Below, in pieces: positions 1-64,000 of a DNA stretch of 64,000 bases. Position 1 is the first letter of the stretch, and each line of letters begins with the position of its first letter. The translations under genes were made by a program, and so were the position numbers. The notes beneath the pieces were generated by a model that was not told the origin of the DNA, ran no database searches, and was given only the letters and a program-made list of their open reading frames with translations. Location: the NCBI GenBank assembly GCA_014879575.1, contig JACSRU010000116.1, positions 1-64,000 of the forward strand, written 5' to 3'. This DNA is from Chthoniobacterales bacterium (GTDB lineage Bacteria; Verrucomicrobiota; Verrucomicrobiia; Chthoniobacterales; Terrimicrobiaceae).

Positions 1-14
1 ATCACGGTGCGCCC

Positions 15-99
15 CTGGAGGGACCAGCTCCGTCTGGTCCGCAGCGGTTGGCGGGGATGGCACGGAGCGGGGCGGACGACACGGAGGTCATCCCTCCAG
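15..99. repeat. Palindromic intergenic element with 9-bp terminal inverted repeats
   Basis: The ends are a perfect inverted repeat, CTGGAGGGA at 15-23 and TCCCTCCAG at 91-99. Inside lies a second hairpin, GGACCAG at 21-27 and CTGGTCC at 34-40 with a 6-base loop, and two CACGGAG words at 61-67 and 80-86. The element sits in the non-coding start of the window, upstream of the oxidoreductase gene. Its compact nested palindrome suggests a dispersed intergenic repeat of REP/MITE type. Only one copy is visible here, so dispersal is an inference. Confidence 0.5.
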
Positions 100-197
100 A
101 AGTGGCGCTTCGCGCTGGATGGGTTTTCGAAGGATGGAGGTGCTTCCCCGGGAGGAACAAGGATTGCCTTCCTTTCCCAACAGCGTAAAGTAACCCG

Positions 198-1478
198 ATG
201 GATAAATCTCATCAAACAAAAGCGTTCCGCCGGGAGAGAGTGCGTGTGGGAGTGGTTGGGGTGGGGGGCTTTGGGCGGAGTCATCTGGGAGCGGTGGAAT
301 CCCTTGCCAGCGCGGGCCGTGCGCATCTCGTTGCCGTGGCGGATCCCTTCCGGGAACAGCATGTGGAACTGGACAGTCGGCTGAGCGCACAGGGCGTCGC
401 CTGGCATTCCACCCTCGAGGAAATGCTGGAAAAGGAGACCTTGGATGCGATCACGATTGCCACGCCGGTTCCCCTGCACTTTGGTATGACGAGAAGGGCC
501 GTCGAAAAGGGGGTGTTTGTTTATCTGGAAAAACCACCGGTCCCACTTTTGAGCCAGTTGGATGAGATGATCGCCTGGGATGAGGATTTCCGCGTGGCGG
601 TGGGGTTTCAGCTGATCTATTCCGAGCCGATCCGCTTTCTCAAGCAAGCCATCCTCGACGGAAAGCTGGGAACCGTCCGCAGCATTCGGGGAGGGGCGGC
701 GGCACCGAGACGGCAATCCTACTACAACCGGGCAAGTTGGGCGGGCCGGATGAGCATAAACGGCGAGCCGGTTTTTGATGGACCGATGACGAACGCTCTT
801 GCCCACGTTCTGCAAAACATCCTGTTCCTGGGCGGCGGGGATGCGTGGAGCTTCGCGCGTCCCACCTCGCTGCGCGGGGAACTCTACCGATGTTACCCCG
901 TGGAGAGTTTTGACACATCCTGCGTGCGGGGCGTGTTGGACACCGGGGTGGAATTTGCTTTTGCGGGATCGCATGCCGTGCGGGACGAGTCACCGCATAC
1001 GCTGGAAGTCGTGGGAACGCGGGGAACGCTGCGGCTCACCGGAGGCACTTTTTCCAGTGACATCCCCGGCTTGGAATTGCCCCAGCACGCCGGGAGTGAT
1101 GTCCCCATGCTGGCGTCCGTCTCCCGATTTATGGATTATGTGTGCGGGCAGCCGGAGACCGACATCATTCGACTGGAGGATACCCGGGGATTCGTGGAAA
1201 CCACCAACGGAACCCTTGTTTCCTCTCGGGGAATTTTTCCCCTCGATGCCCGCTTTGTGGAGTCGTATCAGGTGGAGGGGGATCCGGGGCTCGATGTGCT
1301 GGGACTGGGAGACCTCATCACACAAACGATCACCACGGGACGCCTCTTTTCGGAAAATTCCGCCCCCTGGGCAAACCGCACCCCGACTGTTACCCGCGAA
1401 GAAATTCAGTCCGCCGTCCTCGAGGAGTGGATCTTTGGGGCCGAAGAAAACCCAAAAAATGCAACCGCCTGTTTGTGA
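198..1478 (+). CDS. Gfo/Idh/MocA family NAD(P)-dependent oxidoreductase
   Basis: 426 residues. The N-terminal Rossmann domain carries the dinucleotide motif GVGGFG at residues 21-26, and the family EKP motif lies at 111-113 (the Lys is the usual catalytic residue). The rest is the C-terminal alpha/beta substrate domain. The family oxidises or reduces sugars, inositols or sugar derivatives in the cytoplasm. The gene is followed 126 bases later, on the same strand, by a sugar isomerase-type TIM barrel, a frequent pairing in sugar or polyol catabolism. The exact substrate cannot be read from sequence. No clear Shine-Dalgarno precedes the ATG at 198; the Rossmann core begins only 15 residues in, so the start cannot lie much further downstream. 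Confidence 0.85.
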   Translation: MDKSHQTKAFRRERVRVGVVGVGGFGRSHLGAVESLASAGRAHLVAVADPFREQHVELDSRLSAQGVAWHSTLEEMLEKETLDAITIATPVPLHFGMTRRAVEKGVFVYLEKPPVPLLSQLDEMIAWDEDFRVAVGFQLIYSEPIRFLKQAILDGKLGTVRSIRGGAAAPRRQSYYNRASWAGRMSINGEPVFDGPMTNALAHVLQNILFLGGGDAWSFARPTSLRGELYRCYPVESFDTSCVRGVLDTGVEFAFAGSHAVRDESPHTLEVVGTRGTLRLTGGTFSSDIPGLELPQHAGSDVPMLASVSRFMDYVCGQPETDIIRLEDTRGFVETTNGTLVSSRGIFPLDARFVESYQVEGDPGLDVLGLGDLITQTITTGRLFSENSAPWANRTPTVTREEIQSAVLEEWIFGAEENPKNATACL

Positions 1479-1604
1479 ACGAATGTTTGAACAGATTGAA
1501 GAGTCGCACGAACACACAACTTGCCGACGGACAAATTTCTGCAGCCCGCAAACTTCCCTGAGGGGCAGCCGCAAACCCATTGGGAAGGCGCAGGGAGGAC
1601 GACC

Positions 1605-2489
1605 ATGAAATTGTCTTTATCCGGGAGATTGTGGCAAACGTCCGATGGGTATTCCATCACCCTCCGCGAGCATATCGCGCTGGCCAGGCAGTTCGGATAC
1701 GAGGGCCTCGAAGTGCGCCATCCCATGCTGCCGGGCGGAGACGAGATCGGCGCAATAAAGAGCCTTCTTTGCGAGGCCCGACTGGTTCCGGTCTTTTGCT
1801 TTTGCGCCGGGCTTCCCAGGACAGAGGCTTCGTGGAGTGACGCTCTGCGCGTGGCGGAGACCATGCAGGCCCTGGGCGGGGAGGCCGTTCGTGTGGCCGT
1901 GACGCAGTCGGACGAGCTGGAGGTGGTGAGGGATTTGGCCGTGCGGCTTGATCCCCTGGGCCTTGCGGTGCTCGTTCACAACCATCTCGACACGCTCTGC
2001 GATACAACGGAAAAATCCCTTGCGGTCCTCGAAAAAATCGGTCATCCCCGCGTCCGGTTGCTCCTGGACTGCGCTCATCTTCTCATGGCCGAAGAAACAA
2101 ACCTGCCCCGGGCTCTCGAAAGGCTTCTCCCCTGGGTGGACGTGGTCAATGTCCAAAACGTCTGTCGCGCGGAGGGGGGAAATATCCGGGGCACGCACGA
2201 CTGCTGGCGCCATGTGCCACCGCACCATCCCGGCGGAATCGCCTTTTCGGAAATCCTCCGCCACCTCCAATACCTCGGATTTGACGGCTGGCTCAATGTG
2301 ATGACCGCCGTGTCGCCGGATGAAGATGCGGCGGCCTTTGCGAAAGACTATTGGAATCTTCTGGATGAAGGCCGGAAGATTTCCCCACAAGCGCACGATC
2401 TTCAAGCACGGCCTGAAAGCCCAAAAATCTCACATCAGAACAACACAAAAGCCGAGACGCGGGGCGATTTTTCCGGCAGCCTGGATTAA
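1605..2489 (+). CDS. Sugar phosphate isomerase/epimerase (xylose isomerase-like TIM barrel)
   Basis: 294 residues. The ATG at 1605 is chosen because GGGAGG at 1593-1598 gives a textbook ribosome site; the frame stays open upstream, but those residues look non-coding. The sequence follows the AP-endonuclease-2/xylose isomerase-like barrel: a strand with GYEGLEVRHP near the N-terminus, HNHLDT in the middle, LLLDCAHL (metal-binding Asp/His) and a C-terminal GFDGWLNV strand. Such proteins isomerise or epimerise keto-sugars or inosose-type compounds using a divalent metal. It probably works with the upstream oxidoreductase. Its last four bases overlap the stop of the convergent mmsA-like gene. Confidence 0.8.
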   Translation: MKLSLSGRLWQTSDGYSITLREHIALARQFGYEGLEVRHPMLPGGDEIGAIKSLLCEARLVPVFCFCAGLPRTEASWSDALRVAETMQALGGEAVRVAVTQSDELEVVRDLAVRLDPLGLAVLVHNHLDTLCDTTEKSLAVLEKIGHPRVRLLLDCAHLLMAEETNLPRALERLLPWVDVVNVQNVCRAEGGNIRGTHDCWRHVPPHHPGGIAFSEILRHLQYLGFDGWLNVMTAVSPDEDAAAFAKDYWNLLDEGRKISPQAHDLQARPESPKISHQNNTKAETRGDFSGSLD

Positions 2490-3961
2490 TCCGCCCAGAC
2501 GTCGGCAGAGCCGAACCAGCGCGAGGTCGTGACCTTTTGCCGCGTGTAAAACGCGATGGCTTCCTTGCCCTGCAGGTGGAGGTCGCCGAAGAAGGAATCC
2601 TTCCATCCGCTGAACGGAAACATCGCCATTGCCGCCGGCACGCCAATGTTCACCCCCACCATGCCGGCCTGGATCCGGTGCCTGAATTCCCGGGCCGCAT
2701 GGCCGGATCGCGTAAAAATGGACGCGCCATTTCCGTAGCCGGATTGGTTGGCGATCCGGATGGCGTCCTCGAGGGTTTCCATGCGGAGGACGCTGAGCAC
2801 GGGGCCGAAGATTTCCTCCTTCCAGGGAGTGCTGCCGTGTTGGACGTGGTCGAGAATGGTCGGGCCGACAAAGAATCCTCCCGGGGCGGATGGCGGGCGC
2901 AGGTTTCTTCCATCGGCCGCCACCCGGGCTCCTTCCGCCTCGCTCCTGCTGATGAGATCTTCCACGCGGTCGCGGTGGGGGGATGTGATGACGGGGCCCA
3001 TCTGGACGGACGGATCATTAAACGTCGGGCCCACCTTGAGGGACTTTGCGCTTTGGACCAGTGCGGGGACGATGCGGTCGCCCGCCGCGCCGACGGCGAG
3101 TGCCATCGAACCGGCCATGCACCGCTCGCCGGCGCACCCGAAGGCCGCTTCGGTGAGTCCGCGAACCGCTTCCCCGGTCGGCGCATCCGGCATCAGCAAC
3201 ACAAAATTTTTTGCGCCACCCGCCGCCTGGACCCGTTTGCCGTGCGCGGATCCTTTCAGGAAAATCTCCCGTGCCACCGGCGTGGAGCCCACGAAGGAAA
3301 CGGCCTCGACCAGCGGATGGGTGAGGAGGGCGTCCACCGCATCGCGGGCACCATGCACGAGTTGGAAAACCCCCGGCGGAAGCCCCGCCTCAAGGAGCAC
3401 CTCCGTGAGGAGAACGGCGGTGAGAGGCACCTTCTCGCTCGGCTTCAGGACAAACGTGTTCCCACAGGCGAGAGCGAGCGGAAACATCCAGAGCGGCACC
3501 ATCGCCGGAAAGTTAAAAGGCGTGATTCCCGCGCACACGCCAAGCGGCTGGCGGATCGCGTCGCAATCAATGCCGCGCGCCACATTTTCCAGGCTGTCGC
3601 CCATGAGAAGCGACGGGACCGAGGTGGCGTATTCCACCATTTGGATTCCGCGACGGACGTCCCCCCGGGCCTCGGTGAGGGTCTTGCCATGTTCCGTGGA
3701 GACGAGGGTGACGAGCTTCTCGAAGTGGGATTCGAGGAGGGCTTTGAATCTGAAGAGAACCTGCACGCGGTCCACAGCGGGGGTTTCCCACCAGGCCGGA
3801 AAGGCGGCGTGTGCTGAGCGAACCGCCTCATCCACAAGGGAGAAATCCGCAAGCGGAGCGGAAGCGATTTGTCCGCCGGTGGAGGGATTGAAGACCGGAG
3901 ATGTCGGGCCATCGGATGCCTCGCGCCAACGTCCGGCGATCAAATGCGGGCAGGCTCTCAT
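2486..3961 (-). CDS. mmsA: CoA-acylating (methyl)malonate-semialdehyde dehydrogenase
   Basis: 491 residues from the ATG at 3961; an upstream extension would overlap the preceding gene. Aldehyde dehydrogenase superfamily of MmsA/IolA type: ITPFNFP near 145-151, LKPSEK near 172-177, the family-typical AGGAKNF in place of the usual ELGG, and catalytic Cys281 in GERCMAGS. MmsA enzymes convert malonate or methylmalonate semialdehyde to acetyl- or propionyl-CoA with NAD+ and CoA. It is the last gene of a three-gene minus-strand operon after preA (26-base gap) and a carbamoyl-amidase. In that setting malonate semialdehyde from beta-alanine is the likely substrate, although valine or inositol breakdown cannot be excluded. 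The gene converges on and overlaps the TIM-barrel gene by four bases. Confidence 0.88.
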   Translation of the reverse strand: MRACPHLIAGRWREASDGPTSPVFNPSTGGQIASAPLADFSLVDEAVRSAHAAFPAWWETPAVDRVQVLFRFKALLESHFEKLVTLVSTEHGKTLTEARGDVRRGIQMVEYATSVPSLLMGDSLENVARGIDCDAIRQPLGVCAGITPFNFPAMVPLWMFPLALACGNTFVLKPSEKVPLTAVLLTEVLLEAGLPPGVFQLVHGARDAVDALLTHPLVEAVSFVGSTPVAREIFLKGSAHGKRVQAAGGAKNFVLLMPDAPTGEAVRGLTEAAFGCAGERCMAGSMALAVGAAGDRIVPALVQSAKSLKVGPTFNDPSVQMGPVITSPHRDRVEDLISRSEAEGARVAADGRNLRPPSAPGGFFVGPTILDHVQHGSTPWKEEIFGPVLSVLRMETLEDAIRIANQSGYGNGASIFTRSGHAAREFRHRIQAGMVGVNIGVPAAMAMFPFSGWKDSFFGDLHLQGKEAIAFYTRQKVTTSRWFGSADVWAD

Positions 3962-3987
3962 GAGAAAAATGAGAAAAGGCGATCCGC

Positions 3988-5103
3988 TTATCGCGAGAGC
4001 GACTGCGACTGCTCGACGAATTTGTCGCCGCTCCACTCGCCGTCTGCCTGGACGATTCCCGTCGCTTTTTTGGCACTCTTCCGCTCCGCCTGCCTGTGGA
4101 CAAGATCGGCGTGGGTCGTGAAATAGTCGAGGCTGTGTCCCCGGAAGTCCGCCAGGGTTTCAAACTGGTGCTTCTCCATGAACGCCAGCAGGTCCGCCCG
4201 GAGTGCCTTCACCATTTCGTAGCCGAACTTCATGACGCCCGTGCAAACCTGGACGGTGTTCGCTCCGAGAAGGAGGAACTGCGCGGCGTCGGCACCGGTT
4301 TCGATCCCGCCGATTCCCGAAAGGGAGCGGTCGGGAAACTCGGCGCGGATCAGGGTCGCGATTTCCAGGCACATTCTCAGGGCAATCGGCCTGATGGCCT
4401 TGGAGGAATAACCGCCGGGGGTCGTGTAGCCTTCGACTGTCGGCTCCGGGCGCAGGGTGTCCAGATTCACCCCCATCACGCTGCGGATCGTATTGATGGC
4501 ACTGATGCCCTGGCAGCCCGCCGCGAGAGCCGCGCGGGAAGGTTCCTCGATGTGGGTGATGTTCGGAGTCATTTTTGCCCAGACGGGAATTTTGGCGGCG
4601 GACATCACCCATTGGCAGACCTCGGTGAGGATGTCGGGATCCTGCCCCATCGCGGCGCCCATCTTGCGTTCCGGAAGGCCATGCGGACACGAGAAGTTGA
4701 GCTCGAAACCATCAACCCCCGACTCCTGGCAGCGTTCCACGATTTCCACCCAGGCATCCCTGTTGCACTCCTCCATGATGGACGCGATGAGGATTCCCTC
4801 CGGGTGCAGATCCTTGCATTTTTTGAACTCCTCGATCCAAATCGAGAGCGGACGGTCACTGATGAGTTCGATATTTTCCCAGCCGATGACTTCCCGGCCG
4901 TCGGCGGCGTGGAGTTTGGCATACCGGGGGGTGACGTTCACAACTTTGGAGGCGTCCAGGCTGACCGTCTTGGCAATGACCGCCCCCCAGCCCTCGCGGA
5001 ACGCCCGCGAGATGACATTCAGGTTGGTTCCCGGAGGACCCGAGGCAATGACAAACGGGTTGGGGAGCTTGAGACCATCAACGGTGCAGGCGAGAGTTGG
5101 CAT
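3988..5103 (-). CDS. preA: Dihydropyrimidine dehydrogenase, PreA-like catalytic subunit
   Basis: 371 residues with the FMN-binding dihydroorotate-dehydrogenase-like barrel. PNPFVIASGPPG lies near the N-terminus, ELNFSCPHG contains the active-site Cys139, and the phosphate-binding end has SGIGGIETGADAAQFLLLGA. The family reduces uracil or thymine to the dihydro-pyrimidine, the first step of reductive pyrimidine breakdown. E. coli PreA ends in a ferredoxin-like [4Fe-4S] domain; here the C-terminus is short and has no CxxCxxC cluster motif, and no PreT partner is adjacent. The electron donor is therefore unclear. It lies 48 bases after the amidase gene and 26 bases before mmsA. Confidence 0.87.
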   Translation of the reverse strand: MPTLACTVDGLKLPNPFVIASGPPGTNLNVISRAFREGWGAVIAKTVSLDASKVVNVTPRYAKLHAADGREVIGWENIELISDRPLSIWIEEFKKCKDLHPEGILIASIMEECNRDAWVEIVERCQESGVDGFELNFSCPHGLPERKMGAAMGQDPDILTEVCQWVMSAAKIPVWAKMTPNITHIEEPSRAALAAGCQGISAINTIRSVMGVNLDTLRPEPTVEGYTTPGGYSSKAIRPIALRMCLEIATLIRAEFPDRSLSGIGGIETGADAAQFLLLGANTVQVCTGVMKFGYEMVKALRADLLAFMEKHQFETLADFRGHSLDYFTTHADLVHRQAERKSAKKATGIVQADGEWSGDKFVEQSQSLSR

Positions 5104-5151
5104 AAGAGTCTGGGATTTGAGAGAGCCGGTAGGGCGGCAGGAAGGATTGGT

Positions 5152-6405
5152 TCAGGAAAAGATAGCCGTATTTCCCGGACGCGCAATCCAGGCGATGGTT
5201 TTTGTGGCCAGGCGGTCGAAGGCCCGGATGGCTGCCGCGAGATGTTCCTCCCTCGTATCCTCGATTTTGTTGTGACTGATTCCGTGCAGACTTTGGACAA
5301 ACATCATGACAGTCGGAATTCCCGAGCGGGAAACTTCGGAGGCATCGTGCAACGGGCCGGACGGCATCCGGTGGGAGGTGCCGCAGATTTCCGTCGTCGC
5401 CTCGTCGCAGAGCGCAATGAGATCGGGGTGGAAAAGGATGGGATCAATTTGCCAGAGGCGATCCCAATCCACACGGACTCCGCCCTCGACGGCAAAATTT
5501 GAAGCCGCCTCGCGCGCCTCCGCCAGCATGGTCTTGAGGCTCCCCGCATCGAGATGGCGTTGATCCAGAGTGATCCGACAGTCCTCCACCACGCTGGTGA
5601 CGATGCCCGGCTGGGTCGTGCATGAGCCGATCGTGCAGACCCCGCCGTGACGTTCGGCAATCTTGTAAATCTCCGGACTCATTTTTGCCGCCGCCAGAAA
5701 GGCATCGCGGCGGCGATGCATGGGCGTGCTGCCGGAATGCGCCGCCTGTCCATGAAACGTGATCGCATGGCGTTCGACGCCAAACGTGCCGAGCACGGTT
5801 CCGAGCACAAGCCCCTTGTCCAGGAGCACGGGACCCTGCTCGATGTGAAGCTCCAGATAGGCCGCCGCATGGGTCCGCTCGCTCGCGGAAGCTTTCACAT
5901 TTTCCAGATCAATGCCCACCGCTCGCAAGGCGTCCGGAAGTCGGATGCCCTCCCGATCCCGCAACCCCCGGGCTTCGTTGAGATCGAGCGTTCCGGCGCA
6001 GGCCGAAGATCCGAAAAGGCTTTTGCCGAAGCGGGCGCCCTCCTCATCCGCCCAGTCCACGAGGCGGATTGTGACCGGTGGGACGCCGGCGGATTCCTGC
6101 GCAAGGCGTCTGAGGATTTCCACGCCGGCGAGCGTATTGAGGCAACCGTCCAGCCAGCCGCCGTTGGGCACGGAATCCATGTGCCCGCCAATCACCAGCG
6201 CCTTTTCCGAGCGTCCGCGAAGGGTGGCCCAGAAATTTCCGGCGGCATCGGTGTGGGACTCGACCGGCAGGTCCGCCAGTTTGGATGCCAGAAACGCCCG
6301 GGCCTTCAACCATGTCGGAGTGAAGGCCACCCGCTGGGCACCCCTGGCATCGCCGGTCAGCTCGCGCAGTTCCTTCAGTGCCGCAATCGTTCTCGATGGA
6401 TCCAT
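5152..6405 (-). CDS. Zn-dependent N-carbamoyl amidase (beta-ureidopropionase/L-carbamoylase type)
   Basis: 417 residues of the M20 peptidase-like hydantoinase/carbamoylase family. The metal ligands are all present: His75 and Asp86 in GGHMDSVPNGGWLDG, the DEEGARFG acidic pair near 120-122, His187 in ELHIEQGP, and a C-terminal His in GISHNKIED. These enzymes hydrolyse N-carbamoyl-beta-alanine (or N-carbamoyl-L-amino acids) to the free amino acid, CO2 and ammonia. Position as first gene of an operon with PreA and MmsA favours beta-ureidopropionase. A dihydropyrimidinase, which should act between PreA and this enzyme, is not in the window. Confidence 0.88.
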   Translation of the reverse strand: MDPSRTIAALKELRELTGDARGAQRVAFTPTWLKARAFLASKLADLPVESHTDAAGNFWATLRGRSEKALVIGGHMDSVPNGGWLDGCLNTLAGVEILRRLAQESAGVPPVTIRLVDWADEEGARFGKSLFGSSACAGTLDLNEARGLRDREGIRLPDALRAVGIDLENVKASASERTHAAAYLELHIEQGPVLLDKGLVLGTVLGTFGVERHAITFHGQAAHSGSTPMHRRRDAFLAAAKMSPEIYKIAERHGGVCTIGSCTTQPGIVTSVVEDCRITLDQRHLDAGSLKTMLAEAREAASNFAVEGGVRVDWDRLWQIDPILFHPDLIALCDEATTEICGTSHRMPSGPLHDASEVSRSGIPTVMMFVQSLHGISHNKIEDTREEHLAAAIRAFDRLATKTIAWIARPGNTAIFS

Positions 6406-6490
6406 GCGGAGGAACTATAACGGGATTTCCCGGGCGATGCGCGCAGATTTGTGAACGGGCAAAGCGAGTGGGTCCGAAGACGCCCGCGAA

Positions 6491-7030
6491 TTATGCCATG
6501 CCGAGTTTTTGACGTCCTTCCGGGCTGATTCTTTCCGGCGCCCATGCGGGTTCCCAAACCAGGTCAACATCCGCCCCGGAGACCCCCTCGACAGTCAGGA
6601 TTTTCTGGCGGGCCTCGGATGCGATGATCGGTCCCATTCCGCAGCCTGGCGCGGTGAGGGTCATTTGCACGGTCACATGGCTGCCCGTGGCGGCGGGTTG
6701 GATGGCCACCGAATAAACGAGACCCAGATCCACGATGTTGATCGGAATTTCCGGATCGTAACATGTCCGGAGTTGTGACCAGACCAGATCCTCGAGCGGG
6801 GTGTTGGCGGGTGCCTCGGGGGTGACAACCGGCGCGTGCCCGATGGCATCCGCGTCCCGCGCTTCAACTCGGAAGAGTCCGGCCTGGCTGGGGACCAGAA
6901 TCGTATAGGAACCGCCCAGTGCCTGGGTGATCACGACCTGGGTCTGGGCGGGAAGCGTGATTTTTTCCCCGCTGGGAATCCGGCAGACTTCAATGTCCCG
7001 CGATGTGGTGCGCTGGGTGTCGGCACTCAT
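6491..7030 (-). CDS. sufT: SufT-like Fe-S assembly protein (DUF59/MIP18 family)
   Basis: 179 residues. The C-terminal half is a DUF59 domain with CYDPEIPINIVDLGLVYSV near 96-114 and the conserved Cys in TAPGCGMGP. The N-terminal extension with a short beta-rich region is as in bacterial SufT proteins, which assist maturation of iron-sulfur proteins. The ATG at 7030 overlaps the ferritin stop codon as ATGA, so translation is probably coupled. Pairing with ferritin, and divergence from the heme-uptake operon, make an iron-homeostasis role likely. I am confident in the domain; the precise role is inferred. Confidence 0.82.
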   Translation of the reverse strand: MSADTQRTTSRDIEVCRIPSGEKITLPAQTQVVITQALGGSYTILVPSQAGLFRVEARDADAIGHAPVVTPEAPANTPLEDLVWSQLRTCYDPEIPINIVDLGLVYSVAIQPAATGSHVTVQMTLTAPGCGMGPIIASEARQKILTVEGVSGADVDLVWEPAWAPERISPEGRQKLGMA

Positions 7031-7545
7031 TCCGCCGACTCCTTGTTTGCGGTCCCGATCCGTTTGTTGCCCGCGAGATATTGCTCGATCAACAAGAGGT
7101 TTGCCTCCCCGGCCCGCTGGACAATTTTCAGGAGCTGATCCATCGAGCTGACTTCCTCGAGTTGCTCGATCACGAACCACTGCAAAAACGTCGCGGCGAT
7201 ATGGTTGTTTTCCTTCAGGGCAATGTCCATGAGGCCGTTGATGAGGTCGGTGACCTTGATTTCCTGATCGAGCGAAAGGCGCACGGCATCCTCCGCGAAG
7301 GGAAATCTGGCGACCGGTTTTGCAATGACGGGGATCTCCACGCGCGCTCCGGCATCGATGAGGAACTTGAGGAATTTCATCGCGTGCTGGTGTTCCTCGG
7401 CGGCCTGCTTGTAAAAGTGCTGGGCAAGGAACGGGAGGGATTCCGCGTCAAAGTGGGCGGCGATCGCCGTGTATTGGATGCTGGCCGCGAACTCGTAGCC
7501 GACCTGTTCGTTGATTTTATCGTTGAGGTTTTGTGAGATGAGCAT
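7027..7545 (-). CDS. ftn: Ferritin (non-heme, iron storage)
   Basis: 172 residues of a four-helix-bundle ferritin. The N-terminal helix has NEQVGYEFAASIQYTAIA with a ferroxidase Glu, the second helix has EEHQHAMKFLKF at about 50-61, and the later helices carry further Glu/Gln residues (LDQEIKVTDLINGLMDIA, WFVIEQLEE). Ferritins oxidise Fe(II) and store it as a mineral core. The ATG at 7545 has GGAGAG upstream and gives the usual family length. The gene overlaps the SufT-like gene by four bases and is separated by 140 bases from the divergent PEP-CTERM/heme operon, so both may be under iron control. Confidence 0.88.
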   Translation of the reverse strand: MLISQNLNDKINEQVGYEFAASIQYTAIAAHFDAESLPFLAQHFYKQAAEEHQHAMKFLKFLIDAGARVEIPVIAKPVARFPFAEDAVRLSLDQEIKVTDLINGLMDIALKENNHIAATFLQWFVIEQLEEVSSMDQLLKIVQRAGEANLLLIEQYLAGNKRIGTANKESAE

Positions 7546-7685
7546 GCGCAAACTCTCCGCCAGCAGACGGGGTTGGTCAAGGGAATGCCGCCGATTTTCC
7601 GAATCTTTGGCACCGCAAGCCGCCGCCAACATTCCGCAAGCCGCCGTTAGCGGGGATTTCGTTTGGCCGATAGGGTGCCGCTTCC
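7546..7685. promoter_or_regulatory. Divergent intergenic region, ferritin versus PEP-CTERM/heme operon
   Basis: 140 bases separate two divergent start codons, so promoters for both directions must lie here. The clearest structure is a 13-base direct repeat, CCGCAAGCCGCCG, at 7613-7625 and 7634-7646. Its 21-base period is about two helical turns, which suits a bound regulator. I see no convincing Fur box. Confidence 0.4.
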
Positions 7686-8438
7686 ATGACAACAAACATT
7701 TCTTCAAGTTCATCCGGCAAGGTGCTTGCCGCAATCCTGGCAGCAATCCTTTCCGTCGCGTCGGCAAACGCCGCCTTTTTGGTCGTCAATCTTCCCGGCA
7801 CCACCGCGCAGGACAACTGGACCGATCTCACCGCAACGAACTATCCCGGCTTTCCGGTGTATGCCACCAGCGGAAATGCCTGGCCGAGTCCGATCGCGGC
7901 AACGAGCGGGAACGGAGGGGGAAGTTTGAACAAGGTCTCCGGTTTGGGATTTCCCAGTAACGGAGGCGGTGTGTATGTCGGGGGAATGGTGAGCGGAACG
8001 GGAACGTTTGCGGTCACCGACAGTACCGCGATCACCGGTCTCGAAACGGTGGTCTTCCAACTCGAGGTCGAAGGCGTCGGAGCAAACTGGAACAGCGTCC
8101 TCTCCGGCCTGTCCCTGAACTACAACGGTGGCTCTCAAGCCCTGCCGTTCGACTTTTCCCTTGTGGTCTCCGCGATCCCCAACGGCTCATTGTATGGTCA
8201 GCCCAAAACAATTTTCACTTTGGCGTATCAATGGGATCTGACGTCCCTTGGGGCCACGTCCTTTAACATTGCATGGACCGCCGCCGAGCATTCGGTGACC
8301 TCGAACCTCCAAATGAATCAGGGAGATACGATGTTGCAGGTGGTGCCGGAGCCCGCGACCGGGATGTTGCTCGGGCTGGGCGTGGTTGCCTTGAGCCTGT
8401 GTTGGGTGGGCCGGAGCCGTCGGGAGGGCATGGAATGA
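7686..8438 (+). CDS. PEP-CTERM sorting-domain protein
   Basis: 250 residues. An N-terminal signal peptide (hydrophobic VLAAILAAILSVASANA, cleaved near residue 30) is followed by a beta-rich, Gly/Ser/Thr-rich exported domain. The C-terminus is VVPEPATGMLLGLG, then a transmembrane stretch and basic WVGRSRRE, the canonical PEP-CTERM signal processed by exosortase. The protein should be delivered to the cell surface or exopolysaccharide matrix. Its stop overlaps the next gene's ATG (ATGA). It heads a run of six same-strand genes that ends with heme uptake, so a surface role in heme acquisition is possible but unproven. No exosortase gene is in the window. Confidence 0.85.
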   Translation: MTTNISSSSSGKVLAAILAAILSVASANAAFLVVNLPGTTAQDNWTDLTATNYPGFPVYATSGNAWPSPIAATSGNGGGSLNKVSGLGFPSNGGGVYVGGMVSGTGTFAVTDSTAITGLETVVFQLEVEGVGANWNSVLSGLSLNYNGGSQALPFDFSLVVSAIPNGSLYGQPKTIFTLAYQWDLTSLGATSFNIAWTAAEHSVTSNLQMNQGDTMLQVVPEPATGMLLGLGVVALSLCWVGRSRREGME

Positions 8439-9235
8439 GGTCGGAGCGGGGATTCACCCTCCTGGAATTGCTGGCGACGCTCGGCATCCTTCTCGTGCTG
8501 GCGACCCTGATCTATCCGGTGGCGACAAATTGCATCGGGCGCGGACGCGCCGCGACGGAGATGGCGGGAGCCCGGCGCTCTGTCGCCGCCTGGGTCGCGT
8601 ATGCCGCCGAAAATAACAACGCCCTTCTTCCGGGGTATAAGACCGATTCCACCGTGGTGAATGCCAGGGGACAAAAGCTCGGCTTCCCGGCGAATGCGCG
8701 GTATGTTTTCCGGCTTGCCCCGTATTTGAACTACGAACTGAAGGGATCGTTGCTGGTCAATGATCAGAAAAAAATTCAGGACGAATACGAAATGAGCATC
8801 TCGCCTTCCTTCGGGATCAACCTGACCTTCGTCGGAGGAGATTATGGCGGGGGAAGCGACCTCTATCCCTCGGATGCCAACTTTGCCACCTACGGAAAAT
8901 TTGTGGTGACGAATTTGAATGAAATCCACTCGCCCACAAAGTTGATCGTCTTTGCCTCCGCACGGATCACCGACAACCAGGGGCGTGTCCAGGAAGGATA
9001 CAATGCGGTCAGATCGCCCCGGCTTTTCACCGAGCGGTGGGGACAGGATTACGAAGAGAGCGCGCCGTATTATGAATTTGGCGCCGTGCATCCGAGGTTC
9101 GAGGAGCGCGCGGTCTGCGCGATGGCCGACGGCCATGTCGAGATGCTCACCCTCGCCGACTTGCGCGACATGCGGCGGTGGTCCAACCAGGCCGCCGTGG
9201 CGGATGACCCGGACTGGGTGCTGACGCCGCTGTGA
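8435..9235 (+). CDS. Prepilin-type N-terminal cleavage/methylation protein (pseudopilin)
   Basis: 266 residues. Starts MRSERGFTLLELLATLGIL: a short basic leader, G|F prepilin peptidase cleavage site, Glu+5 and a hydrophobic helix. The rest is a periplasmic domain ending with a variant of the processing-associated H-X9-DG motif (His, 12 residues, then ADGHVE). Such proteins are type II secretion/type IV pilus-like pseudopilins. The ATG at 8435 overlaps the upstream PEP-CTERM stop as ATGA. Only 44 bases separate it from hmuS. This PEP-CTERM/pseudopilin order recurs at 33606-32017 and 40261-41868. Confidence 0.85.
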   Translation: MRSERGFTLLELLATLGILLVLATLIYPVATNCIGRGRAATEMAGARRSVAAWVAYAAENNNALLPGYKTDSTVVNARGQKLGFPANARYVFRLAPYLNYELKGSLLVNDQKKIQDEYEMSISPSFGINLTFVGGDYGGGSDLYPSDANFATYGKFVVTNLNEIHSPTKLIVFASARITDNQGRVQEGYNAVRSPRLFTERWGQDYEESAPYYEFGAVHPRFEERAVCAMADGHVEMLTLADLRDMRRWSNQAAVADDPDWVLTPL

Positions 9236-9279
9236 GGGGCGCTTGATCTTTCACCAAACCAACAACCAGGAAACATGAT

Positions 9280-10335
9280 ATGAAAACCGACACGACAGAA
9301 ACCCTCAAGGACCGCTGGGAAGCGCTTCTTGCAACGAAACCCAAACTGCGCATCCGGGACGCCGCCGCCGAACTCGGCGTCAGTGAAGCGGAATTGCTCG
9401 CCACACGCTGCGGCAACGATGTGGTCCGCCTTGCCGCGGACTGGACACAACTGATCAAGGACCTCCCCATGCTGGGCCGCGTGATGTGCCTCACGCGCAA
9501 CGAACACGCCGTGCATGAGCGTTACGGGGAATTTCTCCAGGTGGATTTCTTCCACGGCATGGGACAGGTCGTCGGGCCGGATATTGATCTGCGCCTTTTC
9601 CTCAACAACTGGCAGCATGGTTTCGCCGTGACCGACATCACCGAGGAGGGGGAACGGCAGAGCTTCCAGTTCTTCGACGCGGCCGGCATGGCGGTTCACA
9701 AAATCTACCTGCAGAAGCAAAGCAACTACGCTTCCTACGGACTGATTCTGAACAAATACCGCTCAACGGATCAGGGCACGGAAGTGAGCGTCAAGCCGGC
9801 TCCCAAACCGCGTCCCGAAATGCCGGATGCCGAGATTGACGTGGAGGGATTCGGCCAGGCCTGGCGCGAACTCAAGGACACGCATGCCTTTTATCTGATC
9901 CTTCAAAAATACCGGGTGAGCCGCCTGCAGGCCCTGCGCCTGGCACCGGAGGGATTTTCCCGTCAGGTCAAAATCTCCTCCACAAAGCAACTGCTCGAAT
10001 CGGCCGCCCAATCCGGTCTGCCGATCATGGTCTTTATCGGAAACCGCGGGTGCATCCAGATCCATACCGGGCCGGTGAAGAACATCAAAATGTTCGGAGC
10101 CGAATGGCTCAATGTCCTCGACGAGGATTTCAACATGCACCTGCGGGACACCGCCATCACTGCGGCCTGGATCGTTCGCAAGCCGACTGTGGATGGCATC
10201 GTGACATCGCTGGAAATTTATGATGCCGAAGGGAACAACGTGGTGACGTTTTTTGGAAAACGGAAACCGGGAAGCCCCGAAGATCCGGCATGGATTGCGC
10301 TCACGGACAGCCTGCCCGGGGAGGTCGCTTCATGA
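9280..10335 (+). CDS. hmuS: Hemin-degrading factor / heme carrier HmuS
   Basis: 351 residues, the normal length for HemS/HmuS/ChuS. The two HemS-like repeats are visible, with LGRVMCLTRNEHAVHERYG near 64-82 and a second half around 185-340 containing RNVLDEDFNMHL-like sequence. The family binds heme in the cytoplasm and releases iron or passes heme on. AGGAAA precedes the ATG. Its stop overlaps the start of hmuT as ATGA, so it is the first of four translationally coupled heme-uptake genes. Confidence 0.9.
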   Translation: MKTDTTETLKDRWEALLATKPKLRIRDAAAELGVSEAELLATRCGNDVVRLAADWTQLIKDLPMLGRVMCLTRNEHAVHERYGEFLQVDFFHGMGQVVGPDIDLRLFLNNWQHGFAVTDITEEGERQSFQFFDAAGMAVHKIYLQKQSNYASYGLILNKYRSTDQGTEVSVKPAPKPRPEMPDAEIDVEGFGQAWRELKDTHAFYLILQKYRVSRLQALRLAPEGFSRQVKISSTKQLLESAAQSGLPIMVFIGNRGCIQIHTGPVKNIKMFGAEWLNVLDEDFNMHLRDTAITAAWIVRKPTVDGIVTSLEIYDAEGNNVVTFFGKRKPGSPEDPAWIALTDSLPGEVAS

Positions 10336-11162
10336 AATGGGTGATTGCCGCTCTGGCCGCCCTGACCTCCGCAGCCCTGGCGGAGGCTCCCTCGCGGATT
10401 GTTTCCGTCGGTGGCGCCGCCACGGAAACGGTCTTTGCGCTGGGAGCCGGTGAGACCGTCGTGGGAGTGGATACAAGCAGCGTGTATCCGGAAAAGGCGA
10501 CCGCACTTCCGCAGGTCGGTTATCAACGGATGCTCTCCGCCGAGGGGATTGCCTCCCTGAAGCCGGATCTGGTCATTCTCGCCGCAACTGCCGGCCCACC
10601 GGCGGCCATCGAACAACTGGAAAAACTCGGCATCCCGATGCTCCGCCTGCAGGAGGGTTACAACGTCGGGGCAACCATTGCGCGGGTTCAACAAATCGGA
10701 ACGGCACTCGGTCGGACGTCCCAAGCGGACGAAATCTGCCGGAAGATCCAGGCGGACGCCACGGCGATTCCCTCGCCGCGTCATCCGACCGCACGGGTTC
10801 TGTTTGTCATGTCCGCCGGCGGGGGGGCTCCCCTGGTGGCGGGCTCGGGCACGGCGGCGGACGCCGTCATTACCCTCGCCGGCGCGAAAAATGTCGGCGG
10901 AGATTTTTCGGGTTACAAGCAACTCTCCCCCGAAGCCCTCGTGGCGCTCGATCCGGAGGTCGTGGTCACAACCTCCCGGACGATCAAGGCGGTGACATCC
11001 GGGGAGTTGCTGCCGGGACTTGCGCAGACGGCGGCCGGAAGGAATGCGAGACTCATTGTGATGGACGATCTGTATTTGCTCGGCTTCGGACCCCGGGTAG
11101 GTGAGGCGCTTGCGGAGTTCTCCAAAAAGCTGGCGGATTACCGGTTGAGTGCCGGGCGATGA
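10332..11162 (+). CDS. hmuT: Heme ABC transporter, periplasmic heme-binding protein HmuT
   Basis: 276 residues. Signal peptide MKWVIAALAALTSAALA, then a class III (cluster 8) binding-protein fold with RIVSVGGAATETVFALGAG at the start, LKPDLVILAA, and a long linking helix. HmuT captures heme in the periplasm for the HmuUV permease. The ATG at 10332 overlaps the hmuS stop and its own TGA overlaps the hmuU start. No TonB-dependent outer-membrane receptor gene accompanies the operon in this window. Confidence 0.9.
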   Translation: MKWVIAALAALTSAALAEAPSRIVSVGGAATETVFALGAGETVVGVDTSSVYPEKATALPQVGYQRMLSAEGIASLKPDLVILAATAGPPAAIEQLEKLGIPMLRLQEGYNVGATIARVQQIGTALGRTSQADEICRKIQADATAIPSPRHPTARVLFVMSAGGGAPLVAGSGTAADAVITLAGAKNVGGDFSGYKQLSPEALVALDPEVVVTTSRTIKAVTSGELLPGLAQTAAGRNARLIVMDDLYLLGFGPRVGEALAEFSKKLADYRLSAGR

Positions 11163-12154
11163 GTCCCTCGCGGCCTGCGATCCTCTTTTTTTTCCTCATC
11201 CTGGCATCGGTTGCCGTGACGTTTGTGTCCCTGCGAACCGGTGCCGTTGAGGTGACGTGGGCGGAGATGCTCGGCGGAGAGGGATCCACGGGAGCGCGGG
11301 TTTTTCGGGTGATGCGCGTGCCCCGTGCGCTGATGGGATTTCTTTGTGGGGGGGCGTTGGGGATATGCGGTGCCGCGTTGCAGGGACTCTTCCGGAATCC
11401 TCTTGCCGATCCGGCACTCGTTGGGGTGTCCGGCGGCGCCTCGCTCGGTGCGGTGGGTGGCATTGTCTTTGCGGGCCCCTTGTTGGGCGCCTCCTCTTAT
11501 GCGCTTCCGGTTTGCGCCTTTCTGGGAGCCCTTGCGGCCACTTTTCTGGTCCAGGCCATTGCCTCCCAGAATGGCCGTGTGCTTGTTTCCACGCTGTTGC
11601 TTGCGGGTATTGCCGTCAACGCATTGACCGGAGCCGGGATTGGATGGATGGTCTATGGAGCCAATGACAGCCAGTTGCGAGACTTCACCTTCTGGAGCCT
11701 GGGAAGCCTGGCCGGGACCGGGTGGCATTCGGTGTTCTCCAGCCTGCCCTTTGTCGTCCTCTCAACGGTCCTCCTCATCTGGCGCGGACGGACACTGAAT
11801 GCGCTGTCGCTGGGGGAATCCGATGCCTGGCACATGGGCGCCCCTGTGGAGTCCGCAAAACGCTCGATCCTCGTGGCCTCTGCATTGGCGGTCGGCGCGA
11901 GCACGGCCTTTACCGGAACCATCGGGTTTATCGGACTCGTTGCGCCGCATGTGGTCCGGATTTTCTGTGGCGCCGATCATCGGGTTGTCCTCCCGGCGTC
12001 GTTTCTTGTGGGGGGCTGTCTGTTGACCGGCGCCGATGTGCTGGCGCGGATTGCCAGGGCGCCGGCAGAAGTTCCGGTGGGCATCGTGGTCGCTACGATC
12101 GGAGCCCCCTTTTTTGTCGCGCTCCTCATGCGGGGGAAAGGGCAGGGGATGTGA
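11159..12154 (+). CDS. hmuU: Heme ABC transporter permease HmuU (FecCD family)
   Basis: 331 residues with eight to ten predicted hydrophobic segments. The FecCD signatures RVMRVPRALMGFLCGGALG, LADPALVGVSGGASLGA and GTIGFIGLVAPHVVR are all present. It forms the inner-membrane channel moving heme into the cytoplasm with HmuV. Start and stop both sit in 4-base overlaps, with hmuT (ATGA) and hmuV (GTGA). Confidence 0.92.
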   Translation: MSPSRPAILFFFLILASVAVTFVSLRTGAVEVTWAEMLGGEGSTGARVFRVMRVPRALMGFLCGGALGICGAALQGLFRNPLADPALVGVSGGASLGAVGGIVFAGPLLGASSYALPVCAFLGALAATFLVQAIASQNGRVLVSTLLLAGIAVNALTGAGIGWMVYGANDSQLRDFTFWSLGSLAGTGWHSVFSSLPFVVLSTVLLIWRGRTLNALSLGESDAWHMGAPVESAKRSILVASALAVGASTAFTGTIGFIGLVAPHVVRIFCGADHRVVLPASFLVGGCLLTGADVLARIARAPAEVPVGIVVATIGAPFFVALLMRGKGQGM

Positions 12155-12951
12155 ATACCCTCGCCGCGGAAAATTTGTCGCTTTCGAGAGACGGGAGAAC
12201 GGTGGTCGGCGGGCTGAATTTTTCCGTGCCACCGGGGAGTCTGCTCGTGGTGGCGGGTCCCAATGGCGCGGGGAAATCCACTTTGCTGCGCGTTCTCTCC
12301 GGTGAACTGCCGCCCTCGCAGGGGCGGGTCTTGTTTGGCGGGCGGGACATCGCTTCGATTCCCCATCGCGAGCTGGCCCGCCGCCGGGTTTTTCTCGCCC
12401 AGCAAAGCGAATGCCGGCTTCCTTTTCTTGCCTGCGAAATGGCTCTCCTTGGCGCGGAAGCCGCCGGACATCGGGGACGCGCGGCGCGGGAGCGCGCAGC
12501 GGCTGCCCTGGAGATGGCGGGCGTCTCCCATTTGGGCTCCCGCATGATGTCGAAGCTGTCCGGGGGGGAGCAACAGCGCGTGCATTGGGCGCGCGTTCTC
12601 GCCCAACTCGATGAGCAAACCGAAGACCGCCTCGTCTTTCTTGACGAACCGGTGTCCAGCCTGGATTTGGCGCACCAACATGAATTGCTCGCCAGGGCAA
12701 GACGTCTCGCGAAAGCCGGCGCCACCGTGGTGGCCGTTCTGCACGATTTGAATCTCGCCGCGCGGTATGCCGACGAGTTGCTCCTCCTCAATGACGGGGG
12801 GATGCAGTCTCATGGCGCACCGGCTCAGGTGCTCGAACCGGAGACGATTTCCCGGGTTTTTCAGGTCTCGGCTCAGGTGATTGCGCATCCGACGGATGGC
12901 GGGCCGCTGGTTGTCGTCAAGGATCGGATCCCCAACGAACCTGCTGAGTGA
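12151..12951 (+). CDS. hmuV: Heme ABC transporter ATP-binding protein HmuV
   Basis: 266 residues from a GTG start at 12151 that overlaps the hmuU stop as GTGA. Walker A is GPNGAGKST near 36-44, the signature motif LSGGEQQRV near 140, Walker B RLVFLDEP with the D-loop SSLD, and the switch His in VLHDLN. It powers HmuU. The operon ends 15 bases before the stop of a convergent AraC-type gene. Confidence 0.92.
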   Translation: MNTLAAENLSLSRDGRTVVGGLNFSVPPGSLLVVAGPNGAGKSTLLRVLSGELPPSQGRVLFGGRDIASIPHRELARRRVFLAQQSECRLPFLACEMALLGAEAAGHRGRAARERAAAALEMAGVSHLGSRMMSKLSGGEQQRVHWARVLAQLDEQTEDRLVFLDEPVSSLDLAHQHELLARARRLAKAGATVVAVLHDLNLAARYADELLLLNDGGMQSHGAPAQVLEPETISRVFQVSAQVIAHPTDGGPLVVVKDRIPNEPAE

Positions 12952-12966
12952 GAATGCCGACGGAAG

Positions 12967-13872
12967 TCAGGATTTCTTTTGCAGGGGGAAGACGCAGGGA
13001 CAGTGGCCGAATTGCTTCGTAAAGGCTTTGCTGAAGTGACTCAGGCTGGAGTAGCCGACCATCATGCCCGCCTCGGTGACATTATATTTTCCGCTTCGCA
13101 ACAACTCGGCCGCACGTTCGAGACGGCTGGTCCGGAGGTATCGCGTGATCGTGGTGCCGGTCTCCTCCGAAAAAAGTCTGCTCAGGTGAAACGGACTGCA
13201 ACCGACCTCCCGGGCCAGATCCTTCAACGAGGGGGGAGCTTCCAAGTCGCGTGCGAGAATTTCCTTCACCTTCTCCGCCCGCTCCCGCGAGACCTGCTTC
13301 TGGCGTTCGCAAAATAATTGTTCCGGCGCGAAGACATGTGCCAGGACTTCCAAAATTTTTCCCGGATACCAAATCCCGGGCAAGGCCGTCGGCGGATTCC
13401 GCATCTCCTCGGCCGCCCGCCGGACCCAGGGACTCATCGGCCGCGCCAGCGGCAAGGCCGTCGCCCTCTCGGCTCCCTCCAAAAAGGCCCGGACCTCCCT
13501 CGGACACTGGGCGGCAAATTCCCCGATCGCTCTGGCCAGCCACTCGCGCGATGTCTCGATCGTCAAAAAACAATGCCTCTCGTTCGCTTCCCGCCAACCC
13601 TTCAATTTTCCCTGCGTGTAATAGAAAACCGTCTGCGGCCCGTTTGCAGAGACGATCCCGCGACCCTTTCCGAATCTTCCCCGGCCCTCAAAATTCAGAC
13701 AAATCTCCAAACTCTCCGGGTGAAAACTTTTCCCCCATTCCAAATGCCGCAATGCCAAAAAATCGTGCCACTCCACGCTGATCCCCTGCGTGTCAAAGCC
13801 ACCAAAAAGCAACTTCCACTCCCCCTGGACCTCTTCCCAAACCTCCTTTTCAGAAAATGCCTCACCCTCCAT
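12967..13872 (-). CDS. AraC family transcriptional regulator, PchR-like
   Basis: 301 residues from the ATG at 13872; an in-frame TTG at 13902 would add ten residues, and neither has a convincing ribosome site. The N-terminal sensor half resembles PchR/siderophore-type AraC proteins (for example RHCFLTIETSREWLA). The C-terminal 100 residues are two helix-turn-helix units, LKDLAREVGCSPFHLSRLF and VTEAGMMVGYSSLSHFSKAF. Tail-to-tail position 15 bases from hmuV suggests it controls the heme operon in response to iron or a siderophore-type ligand. That link is inferred from location and family only. Confidence 0.82.
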   Translation of the reverse strand: MEGEAFSEKEVWEEVQGEWKLLFGGFDTQGISVEWHDFLALRHLEWGKSFHPESLEICLNFEGRGRFGKGRGIVSANGPQTVFYYTQGKLKGWREANERHCFLTIETSREWLARAIGEFAAQCPREVRAFLEGAERATALPLARPMSPWVRRAAEEMRNPPTALPGIWYPGKILEVLAHVFAPEQLFCERQKQVSRERAEKVKEILARDLEAPPSLKDLAREVGCSPFHLSRLFSEETGTTITRYLRTSRLERAAELLRSGKYNVTEAGMMVGYSSLSHFSKAFTKQFGHCPCVFPLQKKS

Positions 13873-13883
13873 CCCTTTTATAA

Positions 13884-13898
13884 TGAGACTATATCTCA
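13884..13898. promoter_or_regulatory. 7-1-7 palindrome resembling an iron-regulator (Fur-type) site
   Basis: TGAGACT-A-TATCTCA has 5 of 7 matching positions in each arm around one central base. It lies over the possible start of the PchR-like gene and upstream of ileS, in an AT-rich stretch. The spacing is that of Fur-family 7-1-7 sites, and the neighbouring genes are iron-related, but the match is modest. Confidence 0.3.
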
Positions 13899-13992
13899 AC
13901 AATGAAAGGCTTTTATTTTTATGAGTGAGGCCATTGGCATTCGAGCTTCATTTGACCAGGGGGGTGGCGGCTGCTAAAGGTGGCGGTTTTCC

Positions 13993-16719
13993 ATGAGCGG
14001 CTACAAACATACCATCAAGCTTCCGAAGACCGATTTTCCGATGAAGGCCGGGTTGGCCCAGCGCGAGCCCGAGATGCTGCGGAGGTGGGAGAGCGAGGGA
14101 CTTTACGAGAAAATCCAGGAAGCGCGGCGGGAGGCTCCGCTCTATGTTTTGCACGACGGGCCACCGTTTGCGAACGGTGATGTCCATATGGGCACGGCGT
14201 TGAACAAGATCCTGAAGGATTTCGTGGTGAAGTCGCGTTCGATGGCCGGTTTTCGGGCGCCGTTTATTCCGGGGTGGGATTGTCACGGACTGCCGATTGA
14301 ATTCCGCGTGGTGAAATCCTCCGCCGGTCTTACGCCTGCGGAGGTCCGCCGCCGTTCGGAGGAATACGCCCGCAAGTTTATTGACATCCAGCGCACCCAG
14401 TTTCGCCGACTTGGGGTGTTGGGGGATTGGGAGAATCCCTACCTCACGCTTGATCCCGGCTACGAAGCGGATGTCATTCGGTCCTTCGGACGTTTTGTGG
14501 AGGCCGGTCTGGTCTATCGGAAGAAGAAGCCGGTTTTGTGGAGCACGGGGGCGCAGACGGCATTGGCCGAGGCGGAGGTGGAATATCAGGAAAAAACTTC
14601 CGTGGCGGCCTATGTGACGTTTCCGCTTGTCAGTGGCGATCTTGCCGGCGAGGCCTCCATGGTCATCTGGACGACCACTCCCTGGACGCTTCCCGCCAAT
14701 CTGGCGATTGCCGTCCATGCCCGCCACACGTATGCCGTTGTGAGGGTGAGTCTTCATGGCGCAGAGCAGCGACTCGTGATGGCTGAGGCCCTGGTGGAGG
14801 GGTTCTGTGCCGCAACAGGCGCCGAAAAGCTGGCCGTGGAAAAACTCCTTCCGGGAGCCGACCTCGAGGGGCACCTCGCAAGGCATCCCTTCCTCGACCG
14901 CACCTCGACAATCTATGCGGCGGATTTTGTGACGCTGGATACGGGCACCGGATGCGTGCATATCGCTCCTGGTCACGGCGAGGACGACTACCGCCTCGGC
15001 ATGGAACATAACCTCCCGTTGCTTTCACCCGTTGATGACAAGGGATGCTTCACTGCGGAGTGCGAATTGCCGGAGTTTGTGGGCCAATACGTCTTCGACG
15101 CCAACGAGGGGATCCTTGCCCTGCTCCAGGAGAAAGGCGCCCTCGCCGGGCGTGAGGCGTATGCGCACAGCTATCCGCATTGCTGGCGCTCCAAGACCCC
15201 CGTGATCTTCCGCGCGGTGGAACAATTTTTCATTCGGATTGATTCCCTGCGGGAGGCGGCTCTCGCCGGGGTGGACTCGGTAAAATGGCTGCCGCATTGG
15301 GGACGAAACCGAATCCGGGGCACCGTCGAGTCGCGTCCGGACTGGTGCATTTCCCGTCAACGCACGTGGGGGGTTCCGCTTCCGGTCTTTTACGATGGCA
15401 ACGGGGATCCGGTTCTGGATCCGGAAACGATTGCCAAAGTGGCGGATGTCTTTGCCGAGCGCGGCACGAATTCCTGGTTTGAACTCAGCGATGAGGAATG
15501 GGTGAAGCTCGTCGGGCTGCCATCCGGCATGACCCGCCGCCACGACACGCTGGATGTGTGGATTGACTCCGGGCTGAGCCACGAGGCGGTTCTCCGCCGT
15601 CGCCCCGAACTCACCTTTCCCGCCGACCTTTATCTGGAAGCCACCGACCAGCACAGGGGATGGTTCCAGAGCTCGCTCATGACGTCGGTGGCTCTCAACA
15701 AAGTGCCGCCGTATCGCGAGGTCCTCACGCACGGGTTCGTGGTGGATACGGACACAAGAAAAAAAATCTCGAAATCCGCGCAGGGGGGCTATCAGAAGCC
15801 CACGGAAGCCGACCATTATGTCGGGAAATACGGAGCCGATCTCCTGCGGCTGTGGGTGAGCAGCGTCAATTTCACGGATGACGTGCCGTTCTCGGAGGAA
15901 ATTTTCACGCGGCTTTCCGACGCCTACCGCCGGATCCGCAACACCCTCCGCATCCTTTTGGCGAACCTGCACGATTACGATGTCAGCTCGCCGCCGAAGG
16001 AGACCGACCTCACGTTTGTGGATCGCTGGATTCTTGCGCGACTCCAGGAGGTTGTGACGACATGCACCCAGGGATACGAGAGCCTCGAATTCCACCGGGT
16101 TTACCACACGATCAATCAATTTTGCGCGGTGGATTTGAGCAGCCTTTACGTGGACATCACAAAGGACCGGTTGTATTGCGACAAGGGAGACTCGTCCCGG
16201 CGGCGCGCCACGCAATTTGCGATGGCCAAGGTCCTCGAGGCACTGATCCCGTTGCTCGCGCCGATTCTTGCATTTACCGCGGAGGAGGCCTGGGGATATT
16301 TCCGGAAGGGAGTCTCCGTGCATTTGCAGCTTTTCCCCAAGCCCGATCCCACCTGGGCAAATCCGGATGCGGTCCGGGAAATGGATCGTCTGCTCGAACT
16401 CCGCAGCCTGATTTCCCAGGCGGTCGAGAAGATCCAGAAGGCGGGGGAGATCGGGAGCGCGCTCGAGGCTGGCGTCATCCTCACAGTGCCACCCGCCGAC
16501 CGCCCCCTGTTGGATTCGCTCCGTGGGGAACTCGAGGAGGTGTTTATTCTCAGCCATCTCACGGTGGCCACGGGCGAAGTGGCGGGTGCGACGGCCACGA
16601 AAACCTCCGCCGCGCGTTGTGAACGATGCTGGCGCCACCGGGACGAGGTCGGATCCTCAGCGGATCATCCGACGTTGTGCGCGAGGTGCGAAGAGGCCGT
16701 GGTCGCCGGGATTTCATGA
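13993..16719 (+). CDS. ileS: Isoleucyl-tRNA synthetase
   Basis: 908 residues, normal for bacterial IleRS. The class I HIGH motif appears as HMGT at 65-68 after PPFANGDV, and the KMSKS loop as KKISKS near residue 595. The editing domain lies between them ([11 protein letters not shown]). The C-terminal zinc site is CERCW...CARC in the last 35 residues. It charges tRNA-Ile. AGGTGG precedes the ATG. Its stop overlaps the start of lspA as ATGA, and this ileS-lspA pairing is common in bacteria. Confidence 0.97.
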
Positions 16720-17213
16720 AATCCGCCGCGCGGTATCTCCTGTTGCTGAGTTTGCCACTCTACGTTGCCGACCAGGTGACCAAGTGGCTGGTTCTCCAGC
16801 ACATCAATCCCGGAGAAGTGATCCCTGTCATTCCCGGAATCCTGAATTTTGTGCAGGTTCATAATACGGGGGCGGCTTTCGGCATGCTGAAGGATAGCAA
16901 TACGTTCTTCCTTCTGTTCGGTCTTCTCGCCCTCGTTGTCCTGGCCATCCTCGCGGGGCGGGGAGCCTTTTCCAGTCCGCTGTCCCGGATGGCATCCGCC
17001 CTTCTGGTCTCGGGAATTTTTGGGAATCTTACTGATCGCCTGCTCCATGGGTTCGTCGTGGATTTCCTGGATGTGATCCTGCCCTGGTATGGACATTGGC
17101 CGGCCTTTAACATCGCGGATTCCTGCATCTGTGTGGCCGCCGCACTTTTTCTTCTGGAAGGATTTCTTCCCGGAAAATCCGGGGCATCAACCAAAACTCT
17201 GCCCGCTGAATAA
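16716..17213 (+). CDS. lspA: Lipoprotein signal peptidase (signal peptidase II)
   Basis: 165 residues, four transmembrane helices. The catalytic aspartates are Asp107 in GNLTDR and Asp135 in FNIADS, and the VHNTGAAFG motif is at 48-56. It removes the signal peptide from prolipoproteins in the inner membrane. The ATG at 16716 overlaps the ileS stop, so the two genes are probably co-translated. Confidence 0.96.
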
Positions 17214-17519
17214 TAAGGAAGGGTCTGTCGTGCCGGGGGGAACTCGTTCACACCGGCCAATCACATCCTCACTCCGGCGGGCACAGAAATTGTCTTGCGA
17301 TTCCTCGCCGGAGCGATATGTAAACGTTTATATGAAATTTCGGTCCAGACTCCGCTTCGTATTTTTGACACAGCATTCCAGGTGTGTTTTGCGCGGGCGG
17401 TGGCGTGGACCGGGGAGTTCGGGTTGTGCTTTTCTGCACGCGAGGGCTTCGGCGAATACCCGCAGGACTGCCCCTGCGAGCGCATGGGCATGACCCACTC
17501 AAGGATTAAAGAAACCACC
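17214..17519. promoter_or_regulatory. 306-base intergenic region with a LacI-type operator
   Basis: No gene is supported here. At 17321-17330 lies the perfect palindrome TAAACGTTTA, extended with one mismatch per side to ATgTAAACGTTTAtAT at 17318-17333. A central CG palindrome of this kind is typical of LacI-family operators. A TTGACA hexamer is at 17365-17370, and a small hairpin, CGCAGG/CCTGCG, lies at 17461-17478. The site would suit repression of the three-gene operon beginning at 17520. The regulator could be any of the LacI-type proteins elsewhere in the window. Confidence 0.55.
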
Positions 17520-19310
17520 ATGACCTTCCAACCCCGCATCTGGCGCAGTCCTCAGAGCCACTTCCTCGGCGATGAAGTATTGGAATCCGCCCATGTCTAT
17601 ACAGACGAAGTTCTCCGGAGCATCCGCGATGAGGGCTTCGATGGCATCTGGCTGCGTGGCTGCCTTTATGATTTGATGGAATCCCGCGTCCTGCCTGAGC
17701 TGAACCGGCCGCGCGTGGATGAGCGGCGTCGGCTTTTGCGGCAATTGATCGAACGCGGACGCGCAAACGGAGTGGGTGTCTGGCTCTTCTTCAATGAACC
17801 GATGGCCATTCCTGCCGACGATCCGATCTGGGGGAAATATCCTGAATTGCGGGGTGTTTCGCACTGGGAATACCGGCGTAAAGGGGAGGGGGATTTTTTG
17901 GCCGCAGGCGATATCCATGCCCTGGAAAAAGCGGAGATGGTCTCGCTCTGTGTCTCGTCGAGTCTTGGCAGAAATTTTTTTGAGGAAGCCACCGCAGGCG
18001 TTCTGGAAAATCTCCCGGGGCTGGCGGGCGTGATTCTTATCACCGCCAGTGAAATGCACTCCCACTGTTGGTCCCACCATACATGCCTCCCAACCGGCGA
18101 TCCCTTCCGTCCGGTCAACGAACAGGAGCTTTCCTGTCCACGTTGTCGTGAACGCGGTGCCGCATCCGTCGTTCTGGAAGTGCTGGACACCTGGAAGAAG
18201 GCCGCGGCACGTCTGTCGGTCCCGTGCAGGGTGATGGCCTGGAATTGGAGCTGGTCCATGTGGTATCCGGATCCTCAACCGGAAATTGTCGGGCACCTTC
18301 CCGAAGGCGTCGAACTGCTGCTGGATTGCGAGCGTGGCGGCCTCAAGATGTGGCAGGGTCGCGAAATCCTTGTGGACGAATACTCGATCGGTTACGCCGG
18401 ACCGAGCGAACGTTTTTGCAAGACCCGCCGGGCTGCGGGGTCGCGTCCGATCCATGCGAAATTGCAAATCAACACGACGCACGAAATCGCCAGCGTCCCG
18501 AACCTGCCCCTCATTCCCAATCTTTTCCAGAAATGGTCCGGTCTGCGCCGGGAGCGGGTCGCCGGAGTCATGGGAAGCTGGAATTTTGCCTGTGACGCCA
18601 CGCTCAACACGCAGGCTTTCAAGTGCTTCAATGAACAAGCCTGGACGGATGCGCCGTCATTTATGCAGGCTGTTGCCGCCTCCTATTTTGGCGATGTGGA
18701 CTTCGAGGCCATTGGCCGGGCCTGGGAGGGTTTTTGCGCCGCTTTCCAGAGCTATCCTTTCAGCATTCCCCTCGTTTACCTGGGCCTCGTCAACTACGCT
18801 CCCGCCTATCCGTTGAGCCTGACCTACCATGCGCGTCCCATGGGCTTTTCCCATCTCTACCAGGAGCAATGGGGCGACCGTCTCGAAGACACTTTTGACG
18901 ATTGGTCTCTGGATGAAGTGACCGCCGCCTGGGGGCTCACCGCGAAGGGATGGGAGCAGGCCATGATCCCCTACCGCCAGGCTCTGAAGCCAACCGCCCC
19001 GAACCCGCTTCACGAACGCCACCGCCGCGAGGAATTGAGTTGCGCCGAGATGATCGGCTGCCATCTGGCCAGCACCTACAATGCCTACCGTTTCCACGCA
19101 TGGCGGCTGGCCACCATGAAACGCCAGGGCCTCGAAGCACCCTGCACGCTGGAAGCCGATGACACCGCCCGCGCCATCTGGCACGATGACGCCGGACATG
19201 TCCGCCGCGCCTTGCAATGCATGGAAGCCGACCCGCGCCTCGGCTACCACGGCGAAGCCCACACCCACCTCTTTACCGCCGATTCCCTCCGCAGAAAATT
19301 AAATCCATGA
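17520..19310 (+). CDS. Glycoside hydrolase-like TIM-barrel protein, cytoplasmic (CPRC type)
   Basis: 596 residues from the ATG at 17520; in-frame ATGs at 17484 and 17490 are alternatives. No signal peptide. It is clearly homologous to the central part of the protein encoded at 21796-24618. Shared features in order are an opening YxDExL...EGxxGxWL strand, a PEL.G block, CPRC, a DYS-type YAGPS block, AKLQ...HE-x-A-x-VPxxP, and a late tryptophan-rich GSWNF/CWYFG strand. The layout resembles hexosaminidase- or glucuronidase-like retaining barrels, but I cannot name the family or substrate. It is translationally coupled to a DegT aminotransferase gene (ATGA overlap). Confidence 0.65.
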   Translation: MTFQPRIWRSPQSHFLGDEVLESAHVYTDEVLRSIRDEGFDGIWLRGCLYDLMESRVLPELNRPRVDERRRLLRQLIERGRANGVGVWLFFNEPMAIPADDPIWGKYPELRGVSHWEYRRKGEGDFLAAGDIHALEKAEMVSLCVSSSLGRNFFEEATAGVLENLPGLAGVILITASEMHSHCWSHHTCLPTGDPFRPVNEQELSCPRCRERGAASVVLEVLDTWKKAAARLSVPCRVMAWNWSWSMWYPDPQPEIVGHLPEGVELLLDCERGGLKMWQGREILVDEYSIGYAGPSERFCKTRRAAGSRPIHAKLQINTTHEIASVPNLPLIPNLFQKWSGLRRERVAGVMGSWNFACDATLNTQAFKCFNEQAWTDAPSFMQAVAASYFGDVDFEAIGRAWEGFCAAFQSYPFSIPLVYLGLVNYAPAYPLSLTYHARPMGFSHLYQEQWGDRLEDTFDDWSLDEVTAAWGLTAKGWEQAMIPYRQALKPTAPNPLHERHRREELSCAEMIGCHLASTYNAYRFHAWRLATMKRQGLEAPCTLEADDTARAIWHDDAGHVRRALQCMEADPRLGYHGEAHTHLFTADSLRRKLNP

Positions 19311-20632
19311 AAACACCTTCAAAAGAGAGCAGTGATTTTCGTTATAACACGGGCGACTCAAAGGTTCCCTGGGATGCCGTGGCTGTGAAGCCGGACATCG
19401 GCCTGACGATGGATCTCCTGCGATTTCTGGTCACTGCCGGTGAGGATGCGGAGAGTTATCGCTGTGGAATGGAAGAAGTCGAGCGGGCGTTGGAGAAAGT
19501 TTTTCGTGTCGGCCGACCGGCCACCAAGTTGTCCTTGGGGCGCAATGTTGCGGGAGTCGAGGATCTCGCCCGGGAAATGCTGGGAGTCAAGCATGCGTCC
19601 TTCGTCGTCAACTGGACGGCCGGTTACGATATCGCGCTGGACATGGTCGGAGTCAAAGCCGATGACGAAGTGATCATCCCGGCCATCACCTTCATGGCCA
19701 CGGCGAGCCCCGTGTTGCGCAAAGGCGCGAGAGTTGTTTTCTCCGATGTGCAGCGGGAAACAGCGAACATGGACCCGGAGGATGTCCTTCGCAAGATCAC
19801 TCCGCGAACCAAAGCGATTGTGCCGGTTCATCTTGGCGGGTATCCGGTGGACATGGACCCGATTCTTGAAGTCGCGAAAAAGAAGGGAATCGCGGTCATT
19901 GAGGATGCCGCGCACGGCTTTGGCGGGCACTACAAGGGGAAGCCGCTGGGGGCGGTGGGTGATTTTGGCGCCTTCAGTTTCCATGAGGTCAAAAACATCA
20001 CATCGCTCGGTGAGGGTGGCATTGTTGTGACGAACGACCCTTTGGGGGAACAATTTGCCAAGGCGCGGTTTGTGGGCTTCGACCTGCGCACACCGCCACC
20101 CGAGCACTGGCTCTACAACATCACGGCCAACGACTCTCGGAATGGCATTTTTGCGGCCGGAAATTTCTCCACAACGGAAATCCAGGCGGTGGCCCTCCAT
20201 CGGCAGATGAGACAGAACGCCGAGATTCTTTCTGCACGCCGGGCGGTGGCGGCGCGGCTGCATGACACCTTCTCACAGGTTGAGGGGTTGATTCCCGGGC
20301 CGATGGACAGCGCGGACTTTGGGGCGACCTTTCATTTGTTTCTTCTGAGAGTGGACCGGAAAATTCGCGGGGGAATTCAGGCTATGAAAGCCGAACTGGC
20401 AAACCACGGGGTCACACAAATTCCGCACTTTTGCCCGCTATACCACTACCGGATTTTCGAGCAGTTCGGGTATGACCGCGAAGCCATCCGCAAGGCTTGT
20501 CCGAATGCGGAGGCCGCTTTTTTTGAGGAATACACACACCTGCCGATCTACGGTCTCTCTCCTCAGCAGGTTGATTACTTGGAAAAGGCGGTTGTCGAAG
20601 CGGCAAAAAAACTCGCCATCACGAAGCCGTGA
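19307..20632 (+). CDS. DegT/DnrJ/EryC1/StrS family PLP aminotransferase
   Basis: 441 residues. The fold-type I PLP lysine lies in FSFHEVKNITSLGEGG, in the position of the DegT family SFHxxKxxTxGEGG motif; EDAAHGFGGHYKGKPLG precedes it and VPVHLGGYPVDMDPI lies upstream. Members transaminate keto-sugars to amino-sugars (or the reverse). It overlaps the preceding glycosidase-like gene (ATGA) and the next gene (GTGA), so the three products should be made together. Such an enzyme within a glycosidase operon suggests an amino-sugar substrate or product, which is inference. Confidence 0.88.
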   Translation: MKTPSKESSDFRYNTGDSKVPWDAVAVKPDIGLTMDLLRFLVTAGEDAESYRCGMEEVERALEKVFRVGRPATKLSLGRNVAGVEDLAREMLGVKHASFVVNWTAGYDIALDMVGVKADDEVIIPAITFMATASPVLRKGARVVFSDVQRETANMDPEDVLRKITPRTKAIVPVHLGGYPVDMDPILEVAKKKGIAVIEDAAHGFGGHYKGKPLGAVGDFGAFSFHEVKNITSLGEGGIVVTNDPLGEQFAKARFVGFDLRTPPPEHWLYNITANDSRNGIFAAGNFSTTEIQAVALHRQMRQNAEILSARRAVAARLHDTFSQVEGLIPGPMDSADFGATFHLFLLRVDRKIRGGIQAMKAELANHGVTQIPHFCPLYHYRIFEQFGYDREAIRKACPNAEAAFFEEYTHLPIYGLSPQQVDYLEKAVVEAAKKLAITKP

Positions 20633-21801
20633 ACAATTTCCCACCGGATCCTGCAGGGGTCCGATTTCTTGAACCTCTCTCCGGTTCCGTATTGAACCAC
20701 CGGCAGGGGCGCGTCGTTCCGGAAGGATTGATTGTCCCTGTCAGTCTCGAATGGCCGACGGCCGGGGGACGGAGTGTTTGGATTGACGGCAATCCCGCGA
20801 CGGTTCAAGGAGGGGTGTTTCAGGCGCACGCGCTTGTCTCCGCGGATGAGCAGGAAATTTGCGCCACAGCGGATTCCCCCGAGGGGCCCATTCTGGCCAA
20901 AGTCCGCGTGGTGTATGACAGATTTTCCCGGTGCCGTTACCGCATTACCATCGACGACAATATTTTCTGTCTGGAGGAAATCGCCCGAACTCTTCCCCGA
21001 TCCATTTTTGACTGTTTTTACCTCCACGGATTACGCGATCTGCACCAACGTTATGGCACCAAATTTGCCCTGAACGTATTTTTCTCCACTCCCAATGGCG
21101 ATTTTACTCTCGCACAATTTCCAGAACGTTATCGTGCGGAGTTCGCCGACAATGGCCACTGGCTCACGTGGGCCTTCCACGCAAAGTCCGAGTTTCCGGA
21201 TCGGCCTTATGCAAACTGCACTCCGGAACAGATCGCGGCTGACTACGATCAAGTTGCCTCGGAAATCCTGCGCTTCGCCGGAGAAGCCGCCTACAGCCCA
21301 ACGACTGTCGTGCATTGGGCCATGGTGCATCCCGGAGCCTGGAAGGCCCTTTACGACCGAGACACGCGCATCCTGAGCGGCTTCTTTGTGCCTGCCGCGG
21401 CAGGACATTACGTGGAGGATGGCGTGCCACTCTCCCCGTCGGAAAAAGGGGCAAACTATGACATCAACTATGGCATGGACAGTGAACGTTCCGCAATTCT
21501 GAGCGGGTGCGATCTCCTCAAGGATTTTGACTCAGGCCTGGTATTCTCGAAATTTGACATGGTACTTAACAACACCCTTCCTGAGCAGATTACTCCCATT
21601 CTTGAATCTCTGAAACACAGGCCGCAGACAGCAGAGATCATGGATCTGATGACTCATGAGCAATATTTCTGGCCTCATTATCACGCCTGCCGCCCGGACC
21701 ATTTCCTGCGCTGTGAAATTGCAATACGGTGGTGCGTTGAGAACGGATACGACTCCGTGTTTTTCCACCAGGGGCTGGCAGGAGTAGGGCGTGGATTATA
21801 G
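20629..21801 (+). CDS. Polysaccharide deacetylase-like protein
   Basis: 390 residues from a GTG at 20629 that overlaps the aminotransferase stop. No signal peptide. After a short beta-sandwich-like N-terminus (about 90 residues) comes a domain with RITIDDN, FALNVFFST, HWLTWAFHAKSEFP and a late THEQYFWPHY. This order resembles the deacetylase-like NodB-related barrels, where Asp and His residues bind metal. It may deacetylate or otherwise process the same sugar as its operon partners. The last six bases overlap the convergent gene ending at 21796. The assignment is by fold pattern only. Confidence 0.55.
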   Translation: MNNFPPDPAGVRFLEPLSGSVLNHRQGRVVPEGLIVPVSLEWPTAGGRSVWIDGNPATVQGGVFQAHALVSADEQEICATADSPEGPILAKVRVVYDRFSRCRYRITIDDNIFCLEEIARTLPRSIFDCFYLHGLRDLHQRYGTKFALNVFFSTPNGDFTLAQFPERYRAEFADNGHWLTWAFHAKSEFPDRPYANCTPEQIAADYDQVASEILRFAGEAAYSPTTVVHWAMVHPGAWKALYDRDTRILSGFFVPAAAGHYVEDGVPLSPSEKGANYDINYGMDSERSAILSGCDLLKDFDSGLVFSKFDMVLNNTLPEQITPILESLKHRPQTAEIMDLMTHEQYFWPHYHACRPDHFLRCEIAIRWCVENGYDSVFFHQGLAGVGRGL

Positions 21802-24618
21802 AGATTCGGGTGGCTGCAAGGCCAGCCATCCCAGGTCACACGGATTCCGGTCAGCAAACAACAGGCGATTTGGCAGGGGATGGAGCTTCTTCCAGGAAAA
21901 GACGCCCGCTTCAGGAGTTCTGCGTATCACATTGATACGCATCCTTTGCCCGTTTCCGTTCAGGAGACCCAGAGGAATGCGAATGGTCACGCGCCACCCG
22001 CTGTCCGTCATCTCAACCCGGGACGTCCAGCGCGTCTGATCTGGCAGCCGATCCAAGTCAAAATGCTCACCGGAAACCCCCACAAAAAAACTGCTGGCCG
22101 GCCAAAGCCTGCGTGGCTCCACGAGCACTTCAATACTGTCGCTGTCAAAGATATGTGCGGGCTTCCGATTTCGTAAAACATTTTCCGGGACATCGCACAC
22201 AATTCGGAAAATCAAATCATCCGCTTCGTGCTCAACCTTGAACTTGGTTTGCCAGCCTGAGGAAACATTTTTTTCCGCCGGACAATCCCTCCATTTTCCA
22301 AGCGACCAGGAGAGACGTTTCTGCGGCTTCGAGGACTTTTTACAACAAACGATGCCGTCTTTCATGACAGCCCCGGTGTGATTCGGGAAGAGTGCTCGGT
22401 TCGACCGGATATTTTTCTCCACGCAGGGAAAATCTTTGGTAAGGATTTTTCGCAATTCCTTGCCCCTCCACCTCAGCAGATCGGGAAAGTATTTATATCC
22501 CTCCGCTTCGGAGTGGAAGCCCAGCCGGGAATCCGTTTGCGAGAGTTCCGCCAAGCGTTGCGAATTGTGAATTTCCTTTTGAACCAAATGTTTCAAATTT
22601 CGCAAAAGGGAGAGTCTTGCCTGCCGGTTTCCGGTCTCCGTGCGGAAAAGTTTTTCCCGCAACTGATAAAATTTCAGAACATTCGACGCGCTTTGCAGTT
22701 GAATCCCCAGAGCCTCTGCCACTCCGATTTCCTCAGCCCATTCGGCTCTTCGACTGGAAATTTTCTTCAGACAAGCCATCCCGTTTTCCCAGTGCCGGGT
22801 CATGCGGTCACAGAGAATCAAAATCTCATCGAGTGAGTGTGCGGAACCAATACATTCCCCGATGCGGTCGCCGCTGGGAGGAAATCCCAGCAACCAACTG
22901 GGTGCCACGCCCCGGTCAACGGGCTTCAAATGCAGCGGCCATGCCACGGAATCATGTACCGGGCCAAACCAGGCAAAATTCACATTGGCCGGGAATTCCC
23001 GATAGGCCGCGCCAAAATGCTCCCAGGCTTCCGCGACAAGCGGAGCCGCGGACCCCCACACCGGACGAGCCAGATCGAGAAGAAACGCGCGCTCCGTCCG
23101 GGGCAGTGGAGAAAAGGACAGCCGACCGGCGGCCCGTGTCATCAGGGAGGGATAATTTCCAAAATACCAGCACTGCATGGCCGCACGAACCCCCAGACGG
23201 TGCATGGCCCGGTATTTTCGATACAAATTTCCCGGCACAGGCACCCAGGGAACCGTCGCCACTTCATGAGAACATCCGACCTGAAGCTTGGCAGAGACGG
23301 CGATTTTCGCAGCAACCGCCCTGCGGGCGCATGTCTCAAAAACACGACTCGGTCCCACATAGGCCAGGGAGTAATCTCTGATCAGGCGACGGCGGCCCAA
23401 TTGGCTCACTGTCCCCATGGATTCAAAGTTGTATTGAAAAAGTACCCCTCGCGGAACCCTGGCGGCAATCCGGGCAACTTCCTCGTAAAAATCATTGATT
23501 GACCGCCCGGAGCGTTCCAACACGCTTGGCACATAGAGCCAGGAAATCAATTTTCCCTTGGGGTTTCCCTTGTGCATCCCGCGTTGCATGGCGGCCAGAG
23601 TGTCTCGAAAAACCTCCTCGGGCTTCCGGCGGGAGCAGCGTGGACAGTTGTTGGGCCCGCTGTCCCAGAGCATGTTGGAATAACAATGGGTGGGACGTTC
23701 GCCCATATTGATGGTCATCAGGCCTGCCAGACCCGGGACCTCCGAAAAAAGAAATTCCGTCGCTTCCTCCAGGTAGGCCCGGCCGGTGGCGGTGCTTGTG
23801 CAGAAAAATGTGAATGCGCCTTCGCGGTGACCAGCCAACTCGGGCAGACGCTTGAGATGGGATGGAGAATGCAGGTATTCCGGATTGTCCCCAAATCCCC
23901 GGGGTTCGATGCAGAACACATAAATTCCGATGCCATAACGGGCACAACGCGCCACGGTCTCGCGGAGTTTGCGGATGCGACGTTGGGCATCTCCGCCAAA
24001 TTCCGGGAAAAAGCGGGATGGACAGAGTTCGTGAAAACTCGCCGTCAGCCAAAGCCCATTGACTCCCTCGTGAGCCAGGCGGTTGAGGTATTCGTCCGGA
24101 TAATAGTTTTCGTCGTCCGCAAGCTCGTCGCGATTTTTTGGCGGGCGTTTGATGGGTCCAAAAAAGCAGCGGGAAATGCGGGTCTCGATCACGGGACTCC
24201 GGCAAATTTTACCGCAGCGAAGAAAGGGGCCATCGCTGGCCAGCAACTGTTCTTCGAGGCAATAAATCGCCCGCCGGATACCCTCGCTGTCTCCGGCCAG
24301 AATTTCGCAGGACTTGGCCGTTATCTTCAGTTGGAAAGATTCATACTTGCCGGTTTTTTTCTTGAGCACCCGAATCCGATAAACGCCTTCCAGAGCCAAT
24401 CCCGTGCTTTCAAGAAGTCGCGCAAGACTCTCTCTGGCGGTGAACAAAAGAGACTGGGAGTCCGGGAATCCCCATTCCAGACACACCCCTTTTCGAAGGT
24501 CGGCTTCCCCGGTCGCAGGCTCTTTTCGCGGCCACCGCACACGGCGGATCAATGGCTCTTTCAGCTCTTGGACAAAATGCCAGGAATGGGAGTCGGGCTG
24601 AGATGGGGGCTTGGACAT
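21796..24618 (-). CDS. Multidomain glycoside hydrolase-like protein with CBM9-like C-terminus
   Basis: 940 residues, no signal peptide. Residues about 60-140 resemble the small alpha/beta domain that precedes many exo-glycosidases (GH20/GH67-type, RRAIYCLEEQLLA). Residues 150-520 are the barrel shared with the protein at 17520-19310, including PDEYLN, NNCPRC, DYSLAYVGPS and SHEVATVPWVPVPGN. The last 170 residues look like a family-9-type carbohydrate-binding sandwich (FDSDSIEVLVEPR, DSGWRVTIRIPLGLL). It is the last gene of a seven-gene minus-strand operon, 5 bases after the SGNH hydrolase gene. The exact glycosidic activity is unknown. Confidence 0.65.
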   Translation of the reverse strand: MSKPPSQPDSHSWHFVQELKEPLIRRVRWPRKEPATGEADLRKGVCLEWGFPDSQSLLFTARESLARLLESTGLALEGVYRIRVLKKKTGKYESFQLKITAKSCEILAGDSEGIRRAIYCLEEQLLASDGPFLRCGKICRSPVIETRISRCFFGPIKRPPKNRDELADDENYYPDEYLNRLAHEGVNGLWLTASFHELCPSRFFPEFGGDAQRRIRKLRETVARCARYGIGIYVFCIEPRGFGDNPEYLHSPSHLKRLPELAGHREGAFTFFCTSTATGRAYLEEATEFLFSEVPGLAGLMTINMGERPTHCYSNMLWDSGPNNCPRCSRRKPEEVFRDTLAAMQRGMHKGNPKGKLISWLYVPSVLERSGRSINDFYEEVARIAARVPRGVLFQYNFESMGTVSQLGRRRLIRDYSLAYVGPSRVFETCARRAVAAKIAVSAKLQVGCSHEVATVPWVPVPGNLYRKYRAMHRLGVRAAMQCWYFGNYPSLMTRAAGRLSFSPLPRTERAFLLDLARPVWGSAAPLVAEAWEHFGAAYREFPANVNFAWFGPVHDSVAWPLHLKPVDRGVAPSWLLGFPPSGDRIGECIGSAHSLDEILILCDRMTRHWENGMACLKKISSRRAEWAEEIGVAEALGIQLQSASNVLKFYQLREKLFRTETGNRQARLSLLRNLKHLVQKEIHNSQRLAELSQTDSRLGFHSEAEGYKYFPDLLRWRGKELRKILTKDFPCVEKNIRSNRALFPNHTGAVMKDGIVCCKKSSKPQKRLSWSLGKWRDCPAEKNVSSGWQTKFKVEHEADDLIFRIVCDVPENVLRNRKPAHIFDSDSIEVLVEPRRLWPASSFFVGVSGEHFDLDRLPDQTRWTSRVEMTDSGWRVTIRIPLGLLNGNGQRMRINVIRRTPEAGVFSWKKLHPLPNRLLFADRNPCDLGWLALQPPESL

Positions 24619-24623
24619 CGGAT

Positions 24624-25751
24624 CTACAAGCTATTCTTTATCCAGGCGAAAATCGCGTCAGCGACCTGGCGATAGCCTTGAACCGCAGGGTGGACGGCAT
24701 TGATTTGACGGGTGACCTTCGCATCCGAACGGGCGTGAACAGACTGTTGCTCGACCGGATACCCGTTCTCGCTGTCAAAGTTGAGAGCGGCGGGGATGAT
24801 ATGGATATTTTCGCCCTCACGAGCATCAAAGCGTTTGAGAAACTCGGTGGTGTAGAGTTGGAGACTCTTGACATATCCCCGGCGCGTTTCCCCACTCCCA
24901 TAGTTGGCTCCAAAAGCGTCCTGGGACGCGGGAGACAACGGTATAACGAGTCCGATGGCAGCTTGTGGAGCTCCCGCACGCAAAATCCCGATGAGTCGTT
25001 CCGCATCGGCCAGGACTTGTGCAATGGCTGTCGCACGGGCGGCCTCCGAAAGTCCAAACACATCATTGGTGCCCAGAAACACCACGATGAAATCCGGCGG
25101 CGTTCCTTCGCAATGTGTCCGAAGATATTCTGAAAAATTGATTTTCCCGTCGAAAACAAACGGACTTGGCGGACCCGCTGTAGGGTTGATCGTCAAAAAT
25201 CTTCGCCACGTCCATCCGGGATAGCCTTCATGCCGGTTGCCTTTGGCATCACCCTGCGTTCCCAGCAGGGTTGGGCTTGGTTCGTTCGGTCCCGCCAACA
25301 GCTTGAGCAACTCTCCGGTATACATTCCGCTGGCTGTGAGGCTGTCTCCCACGATCAAAATCCGAATGGGTTTTCCCGCTCCCGCCTTCTCCTGAGCCAC
25401 CCGGACGGTGGTCTTGCCAGCGGCGATCTTCTGATCGCTGTCATCGGTTGCCGTTATTTCCAACGGGGTGCTTCCCGCCTCCTCGGAGCCGGGCGTCCAT
25501 GTCCAGCGCGCCTGCATCTGCCGGCCCTTTTGGCAGGACACGTTCCAGAACAGTGGCTGGGATGCCAACGGCAAAAGACTGTTGAAGTAAAGATTACACT
25601 CGACTCGGGGAACCGCCCATACGGTGGCAGGGAGAAGGAGGCTGGTTTCAGGGCTGCGAGACTGATCCGCCCGAGCGGTGTGCTGTGAGCACACGGTCAA
25701 AGCGAGGATGATTTGGAAACACAACAAGGTCTTCACGGCAGCATGATCCAT
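24624..25751 (-). CDS. Secreted SGNH/GDSL-family esterase-like hydrolase
   Basis: 375 residues with a signal peptide (hydrophobic VKTLLCFQIILALTVCSQ, cleaved around ARA-D). Residues 30-125 form a beta-rich N-terminal domain. SGNH block I is ILIVGDSLTASG (Ser nucleophile), block III is FLGTNDVFG, and block V is INAVHPAVQGY. In block V the position normally Asp (DxxHP) is Asn. The family removes acetyl or other ester groups, often from polysaccharides. It lies in the glycosidase operon, so de-esterification of the same glycan is likely. Confidence 0.82.
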   Translation of the reverse strand: MDHAAVKTLLCFQIILALTVCSQHTARADQSRSPETSLLLPATVWAVPRVECNLYFNSLLPLASQPLFWNVSCQKGRQMQARWTWTPGSEEAGSTPLEITATDDSDQKIAAGKTTVRVAQEKAGAGKPIRILIVGDSLTASGMYTGELLKLLAGPNEPSPTLLGTQGDAKGNRHEGYPGWTWRRFLTINPTAGPPSPFVFDGKINFSEYLRTHCEGTPPDFIVVFLGTNDVFGLSEAARATAIAQVLADAERLIGILRAGAPQAAIGLVIPLSPASQDAFGANYGSGETRRGYVKSLQLYTTEFLKRFDAREGENIHIIPAALNFDSENGYPVEQQSVHARSDAKVTRQINAVHPAVQGYRQVADAIFAWIKNSL

Positions 25752-25765
25752 GGTCGGTCTGAAAT

Positions 25766-28700
25766 TTATTTCACTTTTTTCGAAGTCACCGGCTCGGGCA
25801 GGGGAGTTGACGCGGCAGAGGTGGGTTCAATGGCATAGATGCGCGTCACAAAGGGCGGCAAATCTTCCGTAAAGGTGGTGGCGTCCTTCGCTAACGTCCT
25901 GCCGGAAATGAGTTCTCTGACCGTGGCGGAAACAGGCAGGGAGATGGTCTTTTTTCCCGCCGTCACGGTGTGCAACATGAGATAGGTTTTGTTGGCATGA
26001 AAAACATCAAAGCTCCTCAAAAAAACATGCACGCCCGCGTAGTCACAGAGACCCTGCAGGATTTCCCGAGTCAGCGGCATGAGCGTGAAGACCGAACGCC
26101 AGTTTTCGAATTCCTTCACAACCAGGGCGGGATGTCCGGCGACCGTTCCAAGCACCCTGGCTTCCGGGTCGTTGCTGAAAAATGCCGGTGCCATTTCGAA
26201 GGCATTCCCCTCCTGCGCATTTTTGGTGATCGCATGCTGTTTATCTGTGGGACGCATGGACTGTCTTTCCATCACCGTTTTTTCTTCAAGACGGATGCCC
26301 GTCAGATTTTTCATTCCGTCCACGGAGGTTTTGTCGTCGTTCAAGTATCCCGGCGCGTAGGCCCATACCGCCACCGCATTGTTTTTTTTCACCTTGTTTT
26401 TTATCAACTCGGAGATCCCGGGGCTGTTCCGCCAGGCATTCAGGAAGATGTAGAGCTTGTAGTCTTTTGTGTCCGGCCTGCCCAAATCTGAGAGTAAGAG
26501 CACATCATACGGCGCACCCATATGCGCTGCGCCTTCGGTGGTTCCCCAGACATGTTCGCGAAGAAAATCCTGGGCGGCGTTCGCAAGAAAATACGGTACT
26601 GTCTCATCGTAAATCAGCGCAACTTCCGCCACCGGTGAACGATCCTTTTTCAGTGCGGCCTCCCCAATCTTACTGAGAGTGGAAATGCCCCGCATGACCT
26701 CCTCCTGGTGATACCAATCGTTTTCAAAGAGCCGCCACCACATGCCGGTGCCTTCCGCCAGGGCGTCTCCAAATCCGCGTTGAATCACGGAGAGGGTTTC
26801 CTCCCACGTTTGCGTTTTTTCCGCTGCAAACGCCCCCCTTGCCAGATGGGTTCTCGTGTCATTTTCCAACCAGATGAATTTTCCGCGAAGCCGCGCGCTG
26901 GCATGGAAGGGCGTGATGCTCAGTCCGGCCTGTCCCTGACGGCGGCGGACATAATCAATCAAAGTCCACACGCCATCAATGTCCTTGCAGTCCAGGATGC
27001 GTTCGAGTCCCTGCAGGCCGTTGGTGTGGAGCTTCGGACGTCCCGTGGATGCGAGCGCATATCCATAATAGAGATAGACCAATTTTTTCCCATGGGAGGC
27101 CTCCCGGACAGCGCGCGCGGACTCCTCCATGTTTCGGACCGTCCGATCCGTGAGATATTCACGAAAGTCCCTTTCCCATCCGTCAGCACCTGGAGCTAAA
27201 AAAATTCTTTCCGCCTTTTTGTTGCGGATTTCCGGGGGAGGCGGGGCCGCTGTGGAAAACTCGACTTCCCCTTGGTTCCACGCGGCCCGGACCCGCGCGA
27301 CATCCCCTGCGTATTTATCATGGAGCCACATCTGGAAAGTCTTTGTCGTGGCCTGGGAATATCCGGTGGGTCCATCCAATCCTCCGGGCCAATACCATTC
27401 CCCGGATTGCCCACCACCGCACATATATCCGAAAACCCGGTTGGCATACGGGCCGGACTCGATATGGGAGACGACATCGCGGATCATTTTGAGGGAAACT
27501 TCCAACCAGCGATCCGAGCCAAGGGGGCCAGCCAGTCGCATGACCTTGTATGCTCCACCATGAAAATATTTTTCCATGTCATCCGGAAAGCGGGTCTCAA
27601 ACCAGGTCGGAGGGTAGAGCGGCAGTCCAAACAGGATTTTCGCGGAGGGATTCGCGGCAAGATACGTTCGGAACATATCGTCCACAACGCCCCAGTCGTA
27701 TTTGCCTTCGTTCTTCCAAAAAGTTCTCGGGATGATATCCAGCCCCACCAGATTCACTCCGGCTGCGGCAAAATCGCGAACGCAGGCCCCGGCCTCCCTC
27801 ACCATCAATTCATTCGTGGCAAAGTTGAGGGGAGCCGGACAAACCGCCAGCGGATAGACCGGTTCTTCATTGATGGCAAATCCGGGAATCCCGCCGACAA
27901 GGATGTTCCGGGCGGTTAACGGCTCATTCGGAACCTTCCGGCTCTCCAGCGTCTTTTCGTAGTCTTCCGTGATTTTGAGCGTTCGCGCAAAATTTGGATC
28001 ATATTCCGGCCCGAGGTAGGCGAAGCACGGAGGCAGAGCGGCCGTGTGGGTTTTACCTTCGGGGATTTGGCTTTCCAGCGGGTACCGGCTGCGTTCGGCT
28101 TTGTAGATGGCGGCAATCTCCGTATCCGGAAGAGCGGCATTATACAATCGGAGATCGTTGAGCAACATGTTGGCTTCCGCATCCGGCTCAATCTTTCCGT
28201 TGTCGAGGCGGCTCCACGCGCTGCCAACGTCGAGCGGGCGCGGGCTGGGCTTCATGCGGGAGGGCCGCGCACTCTCGAAGGCGGCACTCGGCTTGCCATC
28301 CACAAAGACACGCACGGATCCTTCCCGAAAGACCGCCGCAACATGATACCATTTTCCGCCGGTTTCGACGAACTGCGCCCCCGGAAAAATCCATGAGGGA
28401 TTCGTGTAAGCGATCGTGCTGCCGAAATATCCCTGATAAGACAGCCCATCCCAGGCCTTTTGCGTGGCGGATTTCCTGTAAGAAAAAGCGGGGTAGCGCC
28501 AGCCCACAGAAAACAGAAATCCTCCTGGCTCAGGATGCAGCCCCTGGGAAAGGATGGGTGCCACGTCAGGGGTGCCGGACTTCAAAATCCAGGCGGCCAC
28601 CGTCATTTCCCTGGTGAGGTCAGGCAGTCCCTCCGAAGGGATGGTGATTCTGGCTCCCGAGGCGAGGCGCAGGGCCTCCTTCTCGACCTGAAATGTTCCT

Positions 28701-28852
28701 GATTCCGACAGACAGCGGAAGGTGCCGGTTTGATCCTGAAGCTCGGTGCGGTCTCCGGCCTTCGCAAAATCAAAATGAAAGACCAGATCCGCTTCGGCGG
28801 ATGAACACGCGAACAGCGCGACTAATAAAAGAGCGGCCCGGGATAAAAACAT
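25766..28852 (-). CDS. Secreted LamG plus GH42-like beta-galactosidase-type hydrolase
   Basis: 1028 residues. Signal peptide MFLSRAALLLVALFACSSAEA. Residues about 25-255 are a LamG/concanavalin-like domain (LVFHFDFAKAGD, KWYHVAAVFREGSVRVFVDG, LRLYNAALPDTEIAAIY). The remainder is a GH42-like barrel: GYMCGGGQSGEWYWPGG carries the likely acid/base Glu and GKFIWLEND the likely nucleophile Glu, followed by a trimerisation-type domain and a C-terminal sandwich. It would act on galactosides or similar outside the cytoplasm. It lies 14 bases upstream of the SGNH gene in the same operon. Confidence 0.78.
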   Translation of the reverse strand: MFLSRAALLLVALFACSSAEADLVFHFDFAKAGDRTELQDQTGTFRCLSESGTFQVEKEALRLASGARITIPSEGLPDLTREMTVAAWILKSGTPDVAPILSQGLHPEPGGFLFSVGWRYPAFSYRKSATQKAWDGLSYQGYFGSTIAYTNPSWIFPGAQFVETGGKWYHVAAVFREGSVRVFVDGKPSAAFESARPSRMKPSPRPLDVGSAWSRLDNGKIEPDAEANMLLNDLRLYNAALPDTEIAAIYKAERSRYPLESQIPEGKTHTAALPPCFAYLGPEYDPNFARTLKITEDYEKTLESRKVPNEPLTARNILVGGIPGFAINEEPVYPLAVCPAPLNFATNELMVREAGACVRDFAAAGVNLVGLDIIPRTFWKNEGKYDWGVVDDMFRTYLAANPSAKILFGLPLYPPTWFETRFPDDMEKYFHGGAYKVMRLAGPLGSDRWLEVSLKMIRDVVSHIESGPYANRVFGYMCGGGQSGEWYWPGGLDGPTGYSQATTKTFQMWLHDKYAGDVARVRAAWNQGEVEFSTAAPPPPEIRNKKAERIFLAPGADGWERDFREYLTDRTVRNMEESARAVREASHGKKLVYLYYGYALASTGRPKLHTNGLQGLERILDCKDIDGVWTLIDYVRRRQGQAGLSITPFHASARLRGKFIWLENDTRTHLARGAFAAEKTQTWEETLSVIQRGFGDALAEGTGMWWRLFENDWYHQEEVMRGISTLSKIGEAALKKDRSPVAEVALIYDETVPYFLANAAQDFLREHVWGTTEGAAHMGAPYDVLLLSDLGRPDTKDYKLYIFLNAWRNSPGISELIKNKVKKNNAVAVWAYAPGYLNDDKTSVDGMKNLTGIRLEEKTVMERQSMRPTDKQHAITKNAQEGNAFEMAPAFFSNDPEARVLGTVAGHPALVVKEFENWRSVFTLMPLTREILQGLCDYAGVHVFLRSFDVFHANKTYLMLHTVTAGKKTISLPVSATVRELISGRTLAKDATTFTEDLPPFVTRIYAIEPTSAASTPLPEPVTSKKVK

Positions 28853-28873
28853 GATTGAGAGAAAAGGTTTGAC

Positions 28874-29467
28874 CTAAGGAGCGTGGTCAACCTCCACGTC
28901 ATCGAATTGACACAGCCCAGAAAACTCATAGGCGATCCGTAGTGACGCGGCACCTTCAGGTGCCGAAGCCGGCACCTCAAATGTGTAGGACTCCCATTGA
29001 TCGCTTAACGGGAATTCCTGGAGCTTCTGATTGGAGAGCCATCCTTCATTCGTGTTGTAGTAAAGATACACAGTCACCTTTGGCTGGCTGCCATTGTCTT
29101 CGCCCCTGGCCTTGAAAGACGCCCGATACGCCTGTCCTGCCGGCAGGGTGTCCGCAGGATAGATGTGACTCTTGCCGTGCGAGTTGATTTGCAAAAACCG
29201 CTCGTCATCTCCCTTCTTTCCGAAAGAAATTGTGGCGGCATCCATGGCGCCGTTAATCACCCAACCGTCCGCCCAGTCGTCCGTATCGAAATCGAGCTGA
29301 AACCCCTTGTCCGCGTAGTCATATTGGTGCGTGATGCGGATGCTATTCAAGGGAGCTTCGATTTCAAAGGAGGGGTTCAGGACAAGGTTGTCCGCCTTGA
29401 GTGTTTTGATGGGGAGAAGAATGGCGCTCACCCCCAACAGGCTTCCGCAGATCAGGTTTGTATTCAT
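28874..29467 (-). CDS. Secreted carbohydrate-binding module protein (CBM4/9-like)
   Basis: 197 residues. The start is the ATG at 29467, where a signal peptide begins (NTNLICGSLLGVSAILLPIKTLKA). The mature protein is a single jelly-roll CBM of the CenC type: NLVLNPSFEIEAP, a mid-domain GDDERFLQIN, AGQAYRASFKARGED and a final FDDVEVDHAP. No catalytic domain is present, so it probably binds the glycan or presents it to the neighbouring enzymes. It sits 4 bases after the GH123-like gene and 21 before the GH42-like gene. Confidence 0.75.
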   Translation of the reverse strand: MNTNLICGSLLGVSAILLPIKTLKADNLVLNPSFEIEAPLNSIRITHQYDYADKGFQLDFDTDDWADGWVINGAMDAATISFGKKGDDERFLQINSHGKSHIYPADTLPAGQAYRASFKARGEDNGSQPKVTVYLYYNTNEGWLSNQKLQEFPLSDQWESYTFEVPASAPEGAASLRIAYEFSGLCQFDDVEVDHAP

Positions 29468-29471
29468 GATT

Positions 29472-31997
29472 TTATTGGTCGTGTTTGATGTTTTCCAACT
29501 GTGAAAGAATCTTCTGTCGAAATTCATCCGGGGTGGTGACATCGGCGGGCTTGGCCGCAAGCCAGGCCAGATTTGACCGGTTTTTTCCGGCAACCATTTT
29601 TGGAGCTGTTTGAAGAAGTTCCTGAGCCTGCTGTTTCCATGCCCCCTCCGGCGCAGAGGCAATCTCCTTTCGCAGTGTGTTTAGATATTGATAATCTTCG
29701 ATCCCCTCCCGGAGCGCCTCGAGATGAATGCTGCCGGTCACGTCGGTGGGTCGAATGAACACAGGGGAAAAATTGGGCGTGAGAGTATCGTATTCATTCC
29801 AGTTGCTCGGCGAGGCACCAACTCCGGAATCCCCTCCGATATTCCCAAAAGCCCAGTAGTGCAGACCCTCGGCGCCCTGATCAAAGACCCACCAGGCTTT
29901 CGAGCGGTAATAATTGGTGGGATCAAAGAGCCGGTTGGGGCCTTCGCACTGGTAGAAGGAGAGACGTTGATGGGCCGGCCGGTTCTTGAAAAATTCTTCT
30001 GTGACCGCGCCTCCGGATTCATATTGCCGGATGAAGGGGCAGATGATGTCGGGAAGCTTCATGGCTTGAGCATTCCGGGTTTGCCCGGGGTGCAGCCAGG
30101 TCGGATTTTCCAGGATCTGAAATTCAGGAACCGCCGCCTTCACCGCCTTCGCCCATGCCTCAATGATGGCATCCTGCTGATCCGTATGGGGCTCGTCCAC
30201 CAATTGGAGCACCAGCCGCTTCCGTTCGATGCCCCTGGCATCCAACTGTTTTGCGATCTCCCGTATCCAGGCACCCACCCTCTCGGAAAAGACGGGGTCG
30301 GTCATCTTCACGCCGTCAAATTCCTCTTTGGCATTGAGAAAAATATAATAGTTTTCGATGCCCGGCCAAAGGGCCACCCAGCGATCAAAATTTGCGAAGC
30401 CCTGCCCCGGCGTTTTGCTGTCGGGGCGCGGGAAAATGCTGCCGTAAGCCCATGTGCCATTGACGAAATGTGCGCGCATCATCTCGATGGAGGCCTGCAT
30501 GTTCTCAGGCGTCAGCCCATAACTTTCCTTTTGCCCATTGGCGTAATCCCACAACGAAACCGCCAGTCCGGGACGCCCGAGCGCGAAAGGCGAGACGCGC
30601 ACCGAAAACGGCACTTCTTGTATCTGGCCCGGCTGCCACTCGATTTCCACCCGCCCTTTGTGCTCTCCGGGCGGGAGATTCGATGACTGGACGCGGAACC
30701 ACAACTTCTGCGTCATTCCGGCACGGAGAGGAAACCGGTAAGCATTGTCGTGTTTCTCCAGCCAGGGGAGTGCGTCGGCCACGGGTTGGTGTTGGAGGGT
30801 ATCCGTCCACGGAACAGCGGAAATGCGCAGCCAGTCGCCGGATTCCGGCAAATCTTTAACCCGGAGGATAACGTCCCTGTCCTTCGCCGAGGCGTTTGTG
30901 ATATTCAGGCTGTCTGCGCGGAATTCCTCGCGCATCATATTCACCTCAAGGCGGGGAGGAGCGACATCAGCAGGCGGTTCTTCCAGATAAGGGGGCAGCA
31001 GGTAACGGTGTTGATTCCAGACCAACACTTCCGGCAGGCCCTTGGCCTGCAGAATCCTTCCAAAAATCGAAAAAATCTCTTCGTGCGCCGGGGCGAGGGG
31101 AAGCACTGCTTCAAAGCGGGCAAGATCCCCAACGGCAAATGCGTCCACCTGCTTCGCCGCAGCCGCAAGGCGGCTCTGCAATTTCTGTCGTTCCTCGTCG
31201 GAAACCGGAGCGGCCTTCAGGGCGGCCTGGACTTTTTCGAGGTCATGGGTCATGCGCTTCCGCGCGCTGTAGGCAATGCGCTGTTGGCGCACGTAATTGT
31301 TAATGGCCGCCTTGCCTTCTCCGGGAATGGTGAGAGTTTTTCCCTGGCTTTCCTGGGGATCCTTGTCACCGCCGAAGATTTTAATCTCATCACAGAAGAC
31401 ATAGTTTTTATCGTCGGGATTGTCGCATCCGGGCGCGGGAACGATTGCCACATACCGCCCGCTCACATCCAAACCGCGCACTTGATAACGCCAAAGTGCG
31501 GGGCGATTCTCCGGCGGCTTGCCCCTTTTTGCGGCGGAGAGGTCCACAAGGTTTTCTTTGACCGCCTTCCAATGGATGCCGTCATCACTGACAAAAAGAA
31601 AAAGTTGCCGCAGGAAGCCGACTCCTCCGTCGCCCGCAGCCGTGCTGAAGCTCAGGCCGTCTATCGAGCGTGTCTCTCCCAGATCAATCGTAATCGTCGG
31701 AGTCGCAAACATCCATCCCACACTGGTCTTGAGCGCCCAGAGACCGGGCAGCTCCGGACCTGTCCCATAAACACCATCCGTCAGATCGCGCGGATCATTG
31801 GCATCCTTGCAATGGGGGTAGTTTGGCGCAGGGTCCAGAGTGTAGGGGCGGCCCAGGGCGATATTTTCCGGTTGTTTTGGCTGATCACTCTCTCCGGCCG
31901 AGGCCGTCGGGAGCACCCCTCCCAGCATGGCACACAGTGCCGCCGAGAATGTCCGTCGCGCCCTTGATTCTGTCATGAATGATATCCCAATTTCCAT
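29472..31997 (-). CDS. Secreted GH123-like glycosidase (DUF4091) with F5/8 discoidin domain
   Basis: 841 residues (834 if the second ATG at 31976 is used, which gives the cleaner signal peptide TESRARRTFSAALCAMLGGV). After the signal come a discoidin-like domain (residues about 40-210), a helical linker near 225-300, a sandwich domain and a GH123-like barrel. The barrel has LQLVDEPHTDQ with the adjacent Asp-Glu pair expected of GH123. The DUF4091 end signature is HLEALREGIEDYQYLNTL. GH123 enzymes cleave N-acetylgalactosaminides; the substrate here is not certain. Confidence 0.8.
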   Translation of the reverse strand: MEIGISFMTESRARRTFSAALCAMLGGVLPTASAGESDQPKQPENIALGRPYTLDPAPNYPHCKDANDPRDLTDGVYGTGPELPGLWALKTSVGWMFATPTITIDLGETRSIDGLSFSTAAGDGGVGFLRQLFLFVSDDGIHWKAVKENLVDLSAAKRGKPPENRPALWRYQVRGLDVSGRYVAIVPAPGCDNPDDKNYVFCDEIKIFGGDKDPQESQGKTLTIPGEGKAAINNYVRQQRIAYSARKRMTHDLEKVQAALKAAPVSDEERQKLQSRLAAAAKQVDAFAVGDLARFEAVLPLAPAHEEIFSIFGRILQAKGLPEVLVWNQHRYLLPPYLEEPPADVAPPRLEVNMMREEFRADSLNITNASAKDRDVILRVKDLPESGDWLRISAVPWTDTLQHQPVADALPWLEKHDNAYRFPLRAGMTQKLWFRVQSSNLPPGEHKGRVEIEWQPGQIQEVPFSVRVSPFALGRPGLAVSLWDYANGQKESYGLTPENMQASIEMMRAHFVNGTWAYGSIFPRPDSKTPGQGFANFDRWVALWPGIENYYIFLNAKEEFDGVKMTDPVFSERVGAWIREIAKQLDARGIERKRLVLQLVDEPHTDQQDAIIEAWAKAVKAAVPEFQILENPTWLHPGQTRNAQAMKLPDIICPFIRQYESGGAVTEEFFKNRPAHQRLSFYQCEGPNRLFDPTNYYRSKAWWVFDQGAEGLHYWAFGNIGGDSGVGASPSNWNEYDTLTPNFSPVFIRPTDVTGSIHLEALREGIEDYQYLNTLRKEIASAPEGAWKQQAQELLQTAPKMVAGKNRSNLAWLAAKPADVTTPDEFRQKILSQLENIKHDQ

Positions 31998-32016
31998 GTC
32001 TGCGGTCTTCCCGGGG

Positions 32017-32622
32017 TTATGGAATCACACCCTGTGTTGAGGGTTTCCATTCCACTCGTCCGTCCACATACAACACATTCCTCCCTCCCTGGTGTACGGG
32101 TTTCGGAGCGATGTTTGCCACGTTGCTATTGGCGTAGTTCCAGGCGTCCATATCTTCCAGGAGCCAGCGTTTTTCAGAAGAAAAATTGTGGACCTGCAGA
32201 AGTGTGTAAGCGGGTTTTCCTGACTGGGGATGCCCAAAATAGAAGGCCGTGGCGTAGTTCCCTTGCACGTAGCCGGTGAAACCCACTTTGCGCAAGCCGG
32301 AGTTGGCTGGACAATCCCAGGTCTTTCCGGGGTTCTTTGTTTCACCCAAATACGGAGCCAGGCTGGAGATGATGGTGTCTCCCGTGGTGATACCGTAGCT
32401 CAGAGCCTCTGGCAGCCGCCCGTTGTTCTCTCCCGCATATTGGGTGACAGCCATCCCAATGCTCCGCAGATTCTCAACACACTGCAAGGCCCTCGCCCTT
32501 TTCACGCCCCGATTCAAGGCCGGTATCAGAATTGCCGTGAGGATGACACCCAGTGCTATGGTCATGAGCAATTCCATAAGCGTAAACGCTCTTGCGTCCG
32601 TTTCCTTGAAGATCCCATTCAT
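32017..32622 (-). CDS. Pseudopilin with H-X9-DG motif
   Basis: 201 residues from the ATG at 32622 (MNGIFKETDARAFTLMELL). It has the prepilin cleavage site A|F, Glu+5 and a hydrophobic helix MTIALGVILTAILIPAL. The C-terminal motif is VHQGGRNVLYVDGRVEW, an exact H-X9-DG signature of processing-associated pseudopilins. It follows the PEP-CTERM LamG gene by 60 bases and precedes the GH123-like gene by 19, so it is the second gene of the operon. Confidence 0.88.
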   Translation of the reverse strand: MNGIFKETDARAFTLMELLMTIALGVILTAILIPALNRGVKRARALQCVENLRSIGMAVTQYAGENNGRLPEALSYGITTGDTIISSLAPYLGETKNPGKTWDCPANSGLRKVGFTGYVQGNYATAFYFGHPQSGKPAYTLLQVHNFSSEKRWLLEDMDAWNYANSNVANIAPKPVHQGGRNVLYVDGRVEWKPSTQGVIP

Positions 32623-32682
32623 GGACACAGAGTCCCCGTCCGATGTGGAATGGCGACTGTCGGCCAACCCCGGCAGACGTCT

Positions 32683-33606
32683 TCAGCCGCTTCTCCGCTT
32701 GGAGCGGCCTTTCATCAACCAGGCGACACCTGCCAGCGCGAGCAATACCACGGACTGCGGCTCAGGGACGGCGTCCGCCGCGCGGATGGATTCCAGAGCA
32801 CTTGAACTCAACACTCCGCCAGTGCCACTCGTCGCGCCATAGACACGGACGTTATCCATATACCCATCCCAAGGACGACTGTTTCCGTTGAGATTTCCAA
32901 TGATAAAATTCGCGGTATTGGCATTTAGAGAGCCTTTGTCAAAGTCCTGCGTGGTTCCAAGCTGAGTCACGTTTACTGTCGTGTTTCCCATATAAAAACG
33001 AAGGTTACTGGTTGCCGCAGTCCCATCGTAAGTAACGGCAAAGAACACCCAGGAACTGAGTGCTCCCAAGGTTGAGGTGCCAGTCGAAAACGCAGTCGTT
33101 GCGGCAGAACTGGAAGTCCCCAAAGTCAGACTCAGGCTCCCATTGGCGGCTGTCCGGTGGTATTGCAGGCTGATCTGGGCATTGGTGTTCTGATTTTTTT
33201 CAACTAACCGCGCTCCCGAAATGCTCCCGGTATCGCCGGAATCCGGGCTCTTTAACCACCCCAGGATCGTGAACGAAGACAAGCCGTCCACCGCATTAAT
33301 ATCGCCACCATTGGCTCTCCCCCCGATTCCTGCAGTTCCCATCCCCGTGGAAGCCGTGTTGTCAAAGGCAAGATCCCCGGACAGCCCGGACACCCCGGAG
33401 CCCGCACCGCCATGAAGATCAGTGGCCACGTCACTGCTACTCAGCAAAGTTACCGCAGTCGTGTCGCTGCCCGTGCTGGCCGAGGTGGTGCCGCTGTCAT
33501 TGAATTTGTATTCTAAAATCTGCGAGAACACGGCGGGCAGCCCGAGGCTGAAAAACGTGACGCAGATCAGAAAAACACGGTTCGGGGACATCATAAGAGA
33601 TTTCAT
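32683..33606 (-). CDS. PEP-CTERM protein with LamG domain
   Basis: 307 residues from the ATG at 33606. Signal peptide of about 28 residues (FLICVTFFSLGLPAVFS). The body is a LamG/concanavalin-like sandwich (LEYKFND, SSFTILGWLKSPDSG, WVFFAVTYDGTAATSNLRFYMG, WDGYMDNVRVYG). The C-terminal anchor is VPEPQSVVLLALAGVAWLM followed by KGRSKRRSG. It should be sorted to the cell surface and could bind glycans. It is first in the seven-gene operon and divergent from the GntR/LacI-type regulator at 33869. Confidence 0.86.
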   Translation of the reverse strand: MKSLMMSPNRVFLICVTFFSLGLPAVFSQILEYKFNDSGTTSASTGSDTTAVTLLSSSDVATDLHGGAGSGVSGLSGDLAFDNTASTGMGTAGIGGRANGGDINAVDGLSSFTILGWLKSPDSGDTGSISGARLVEKNQNTNAQISLQYHRTAANGSLSLTLGTSSSAATTAFSTGTSTLGALSSWVFFAVTYDGTAATSNLRFYMGNTTVNVTQLGTTQDFDKGSLNANTANFIIGNLNGNSRPWDGYMDNVRVYGATSGTGGVLSSSALESIRAADAVPEPQSVVLLALAGVAWLMKGRSKRRSG

Positions 33607-33868
33607 AGGGATGTTGGAGGTGAATGGGGCAATGAAAACTGAAAAAATGAAAAAGTCAAAGAAATATTTCAATAAAATCGTTCTCTCCTTCGGATTCCTT
33701 TTCTCCGGGGGATTCCCGGAAAATGGCCCTTGCAATTTTCTGGTAGAATAGTAGAATACAGCATGATTTTAAATTCCTGTGCAGCCATGGACAGCCGATT
33801 TTTTCCACGAGAACATTTTTCTGGGATTCCAAAATTTTCGTTTCGTAGTCCCTGAGCATTCCGGCCCC
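33607..33868. promoter_or_regulatory. Divergent promoter region with tandem 8-base repeat and hairpin
   Basis: 262 bases between the divergent PEP-CTERM operon and regulator. GTAGAATA is repeated head-to-tail at 33743-33750 and 33751-33758. A hairpin, TCCGGG at 33704-33709 with CCCGGA at 33715-33720, lies upstream. The tandem repeat is a plausible binding site for the adjacent regulator. The region is AT-rich relative to the genes. Confidence 0.4.
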
Positions 33869-35053
33869 GTGATTTCCGACCTGCATTCTGATTCGGCACT
33901 TCCCCGATTAAACTACCAGTCCGAGCAGTCGCTGATTGATCAGATTGCCCGGCACTACCGTAGTCGCATCCTTGATCAGACGTTCAAGCCGGGCACCCGA
34001 CTTCCGACCTGTCTGGAGATTGGGCGACTTATCAAGATTGCGCCCCAGACGGTGGATCGGGCCTTTGATATTCTGGCGCGGGAAAAATTGGTGTATCGGA
34101 GGCGGGCGGTTGGAACGATGGTCGGGCTGCCCACGCCATCCCATCCGGTGACGAAAATCCCGAAGCGTAGCCCGAACCGCAAGCCGGGTCGAAGCACTGT
34201 CCGGATGATTGTCAGTCGGGCGAGCCTTTTGGATCCGGAGGCCCATCTGCTTGTTGTGGACTATCTGAACGGGTTCATCGAGGGATTCAATGTGCGGCGC
34301 TGCAAATTTGAGATTGCCTACCTTCCGCCCAAACAAACCACGCTGGAATTCCTTCATTCTCTGCAATCTGCCGGGCACCTGCAGGCGTTAATCAACATGC
34401 ACCTTGAGCAGGAAGCCACGGATTTTCTGATTCAGCAAAAAATTCCCATGGTGTGCATCAATCAGGACCTGACGCGCCATCACGTGCCGAGTGTTCTCGC
34501 GGACAGTGTGCGGGGCTATACGGAGGCCTGGAGCCATGCGCACGCGCTGGAACACACCCGTGTAGCCTTTTTGGGATTTCAAAATCCCCTGTCCGATCGC
34601 CAATACGAATGTGCCGCCGGGCGGGAAATCGCGCGTATATCCCTGCCCATGGAGATGCTGCTGATCCCGGAGCACTCTCCGACACCACAATCGCTGGCCG
34701 CCTTTCTGACCGGATGCCTGGGGACTTTCCAACCTCTTCGGTGGCCGACTCTGATTTTTGTCCAGACCGATCACCTGGCGATCCAACTCCTCGCCGCGCT
34801 CACCACTCTCGGCATCTCCGTGCCCCGGCAGATTTCCGTGATCGGATTTGACGATTCCCCCGCCGCAAAAAATTGCCATCCCGGGCTCACCACAATTGCC
34901 AAGCCCCGGGCGCAGATGGCCTTTGCGGCGTCCCAGTTGCTCGTCGACCTCCTGGAGCGCAGACCCGGGACCAACAATCATTTGCAAGTTTTTCCCCTTG
35001 GCCTGGTGGAGCGGGAAACCTGCGCTCCCGCCATGAAGGCCGCAAAGACATAA
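33869..35053 (+). CDS. GntR-type HTH regulator with LacI-like sensor domain
   Basis: About 394 residues; the start is uncertain. GTG at 33869 is used here, a GTG at 33779 is another option, and no ATG precedes the HTH. The winged helix contains QIARHYRSRILDQTFKPGTRLP and IAPQTVDRAFDILAREKLV. The sensor is periplasmic-binding-protein-like (LLVVDYLNGFIEGF, VAFLGFQNPLSDRQYE, ISVIGFDDSPAAKN, TTIAKPRAQMAFAASQLL), as in LacI/AraR-type hybrids that respond to sugars. It is divergent from the glycosidase operon and probably controls it. Confidence 0.8.
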   Translation: MISDLHSDSALPRLNYQSEQSLIDQIARHYRSRILDQTFKPGTRLPTCLEIGRLIKIAPQTVDRAFDILAREKLVYRRRAVGTMVGLPTPSHPVTKIPKRSPNRKPGRSTVRMIVSRASLLDPEAHLLVVDYLNGFIEGFNVRRCKFEIAYLPPKQTTLEFLHSLQSAGHLQALINMHLEQEATDFLIQQKIPMVCINQDLTRHHVPSVLADSVRGYTEAWSHAHALEHTRVAFLGFQNPLSDRQYECAAGREIARISLPMEMLLIPEHSPTPQSLAAFLTGCLGTFQPLRWPTLIFVQTDHLAIQLLAALTTLGISVPRQISVIGFDDSPAAKNCHPGLTTIAKPRAQMAFAASQLLVDLLERRPGTNNHLQVFPLGLVERETCAPAMKAAKT

Positions 35054-35081
35054 TCCCCTCCGTGAGGAAGCTCCCGGTGGC

Positions 35082-35115
35082 GTAACCATTCAGGTCGGTT
35101 GATCTGAATAGTTAC
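35082..35115. terminator. Intergenic hairpin between convergent genes
   Basis: GTAACcATTCAG at 35082-35093 pairs with CTGAATaGTTAC at 35104-35115, 11 of 12 positions, around a 10-base loop. It lies 28 bases after the regulator's stop and overlaps the end of the decayed gene on the other strand. A bidirectional terminator is the simplest reading, although there is no clear T-run. Confidence 0.45.
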
Positions 35116-35690
35116 CGTTCCTGTTTCCAGCGGGAGGGGCTTTTCTGGAAGAGGATCAGGCGGGCGAGGCGGCGGAGGCGACCGGGGAGTCCGCCGCGAT
35201 ACAACTCCATGATGTTCTCACGGGCGGCGGGATTTCTCGCGTCCGCGCTGCTGCGGCGCAGAAAGCAGAGATGCAGACAGCGCAGGGGAGCGTCGTCCCA
35301 GGAATGTTCCACTTCGAGGTTTCGTCTGTCGGAGTAGCTGCAGCCGGAGCGGAAGCGGATGTCCCCGGCCATGCAGGCGGAGGGCAACGGAGCGATTTTT
35401 CATCGCTCGCCCTTCTGCCAGATTCCGCCATCGACGACAATCCTCCAGAACCTTGCCATTTGCTCGCGAACCGCAACCACCACAAACGCGACGCCTCTCC
35501 GCCTGGAAAGAAGACCGGCACCGCCATCGAAGACCAAAGGCCGCTCTCAATCTGGCACTCACGCGCAATGCCTTGCTCGCCATCATTCCCTTCCAGCAAG
35601 GCGAACCCCTCGCGCATTTCTTCGAGCTTTACCACCGACACCCGGCCAAGGCCCTCAACCTCATTCTTCACTCACGTCCCGTCTTATGAT
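35112..35690 (-). pseudogene. Decayed gene, product not recognised
   Basis: On the minus strand a protein-like reading frame ends at 35112. It reads through REQMARFWRIVVDGG, then an in-frame TGA at 35400-35402, then LPSACMAGDIRFRSGCSYSD, VEHSWDDAPLRCLHLCFLRR and NIMELYRGGLPGRLRRLARL. A second TGA interrupts the same frame at 35547-35549, and further protein-like sequence upstream (VSVVKLEEMREGFALLEGND) is in another frame. The pattern is of one roughly 190-codon gene broken by two stops and a frameshift. The tail vaguely recalls small glycosyltransferase-type proteins, but I do not claim a family. Confidence 0.45.
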
Positions 35691-35770
35691 CCCTCCAGCC
35701 AAACGCCCTGGGGTGAACCCGTAGGGCTCGAACTGGCCCCTTGCCGCTTTCCTTGGCGGGGGAATCGTTT

Positions 35771-38700
35771 TCATTGGGGAGTGCTTTCGATCAACCGCCT
35801 GGCATCGGATTCGTGCAGGTGCTTGCTGGATGTGACGAACGCGGCCTGGATGGTCGGGGGAGCGAGCAGCCCCGTTTCCTCGAAGCGGTAGAACTTTCCC
35901 GCGACCGGTCCTTGTTGGGGGCCGGTCAGCAGGTTGCCGCAGATGCCGCGTTGGGGGTGGGGATCGTGGAAGGCGCCGAAGAGATTGTGGGGGGAGCCGA
36001 CGAGGCGCACTGTCAGTTCCGAGGCGCCCGAGGGAGGCAGGGCAAGGCACACCGGACCATTCACCAATCCCCATTGTCCGACGGGCTTTCCGTCGATCAG
36101 GATTTCCGCCAGGGAGCAGGCGGCCTCCATGTCGAACCAGATGGCTTCGCAATCACCGGGCAGGGAGGGCAGCGGGAAATGGTAACAAATCGAACGATCG
36201 TAGAAGGGCAGGCCAAGGGATTCCCATGAGCCGTAGTCCAGGGAGGAAGGCGGGGAGAGGGCGAAACCGTGCGCGGTTGGTGTCACGGCAAAATCACCGA
36301 CCAGCACCACGGCGTCGAGTTCCATGCGGACGTCGAAGGGCGCCGCCTCCACCTCCAATTCGTTCCAGCCTTCGCGGAGTTCGGACCCGAGCGGGATTTC
36401 GGGCATCCAGGGATCAATGTCCGAAGGCGTTGTTTCCGGCGGGAGTTCCTTCCCGTTGAGGCGAATGCGATAAAGGGCGGACGCTTCGATGGCGGCCCGG
36501 ACATTGCGCAGGGCGCCCCGCACTTCAAATCGAAACACCGCCCGGAATCCGCTCCCTTCGCCGAAGGTGTTGCGATCCATGATTTGGCGGCGGTATTGAA
36601 TGGCCCGGTGCCAGGGATTTCTGAGAAATCCGTGGTGTTGGAAGATGGCCTTTTGGGCGGTGGAGACGCGTTGATCCCGCGCCACATCGCGCCCGGGCAG
36701 GTACAGGTCGCAGAAATCGAGCACCAGCCGGTTGGGGCTCTCGCGGCGGAGGCGTTTCAGTTCGAGGGAAAGAGCCGGGAACTCTTCCGGCGGTGAGATT
36801 CGGGGCGGGGCGGGGGCGAAGGCGTTTTCTTCGTGCCGGGCGGCGACCAGGAGCGATTGCGGGCCGTTGACCACCCAGGTGAAGCGCAGATAGCCGTGTT
36901 CGTCCTGCTCCGCTTTCGGGTCCTCTTCCTGTGCGGTCAGGGTGTTGAGAATCCGAATGTCCTTCGCCTTGATGCGCACCGTGACCGGTCCCGATTCCGC
37001 GCCGCTATGGACGAGAAGATGCACTTCGCTGTCGGAGTCGATTCGGCGCGCGTGGGCGAAACCTCCCTCCCAGTCCGCTTCGACGCGAATCGGGGGTGGG
37101 AAGTGCTGGCAAAGCATGGTTGCGGCTTTGGTCGGACGGCGGTGAACCTGCCGGGGGAATTGTTGCGCGAGTTCGGTCCAGGCTTCGGACGGGCGACCGT
37201 CAATCGCGGGCGGCCCGGCCATCAGATCCCAAATTTGGCCCCCGGCGGCGAGGTGTTCTCTCAGCCGGGTTACGGTGGCGGCGCGCAGGTTTTGCATCGC
37301 TTCCGGGAGTACGATGGCGCGGTAGTGCTGGCGTCCGACGCGGAGGCCGCCGGCTTCGGCGCGCCCGAATTCTTCCAGCACGTATTCATCGCCGAGGTCG
37401 AAGGCGAGGAACTGGTCGGTCATTTCCTGGACGAAGTTCGAAAATGCGTTGCACAGCTCTCCGTGCGTTTGCTCGAGCGGGCTGCCGCGGCGGGCCGTCA
37501 GGTATCCCGAGGTGAGCGGATCGAGAACCAGGATATGACGCTCATCGCGCCCCCTGCTCATGGCCTGGCAAAGGCGGGCCAGGTGATCGTTGAGCGGACG
37601 CAGGTGGGGGAACCACGCGCTTTGATCGCTGAAGAACTGCGGGTGGTCGCATTTTCTCGCTCCGCGCACGGTCATCATGCTGTGGTGCGGGACGAGGTGG
37701 TTCACGCCCAGCACGATGAGCCAGTCGCCGAGCCGCTTGTAGTCGGCCGGACGCGAGGCGTGCCCACCGGCTCCCCAGGCTTCGCAGAGCACCTTTTCCC
37801 GTCCGAGTTGGCGCGCCACGCTTGCGCATTGGTGGACCAGCAGGGCCAGGTGCGGCTCGCGCCCGGCCACCGGGGTGCTTTTTTGCAGGGAAAACCACGG
37901 AGCCGCTTCGCCGACAAGGGCGTTGGCATACAACAGGTCGATGCCCGGCCAGTGCATGTGGGCGAGCAGGTGCACGTGGCCGGGAGTCGAGTAGGGCACG
38001 GGCCAGTCGTGTTCCAGATAGTGGCCGGTGAGTGCCAGACCGTGTTCGCCGCACCAGCGTTCGAGCGGCAGCGCCCAATGCTCCAGCCAGAGCGCGTGCA
38101 GGGTTTCATAATAGTCGAACCGCACCGCCCGGAACTCGCCGTGATCGAAAAACAACGCCGCGAGGTGTTCTTTCAAATCATAGCCCCGGCGGCGTTGGAA
38201 CTCCGCGAGGATATACGGCGTGAGATGCAGCGTCGCCGCTCCGGCCCCCGCGTTCTGTGTCAGCAGGCTCGGTTCGTCGGTGAAGATCGCGGGAATGGAT
38301 TTTCCAAAATGTTCGCCAAGTCGGAGGCGGTATTCCTCGTGGGTCGTCTCAAGGAAGGCTTTCGCGACCACGGGGTCCGCGAGGCTCACGTAGGGAAACT
38401 CCCCGTGCCACGGACTGCCCTTCATTTCCCGGAGAAAAAACGCCACAATCGCGCCCTCGGGACGAATGTTTCCCACGGCCGCACGGTGCTGGTCCTGTGT
38501 CCACACAGCGAGTTCCTCCGGGTCGAGACGGGCTCCCAGTCGGAGGGGAGCTTCGGATTCGAGATGCCATGCCGAGAGAAACAAATCCGATGCATCGACG
38601 GCCGTCGTGAAATGGTTCAAGGCGTTCGGAAGGCCGCGCAGAATCTCCCAGGCCACATAGCGCACGCGCGCTTCCGGGTGACGGGCCGGAACGTGTCCGC

Positions 38701-39040
38701 CGGCGAATCCGCTGGGATACGTGTTCTCATCATAGAGATACGTGAAGAGTCCGAGCCGCTCCGCCTCCTCCCGGCACAGTGCCACGGCCTCGAACCATGC
38801 CTCGGATTTGTATTCCGTGACCAGTCCCAGACGCGGATGCAAATACGCCCCGCCATATCCCAGATCCCGGAACTGCCCGAGCATCGTACGCAAGCGCTCC
38901 CGCGAGAACGGCACCTCAAGGTCTTCGTTGAGGATAAAAAACGGCGCCATCCGATGCGTCGCCGCCGGATCGCGCCAATCCCATGCCGCACCGCAGGCGG
39001 AAACCGGACCTCGCCCAGTGTCGAAGGAAGAAGCAGTCAT
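35771..39040 (-). CDS. GH106-like glycoside hydrolase (alpha-L-rhamnosidase type), no signal peptide
   Basis: 1089 residues from the ATG at 39040, preceded by GAGAGG; an ATG at 39058 lacks a ribosome site. N-terminal APFFILNEDLE and LHPRLGLVTEYKSEAWFE, then YLYDENTYPSGFAGG, TDEPSLLTQN, HYLEHDWPVPYSTPG and NHLVPHHSMMT mark the GH106-like barrel. The C-terminal 400 residues hold two galactose-binding-like sandwiches (ALYRIRLNGKELP; EILIDGKPVGQWG). No export signal, so it should act on imported oligosaccharides. It shares its whole architecture with the protein at 59488-62301. It is divergent from the GntR regulator at 39119. Confidence 0.75.
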   Translation of the reverse strand: MTASSFDTGRGPVSACGAAWDWRDPAATHRMAPFFILNEDLEVPFSRERLRTMLGQFRDLGYGGAYLHPRLGLVTEYKSEAWFEAVALCREEAERLGLFTYLYDENTYPSGFAGGHVPARHPEARVRYVAWEILRGLPNALNHFTTAVDASDLFLSAWHLESEAPLRLGARLDPEELAVWTQDQHRAAVGNIRPEGAIVAFFLREMKGSPWHGEFPYVSLADPVVAKAFLETTHEEYRLRLGEHFGKSIPAIFTDEPSLLTQNAGAGAATLHLTPYILAEFQRRRGYDLKEHLAALFFDHGEFRAVRFDYYETLHALWLEHWALPLERWCGEHGLALTGHYLEHDWPVPYSTPGHVHLLAHMHWPGIDLLYANALVGEAAPWFSLQKSTPVAGREPHLALLVHQCASVARQLGREKVLCEAWGAGGHASRPADYKRLGDWLIVLGVNHLVPHHSMMTVRGARKCDHPQFFSDQSAWFPHLRPLNDHLARLCQAMSRGRDERHILVLDPLTSGYLTARRGSPLEQTHGELCNAFSNFVQEMTDQFLAFDLGDEYVLEEFGRAEAGGLRVGRQHYRAIVLPEAMQNLRAATVTRLREHLAAGGQIWDLMAGPPAIDGRPSEAWTELAQQFPRQVHRRPTKAATMLCQHFPPPIRVEADWEGGFAHARRIDSDSEVHLLVHSGAESGPVTVRIKAKDIRILNTLTAQEEDPKAEQDEHGYLRFTWVVNGPQSLLVAARHEENAFAPAPPRISPPEEFPALSLELKRLRRESPNRLVLDFCDLYLPGRDVARDQRVSTAQKAIFQHHGFLRNPWHRAIQYRRQIMDRNTFGEGSGFRAVFRFEVRGALRNVRAAIEASALYRIRLNGKELPPETTPSDIDPWMPEIPLGSELREGWNELEVEAAPFDVRMELDAVVLVGDFAVTPTAHGFALSPPSSLDYGSWESLGLPFYDRSICYHFPLPSLPGDCEAIWFDMEAACSLAEILIDGKPVGQWGLVNGPVCLALPPSGASELTVRLVGSPHNLFGAFHDPHPQRGICGNLLTGPQQGPVAGKFYRFEETGLLAPPTIQAAFVTSSKHLHESDARRLIESTPQ

Positions 39041-39073
39041 CGCCGGAAAGCCTCTCATTGTTTAAAAATTTAA

Positions 39074-39104
39074 CAAGATCATTTATTTTTGTAAAAATAT
39101 CTTG
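39074..39104. promoter_or_regulatory. Nested palindrome in divergent GH106-like/GntR promoter
   Basis: TATTTTT-GT-AAAAATA at 39084-39099 is a perfect 7-base inverted repeat with a 2-base centre. It is enclosed by CAAGAT at 39074-39079 and ATCTTG at 39099-39104. The 78-base region between the two start codons is strikingly AT-rich. The position fits an operator for the GntR regulator at 39119, controlling itself and the glycosidase gene. Confidence 0.5.
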
Positions 39105-39118
39105 CCAAATGAAAAACA

Positions 39119-40264
39119 ATGGGCATTTTAGCGGAAATGAAACAACCGGCCTTCCAGCGCGTGGCGGAAAAAATTCGGGAGCAATTTTTGCATTCCGGCT
39201 CTGCGGCGGTGGGGGATCGTCTTCCGGGTGTTCAGGAACTGGCGCGGCGGTATCAGGTGAGCGTGCCGACGGTGAGCAAGGCACTGGGCGTGCTCCAGGC
39301 GGAAGGGGTGTTGGAAACGACGCGTGGCGCGGGAATTTTCATCACGGCGCTTCCGATGGCCCGTGCCACGGGGATTTTGCCGCGTGGACGCAGGCTGGGA
39401 TTCATTGCGAATGCCTTTGCCCCGTCGGTGGCGCAGAAGGTGCTTGCCGGGGTCACCCGCACCGCCGCGTTGCACGGCTGCCGGGTGGAACTGGCGATGA
39501 CGGACTGGGACCCGACGGAGGAGCGCTGGCATCTGCTCAACATGGCCAAGCAGGGATTGGACGGGGTCATTGTGTATCCTTCGGTTTCTCCGGCGGGCGT
39601 GCCGCACTATCTGGCCGACACGCTGCCCGATTTTCCCGTGGTGGTGATTGATCTGGCCCGACCGGAAATGAAGCGCCCTTCGCTCGTGTTCGACAACTGG
39701 AAGGCCGGACTCGACATGACCCGCCACCTGCTCGATGCGGGCCATGAGAATATCGGCTTCATTTCGCTCGGGGATTCCCGCTCCGTGAGCGACCGGCTGA
39801 AGGGCTACCGTCGCGCCCTGGCCAGCACGGATCAACCCTACCGGGAGGAATTGGTGGGGGATGGCATGGAGGCTCTGCATGACAAAAATTTCGGCCCGCT
39901 CCTGGATCGCCTGCTGGCCTTGCCGTCGCGACCGACGGCAATCATCGCGCCCTACGACCAGTTTGCCCGCTACTGCCTGGACGAGTTGGACGCCCGCCCC
40001 GACGGCGCACCGCCGGTCGAAGTGGTGGGATTCGACAACATCCAGACCGACGAATGGCGACATCGGTTTCCGACCACCGGTCCCGACTTCTACAATCTCG
40101 GCGAACGTGCGGTGGACATGCTGCTGCAGATCATCGACAGCCACGCCTCGACACCCACGGAAACGGTGCTGCCCGCGCCGCTGATTCTGCCGCCGAACGC
40201 GCTGGTCCCCGCCGAAGCCTCCCGCCTCTCTCTCCTCAACACACCCAACCCCATACCACAATGA
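39119..40264 (+). CDS. GntR family regulator with LacI-like sugar-sensing domain
   Basis: 381 residues. The winged HTH (residues about 10-75) has GDRLPGVQELARRYQVSVPT and VSKALGVLQAEGVLETTRGA. The sensor has RRLGFIANAFAPSVAQKV, LDGVIVYPSVSPAG, SLVFDNWKAGLDMTRHLL and VEVVGFDNIQTDEW. Such proteins are sugar-responsive repressors or activators. The stop overlaps the start of the next PEP-CTERM gene as ATGA, so the regulator heads its own operon. It also faces the GH106-like gene and probably controls both directions. Confidence 0.86.
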   Translation: MGILAEMKQPAFQRVAEKIREQFLHSGSAAVGDRLPGVQELARRYQVSVPTVSKALGVLQAEGVLETTRGAGIFITALPMARATGILPRGRRLGFIANAFAPSVAQKVLAGVTRTAALHGCRVELAMTDWDPTEERWHLLNMAKQGLDGVIVYPSVSPAGVPHYLADTLPDFPVVVIDLARPEMKRPSLVFDNWKAGLDMTRHLLDAGHENIGFISLGDSRSVSDRLKGYRRALASTDQPYREELVGDGMEALHDKNFGPLLDRLLALPSRPTAIIAPYDQFARYCLDELDARPDGAPPVEVVGFDNIQTDEWRHRFPTTGPDFYNLGERAVDMLLQIIDSHASTPTETVLPAPLILPPNALVPAEASRLSLLNTPNPIPQ

Positions 40265-40944
40265 AAACCTCGAAACATCCCCTCCTCACAATGCATCATC
40301 CCGCATCCCTTCCGTCAAAACGCGGCGGCCTCACAGCCTTGGCCGTCGGCCTCGCCCTGTTTGTCGCCCTCGCATCCTCCCACGCCCAGGTGCTGGTGAA
40401 TGCCGGAACGGTCACGCCTGTTGGGGGGGCGGGCCAGGGCTCCTACACCGCGGGAGTGATCCTTCAACTCACGACAACGAGCACAACTTCAGTTCCGCTC
40501 AGTTTTGTGCTCGATCTGGGGTCCGTGCAATCCATCGACGAGATCACGATTCAGAATCGGACCAGCGCGGGCACGAATCTGGCTGTGCGCACCTTGAGCA
40601 TCTATGTTGCGCCGGACGAAAGCATTGGAGGATTTGATCCCTTGAATATGAGTTTCTACACGACCCAGGTGGCTCCCAATGCCCTCTTGACGCCGAGTGT
40701 CAACACCGCCGGAGCCATGCGGCCCGTTGATATTACGGACTCCACCAAGCGTTATTTCCTCGTGAATCTGACCGGCAGCTTCAACGCACCGAGCGGATTT
40801 TCGAATGCCAATGGAAACGTGAACAACGTGCAATTCGGCAACGTCTATGTCACCGCCGTGCCCGAACCTTCCACCATGCTCCTTGGCGGTCTTGGTGTGG
40901 CCGGTCTCTTCCTGAGCCGTCGGATGCGCCGCGCGTTCCGCTAG
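40261..40944 (+). CDS. PEP-CTERM sorting-domain protein
   Basis: 227 residues. Signal peptide with hydrophobic LTALAVGLALFVALASSHA. A beta-rich exported domain follows (SFVLDLGSVQSIDEITIQNR resembles a discoidin-like sandwich). The anchor is VPEPSTMLLGGLGVAGLFL followed by SRRMRRAFR. It is translated with the GntR regulator (ATGA overlap) and precedes a pseudopilin gene, the same order as at 7686 and 33606. Confidence 0.86.
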   Translation: MKTSKHPLLTMHHPASLPSKRGGLTALAVGLALFVALASSHAQVLVNAGTVTPVGGAGQGSYTAGVILQLTTTSTTSVPLSFVLDLGSVQSIDEITIQNRTSAGTNLAVRTLSIYVAPDESIGGFDPLNMSFYTTQVAPNALLTPSVNTAGAMRPVDITDSTKRYFLVNLTGSFNAPSGFSNANGNVNNVQFGNVYVTAVPEPSTMLLGGLGVAGLFLSRRMRRAFR

Positions 40945-40979
40945 CCCCAATGTGGTTCATCGAACGGCAGATTCACTAA

Positions 40980-41043
40980 CTGCAGATGTGCGCAGATCGA
41001 CGCAGATTGAACAATCTGTGGAAATCCTAAAAATCTGCGGTTA
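40980..41043. repeat. Dispersed intergenic GCAGATT/AATCTG repeat
   Basis: The words CGCAGAT, CGCAGATT, AATCTGTGG and AAATCTGCGG occur within 60 bases and include a hairpin, CAGATT at 41003-41008 with AATCTG at 41013-41018. Short imperfect repeats of this 'cagatt' type are common between genes in many bacteria. Only this copy is visible here. It follows the PEP-CTERM stop. Confidence 0.5.
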
Positions 41044-41118
41044 AAATCTCCTAAAGAAACGGCATTGCCGCCAGCCTCCTATTTCCGCCCCTTGGAACAC
41101 AAAAATATCAATCATTTT

Positions 41119-41868
41119 TTGGGGGAAAACCCGCCGGACCCACATGGGCCCGGCGGGTTTCAGTGTCGTGGTTTCCTGTCCGCGCGCGAGGCCTTCACCG
41201 TGATCGAGTTGCTGGCCTGCGTGGGAATCATTCTCGTGCTCGCCGCTCTTCTCTTCCCCGTGGCGAACCGGATGAATGCCTCCGCGAAACAGAATGCCTG
41301 CCTTAGCAACCTGAGAACGATCGGCTCCGCCCAGGCTCAGTATTCCGCAGAAAACAACGGCGCCATCACGCCGAACCGCTCGAACGAGGGTGCCATCGCC
41401 TACTTTTGGAATCAGGAACTGGCGGCGTATATCACCGGGGGCGAGCGTCGCGGTGCCGGTGGCGGAACCCCACCGGTGAAATGCAAAGCCTTCCATTGCC
41501 CCGCTGCGAAGGCCGCCGCCCCGGCCGATCCCCTCGGTTACAGCTCCGCCTATGTGGAAAAATCTTCCTATGGGCAAAACCTCCTCATCGGCGGAGGCAA
41601 CGAGGCCGCCGTCAAGATCAACGGCTATCCGAAAAATCAACGGCGGCCAATGATCGAGAAACCATCCAAAATGGTCCTCGTCGCCGAAACGCCGGCGGTC
41701 AATATCGCCTCCTACTCCTACGAAGGCGCGACCGCCGGCCCAACCCGCCACAACGGAACCAGCAACCTGCTCTTTGTGGACGGTCACGTGGAATCCGCCG
41801 TCTATCCCGTCACGCCGGAACGGGGCAACAAAACTTATAATTGGAGCATTGGAAATGAAACAAACTGA
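41119..41868 (+). CDS. Pseudopilin with H-X9-DG motif, start codon uncertain
   Basis: About 249 residues if the TTG at 41119 is used. Upstream in-frame TTGs at 41065 and 41092 are the only other common start codons; there is no ATG or GTG before the prepilin site. The sequence REAFTVIELLACVGIILVLA gives the cleavage site A|F, Glu+5 and helix. The C-terminus has RHNGTSNLLFVDGHVESA, an exact H-X9-DG motif. A strong hairpin (41127-41160) lies within the first codons of this frame, which is odd. It follows a PEP-CTERM gene and overlaps the next gene by 14 bases. Confidence 0.78.
   Translation: MGENPPDPHGPGGFQCRGFLSAREAFTVIELLACVGIILVLAALLFPVANRMNASAKQNACLSNLRTIGSAQAQYSAENNGAITPNRSNEGAIAYFWNQELAAYITGGERRGAGGGTPPVKCKAFHCPAAKAAAPADPLGYSSAYVEKSSYGQNLLIGGGNEAAVKINGYPKNQRRPMIEKPSKMVLVAETPAVNIASYSYEGATAGPTRHNGTSNLLFVDGHVESAVYPVTPERGNKTYNWSIGNETN
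41127..41160. terminator. Strong GC-rich hairpin at pseudopilin start
   Basis: AAACCCGCCGG at 41127-41137 pairs perfectly with CCGGCGGGTTT at 41150-41160, continued by CCC/GGG after one mismatch around a 4-base loop. It has the shape of an intrinsic terminator. It falls after the PEP-CTERM gene but inside or just before the pseudopilin coding sequence, so attenuation or translational control is as likely as simple termination. Confidence 0.55.
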
Positions 41869-42550
41869 AAAATTGGGATGCGCTCTGCGCGGAAGGAAAT
41901 GGTGTTGGGAACTGAGCCTGCTGGCATGTTGTGTCGGCCTTGGCGTGTCGGCGTTTGCCGATCTGACCGAAGGCGAGTTTCCGAATCAGACGGGCTCCCT
42001 GCACAAGCAAAACGGCTGGGAAGTGCAGAAGCCGGAAGCGGGCGGCTGGGTGGAGGCTTGGGATGCCGTCCAGGTCGAGCAGGACGACCAGGGGGACAAC
42101 GTCATCGTCTGGCAGGCGGGAGCCGGTCCGAAGGAACAGGTGCGCATCGTGCGCCCGTTTCCCCCCACCAAATCGGACAAAGTGCGCATCTCCTTCGCTT
42201 TCAAACCCGGCGCGGAAAGCCTCGGAGGGCGCCTGTATTTCATGCAGACAGCGCAGCTCCCGGTCATGGCCCTCCAGTTTAAAGCGGGAAACGTTCTTGT
42301 TGTGGAAGGCGGCCAGACCCAGGCGACCGACACCGGTGTCGGGTTTTCCCCCGAGGACTGGAACCGCATCGAAATCCGCGTAGATTTTACGAAACACACC
42401 GCGGAACTCATCATCAACGGCACTCCGGTCGGCCACTATGAAATTCCGGCGTCCGCGACCGCCTTGGGCCTTGTGAATTTGTTCGCAGGCGGCCAAACGC
42501 ACGCCTCGACACTCAAAGGTCTCACGATCGAAGGGGTTTCCTCGTTCTAA
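41855..42550 (+). CDS. Secreted LamG/concanavalin-like protein
   Basis: 231 residues from the ATG at 41855, preceded by GGAGC. Signal peptide with WELSLLACCVGLGVSAFA. The mature protein is a single beta-sandwich (WEVQKPEAGGWVEAWDAVQV, KVRISFAFKPGAESLGGRLYF, WNRIEIRVDFTKHTAELIING) like LamG or DUF1080-type folds. It has no recognisable catalytic motif and may bind carbohydrate. Its start lies inside the end of the pseudopilin gene and it precedes the DUF4838 gene by 28 bases. Confidence 0.7.
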   Translation: MKQTEKLGCALRGRKWCWELSLLACCVGLGVSAFADLTEGEFPNQTGSLHKQNGWEVQKPEAGGWVEAWDAVQVEQDDQGDNVIVWQAGAGPKEQVRIVRPFPPTKSDKVRISFAFKPGAESLGGRLYFMQTAQLPVMALQFKAGNVLVVEGGQTQATDTGVGFSPEDWNRIEIRVDFTKHTAELIINGTPVGHYEIPASATALGLVNLFAGGQTHASTLKGLTIEGVSSF

Positions 42551-42578
42551 GACCGCTCGCCCCCGCTCCCCGCCCCGC

Positions 42579-45035
42579 ATGAATGTTCTTTCCGTCCTCC
42601 GCGCCGTGTGCGCCGTTGCCGTGGTTTGTGATGCCCGAGCCTTCGATCTGGTCCGCGAGGGCGAGGCCCGGGCCGTCATCGTCACCCCGGAAAATCCGCT
42701 GCCCGTCGTGGAGTATGCGGCGCGGGAGTTTCAGGACCATGTGAAAAAATCCTCCGGCGTCGCGCTGGAGATCGTTTCCGAGGATTCCGTGCCAAACGAT
42801 TCCCGTGCGAAAATTTTCATCGGGTCCGGAAAGGCGGCGACTGAAGCGGCGTTGCACACCGAGGGGCTGGCGAACAACGGCTTCTGGGTGGCCTCCACCG
42901 AGAACGCTCTCTTCCTGCTCGGCAAGGACGGTCCGGGGAATCCTCCGAAGGACGACGCCGCGCCGCTGGGGACGTTGTTCGCAGTGTACCAATGGCTCGA
43001 CTCCCAACTCGGCGTCCGCTGGCTCTGGCCCGGGGAAACCGGAACCTTTGTTCCAAAAAAGAGCGAAATCACCGAGCCGGGCTCCCGCCGCGACTCCCAC
43101 ACGCCCGCGCTGCTCCACTCCCGCCTCCGCTACGCGAATGGCCACGTCTTCGGACACTGGAAGGATGTGCTCTCGCCGGAGGAATGGGACAAATTCGTCA
43201 ACGACACCGCCACCTGGCTGCGCCGACATCGCTTCGCCCGCAACACCAGCCTGGAATACGGCCACGGCTACACCAAATACTGGAAACGCTTCGGCGCGGA
43301 ACACCCGGAGTGGTTCGCCCAGCAACCCGGCGGAAAACGCGGCCCCATCGACAATGCCACGGAGTTGGTTCAACTCTGTGTCTCCAACCCCGGGCTGCAG
43401 GACCAAATCCTCAAGGACTGGCAAACCCAACGGAATACAAGACCGACCCTGCCCTGGATCAACGGCATCGAAAACGACCGCCGCCGGGAAGACCCCCCGT
43501 GCCACTGCCCGAAATGCCGCTCGTGGGACGTGTCGTCACAGCCTGCCGGCGAGGGCGGAAGTCTGTTTTTTGTGGACTCCAAAACGCCCGGTCAGCCCGC
43601 GCTGGAGGACCGACGGCTCTCCGACCGCTATGCGCGGTTTTGGATGGAACTTCTGGCCAGGGGAAAGAAGATCGACCCGGACGCCACCGTCTTCGGCTAT
43701 GCCTATGCCGATTACAGCGAACCGCCGCTTCAAACAAAGCTGAACGAAGACGTGATCGTGGGCATTGTTCCGCCCTTCACCTACCCGGTCCCCGAGCGGG
43801 ATCGCAAGCGATTTGAAAAGCTCTGGGATGGCTGGGCTGCCACCGGCTGCCGCATGGTGCTGCGGCCGAACTACACCCTGTCCGGAGCGGCGCTGCCTTA
43901 TCTGTATCCCCGCCAGTTCGCGGCGGATTTCAACCATGCGGCCGAACACGGCCTGGTCGCCACCGACTTTGATTCCCTCACCAGCATGTGGGGAACGCAG
44001 GGGCCGAATCTCTATGTCATCGGACGCCTCAACGAAGACCCCACGCGAAACGTCGAGGCCATCCTCGATGAATACTACGGCACCTTTGGAAAGGCGGGTC
44101 CCTTCGTTCGCGACTATTTCGATCATTGGGAAAAGATCACCTCGGAACGCGTGACTCCGGAGTTTGGAAAGAACATCCCGGATTTTATGTGGACGGGCCT
44201 TTACCTCAATGCCAATCAGATCTATCGCACGGAGGATCTGGCCCATGCCCACAACCTGCTCACCCAGGCCGCCGCCGCCGTCGCGCCGGACTCCGACGAA
44301 GCCGCACGCGTCGCGTTCCTCCAAAAGGGCCTCAAACACACCCGCCTCTCCCTGGCCGCTGTCGCCGCCTTCCAAAACTCCAAGGCCGCTCCCGACGACG
44401 CCGAACGCAAAACGGAAATGATCCGCAAAATTGCCGAACTCGACGCCTTCCGTGCGACCATCGTTTCCGACCACGTCGTGGACCTCGTGTTTCTGAATTT
44501 TCTCGAAGAACGCGCCGGGTTTGGACGCAAGCAACTGAAAATGCAGGCCGGAAAGGAAATCGCCGCGGAGCTGCCGCTTTTCTGGAGATTTCAATGGGAC
44601 CCGGAGAAAGTCGGGGAGTCCAAGGGATGGCACCAGTCCGGCTTTGACGACGCGGGCTGGCTGCAAGCCCGCACCGACCGCGCCTGGACCGCCCAGCCCG
44701 TCGGACGCGACTGGAAGGAAGAGCACGGCACCCCCTTCGCGGGCAGCGCCTGGTATCGCACGACCTTTACCGTGCCGGAAAAATTCGCGGACCGGAAACT
44801 CTTCCTGAGCTTTGGCGCGATGGATGAGGGCGGGGAGGTTTGGGTGAATGGCAAACCGGTCGCCTCCCGGAAGTTCGATCCGGCTCAGACTCCCGACCTT
44901 TGGAAGGAAGCCTTCCTGGTGGACATCGCCGCCGCCGCCAATCCCCGCGAAACCAATACGATCGCCGTGCGCGTGGACAAAAACCACGGCGGCGCCGGCG
45001 GAATCTGGAAACGCGTCAGCGTCCTTGCGGAATAG
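42579..45035 (+). CDS. Secreted DUF4838 glycosidase-like protein
   Basis: 818 residues. Signal peptide MNVLSVLRAVCAVAVVCDARA. Residues about 20-150 form an alpha-glucuronidase-like N-terminal alpha/beta domain (PVVEYAAREFQDHVKKSSG, LGTLFAVYQWLDSQLGVRWL). The DUF4838 barrel follows, with GHGYTKYWKRFG, a CHCPKC cluster and ATGCRMVLRPNYTLSG. The last 150 residues are a GH2-type sugar-binding sandwich (WYRTTFTVPEKF, GGEVWVNGKPV). The family is thought to hydrolyse glycans but its specificity is not established. It ends the operon led by the GntR regulator. Confidence 0.76.
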   Translation: MNVLSVLRAVCAVAVVCDARAFDLVREGEARAVIVTPENPLPVVEYAAREFQDHVKKSSGVALEIVSEDSVPNDSRAKIFIGSGKAATEAALHTEGLANNGFWVASTENALFLLGKDGPGNPPKDDAAPLGTLFAVYQWLDSQLGVRWLWPGETGTFVPKKSEITEPGSRRDSHTPALLHSRLRYANGHVFGHWKDVLSPEEWDKFVNDTATWLRRHRFARNTSLEYGHGYTKYWKRFGAEHPEWFAQQPGGKRGPIDNATELVQLCVSNPGLQDQILKDWQTQRNTRPTLPWINGIENDRRREDPPCHCPKCRSWDVSSQPAGEGGSLFFVDSKTPGQPALEDRRLSDRYARFWMELLARGKKIDPDATVFGYAYADYSEPPLQTKLNEDVIVGIVPPFTYPVPERDRKRFEKLWDGWAATGCRMVLRPNYTLSGAALPYLYPRQFAADFNHAAEHGLVATDFDSLTSMWGTQGPNLYVIGRLNEDPTRNVEAILDEYYGTFGKAGPFVRDYFDHWEKITSERVTPEFGKNIPDFMWTGLYLNANQIYRTEDLAHAHNLLTQAAAAVAPDSDEAARVAFLQKGLKHTRLSLAAVAAFQNSKAAPDDAERKTEMIRKIAELDAFRATIVSDHVVDLVFLNFLEERAGFGRKQLKMQAGKEIAAELPLFWRFQWDPEKVGESKGWHQSGFDDAGWLQARTDRAWTAQPVGRDWKEEHGTPFAGSAWYRTTFTVPEKFADRKLFLSFGAMDEGGEVWVNGKPVASRKFDPAQTPDLWKEAFLVDIAAAANPRETNTIAVRVDKNHGGAGGIWKRVSVLAE

Positions 45036-45080
45036 CCGGCGAAGCACCACGCTTCACCCGAAAAAGGAAAATGAAAAATA

Positions 45081-45112
45081 ACCGCAAAGAACGCAAAGAG
45101 CACAGAGAGAAG
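45081..45112. repeat. Intergenic 'accgcaaagaacgcaaagag' type repeat
   Basis: ACCGCAAAGAACGCAAAGAG followed by CACAGAGAGA lies in the 268-base gap after the DUF4838 gene. Repeats of this composition occur between genes in many environmental bacteria. The copy is isolated here. Confidence 0.45.
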
Positions 45113-45254
45113 AATTTGTTCATAAATATCAGTGGCAGTGGGGCGTTGAACCTCAGTTCCGGCGCATGCTTTTGTGGAATTCCCGGGAAAATGCCGCTCG
45201 GGCCTGGAGCGATTGTGTTCGGAAGCTCCGCGTGCCGTCTTCGGGGTTCGGCTT

Positions 45255-45304
45255 AGGCGGTGTAAATAAATAGAGGTGACAACCTTTATTTATTTACACT
45301 GCCT
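45255..45304. repeat. Near-perfect 50-base palindrome between convergent genes
   Basis: The arms are AGGC (45255-45258) with GCCT (45301-45304), then GTGTAAATAAATA (45260-45272) with TATTTATTTACAC (45287-45299), then AGGT (45274-45277) with ACCT (45282-45285), around the loop GACA. That is 21 Watson-Crick pairs plus two G-T pairs with no bulge. It ends on the stop codon of the minus-strand pseudopilin gene and faces the end of the DUF4838 operon. It could be a bidirectional terminator or a mobile palindromic element. Confidence 0.7.
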
Positions 45305-45948
45305 TACCGAGCGCCCGGTTGAAATACTCTGGTCCGTCCGGTTTCCGGCAAAAGCTGGATGGTGACATGGTTGGCCGGGGGCGTGGAGCCGGTTGGAGGG
45401 CGGGAGGTATTGAAGAGCATGACATGCCAGGTGTCGCCTCCGTCAGACGGCGAAGTGTTGGGCAGCGCGACGCTTCCATCGGGTCGGAAAATGAGGGACC
45501 GGTAGGAGTATGTCGTCGGGCCGAGGGAGGGGAGCGTGGAGCTTCCACCGGGCAGACCTTCGAGCAAGGTGCCAAATGGCGCGGTATCCGACAGGACTAC
45601 CCCGCTCCGCAGCCAGACGGGCCGCCCAATGGGGTTGGTCTGGTTGTTGCCCAGCACATAACTTGCCATGGCACGGAAGGCCTCTGTGGTGTCCGTCGAG
45701 CTTGGAACCTGATAGAATCGCACTTCGACCGGACGATTCACGCTCAGGGCCGTCTGGCGGGCGAGGTTGAGGGAGTCCACGACCGACGCGGCGGAGATCG
45801 TCAACTCTGTGGACGACGAGACGCCGCGGATCGAGGGCAGGACCAGGACGGCAAGAACCGCGAGGAGGGCCATCACCGTGAGAAGCTCGACGAGCGAGAA
45901 CCCGTCGGGATGAACCCGAGGATGGGATGGGGAACGGCGGGGTTTCAT
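45304..45948 (-). CDS. Verru_Chthon cassette protein D (GspH-like pseudopilin)
   Basis: 214 residues. The ATG at 45948 overlaps the stop of cassette protein A as ATGA. Leader MKPRRSPSHPRVHPDG is followed by FSLVELLTVMALLAVLAVLVLP: cleavage site G|F and Glu+5. A SSTELTISAASVVDSLNLA segment after the helix is like GspH-type minor pseudopilins (long helix then beta domain). It is the last gene of the operon lyase-B-C-A-D. Equivalence to GspH is my inference from sequence layout. Confidence 0.82.
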   Translation of the reverse strand: MKPRRSPSHPRVHPDGFSLVELLTVMALLAVLAVLVLPSIRGVSSSTELTISAASVVDSLNLARQTALSVNRPVEVRFYQVPSSTDTTEAFRAMASYVLGNNQTNPIGRPVWLRSGVVLSDTAPFGTLLEGLPGGSSTLPSLGPTTYSYRSLIFRPDGSVALPNTSPSDGGDTWHVMLFNTSRPPTGSTPPANHVTIQLLPETGRTRVFQPGAR

Positions 45949-48900
45949 TGCGGGAGAAATTGGCGCGCCCCCTTGATGCGGAATTTGTAAAACGGATAGA
46001 GGGTTTTCGAGAAATTGCCCGCGCTGGCGAAATCCGGAATCGAGGTGTCCGTCTGATCGATATACCGCTCCACACCGAACGAGCCGCGATATTCTCCGTT
46101 CACCCGGATTTTGCTCTCGGGAAGGTTTGCCAATGAGGCATTGGGGAGAACCTGGAGCGATTGGGCCTGAACATAAATCGTATAGGTGTTCGATTGGGTG
46201 GTGAGGCGGGGGTAGAGGTGATTGTAGGGAGCCTCCCAGGCATTGTCCCCGGTGAGGGTGTTTTTCGCCCAGAAGCTTTTGATGGCGGTCCGCAGGCTCT
46301 CGGCCGTGGTAGCCCCGGCGATGTTGACGGAGTCGATGGCGTAGGCCGGGGAGTTTTCGGAGTGCCCGGTCCCGATCACGCTTTTGGTGTTGTGTTTCGG
46401 GGCCAGCGGGATGGCGCAGATTTCCGTGGGGGATTTGAAAACGGTCGCGTTCGGATTGGTGGAGGTGAATCGCTCGGTGAAGAAGCGCAGGGTTTGCGGG
46501 CGGTCCACTTCGTAGAGATAAGAAATGGGAGGCCGGTTCTTGGAGAGATCGACGGTGTATCCCGACCATTTGTAAAATTCCGAGTGTCTGGCGGGAATGG
46601 CCATGAGCTTCACGGATTTGAGCGCGCCGAGAAGGGCGGTGGTGCGTTCGACATAAGTGAACGGGGCGATCTGGCAGTTCATGTTGACCTTCCCCGCGGT
46701 CGAGAGCGGCCGGCTGATGGGATAAGGATCAACTACCGGCATCCAGAACAGATCGAGAAGCGCGCTGTCGGCTGGGGAATTTGCGCCAGGGTGTGTGGTC
46801 GGGCCGATGTCTGGCCGGAATAACAGCGTGCGCCACGGGGTGTCCGACGCGGCCCGGGAAGGTAGCGTGCCCAATTGGACGGCGGAGGTCACCTGGCGGT
46901 TGGGCGAAAAGATTTCCGACAATCGGGCATCCCATGGGAAAAGCTGGTTTTGATACGGAGATTGGGAACTCATTCCATGGTTCAGACCTCCGAAGCTGGT
47001 GTTGCCTTCATCGGCTTTGAGAACATGAGGGCCGTCGCCCTCGGAACCCAGCCCTGTTGAGAAATCGCCCGGACCGGGAACGCTGACCATCGCGCTGGGC
47101 GCCTGGGGAAGATAGGCCTGCGCGGTGCCCCAGAAAAATCCGCCCGTGCTTCCCCACGCGGTGTCGGCCACGAGGAAGCCGCGCTGGTTCTTCGGCGGAT
47201 TGACCTGTCCGGGTTGCATCAAGCCGGAATTGTCATAAGCCGAGGCCCCTCCGCCGGCGCTGAGCAAAGAATGCGCATGGGAGCGCGAGGGGGAGGTGTA
47301 GTCCTTGTGGCGAACGAAGGGATTGGAGGCGCTGCTTCCATGCAAAGCCGACAGGCGCAAATCGCCGTGGTCCAGTTCCACCCCGCGAACAATATCGATC
47401 GCGCCGAAGATATTCTTTTTCGCCGCCCAGGCTTTGTTGCTGGCGCCGCTGATTTCCTGATAAGCCTCAGCCATTTGATCGACCCTTTCCTGAAGGTTCG
47501 GGCGGAGGCCGTCCTGGCTCGGGCCGGACGGTTTGGTGTCGAGAAAGGCTCCAGCCACGGGACCAAACGGCGCGAAGGGGAGATCGAAGGACCCGAGGGT
47601 CTCGGAGCCCGACACGTTTCGCAATTCCACGTGGACGTTGTGTTCGGTGGCGGGCGGGAGCGGACGCAGTCCGACCCGGATCAGGTCTTTCGCGGCGGTG
47701 TCGGCGACGACGGTGATTTGATTGCTGACAAACGGATATCCGGTCGCGGCATCAGGTGAGTTCAGGGTCCGGGCTTGGAGCGCGGGATTGCTGCAGAGAA
47801 AGAGGCTGTTATACCCCTGCGTGCCTCCCCAGGACCGTCCCTGGAAGGGTTCGACATTCGCGGGGGCTGTGACCTGGATCGTGCCATCCTGGAATGTGAG
47901 CGGAAACGCCTGTTCGGATCCGGAAACGGGAGTGGTGGACCCCGCGGAGGCCACCCGGTCGGTGACCGCTTCAAAGTGGCCTCCCAGGTTGCTGACGCGG
48001 ATCTGGTAGTTCGGGACATATCCCGCGTAGCCCAGCATGGGAACATAGGTTTCCATGAGAAATACGACGCGGTATTTCACCGTGGTCTGTCCCGCAGAAG
48101 GTTGATCGGGGACTTCTTCCTCGCGAACAATGGCGAAGGCTCCTTTGGAGAGTGTGGGGAAGCGTCCGAATCCCGAAGTGGCGCCAATCTGGATGGGGAG
48201 CACCTGGCCGCTCCCGGGCAGCCCCGGAGGGCTGGTCGTGCCATTGGGAGTCGGATTGACCTGCCAGGCATAGGGTTGAACGGAGCCGACCGGATCGCGG
48301 TAAGCAAGGTTGACCGTGCGGATCCAGTCGAAGATCTCGGTCAGCAACTGTGCGCGGTCGGAGGCTGCATACTTGGTTGCCAGATTGCCCGCCAATCCCG
48401 GAACGGGATCCGAGGTGAGGCGGTCGAGAAAGGTCAGGAGAGTCTGATTCCGTGCGATGCCGGTGTAGTCCTCCGTCCGGCTGTCGGGGTTTTGCCGCTG
48501 GAAGAAATACTTATGGCCGTTCACCGTCGCGCAAAAGGCGAGCAGCTTGTCCTGAAGGCTTTGATAGGCGGCGCGGGTATCAACCGGCCAGAGACTCACG
48601 CGGGGTTTGCCAAACAGATTGACCTCCGGCGCGTTGCTGTCCACGGTGAGAAAAAACCGCACGAGTTCGAGTTGCTCCGGGCCGAGCGAAATGGGGGCGG
48701 TGAAGTTGTAGGGGGTGTTGGTGTTCCACTCGCCCGAAACGACATTGTCGAGTTCGGCGGCCTTGAGGCTTTTGATATTGGCCGAGGTCATGCGATAGCG
48801 CTCGTTCGCCGAGGCATCGAAGGCCGGAAGGAAAAGGAGGTCATCGACGCTGGCGTAGAGCCGGTCGTTGTCGAGGGTCACCGCCTTGCGGGAATCCACC

Positions 48901-49931
48901 CGGTAGGCGCCGAATTGCGAGCCGCCGCCGGAGACTCTCGGAGCCATGCCAAAGATAAAGTTGCGCAGATCCAATGCGCTGGTGCCCGTGGTGAGAAAAC
49001 CCAGAGCGGGGCTCAGGCTGGTCGTGGCCGGGTGGCCGGGATAGCGCTGAAATTCCCGGGCACTCACCTGGCCGCGGCTGAGTTCATCGTCCGCGGCGAC
49101 CGCCAGCGGGAGCGTCCAGTAGTCCCCTTCGGAAGCGGTATTCACGTTCAACCGGCAGGTCTCGTCGTCCGTCCAGAAGGCGACCCGGGCCACCGGGGGA
49201 TTGGTGTCGGGAACCGCCCCTCCGTTCGCCTGAGCAAGGCGGATGGTTTTGTCCCCCGCGTTCGTGGCCGTGGCCAGGCTGCCGTCCTTCAGAATGTAGA
49301 GCCAGCGGACCGGCATGGGAATTTGCGCCACCTTGGCCGCATCGGCGGGATCCGGCAGACCATAGCCGGCCGTGACGTCGAATCCCTCGATCCGCGTCGC
49401 ATTTTGCAGCCCGCCGGGATTGAGAATCGGATAGTTGGTTCGCGGGGAGCTGGTGCCGGTGGGAACGGTGACCGGCGCATTCAGGTCGGTATAAACTCCC
49501 GGGTCGCGATTCCAGGGCAGGTCGGCGGTTAGGGTGGAGGCGGTCCACGCCGGCACGTCGGCGGGCGCGCCCGCGGAGTCCAGGAGGGAAAATCCGCCTC
49601 CCTCGATCATGTGGTCGGAGCTGTAGAGCTTGAAGACCCGGGTTTGGTTGCCCTGGGTGTCGAACTGCCTGAGCAAGCCCGGCTGGCTTGTCCAGACCAG
49701 GCCGGGGTTGTCCTCGGTGGTGGCGGCGCGCATTTGTCCCAGGACAATGTTGACTGCGGCGTCGGCGTAGAATCGGGCGGAGAGGCCGGAAGCGTAGCTC
49801 TTGGAGGCGTTGAGTTCGCGGGTCGTGCTGGCGAGAAATCCGATGCCGATCAAGGCCAGCAGGACCAAGGCTCCCAGCACGATCACCAGGGCCATGGCAC
49901 GCTGCGAATTCCTGCGGGGGGGCGAGATCAT
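45945..49931 (-). CDS. Verru_Chthon cassette protein A (large GspK/PilX-like protein)
   Basis: 1328 residues. The N-terminus RAMALVIVLGALVLLALIG is a pilin-type helix without Glu+5, as in GspK and PilX. It is followed by a helix rich in ARFYADAAVNIVLGQM and a very large periplasmic region with many Ser/Asn/Gly-rich segments, for example CRLNVNTASEGDYWTLPL (a GspK-type NVNTA word). It matches the size and order of the protein named Verru_Chthon cassette protein A. The function is undescribed. Both ends are in 4-base overlaps with cassette genes C and D. Confidence 0.85.
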   Translation of the reverse strand: MISPPRRNSQRAMALVIVLGALVLLALIGIGFLASTTRELNASKSYASGLSARFYADAAVNIVLGQMRAATTEDNPGLVWTSQPGLLRQFDTQGNQTRVFKLYSSDHMIEGGGFSLLDSAGAPADVPAWTASTLTADLPWNRDPGVYTDLNAPVTVPTGTSSPRTNYPILNPGGLQNATRIEGFDVTAGYGLPDPADAAKVAQIPMPVRWLYILKDGSLATATNAGDKTIRLAQANGGAVPDTNPPVARVAFWTDDETCRLNVNTASEGDYWTLPLAVAADDELSRGQVSAREFQRYPGHPATTSLSPALGFLTTGTSALDLRNFIFGMAPRVSGGGSQFGAYRVDSRKAVTLDNDRLYASVDDLLFLPAFDASANERYRMTSANIKSLKAAELDNVVSGEWNTNTPYNFTAPISLGPEQLELVRFFLTVDSNAPEVNLFGKPRVSLWPVDTRAAYQSLQDKLLAFCATVNGHKYFFQRQNPDSRTEDYTGIARNQTLLTFLDRLTSDPVPGLAGNLATKYAASDRAQLLTEIFDWIRTVNLAYRDPVGSVQPYAWQVNPTPNGTTSPPGLPGSGQVLPIQIGATSGFGRFPTLSKGAFAIVREEEVPDQPSAGQTTVKYRVVFLMETYVPMLGYAGYVPNYQIRVSNLGGHFEAVTDRVASAGSTTPVSGSEQAFPLTFQDGTIQVTAPANVEPFQGRSWGGTQGYNSLFLCSNPALQARTLNSPDAATGYPFVSNQITVVADTAAKDLIRVGLRPLPPATEHNVHVELRNVSGSETLGSFDLPFAPFGPVAGAFLDTKPSGPSQDGLRPNLQERVDQMAEAYQEISGASNKAWAAKKNIFGAIDIVRGVELDHGDLRLSALHGSSASNPFVRHKDYTSPSRSHAHSLLSAGGGASAYDNSGLMQPGQVNPPKNQRGFLVADTAWGSTGGFFWGTAQAYLPQAPSAMVSVPGPGDFSTGLGSEGDGPHVLKADEGNTSFGGLNHGMSSQSPYQNQLFPWDARLSEIFSPNRQVTSAVQLGTLPSRAASDTPWRTLLFRPDIGPTTHPGANSPADSALLDLFWMPVVDPYPISRPLSTAGKVNMNCQIAPFTYVERTTALLGALKSVKLMAIPARHSEFYKWSGYTVDLSKNRPPISYLYEVDRPQTLRFFTERFTSTNPNATVFKSPTEICAIPLAPKHNTKSVIGTGHSENSPAYAIDSVNIAGATTAESLRTAIKSFWAKNTLTGDNAWEAPYNHLYPRLTTQSNTYTIYVQAQSLQVLPNASLANLPESKIRVNGEYRGSFGVERYIDQTDTSIPDFASAGNFSKTLYPFYKFRIKGARQFLPQ

Positions 49932-50938
49932 GGATTTTCCTTGGTTGCGACGGTGGTCGTGAAGATGCGGTAGGTGAGTCGGGGGCGGCCGTTCTTGCCG
50001 TTGAGGACGTTTTCGAGATCGGCCAGATCCTGGTCGTAGGTTGCGATATTCTGAAAGGCGTCGGACGGAATGAGGGCGGGTTGGGATGCGCCGTTGGCTT
50101 CGCGCAGGCGCTGGGCCGAGACCTCATCGATGGCAACGAGGGTCACCTGGAGCAGGGGCGGCAGCAGGTGGGTGCGGGACTCGTCGTATCCGGACGTCAG
50201 CGAGTCATAAGCATAGGAAGCCAGGGGCACATTGTCCGCGTCCTTGGGCAGGATGATCAGCGCAATGACGTTTTCGGCCATGACCCGGCAGGACTGGCCG
50301 TTTCCGATGGGATCGCGAAACCATTTCCAGGGCTGGCTTCCGAGGTGGGTCTTGTCGTAAATGGAAAGACTCTCGGTCGGTTGGACCCACTCGATCAGGC
50401 GAAATCCGAGGCGGTCCGATTCCGCTTCTCCTTGGAGGAACTTGGGGATCTGTTCATATTGCGAGCGGGGACCGAAGGCCACAAAGTACCCGGCCGCGTT
50501 GAGCATGCCGGGGGATTCCATCGCCAGGTCGGTCCTGCTGGTTTTTCCCAGCGGGGCTTGAAAAAAAACCGCGTGCGAAACTTTGCCGCCGGCACTCGGA
50601 AAGAGATCCGTCACGGGTCCGCTGACAAATTCGAGTTCGGAAAAGCGGCCGTAATGGGCTGGTGGCGCGCTGGCGGACCCGGCCGTGGTGTGTTTCCACG
50701 CCGTGTCGTAGTAGTCGAGGTAGTGGTTGAGCGTCGCCTGGCTGAGATTCCGCGTCACCGCCTCGAAGGCCGCCCGGGCATTTTGAAAAGCGGAGCTCTT
50801 CGAGGTGGTGTTTTTCCAGAGGCTGCTGGTCTGGCTGACGATCATGAAGACGATCACGAGGGTGAGGGCGAGCACGGCGCAGGCCACAAGGACCTCGATC
50901 AAGGTGAAGGCGGTGATCCGGGGAGAACTCGGAAGCAA
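49928..50938 (-). CDS. Verru_Chthon cassette protein C (GspJ-like pseudopilin)
   Basis: 336 residues from a TTG at 50938; GAGG lies 7 bases upstream and no ATG or GTG is near. The prepilin signature is SPRITAFTLIEVLVACAVLA with Glu+5. The following KSSAFQNARAAFEAVTRNLS helix resembles GspJ-type minor pseudopilins. It starts 10 bases after gene B ends, and its stop overlaps the start of gene A. It presumably localises to the periplasmic face of the inner membrane with its partners. Confidence 0.8.
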   Translation of the reverse strand: MLPSSPRITAFTLIEVLVACAVLALTLVIVFMIVSQTSSLWKNTTSKSSAFQNARAAFEAVTRNLSQATLNHYLDYYDTAWKHTTAGSASAPPAHYGRFSELEFVSGPVTDLFPSAGGKVSHAVFFQAPLGKTSRTDLAMESPGMLNAAGYFVAFGPRSQYEQIPKFLQGEAESDRLGFRLIEWVQPTESLSIYDKTHLGSQPWKWFRDPIGNGQSCRVMAENVIALIILPKDADNVPLASYAYDSLTSGYDESRTHLLPPLLQVTLVAIDEVSAQRLREANGASQPALIPSDAFQNIATYDQDLADLENVLNGKNGRPRLTYRIFTTTVATKENP

Positions 50939-50948
50939 CGACCCGCCT

Positions 50949-51461
50949 CTAAGGCGTCGCTTGGCGGGCCTTGGCGGCAACATAAGTGACGAAGGTTTTG
51001 GAGGTGCCGACGGGCCCCGTCTCGTTTCTGCGCTGCAAGACGATGGTGACTGCGGTGAGATTGCCGGCCGCAAGCGCATGGGTTCCCGGCAGGATCGGCT
51101 GGGTGTCCAACGAAATGTCAGCCCGGTAAATGCCTTCGTCGCTCTCTTTCGCCACAGCATTTCCTTCCTGATCGAACCAGAACGTTTTGCCGTGAAAATC
51201 CGCAGCGAGCCTGTCGTAGGGGGACTGGCCGATCTGGCCGACGACTTGCTGCGTGATTTGTCCTTCCAAGGTGATGTCCATCGCCTTGCGGAAAACCTGC
51301 AACCCGCACGGGAGCAGCCCCATGATCGACACGCATCCGAAACTGACGATGCCAAGGGCCAGCACCGTTTCGACCAGGGAGAAGGCCCGGGAACCGAGGC
51401 GGAAAATCGCTTCCGAGACGGAAGGAGTTCGAGTTGGCGACGCTTGGAGATGGGAGGTCAT
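50949..51461 (-). CDS. Verru_Chthon cassette protein B (GspI-like pseudopilin)
   Basis: 170 residues from the ATG at 51461. The leader is unusually long (about 24 residues) before SRAFSLVETVLALGIVSFG, with cleavage site A|F and Glu+5. Short size and the MGLLPCGLQVFRKAMDITLE segment resemble GspI-type minor pseudopilins. It follows the heparin-lyase-like gene by 22 bases, so the lyase and the four cassette genes form one transcription unit. Confidence 0.8.
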   Translation of the reverse strand: MTSHLQASPTRTPSVSEAIFRLGSRAFSLVETVLALGIVSFGCVSIMGLLPCGLQVFRKAMDITLEGQITQQVVGQIGQSPYDRLAADFHGKTFWFDQEGNAVAKESDEGIYRADISLDTQPILPGTHALAAGNLTAVTIVLQRRNETGPVGTSKTFVTYVAAKARQATP

Positions 51462-51483
51462 GTGGAGAAAGGAGGGAATCTCG

Positions 51484-53403
51484 TTAAGTCCGGGGTTGCA
51501 GTGCCGGGTCGATCTGCTCGCGGGTGCTCGATTTGTCGCCCATGCGGAATTCATCGAAGAACAGGATGGTGCGGTCCTCTTCGCCTTTCCAGCTCCCTCC
51601 GCCCTTGTAGGCGCCCATTTTGAAATACGGTCCCTTGGTCTGCCCGTCGAACCAGGTCGGACCAGCATAGTTGATCACTTGCACGCCGTTTTTCCAGAGG
51701 CGCAGATATCCGCCGCCGGTCTTCGGCGACTGCCAATTGACTTCCATGTAAAAATCCGTCCACTTGCCCTTGTCTTCCTGAATGCCGCCGAAGGTGAGGA
51801 TTTCCTTCGCGGTTTTCAGATCTTCGCCATCCTGGTGCTGGATTTTCATCGACCAGGTGTTGTTGGAGATGGTGATCGAAGTCGGGGGGCCGCCATCCGG
51901 GGGAAATTCCTTGCCGGATCCCCAGTTGTGCCATTGTGTGACAATGCTGTAATGCGTCTCGCCGTCAAAATTCTCCGGCAGGAACAGGCTCCATCCATAT
52001 TTGAATTCTCCGGATGGTCCGCTTCGAGGTCCGGTGATTTCGCTGCGATGCTGGTCGTGGGTCATTTTGGTCTTGAGCGCGTATTTCCCATTGCGGACCG
52101 GATCGGGCGTGCCGCCGATCCATTTTTTTCCGCCTTCCAGTGACCGGCACTGGCTGTAGTCGCCGGTTTCGAAGTCGATGGCGTGGATGGTTCCCTCCGG
52201 GAGGGATTCGGGTGCGTCGTGAAACGCCTTCCTTACGGCGTTCCCCGCGGCATCGGTCGCCCAGACGATGTTCGAAGGCGTGGCGGCCGGGGCGGCGGCG
52301 GCCGGTTTCATGGGTTGGGCTTCCGCATTTGGCTCGGCGGGTTTGATCTCCACGGACTTCACCACCACATCGATCAGCCCCGGCTTGGTGGAATAAACGA
52401 CAACTCGCATGAACTGTGCGCCATCCGGCACGGTCACCACAATCGGATCCTGTTTCAAACCTGAGAAAAACTTCATTGCTTCGCCCAGATGGGTGCTTTT
52501 GAGCATGTTGATTTTCGCGGGAATTTTTGTCGCAAAGGTAAGGGTGAGACTGAGGGAGTCAGTGCCGTCCACAATGAGCGCGGCGGAAATTTTCTCTCCC
52601 GGCGTGACCGGAACCCATTGGGCGAGTCCAAGGCCGTTTTCCGAGTCCTGATCGGTGAATCTGACTCCACCTTCCGCTTCCACGCCCAGCTTCTGCTGGT
52701 CGCCGGTGGGAGGCGGGTAGGTCTGCCATCCGTCGGGGATCTCCCCGGCGGAACCTGTGAAATGGGGATTCTTCAACTCCGGGGCGGAGCCGGTCGGAAC
52801 TGCGGTGGTTGGCTGGGTTGGCGCGGGCGCCGGCGATTTCGAGTCGGGCGTCGCGGATTCCGTGGCTTCGGAAATGTTCAGTCCGATCGATTTGACCACC
52901 AGATCGCAAACTCCCGGTTTGGCACTGTACACCACGACCCGCATGAACCGGGCGCCGTCGGGCACGATGACGTCGACGTTGGCCTGTCGCGTCTCGGAGA
53001 AATAGGCCGATTCTTTACGGATGGCCATCTCTTCGATCAGGGCAGCTTTGGCGGGAATTTTTGGCGTGAAGATGAGGTTGAGGGTGATGGTTCCCTCGCC
53101 CTCCACTTCGAGGTGCGCGGAAACCTGCTGCCCCGGGGTGACCGCGACCCACTGGGCCAAACCCAGTCCGACGTGTTTGTCCTGGTCGGTGAATCGCACT
53201 CCGCCTTTGGCTTCGATGGCGAGCGCCTGATTCTCACCGGATGCGGGGGGAAAGGGTGTCCAAGACTCGGGAATAGTGCCGGCTTCGCCGGTGAATTTTG
53301 GATTCAAAAGCTCGGGTCCGGGGGACTCCGCAGCCTGGAGGGCTGTGGAACAGATTAGAGCCGTCGCAAGACACGTGCGGAGGCGGGAGAGGGTGTCGTT
53401 CAT
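51484..53403 (-). CDS. Secreted heparin lyase I-like polysaccharide lyase with duplicated binding domain
   Basis: 639 residues. Signal peptide SRLRTCLATALICSTALQA. Two tandem copies of a roughly 150-residue sandwich follow (about 30-175 and 205-345), sharing GGVRFTDQD, GLGLAQWV, KIPAK and VPDGA-FMRVVVYS-KPG. The C-terminal 230 residues are a heparin-lyase-I-type catalytic domain: SGEFKYGWSLFLPENFD, YSIVTQWHNW, NGVQVINYAGPTWFD and GPYFKMGAYKGGG. These cleave uronic-acid-containing polysaccharides by beta-elimination. The copies are probably carbohydrate-binding. It heads the Verru_Chthon cassette operon. Confidence 0.82.
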   Translation of the reverse strand: MNDTLSRLRTCLATALICSTALQAAESPGPELLNPKFTGEAGTIPESWTPFPPASGENQALAIEAKGGVRFTDQDKHVGLGLAQWVAVTPGQQVSAHLEVEGEGTITLNLIFTPKIPAKAALIEEMAIRKESAYFSETRQANVDVIVPDGARFMRVVVYSAKPGVCDLVVKSIGLNISEATESATPDSKSPAPAPTQPTTAVPTGSAPELKNPHFTGSAGEIPDGWQTYPPPTGDQQKLGVEAEGGVRFTDQDSENGLGLAQWVPVTPGEKISAALIVDGTDSLSLTLTFATKIPAKINMLKSTHLGEAMKFFSGLKQDPIVVTVPDGAQFMRVVVYSTKPGLIDVVVKSVEIKPAEPNAEAQPMKPAAAAPAATPSNIVWATDAAGNAVRKAFHDAPESLPEGTIHAIDFETGDYSQCRSLEGGKKWIGGTPDPVRNGKYALKTKMTHDQHRSEITGPRSGPSGEFKYGWSLFLPENFDGETHYSIVTQWHNWGSGKEFPPDGGPPTSITISNNTWSMKIQHQDGEDLKTAKEILTFGGIQEDKGKWTDFYMEVNWQSPKTGGGYLRLWKNGVQVINYAGPTWFDGQTKGPYFKMGAYKGGGSWKGEEDRTILFFDEFRMGDKSSTREQIDPALQPRT

Positions 53404-53452
53404 CGCATTTCACTTTAGGATCGGATCAGGTGTCCTGCAAATCATGTCGGGG

Positions 53453-53469
53453 TTTACACGTCAAACGTG
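53453..53469. promoter_or_regulatory. Candidate operator, site 1 (TTTACACGTCAAACGTG)
   Basis: This word recurs inverted at 53536-53554 with one base deleted. CACGT and ACGTG form the half-sites. It lies upstream of the lyase gene in the divergent region. LacI-family-like. Confidence 0.5.
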
Positions 53470-53535
53470 CGGGCAGAGTGAGCGGTTTCATGGTCGGGTT
53501 TCGCAGGTTGAAATCCGTTTGGGTTCGGAGTCCCC

Positions 53536-53554
53536 TTTCACGTTTACGTGTAAA
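53536..53554. promoter_or_regulatory. Candidate operator, site 2, inverted copy of site 1
   Basis: Read on the minus strand it is TTTACACGTAAACGTGAAA, matching site 1 except for one missing base. The core CACGT-TT-ACGTG is a perfect palindrome around two bases. Sites 1 and 2 are about 80 bases apart between the divergent lyase operon and dehydrogenase gene, so a looping regulator is possible. Confidence 0.55.
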
Positions 53555-53604
53555 AATTTCCGCGAATTGCTCCGCCTGCCGTTGCAGGGTTGACTGCGTG
53601 ATTC

Positions 53605-54753
53605 ATGGCGTCCCATCCATTCACTAGGCAGTCCGAAAATCCAGCCAATGTTTTGGAAGCTGAACCCTCAACATCCGTGCTTTTCCCGGGAGAGAAGTCT
53701 CTCGCGGATTCGGGAACCCTTCACGAAGGAACGCGCGCCACGCTCGCCCGGTCACCCAAGCCGAGCGCGGTGTATCTCATGGCCCGACATGTTTTCGACC
53801 GGGTGTACGGGCCGCGGGAACGCGAGGATCTCGCCGCGTTGGTGGATGTGTCGTCCTGCTTTCTGACGCCCGAAGACTGGCACCGGCATCCGGAGGTGAC
53901 GGCGGAAGCGGAGTGGATTTTTTCGAGTTGGTCGATGCCGGTTGTGAATGAGGAGTTCCTTCGCGCCTTTCCCAGGTTGCGGGCGATATTTTATGCGGCG
54001 GGAACCATCAAAGGATTCGCCACGGAGGCGATGTGGGGGCGGGGGATCACGGTCACGAGCGCCAATGCCGCCAATGCCGTTCCGGTCGCAGAGTTTACGG
54101 TGGCGCAAATTATTCTTTCGCTGAAATCCTTCTGGCGGATGGCGCGCGAGTTCCATCGGGAGAACCGCGTCTCCCCGCGGGAAATTCCGACGGCCGGGGT
54201 GTACAATGCCACGGTCGGCCTGATTTCCCTCGGGTTGATTGGACGGTTGGTGGCGGAGCAGTTGCAGGCTTTTCAGGTGGAGGTCATTGCTTATGATCCC
54301 TATTTCGATCCGAAGGAAGCGGCGGAACTTGGCCTGGAACTTTGCACGCTGGACGAGATTTTTTCCCGGGCCGATGTGGTCAGTTGCCATGCGCCCCTCC
54401 TCAAGGAGACCGAGGGAATGCTGCGCAAAAGCCACTTTGAGCAAATGAAACCCCATGCTACTTTCGTGAATACCGCGCGCGGCGGCCTGGTGGACGAAAA
54501 GGGACTGGCCGAGGTCTTCTCTCAGCGCCCGGACTTGACCGCGCTTCTGGATGTGACCTCACCCGAACCTCCCTCCGCCGGATCGCCACTTTACACGCTG
54601 CCGAATGTCATTCTCACTCCGCATATCGCCGGCAGCAAGAATTGGGAGTGTCATCGCATGGCGCGTTTTATGGTGGAGGAGGCCGCCCGGTTCCTTTCCG
54701 GCGAACCGCTTCGGCACGCCGTCACGCAGGCGGAACTCCGGCGAATGGCCTAG
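53605..54753 (+). CDS. D-2-hydroxyacid dehydrogenase family protein
   Basis: 382 residues; the N-terminal 50 may be an over-extension, because the conserved fold starts near KPSAVYLMARHVF. The NAD-binding motif is GLISLGLIGRLVAE. The catalytic triad is Arg in NTARGGLVDE, Glu in DVTSPEPP and His in LTPHIAGS. These enzymes interconvert 2-keto and D-2-hydroxy acids. Divergent from a polysaccharide lyase and 101 bases before an MFS transporter, it may handle keto-acids released from uronates. The exact substrate is unknown. Confidence 0.84.
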   Translation: MASHPFTRQSENPANVLEAEPSTSVLFPGEKSLADSGTLHEGTRATLARSPKPSAVYLMARHVFDRVYGPREREDLAALVDVSSCFLTPEDWHRHPEVTAEAEWIFSSWSMPVVNEEFLRAFPRLRAIFYAAGTIKGFATEAMWGRGITVTSANAANAVPVAEFTVAQIILSLKSFWRMAREFHRENRVSPREIPTAGVYNATVGLISLGLIGRLVAEQLQAFQVEVIAYDPYFDPKEAAELGLELCTLDEIFSRADVVSCHAPLLKETEGMLRKSHFEQMKPHATFVNTARGGLVDEKGLAEVFSQRPDLTALLDVTSPEPPSAGSPLYTLPNVILTPHIAGSKNWECHRMARFMVEEAARFLSGEPLRHAVTQAELRRMA

Positions 54754-54854
54754 AGCATGCCCGACATGACCCAGTCCCCAGCAGTTCACGGTAAGACTTC
54801 GCCCCCAACGGAGGGCGGGAAGACCATTCATGACCCGGCCGATCTAAAAACACC

Positions 54855-56252
54855 ATGACACCGACCTCCCCGCACGCGGAAGCACCTCCCTCACCCCGAA
54901 AGGTCTGGCGGAATGGCACGTTGATTTACACCTCCGGCGGCCTCGCCCTGCTGTTCTTTCTCCTTCTGGCCGGCGACTTTGCGATGGCGATGCGGGATCG
55001 CTCGATCGGGCCGATGGCGCATTGGTATCTCAACCATCTCGGCGTGCCGAACCTGCTGTTTGCCATCCTTCTGAGTTCGTTTCCCGCCGCGCTGTCTTTG
55101 GTGCTCGGACCGGTGATCAGTTTCAAGTCCGACCGCATGCGGAGCCGCTGGGGACGGCGGATTCCTTTCCTGCTCATCACGACGCCGCTCGCGGCGTTTG
55201 GCATGATCGGGGTGGGGATGACGCCTTTTATCGCCGGTTGGGTCCACGGGCATTTCCCGGAGCAGAGTGCTTTTCTGGTGGCGGTGCTTTGCTTTGGCGT
55301 GTTCTGGGCGCTGTACGAATTTGCCACGATCACCGGAGGGGCGGTATTTGGAGGACTGGTCAACGACGTCGTTCCGAAGGAATTGCTCGGACGTTTTTAT
55401 GGTCTGTTCCGCGCGATCAGCCTGATCGATGGGATGATTTTCAATTACTGGATCATGGGGAAAGTCCCGGAGCATTTCACCCTCATCCTGGTCGTCATAG
55501 GTGTGTTTTACGGCGCGGTGTTCTTTTGGGTCTGCCTCAAGGTCAAGGAGGGAGAGTATCCGCCGCCTCCGCCTGAACCGGAGCCGGAACCGGGACGGAA
55601 AAGATCGATGATCTCCGGATTCAAGGCGGGCGTGGCAACGTACTTTAGGGAGTGTTTCACCAATCCGTATTACATATCGGTTTTTATCATGCTGATGGCG
55701 GCCATGCTGGCCTTCGCACCGGTCAATACTTTTGCCATCCCTTATGCCAACAGCCTCGGGGTGGACATGAATGTCTATGGAAAATATCTGGCACTGACCT
55801 TTCTGATCTCCCTCTGTCTGTCTTATTTTCTCGGATGGCTGGCCGATCGTTTTCATCCCCTCCGTATGGCCATGGTCATGCTGGGCGGATACGCGGCGGT
55901 GACCGCCTGGGGGGCGATCTTTGCAAACACCGCGACGAACTTCCTGATTGCCTGGGTGCTCCACGGTGTGCTTTCGGGAAGCTATTTTACGAGCGCGGCC
56001 TCGCTTGGTCAGCGTCTCTATCCGAAGGCCCGCTTCGCCCAGTTCGCCTCCGCCGCGGGCATCGTGGGCGCGCTGGCCGGCATGGTTCTGGCGCCGTCGG
56101 TCGGTTTGATCATCGACCAGAGCGGCCGGATCTACCGCTACACTTTTATGATTGGCTGCGTGCTTTCGGTCCTGGCTCTCATCTGCGCTTTCCTGGTGTA
56201 TGGGAAGTTCCGGAAGCTCGGCGGTCCGGACAACTACGTGGCACCGGAATAG
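54855..56252 (+). CDS. MFS family sugar/oligosaccharide transporter
   Basis: 465 residues with about 12 hydrophobic helices and a proline/acidic cytoplasmic loop (PPPPEPEPEPG) in the middle. Motif A-like sequences are SDRMRSRWGRRIPFLL after helix 2 and LADRFHPLRMAMVML in the second half, as in GPH-type and other sugar symporters. It should import sugars or oligosaccharides made by the neighbouring lyase and glycosidases. A short hairpin with arms at 54801-54805 and 54814-54818 lies in the gap after the dehydrogenase. Confidence 0.85.
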   Translation: MTPTSPHAEAPPSPRKVWRNGTLIYTSGGLALLFFLLLAGDFAMAMRDRSIGPMAHWYLNHLGVPNLLFAILLSSFPAALSLVLGPVISFKSDRMRSRWGRRIPFLLITTPLAAFGMIGVGMTPFIAGWVHGHFPEQSAFLVAVLCFGVFWALYEFATITGGAVFGGLVNDVVPKELLGRFYGLFRAISLIDGMIFNYWIMGKVPEHFTLILVVIGVFYGAVFFWVCLKVKEGEYPPPPPEPEPEPGRKRSMISGFKAGVATYFRECFTNPYYISVFIMLMAAMLAFAPVNTFAIPYANSLGVDMNVYGKYLALTFLISLCLSYFLGWLADRFHPLRMAMVMLGGYAAVTAWGAIFANTATNFLIAWVLHGVLSGSYFTSAASLGQRLYPKARFAQFASAAGIVGALAGMVLAPSVGLIIDQSGRIYRYTFMIGCVLSVLALICAFLVYGKFRKLGGPDNYVAPE

Positions 56253-56254
56253 GT

Positions 56255-56870
56255 TTAGTCGTCGAACCCGCCCAGCCGAGTCCTCCGTTGGCGTCGGCCA
56301 GACCAGCTCCGGTGGCATAATCGAAGCTTTCGTAACTGTTCGGCCCAGGCGAGACTTCCTTGTAAGAGGGGTTGGCGTTTCCCATGCGGTATTCATCGAA
56401 ATACAAAACGCGCGGCATAGTTCCCTTCCAGGTGAACGTGCCCTTGTAGTTGCCCATCTTGAAATAGGGCCCGGCACTGCCTGCGCCGTAGTCGAGATAG
56501 GTGGGTCCGGCGTAGTCGAGTTTGAGCTCGCCGTTGATCCAGATTTTCATGAATCCCGTCGGGAGATGGGTCCATTTCACATGCACCACAAAGTCATGCC
56601 AGCGTCCCTTGGTGTAAGGGGCCCAGGTCAAAATACGCATGCGCGGGGGTGGACGGAGCACGCTGATATTTGATGCCAACTCCAATGTGCCCGTCCTCCA
56701 AGGTGAAAGACGTGGGCGCTTTGTTGTCCTTCGCCCAGGCGGGCTGGGTTTTGTGTCAGTCATGAAACTGCGTTACGATGTCGTAGAGCCCGTCTCTCCA
56801 GGAGAACTTCGCCTCCACCGCGATTTGATGCGTGAGCCCTGTGATCCAGCCCGACCGGAAACGGCACCGT
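56255..56870 (-). pseudogene. Remnant of a heparin lyase I-like gene
   Basis: The minus strand encodes a catalytic-domain fragment homologous to the lyase at 51484-53403. SWRDGLYDIVTQFHD is followed by TGA at 56756-56758, where the paralogue has Trp, then HKTQPAWAKDNKAPTSFTLE. Near 56610-56640 the frame shifts and continues as KGRWHDFVVHVKW, MKIWINGELKLDYAGPTYLD, GPYFKMGNYKGTFTW and YFDEYRMGN. The signal peptide and N-terminal domains are absent, and the 5' end abuts a terminator. One nonsense change, one frameshift and 5' loss make function unlikely. Confidence 0.8.
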
Positions 56871-56873
56871 AAG

Positions 56874-56904
56874 CAAAAACGGCGCCCCTTGCGGAGCGCC
56901 GTTT
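56874..56904 (-). terminator. Intrinsic terminator of the PEP-CTERM gene
   Basis: On the minus strand AAACGGCGC pairs with GCGCCGTTT (56904-56896 and 56885-56877), and the right arm runs into a T5 tract. It lies 69 bases after the stop of the PEP-CTERM gene at 56973 and marks the edge of the lyase remnant. Confidence 0.7.
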
Positions 56905-56972
56905 GGGTTCGCCCGGAATGGCGGCCTTGTTTCCCCCCGAGGACGGTAGGCCGGTTCAACGGGCAGACAGGG

Positions 56973-57944
56973 TCAGGCGCGGAAGCGACGCCGGAAGATC
57001 ATGCCGATGGTTCCGGCAGCGATAAGCAACGCCGTCGAAGGCTCAGGCACCACGGTGATGATGCCGGCTCCGGTGAACCAACTGTCGTTGATGTTGGTGG
57101 CTCCACTGCCGGTGGCACCCCAGGTTCCGTCGGCCTGCGCAACCCCGTTGAAGAACAATCCCCCCACGGTTTCATTGATGCCGGAGGCCAGATTGACCGT
57201 GGCAAAGTTGGCGCCAGAACTTTCCAAGGAAAGGAAGGCCGTGTCGGCAATGGCATTGGTCACTCCCGTGGTGATCGACAGTGTCGCCGTGGTGGTTCCG
57301 GTGGTTTCCATGACCAGGACATTGCCCGTGCCGAGTGCGCCGGTTTTTTGCGCCGAGACGGTGCCGTCGTTGATGGTGACACCTCCGCTGAAGGTGTTTG
57401 CCCCGCCTCCACTCATGATCAGAGTTGTAGCGCCGATTTTGGTGATGCTGCGGGATCCGCCGGATTCCGAAACCACCCCCGCAAAGTTGACCGATGCCGC
57501 GCCACCCACCGTGACTGCTAGCGAGTCGTTGAGTTGAATGCCGACATTAAGGGTGTCTCCAGATGCAGAGTTCCCGTTGGAACTGTAGTAAGTCGCGTTT
57601 CCGCTGGCCACGTCGAAAATCAGTTTGCCGGTGCCGCTGGCGACGTTGTTGATGGTGACCAACCGGCCCAAAGAAGCTGAACTTTTGGTCCATGTACCAA
57701 TCGTGATGTTCGTATCGACCCCGCTGCTAGTTCCCAACAGGATGGTGCCACCAGCTCCAAAAAAGGAGGAATTGTCGAAAGTTGCGGTCTCCCCAATTCC
57801 GTTTGGAGCAGTATTGGGATTCCATTTTGTGGAATCTCCCCAGTTGGAGGTGGTGTTGCCACCGGTCCAAGTGGCCGCGTGTGTAGCCATTTGCCCGCCA
57901 AGGGCCAAAAGCGCCAGCGCAACGAGTGCTGTTTTCGTGTTCAT
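56973..57944 (-). CDS. PEP-CTERM protein with autotransporter-type beta-strand repeats
   Basis: 323 residues. Signal peptide TALVALALLALGGQMATHA, cleaved near HA-A. The start WTGGNTTSNWGDSTKWNPN and the unit SITKIGATTLIMSGGGANTF are typical of autotransporter-associated beta-strand repeats. The C-terminus is VPEPSTALLIAAGTIGMIF followed by RRRFRA, the PEP-CTERM anchor. It should be a surface-located, beta-helical protein. Unlike the other three PEP-CTERM genes, no pseudopilin follows. Confidence 0.86.
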   Translation of the reverse strand: MNTKTALVALALLALGGQMATHAATWTGGNTTSNWGDSTKWNPNTAPNGIGETATFDNSSFFGAGGTILLGTSSGVDTNITIGTWTKSSASLGRLVTINNVASGTGKLIFDVASGNATYYSSNGNSASGDTLNVGIQLNDSLAVTVGGAASVNFAGVVSESGGSRSITKIGATTLIMSGGGANTFSGGVTINDGTVSAQKTGALGTGNVLVMETTGTTTATLSITTGVTNAIADTAFLSLESSGANFATVNLASGINETVGGLFFNGVAQADGTWGATGSGATNINDSWFTGAGIITVVPEPSTALLIAAGTIGMIFRRRFRA

Positions 57945-58052
57945 TTTGTTTTCTTCAGGTGTGTTGGTTGAATGTGTTGGGGGACACGCATTTCTCGTTG
58001 TCCGCTGAGGGAGAATCTAGCAGGCCCGGAATTTCCGTGAAAGGACTTGGTT

Positions 58053-58078
58053 GGTTTACGCGTCGACTAAAGAGTCGA
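58053..58078. promoter_or_regulatory. Upstream motif GGTTTACGCGTC and hairpin
   Basis: GGTTTACGCGTC at 58053-58064 matches GGTTTACACGTC at 53451-53462 in 11 of 12 bases. It overlaps an inverted repeat, TCGACT (58063-58068) with AGTCGA (58073-58078). Both lie upstream of the PEP-CTERM gene starting at 57944, so this may be a binding site of the same regulator. Confidence 0.4.
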
Positions 58079-58186
58079 AATTTTGTGGAAAAGATCGACC
58101 GTTTCTTGCGACGGGAGGCCCGCGTTCTTTTGCTGTGACGAAAGGCTTCCAGGTGCCAGCCGACGGTTGCCGGCATGCATCGGGTT

Positions 58187-59215
58187 TCAGCGAAGGGGAG
58201 TGGTCTGGCCCTCCACCCAGCGTCCCTCGACCATGATGGTTTTGGGTTCGGCCGGGATGCCTTGTTCGTTGCGGTAGATTTGGGCGACGACGGAGTCCAC
58301 CGCGGCGGCGGCGGCGATCTTCCAGTTCTGGTCGAGGCCGGAGAGTTGGAGATTCGCAAAGGGCGGCGTGGAAGGAACGCTCAGGTGGGCGAACGACACG
58401 TCGCCCGGGACGGAGAATCCGGCCTGCAGGAGAGCGTCGATCGCCCCGTCGATTCCCACTACGACATCGGGTCGGTGGCGGTTGACCCAAGTCCGCATTT
58501 TGGCCGCGGAGTGATTTCCGATCAAAATGGGAACGCGTTCCTTCGCCGGCCATCGGAACTGGGCGCCCGTGACACACGAGGTCCAGGTGTGCTCGACCTT
58601 TTCATCGACGAATCCCTCCAGGGCCAGACCGATGCGGCGGTATCCTTTCTTGCGGAGCGTATCCAAAACCAACTGCATGCCGTGGAATTGATGATGGGTG
58701 ACGCAATGCAGTCTCGGAGAAACGAGCGAGTTGCCAATGGCGACCGCGCTGATATTATTCCAATGAATGGCCTCCAGACTTCCCGATTCGGGGAGGGGGG
58801 CGACCACCACGCCGTGGATATTCCGAGAGTGGAGAATCTTCCTCAGCCGCTCTGGAGAGATGTCTTCCGCGTCGAGCCAGAATTCATCGATCAAAAACCC
58901 GAGTTCCTTCGCGCGCTCCCGGACTCCCGTGAAGAGATCGCCGGAAATCCATTCCTGGTTCCACGACTGGCGGTAGGCCAGGAACGCGAGATTGGACTGG
59001 TAATGGACGGGGCGCGCGGAACCAATATGGGACATCAACGCCGAGACCATGGGGTTTGGCCGATAGCCGAGCCGCGTGGCCACCTCGCGCACGTGCTTCC
59101 GCGTTGCCGCGGAAATGCGGGGGTGATTGCGCAGTGCCAGGGAGACCGTCATCACGCTGCAGCCCGCTTCAAAGGCGATCATTCGCATGGTCGGAGGGGG
59201 AGGAGCTGACGACAT
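58187..59215 (-). CDS. LacI family transcriptional regulator
   Basis: 342 residues from the ATG at 59215. The HTH is TMRMIAFEAGCSVMTVSLAL with hinge region ATRLGYRPNPMVSALM. The sensor contains SNLAFLAYRQSWNQEW, LHSRNIHGVVVAPLPESGSL, RRIGLALEGFVDEKVEHTW and DVVVGIDGAIDALLQAG. A sugar-responsive repressor. It is divergent from the GH106-like gene at 59488 and probably controls it; the LacI-style motifs at 53453, 53536 and 58053 could also be its targets. Confidence 0.87.
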   Translation of the reverse strand: MSSAPPPPTMRMIAFEAGCSVMTVSLALRNHPRISAATRKHVREVATRLGYRPNPMVSALMSHIGSARPVHYQSNLAFLAYRQSWNQEWISGDLFTGVRERAKELGFLIDEFWLDAEDISPERLRKILHSRNIHGVVVAPLPESGSLEAIHWNNISAVAIGNSLVSPRLHCVTHHQFHGMQLVLDTLRKKGYRRIGLALEGFVDEKVEHTWTSCVTGAQFRWPAKERVPILIGNHSAAKMRTWVNRHRPDVVVGIDGAIDALLQAGFSVPGDVSFAHLSVPSTPPFANLQLSGLDQNWKIAAAAAVDSVVAQIYRNEQGIPAEPKTIMVEGRWVEGQTTPLR

Positions 59216-59487
59216 GAGAGGGGCATAGCAGCCTCTTGCGCTCATTTGGAGAAAAATCCACCATGAGTGAGGGGGCAATCGGCGAATTTTCAGCCGCCGC
59301 CTTCTCGCAGAAATCGATATGCCTCATGCAGAAAGTGCCATTCCCGCCCGGAAGGAGTGATGAGAGGATTTGCGACCCTTAAGGATTGTTTTCCATGGTG
59401 CCTTCTCGCAACATTGCCCCCACCGCCTGCCGCGGGAATGGGAGATTGCAGGATGATCAATCCAAAATGTTCGATTGGGAGCGCGAA
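59216..59487. promoter_or_regulatory. Divergent region between LacI gene and GH106-like gene
   Basis: 272 bases, no gene supported. I see no clear operator palindrome. AAGGA at 59381-59385 could serve an in-frame ATG at 59395, an alternative start for the downstream gene. Confidence 0.35.
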
Positions 59488-62301
59488 ATGGAGCCTGTGA
59501 AGAACCCCCTGCGCCCCGCCGTTCGGATCGCGCCGTTTTTTGTCCTCAACGATGAATTGCGGGAAGAGCGCCTCGGGCAGATGATGCGGGAATGCGCCGG
59601 AGCGGGTTTCGATTCCGTGATCCTTCACCCGCGGCCGGGCCTTCGCACACCTTATTTGTCGAAATCCTGGTTCGAGGCCATTGCGGACTGCCTGCGGCTC
59701 GCGCGGGCGCACGGCCTGAAGGTCTGGCTCTACGACGAATACCCCTGGCCCAGCGGGGCGGCGGGAGGGCGGGTCATTCAGCGCAACGCGGATTTTGCGG
59801 AGAAGCACCTGGGCATCCGGCAATACCGCCTGCAGGGCGGAGGAACTGTCCGCCAGGTTTTGGGCGGGACGCCCATTCTTCAGGCCTTCCTCGCCCCCGT
59901 GACCCCGGACGGCAAAACCCGGTGGAGTCATGCCCAGGTGGTGACGGACACCATCGGAATGTTGAACACCACGTGGATCACAAGCGATTGGGACAGCCGG
60001 TATTACTATCCCCAGGCTTACGTCGAGCGTTATGCGTGTCGCCGCTCCATGGAGTATTTGCCGGAGCAGGTGTTCGAGTGCGCTCTTCCGGAAGGCCGTT
60101 GGACACTCGCCACCTTCACCGTCGAGGTCGGGAGCGATTTCCTGGAACCATTCGGACACTATGTGGACCTGAGCAGCCGGGACGCCACGGATGCGTTTCT
60201 CGCGGAAACGCATGACCGCTACCGCAAGCATTTCCATGAGGATTTCGGGTCGGAAATCCTCGGTGTCTTTACCGATGAGCCCAAATACCGCAACGCCCTG
60301 CCCTGGAGCCGGCACATCGAGGAGGCCTGGCAGGACTACCAGCGGGATCCGCGTGCCCTGCTGGCTTTGCTCCCGGATTCCGAGGGAGACGAACTTCTGA
60401 GACGTTATCGGCGGCTGACCTCGGACCTCTTTGGTCGTAATTGGGTGAGCCCTGTTTCCAACTGGTGCCGGAAGGAGAATCTGGAATTGATCGGGCACAT
60501 CAGTCCGGAGGAAGATTGGTGGGGCGAGAGTCGTTCGGCCGGCAGTATTCTTCGGCATTTGCGGCAGTTTTCCGTTCCCGGCTGCGACCTGATCATTCCC
60601 GCAGTGGGGGATGGCGGGCATCCCGTCCTGAATCTCACGCCGTCGTTGGCGGTTTCGGCGGCGGCGCAAAACGGAGCCTCTCAGGCACTCTGCGAGGTTT
60701 TTGGATGTTCAAACTATTCACTGGATCTGCAGACGGTGAAGAGGGTGTCGGATTGGCTGATGCTTTTCGGCATCAACTTCATCGTGCCGCATGGATGCTT
60801 TTACAGTCTCGCCGGACCGCGGCGGTTCGACGCGCCTCCCACCTTTCTCTCACCGAGCACGTTGCTTCCGTTTCTGGCCCGGTGGAGCGCGGGGGTGCGG
60901 GAAACGGCGGAGACACTCGGGCCGACCCGCCCGGTTGATTACGCCATTGTCCGGCCCATGTCGCACCTGCACGGGCTTTCCGACCAACGGGCGGATGAAG
61001 CCGCGCGGTATTTCGATGCGGCGATTCGCATCGCACGCCATCTGCTCGAACACGGGCTTTCGTTCCATTGGGTGGACGACGAGGACGTGTGCGACGAGGC
61101 CATCGGAGAGGGGGTGTTGCGCGTCGGTCGGGCCGCGTATGAGCGGTTGATTGTGTGGCAGGAGTTGCTTCCCACGCGGATCCTGGCGCGACTGCGGCGC
61201 AAAGGCATCGTGCTCGTGTCTCCGTCCGATGCGATGGAACTGCGGGGGCCGCTCGAATGTGCCTCCGGCGATCTTCGCGCGGTGCGCGACACGGGCGGAC
61301 GCTGGTTCTGCGTCAATCTCGCCCCGGAGTCTCGCGAGTTCCGGCTTGAAGGGCAGGAGGGATTTCTCGAAGGGTATGAAAGCCGGTGGTTCGAACCGGG
61401 ACATCCGCCTGTCGCTCCGCTCTCCCGGCTGGGGCTGGGGACGCGGTGGAGGATCCTCCCCCTGAACGAGAATACGTTTCGTCTTGGCAACTGGACTTGC
61501 AATGGAGCGCCTTGGAAGCCCGGTTCCGCCTATGACCGTCTGGATTCCGGTCATCGTACGGCACCCACCGTCTATGGCCCGGTTCCGACGGAGGCCCGCC
61601 TGAACGAAGCCGTCACCTGGCATTTCGAGGCGTGCTTCGTCTGCGAATCGCTCCCCGAACGCCTCGCGCTCACTTTGGAGGAGGGGACGGTCGAAGGGGA
61701 CTGGCAGGTGTTTCTCAATGACGTGCCGCTGCCGGACTGGCGGCCTCGGGAGGATTTTTTTAAGGGACGGAATCACGATCTCGGCGACCTTGTTCGACCG
61801 GGAATCAATCGCCTGCGCATTTCTCTCGCGGCGACCGACGCCCGCCACGGCCTCTGGCTCGAACCGGTCTTGCGCGGCGACTTCCTGGCCGACCCGGACG
61901 GCCGCCTGCGCCGCCGGGAGGCGGACGCGACGGGTGGGGATTGGACGCAGGCCGGATTCCCGCATTACAGCGGAAGCATGGATTTCGAGCAGACCGTTCT
62001 CAGCGGGGAAACCGAGGGGGAGGCGTGGCTCGTTTTTTCCCGTCCCCCCGCCGGCATGGTGGAAGTGTTTCTGAATGACCGCGTGGTCGGAAGTCTCCTC
62101 TGGGCACCGTGGAGGATTCGCATTCAGGATCATTTGAAACCCGGCGTCAACATGCTCCGTCTGCGCGTGACCAATACCCTGGACAATTTTGTGCAAGGTC
62201 ACCTCCGTCCTTCGGGCCCCCTCGAGCACGCGGAATTTTGCATCTTCCCTCGGGCAAATACCCGTGCCGCTTTCGCATCCCAAACGGACTCGCGCCCATG
62301 A
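59488..62301 (+). CDS. GH106-like glycoside hydrolase, no signal peptide
   Basis: 937 residues from the ATG at 59488 (GGGAG upstream). ATGs at 59395 and 59467 are alternatives, adding residues not conserved in the paralogue. RIAPFFVLNDELREERLGQM opens the barrel, followed by LHPRPGLRTPYLSKSWFE, WLYDEYPWPSGAAGG, FTDEPKYRN, ELIGHISPEEDWWG and NFIVPHGCFYS. The C-terminal sandwich repeats hold WQVFLNDVPLPDW and MVEVFLNDRVVG. Its counterpart at 35771-39040 shares the layout. No export signal, so imported oligosaccharides are the likely substrate. The LacI gene is divergent. Confidence 0.76.
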   Translation: MEPVKNPLRPAVRIAPFFVLNDELREERLGQMMRECAGAGFDSVILHPRPGLRTPYLSKSWFEAIADCLRLARAHGLKVWLYDEYPWPSGAAGGRVIQRNADFAEKHLGIRQYRLQGGGTVRQVLGGTPILQAFLAPVTPDGKTRWSHAQVVTDTIGMLNTTWITSDWDSRYYYPQAYVERYACRRSMEYLPEQVFECALPEGRWTLATFTVEVGSDFLEPFGHYVDLSSRDATDAFLAETHDRYRKHFHEDFGSEILGVFTDEPKYRNALPWSRHIEEAWQDYQRDPRALLALLPDSEGDELLRRYRRLTSDLFGRNWVSPVSNWCRKENLELIGHISPEEDWWGESRSAGSILRHLRQFSVPGCDLIIPAVGDGGHPVLNLTPSLAVSAAAQNGASQALCEVFGCSNYSLDLQTVKRVSDWLMLFGINFIVPHGCFYSLAGPRRFDAPPTFLSPSTLLPFLARWSAGVRETAETLGPTRPVDYAIVRPMSHLHGLSDQRADEAARYFDAAIRIARHLLEHGLSFHWVDDEDVCDEAIGEGVLRVGRAAYERLIVWQELLPTRILARLRRKGIVLVSPSDAMELRGPLECASGDLRAVRDTGGRWFCVNLAPESREFRLEGQEGFLEGYESRWFEPGHPPVAPLSRLGLGTRWRILPLNENTFRLGNWTCNGAPWKPGSAYDRLDSGHRTAPTVYGPVPTEARLNEAVTWHFEACFVCESLPERLALTLEEGTVEGDWQVFLNDVPLPDWRPREDFFKGRNHDLGDLVRPGINRLRISLAATDARHGLWLEPVLRGDFLADPDGRLRRREADATGGDWTQAGFPHYSGSMDFEQTVLSGETEGEAWLVFSRPPAGMVEVFLNDRVVGSLLWAPWRIRIQDHLKPGVNMLRLRVTNTLDNFVQGHLRPSGPLEHAEFCIFPRANTRAAFASQTDSRP

Positions 62302-62305
62302 GCGG

Positions 62306-63163
62306 CTATTGTTTGATGGTCATGGCCTTCACATGCGCCGAGGGCGAGAGGCCTTCCAGGCGTTTGAAGCAGCGGGAAAAATGAAACTCGCTGGAAAAAC
62401 CGAGTTGGTCGGCGGTCTCCTTGACCGATTTGCTTTCCTGAACCAACAGGCGTTTGGCCGCCTCCATTTTCAGCCGAACAATCGTGCGATAGGGCGATTC
62501 GCCGGCCGCCTTCCGATAGCGGTGTGCGAAGCTCGAAAGGCTCTGTCCGGCGTGTCGCGCCAGGTCTTCCACGCTCAGCGGTTGGTCGATCCGGGAGCGG
62601 ATGAAGGCTTCGGCCTCTTCGATCAGGCGGGGGCGTTGGACACCGGAGGGATTGGACGGCACAATCCGGCGGGCGGGAGCAAGGGGCTGCGAGGCGATCA
62701 CGGCGGCCAGCAATCCCAGGAACATGGCCTGCGCCTGCCATTGGAATCCCGCCTTCCGATGGAACAATGTTTCGCTGATCGAGCGCAGGCCGTCGGCGAT
62801 GAGGGCGTCGGCATCCTCGATGTGGCAGTACCCGCCGGGGCTGGTGATCGACTCCAAAGCGGCCCGCGCCTCGCCCGTCGCGGAAAAGAGAATCCACGAT
62901 TCGTGGATCGTCCGCCCCGCATCCTGCCATTCCTCGAAACGGAGCTTGGGGCGATAGAGCGCGGCCAGTCCGGGGGCGCGCCGGAAGGCCTCCCCGTTTT
63001 CGATGCGCTGAAGTTGCCCGGCGTGCGCGACGTCGAGCACCCACCAATCCCAGCACGAAACCCACCAGCGGGTTTGCAGAAACGGCGTCGGTCCCGAATT
63101 CGCGGAATGCAGCCAGGCGGAAAGCTTCTGGTCCGAACGATCGAGATAGCCTCCCACACGCAT
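62306..63163 (-). CDS. AraC family transcriptional regulator
   Basis: 285 residues from the ATG at 63163 (a GTG at 63232 is an alternative). The N-terminal half is a cupin-like sensor (WLHSANSGPTPFLQTRWWVS, RIENGEAFRRAPGLAALYRP). The C-terminal HTH pair is LSVEDLARHAGQSLSSFAHR and VKETADQLGFSSEFHFSRCF. AraC proteins of this kind regulate sugar use. It ends 4 bases from the convergent GH106-like gene and is divergent from the mutarotase-like gene at 63222, so either may be its target. Confidence 0.85.
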   Translation of the reverse strand: MRVGGYLDRSDQKLSAWLHSANSGPTPFLQTRWWVSCWDWWVLDVAHAGQLQRIENGEAFRRAPGLAALYRPKLRFEEWQDAGRTIHESWILFSATGEARAALESITSPGGYCHIEDADALIADGLRSISETLFHRKAGFQWQAQAMFLGLLAAVIASQPLAPARRIVPSNPSGVQRPRLIEEAEAFIRSRIDQPLSVEDLARHAGQSLSSFAHRYRKAAGESPYRTIVRLKMEAAKRLLVQESKSVKETADQLGFSSEFHFSRCFKRLEGLSPSAHVKAMTIKQ

Positions 63164-63221
63164 CAATGGATTCTTGCAGGAATTGTTATGGAAGAAAGGA
63201 TATTCAGAACTTCTTAACCTT

Positions 63222-64000
63222 ATGTTTCTCACAGAAAAACTGAAGTCCGATCACCTCGCGGTCGAAATTGTTCCGGAGATCGGCGCCCGGATTTCCAGCT
63301 TGAAGACCCCTGGCGGCCGGGAGTGGATGTGGGCGCCCACGCCCGAGCGGAGGCTCCATCGCGGCCAGCCCGGCGACAATTTTCTTTCCAGTTGTCTCAT
63401 CGGAGCCGACGAATGCCTGCCCACCATCGTGGGGTGTGAATGGCAGGGACGGGTCTATCCCGGACATGGCGAATGTTGGAATGCCTCCTGGCAAACGACC
63501 CCGCGACGCTCAACGCAAGAACCGGTCGAAACCCGCCTGGATCTGCCCCTTTCCGGCGTTCATTTCCGTCGCAAGGCGTCCCTGACGGACAACGCGCTTC
63601 TGCTCGAATACGAAGTGATCAATCGCGGGAAGGCGCGCTGGGATTTTGCCTATGCCTTTCACCCGCTCTTCACGTTGCTCGACGGCGATCAGGTGGACCT
63701 GCCCATCGCCGAAGCCGGAAGGATCTTTGTGGAAAACTGGGACGGTCGGGAGGCCAGGTGGCCTTCTCCGGTGCCGGAGGCCGATCTTTCCCGATTCGCC
63801 ATGGGAACGATCCGGCCCAACTCGCTCAAAGTCTTCACCGCCGATCCTCTGCTGGCCCACCGCGCGGAGGTCTGGAACGCCGGAACCCGGGAGAAGCTCG
63901 TGATGGAATTTGATCCGGCTTTTTTCCCGGCGCTCGGATTCTATGCCAATGTCGGCGGCTGGGGCGGACATCGTCACTTTGCCATCGAACCCACCAACGC
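63222..64000 (+). CDS. Aldose 1-epimerase-like (mutarotase superfamily) protein, partial
   Basis: An open frame of 259 codons from the ATG at 63222 runs to the window edge without a stop. It starts MFLTEKLKSDHLAVEIVPEI, continues with ARISSLKTPGGREWMWA, VYPGHGECWNASW, YAFHPLFTLLDGDQVDLP and ALGFYANVGGWGGHRHFAIE. This pattern (N-terminal EIG, central YAFHPLF His, late Glu) fits the galactose mutarotase-like fold. It would interconvert anomers of a sugar or act on a related uronate. The ribosome site is weak. Confidence 0.7.
   Translation, partial: MFLTEKLKSDHLAVEIVPEIGARISSLKTPGGREWMWAPTPERRLHRGQPGDNFLSSCLIGADECLPTIVGCEWQGRVYPGHGECWNASWQTTPRRSTQEPVETRLDLPLSGVHFRRKASLTDNALLLEYEVINRGKARWDFAYAFHPLFTLLDGDQVDLPIAEAGRIFVENWDGREARWPSPVPEADLSRFAMGTIRPNSLKVFTADPLLAHRAEVWNAGTREKLVMEFDPAFFPALGFYANVGGWGGHRHFAIEPTN

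Follow-up and report, generated by a model that had tools for sequence, protein, structure and literature searches.

Recurrent couplets of PEP-CTERM and pseudopilin genes in Chthoniobacterales: a possible substrate-dedicated surface-capture module

The window, that is the whole stretch of 64,000 nucleotides analysed here, holds three couplets in which the gene for a PEP-CTERM surface protein is followed by the gene for a prepilin-type protein (Table 1). All three had been claimed in the original prediction and lie at the positions given there, and the claimed spacing (an overlap or 60-175 bases) agrees with the 4-bp ATGA overlap in pair 1 and the gaps of 60 bp and 174 bp in pairs 2 and 3. Each PEP-CTERM protein scores over the TIGR02595 cut-off; for TIGR02532 the third pilin is just below it. 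An H-X9-DG-like end had been proposed for every pilin. This stands for pairs 2 and 3, which are over the TIGR04294 cut-off, whereas the pilin of the heme operon reaches 15.5 bits against 19, for which reason the wording "H-X9-DG-like" is fair. The heme pair is flanked in the window by ferritin and an FeS-assembly protein, and orthologs of its AraC-family regulator are also kept at other heme-class loci (L103, L104, L108, L112 and L116).

Table 1. Genes and features at the three couplets. Profile cut-offs are 16 bits for TIGR02595, 16.3 bits for TIGR02532 and 19 bits for TIGR04294 (H-X9-DG).
Feature	Position	Strand	Evidence and remarks
Ferritin-like protein, divergent neighbour of heme operon	7027..7545	-	PF00210 E=3.7e-31
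PEP-CTERM surface protein, heme operon (pair 1)	7686..8438	+	TIGR02595 20.7 bits; PF07589 E=1.2e-05; AF2 pLDDT 92
Beta-sandwich domain of the heme-operon PEP-CTERM protein	about 7770-8351		Sorting motif 8343-8399
Prepilin-type protein, heme class (pair 1)	8435..9235	+	PF07963 E=1e-06; TIGR02532 29.8 bits; ATGA overlap with PEP-CTERM stop
ChuX/HutX-HemS heme-utilisation protein	9280..10335	+	PF05171 E=7.5e-82; PF06228 E=7.5e-63
Heme ABC substrate-binding protein (HmuT-like)	10332..11162	+	PF01497 E=1e-32
FecCD permease (HmuU-like)	11159..12154	+	PF01032 E=4.6e-85
ABC ATPase (HmuV-like)	12202..12951	+	PF00005 E=8.2e-26; real start may be slightly further upstream
AraC-family regulator, convergent with heme operon	12967..13872	-	PF12833
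LamG protein with weak GH42-like region	25766..28852	-	PF13385 E=2.5e-11
CBM4_9-like secreted protein	28874..29467	-	PF02018 E=4e-4, below Pfam cut-off
GH123-like glycosidase with F5/8C-like domain	29472..31928	-	PF13320 E=3.4e-05
H-X9-DG pseudopilin (pair 2)	32017..32622	-	TIGR02532 20.3 bits; TIGR04294 20.8 bits
PEP-CTERM protein with LamG domain (pair 2)	32683..33606	-	PF13385 E=1.6e-12; TIGR02595 19.6 bits
GntR/Peripla_BP_3 sugar-type regulator, divergent from pair 2	33779..35053	+	PF00392; PF13377
GntR/Peripla_BP regulator	39119..40264	+	PF00392 E=9.2e-14; PF13377 E=6.3e-15; stop overlaps pair 3 start by ATGA
PEP-CTERM protein (pair 3), weak F5/8C (galactose-binding-like) similarity	40261..40944	+	TIGR02595 21.2 bits; PF07589 E=2.4e-07; PF22633 E=0.0019
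H-X9-DG pseudopilin (pair 3)	41119..41868	+	TIGR04294 24.1 bits; TIGR02532 16.0 bits, below cut-off
Secreted LamG-like protein	41945..42550	+	Weak 3-keto-disaccharide hydrolase similarity, PF06439 E=7.5e-04, below cut-off
DUF4838/GH2-N protein	42579..45035	+	PF16126 E=1.1e-25

One half of a couplet is a Sec-exported beta-sandwich protein that carries the motif of exosortase substrates, a PEP-CTERM signal; the other is a prepilin-type pseudopilin. The two genes frequently overlap by ATGA and are then translationally coupled, and sometimes they are fused into one ORF, as in one ORF of G005 and in three g4 genomes. The genome encodes exosortases (three PF09721 matches over the cut-off), the type II/IV assembly ATPase, platform and secretin (PF00437, PF00482 and PF00263 matches), and a heme ABC transporter with a cytosolic heme protein (PF01497, PF01032, PF00005, PF05171/PF06228).

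Counting adjacency, as the prediction had proposed, shows pairing beyond chance in the 3.60 Mb MAG to which the window belongs. The 47 PEP-CTERM proteins that pass the cut-off and the 63 N-methyl proteins form nine same-strand pairs at most 400 bp apart with the PEP-CTERM gene upstream, and none in the opposite order (sign test P=0.004). At gene level 0.61 pairs would be expected (P about 2e-8), a figure calculated from motif positions under the assumption of ~3300 genes and a same-strand factor of 0.65. All nine PEP-CTERM partners pass the curated TIGR02595 cut-off; the other 38 PEP-CTERM proteins are unpaired, like the majority of the pilin genes. In the relative G006 (3 contigs), where 60 of 114 pilins were sampled, a PEP-CTERM gene lies immediately upstream of four, against about one expected (P about 0.02), while one pilin is fused, four more have a PEP-CTERM gene within 2 kb upstream and one has it downstream. 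The enrichment of couplets is real, but its strength differs between lineages.

The couplets of the MAG are attached to heme ABC, molybdate/tungstate-type ABC, ZnuA/ZnuC and several glycosidase operons, and an OprB porin adjoins one of them. For three couplet classes, relatives have orthologs in syntenic positions. The molybdate/tungstate-type class has the order PEP-CTERM, pilin and substrate-binding protein at all six ortholog loci, and neither this ABC operon nor that for heme carries a glycosidase. In the C112 class the adjacency is kept in relatives but ZnuA/ZnuC do not follow the couplet, and assignment to a zinc system was therefore rejected. SCO1/CusF and plastocyanin neighbours, present in some relatives, and Met motifs point faintly to copper. 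A copper system is nevertheless a guess and the label is weak, because the small conserved protein beside the couplet has no Pfam match.

The heme class is the most informative. Of 146 relatives, 17 each have a single ortholog of its pseudopilin, with HmuT, HmuU and HmuV or HutX kept downstream in 15 of the 17, and in two groups HutX is swapped for a heme oxygenase (PF01126 E=3.5e-20). The heme-class pilins form a clade with support of 100/100; a single clade of all couplet pilins was ruled out. Across named genomes, heme genes were found at 22 of 80 heme-class loci but at none of 116 other pilin loci (P=4e-10), the two sets being similar in total length; at the remaining 58, including nearly all from Phycisphaerae, none was recognised within about 6 kb. 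The pseudopilin stands beside surface proteins, HutX or heme oxygenase and HmuTUV in Verrucomicrobiota, Kiritimatiellota and some Phycisphaerae, although the arrangement varies. The original prediction placed the couplets at the head of operons, which is true of Chthoniobacterales but not of Kiritimatiellota, where the couplet is downstream of the transporter genes, or of Phycisphaerae, where its two genes are divergently transcribed. The heme oxygenase is antisense in subdivision 6 and adjoins the surface gene in three Phycisphaerae. No Fur-box-like site better than shuffled sequence was found upstream of heme-class loci except in one marginal case.

The surface partner in the heme class carries either of two sequence-unrelated domains, PEP7 and famC, or both, and one of them lies within 1.5 kb at 64 of the 80 loci. 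The pilin is orthologous while the partner domain switches, and it therefore appears tied to the substrate and not to one cargo. The AF2 models of both surface domains are good (pLDDT 93 and 92), and the predicted folds weakly resemble carbohydrate-binding beta-sandwiches: the best match in the fold search was an alginate-binding CBM (E=2.5e-4, TM 0.57 by target), with further weak matches to carbohydrate-binding and Eph-type beta-sandwiches. A hemophore fold was considered and rejected, as the models match no heme-binding structure, and no NEAT domain was found in the surface proteins by Pfam scan or fold search. The PEP7 domain has conserved Tyr, Gln and Trp and a partly conserved His, which is only suggestive.

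No match to PF00593 or PF07715, the TonB-dependent receptor families, was found in the genome at E<=0.01, although the controls were positive. This absence proves little alone because it is common across the order, both in genomes that have the heme class and in those that lack it; Plug hits occur in 4 of 18 genomes of the order with the class and in 4 of 9 without it, which is not a significant correlation. Both G008 and G030 have a TonB receptor at the head of a separate ABC operon, of phosphonate type and lacking a couplet, whereas their heme ABC operon has a couplet and no receptor within it.

The idea that the couplets are coupled to different nutrient systems gains support from the ordered enrichment, the three orthologous classes, the fusions and the restriction of heme genes to one class. 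Our main reading, to which we give a probability of about 0.5, is that the couplet might be a substrate-dedicated module for capture at the cell surface, acting together with a pseudopilus at the outer membrane. The surface protein would catch the substrate or its carrier outside the cell, the class-specific pseudopilin would be assembled into a short pseudopilus connecting capture with an outer-membrane secretin or porin, and the neighbouring genes would supply the periplasmic binding protein or enzymes that receive the substrate. In other Gram-negative operons a TonB receptor (or SusCD) has the position that the couplet would then occupy, and the couplet may fill the role at the outer membrane that TonB receptors have in most Gram-negative bacteria. 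A part in substrate acquisition at the cell surface is slightly favoured, while transfer across the outer membrane on the pseudopilus is rather doubtful.

The serious rival, which we hold to be possible though not probable, is that a dedicated minor pseudopilin helps the type II secretion system in the recognition and export of the surface protein encoded beside it, after which exosortase processes this protein, uptake itself being through porins. The pairing with a PEP7 or famC protein is steadier than that with any nutrient system, overlaps and fusions would suit a cargo and its adaptor, parts of the secretion system are encoded, and a porin lies beside one couplet. However, an orthologous pilin with alternating, unrelated partners is not expected of an adaptor, most PEP-CTERM proteins have no adjacent pilin, and the divergent genes of Phycisphaerae allow no translational coupling. 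An improbable alternative is that genes for PEP-CTERM proteins, pseudopilins and glycosidases expand side by side in loci for secreted degradation, sharing regulation but no joint mechanism. Both families are indeed expanded and occur in CAZyme loci with GntR/LacI-type regulators, and pilins also expand in Verru_Chthon cassettes; yet the fixed order, the fusions and the conserved pairs in ABC operons devoid of glycosidases all speak against it. Both signals are short motifs open to over-calling, but chance or annotation artefact is practically negligible and already contradicted, given the curated cut-offs and the recurrence of orthologous syntenic pairs in relatives and three phyla.

Capture by a couplet bears on the way in which large or scarce nutrients pass the outer membrane of Verrucomicrobiota and Planctomycetota, and if true it would explain dozens of pseudopilin and PEP-CTERM genes without assigned purpose in these bacteria. 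The wider proposal is that in PVC bacteria lacking TonB receptors heme, oxyanion or other metals, and glycans would cross the outer membrane via substrate-specific, exosortase-anchored capture proteins on a type II/IV pseudopilus, with one couplet for each substrate, in a form of uptake independent of TonB; this is speculative and somewhat unlikely. The heme couplet, being conserved, with one clear substrate and one copy per genome, is a small, genetically testable case. No description of the pairing was found in the literature.

The standard arrangement for heme uptake is a TonB-dependent receptor with HmuTUV. The ABC transporter, the HutX/HemS protein or heme oxygenase and the operon position are similar here, but the operon has a couplet and no receptor, and none is detectable in the genome. 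The Isd heme system of Gram-positives also encodes surface proteins with sorting signals, anchored by sortase, together with a heme ABC transporter; here the signal is of exosortase type, the cell is diderm, a pseudopilin is present and no NEAT similarity was found. In polysaccharide loci of Bacteroidota, SusCD is likewise a repeated two-gene unit with a surface binding protein, comparable to the couplets of sugar operons, but here there is a pseudopilin and no TonB-type channel, and there is no homology (judged for SusC by the TonB-receptor search of the genome). Verru_Chthon cassettes, with one member in the window, are expansions of prepilin-type proteins in the same bacteria, but they are four-gene units without a PEP-CTERM partner.

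HmuR is described as a TonB-dependent receptor of heme uptake (PMC5827684). The PEP-CTERM exoprotein ZepA mediates zinc uptake in Anabaena and is, by description, similarly encoded near metal-uptake genes including ZnuA, but no pseudopilin partner is described and an outer-membrane receptor is presumed (PMC10957091). In Planctomycetes, dextran binds to pili-like fibres, but its route into the cell is still to be characterised (PMC5394234). A pulG-like pseudopilin in an alginate operon of a Verrucomicrobium is upregulated on alginate, and Verruconatronum has a large paralogous pseudopilin expansion with 67 homologs (PMC13274419). The pilins described here share with the type II/IV H-X9-DG (DUF1559-like) pseudopilins the N-terminal prepilin signal, the H-X9-DG domain in most members and the large paralogous expansion, but differ in that they fall into operon-tied orthologous classes, paired or fused with PEP-CTERM proteins.

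All three couplets of a PEP-CTERM surface protein gene followed by a prepilin-type (pseudopilin) gene that the original prediction placed in the window are present at its coordinates (see the table). TIGR02595 is above cut-off in the first protein of each pair, and the prepilin signal in the second proteins is over or just at cut-off. Two of the pilins (pairs 2 and 3) also have the H-X9-DG domain over cut-off. Pair 1 is followed by HutX/HemS and then by HmuT, HmuU and HmuV, and divergent ferritin and FeS-assembly genes adjoin this operon. The PEP-CTERM protein is of LamG type in pair 2, with GH123-like, CBM-like and LamG/GH42-like proteins downstream, and has weak F5/8C similarity in pair 3, where a LamG-like protein and then DUF4838 follow. 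GntR/Peripla_BP regulators adjoin pairs 2 and 3. The window also holds a complete Verru_Chthon cassette, another prepilin-type expansion of these bacteria, with proteins D, A, C and B over NCBIfam cut-offs.

Coordinates of couplets and associated features in the window and in individual loci (C57, C49 and C98 are contigs of the window's MAG, G000)
Feature	Sequence	Coordinates (strand)	Spacing
Pair 1, PEP-CTERM / pilin	window	7686-8438 / 8435-9235	ATGA overlap
Pair 2, PEP-CTERM / pilin	window	33606-32683 / 32622-32017	60-bp gap
Pair 3, PEP-CTERM / pilin	window	40261-40944 / 41119-41868	174-bp gap
Verru_Chthon cassette	window	45304-51461 (-)	
PEP-CTERM protein with autotransporter-type repeat, without pilin partner	window	56973-57710 (-)	
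Regulator and pilin in one frame	L078, G000:C57	8838-10574 (-)	
Pilin between 184-aa protein and ABC-2 exporter	L205, G000:C49	2399-5182 (+)	overlaps of a few bases
Divergent PEP-CTERM / pilin pair	L070, G000:C98	4198-3437 / 4502-6697	about 300 bp
ATPase gene fragments	L065; L070	1-138; 19389-19526	
famC protein	L161	3643-4398	
Heme-class surface partner without PEP-CTERM	L107	2509-3456	

In the MAG to which the window belongs (3.60 Mb, 178 contigs), 47 proteins pass the PEP-CTERM cut-off and 63 are N-methyl proteins. On one strand and at most 400 bp apart, a PEP-CTERM gene precedes a pilin gene nine times, at three places in the window and once on each of contigs C139, C112, C175, C21, C102 and C109; the opposite order does not occur within these limits. 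By chance 0.61 such pairs are expected (P about 2e-8), if the genome is taken to have about 3300 genes and the same-strand factor to be 0.65. In the relative G006, 4 of 60 sampled pilins (114 in total) have a PEP-CTERM gene immediately upstream, where chance would give about 1 (P about 0.02). One more in this sample is fused to PEP-CTERM, and PEP-CTERM lies within 2 kb upstream of another four and downstream of one. The adjacency is again directional, with a smaller effect than in the MAG. A secreted protein intervenes between PEP-CTERM and pilin at further loci on C20, C32, C173, C83 and C135, and C5 carries another immediate pair whose PEP-CTERM is not among the HMM matches listed. The divergent pair of L070 resembles an arrangement in Phycisphaerae. 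The ATPase gene fragments of L065 and L070, each at the end of a contig, are nearly identical and probably mark a repeat at which the assembly broke.

Among the couplets checked, seven overlap by ATGA. There are also fusions, read as ORFs from assemblies. A C112-type PEP-CTERM protein and its pilin form a single 497-aa ORF in G005. In three genomes that agree (G006, G009 and G012), the molybdate-class pilin is joined to a second PEP-CTERM domain, the sorting signal's basic tail doubling as the prepilin's basic leader.

Of 146 relatives in the order, 17 have a match to the pair 1 pseudopilin (E<=1e-15, 33-44% identical), and each of them has just one. Fifteen of the 17 neighbourhoods contain at least one PEP-CTERM, the pseudopilin, HutX or heme oxygenase, HmuT, HmuU and HmuV in that order; L119 ends at a contig edge after HutX, and L117 reaches its contig end without a PEP-CTERM protein. 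L105 and L106 have the couplet without heme genes. Scanning GTDB genomes with an alignment of 15 heme-class sequences gave 80 loci in Verrucomicrobiota, Kiritimatiellota and Planctomycetota (mostly Phycisphaerae), some on the same contigs as the relatives' set. Heme genes adjoin 22 of these, and there are none in a comparison set of 116 other pilin loci with almost the same total length (Fisher P=4e-10); the other 58 lack a recognised heme gene. The couplet precedes the heme transporter genes in Chthoniobacterales and follows them in Kiritimatiellota, while heme oxygenase is antisense in subdivision 6 and adjoins the surface gene in three Phycisphaerae. Because the order differs between lineages, the linkage is hard to explain by ancestry of one shared gene order alone.

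Two other pilin classes form, like the heme class, separate supported clades. Downstream of the C139 couplet, whose genes overlap by ATGA, are two binding proteins of molybdate type and a permease; all six relatives with orthologs retain PEP, pilin and binding protein. Downstream of the C112 couplet come ZnuA (PF01297 E=1.5e-64) and an ABC ATPase. The PEP partner of this class is retained at 9 of 10 ortholog loci, and the tenth locus lies at the edge of a contig; ZnuA is not retained there, and SCO1/CusF and plastocyanin genes lie near three (L263, L266, L267). Elsewhere in the MAG, one open frame of 578 aa (L078) joins a LacI-type regulator to an H-X9-DG-type pilin (Pfam LacI, Peripla_BP_3, N_methyl and DUF1559), with a PEP-CTERM gene next downstream. 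The H-X9-DG-type pilin of L205 has 170 aa.

The surface partners of the heme class vary. A PEP7 (27 aligned sequences) or famC domain (46 sequences, mean identity 44%) lies within 1.5 kb at 64 of 80 loci; both occur at seven, and within one protein in two cases. Some partners lack PEP-CTERM. The AF2 models of both domains are confident, and their weak fold matches are of carbohydrate-binding type. famC, found in L161 and 45 other loci (alignment A3), is a strongly conserved PVC surface-protein family without a Pfam, NCBIfam or PDB sequence match; its modelled fold weakly matches an alginate-binding CBM.

The MAG encodes three exosortases and a T2SS/T4P ATPase, platform and secretin, and TonB-dependent receptors (PF00593/PF07715) gave no match there with positive controls. 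In two genomes, G008 and G030, which are the basis for any complementarity of couplet and receptor, a TonB receptor with ExbB/ExbD/TonB neighbours accompanies a phosphonate-type ABC operon without couplet, and the heme ABC operon contains the couplet but lacks a receptor. In a set of 27 genomes, the absence of a receptor and the heme class are not significantly associated (Plug match in 4/18 with the class and 4/9 without).

Conserved pairing and operon company do not in themselves imply a function. The pseudopilin might serve the export of the neighbouring surface protein, a reading supported by the fusions and by how constantly a surface gene lies alongside; we consider this possible, at clearly less than even odds. 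A role in uptake, held at about even odds, is favoured by the absence of a receptor and by an orthologous pilin that stays linked to a single substrate although its surface partners change. Co-expression is predicted by both. A categorically new uptake mechanism would be the upper reading and is less likely than not.

A literature search turned up no account of PEP-CTERM/pseudopilin pairs. The founding PEP-CTERM paper describes operons of mostly one gene, and its passages on pilins, prepilins and operons do not mention pilin pairing. The component families are known, and the dedicated couplet is new within the literature searched. The nearest precedents are the PEP-CTERM exoprotein ZepA (PMC10957091), an alginate-operon pseudopilin (PMC13274419) and planctomycete fibres (PMC5394234).
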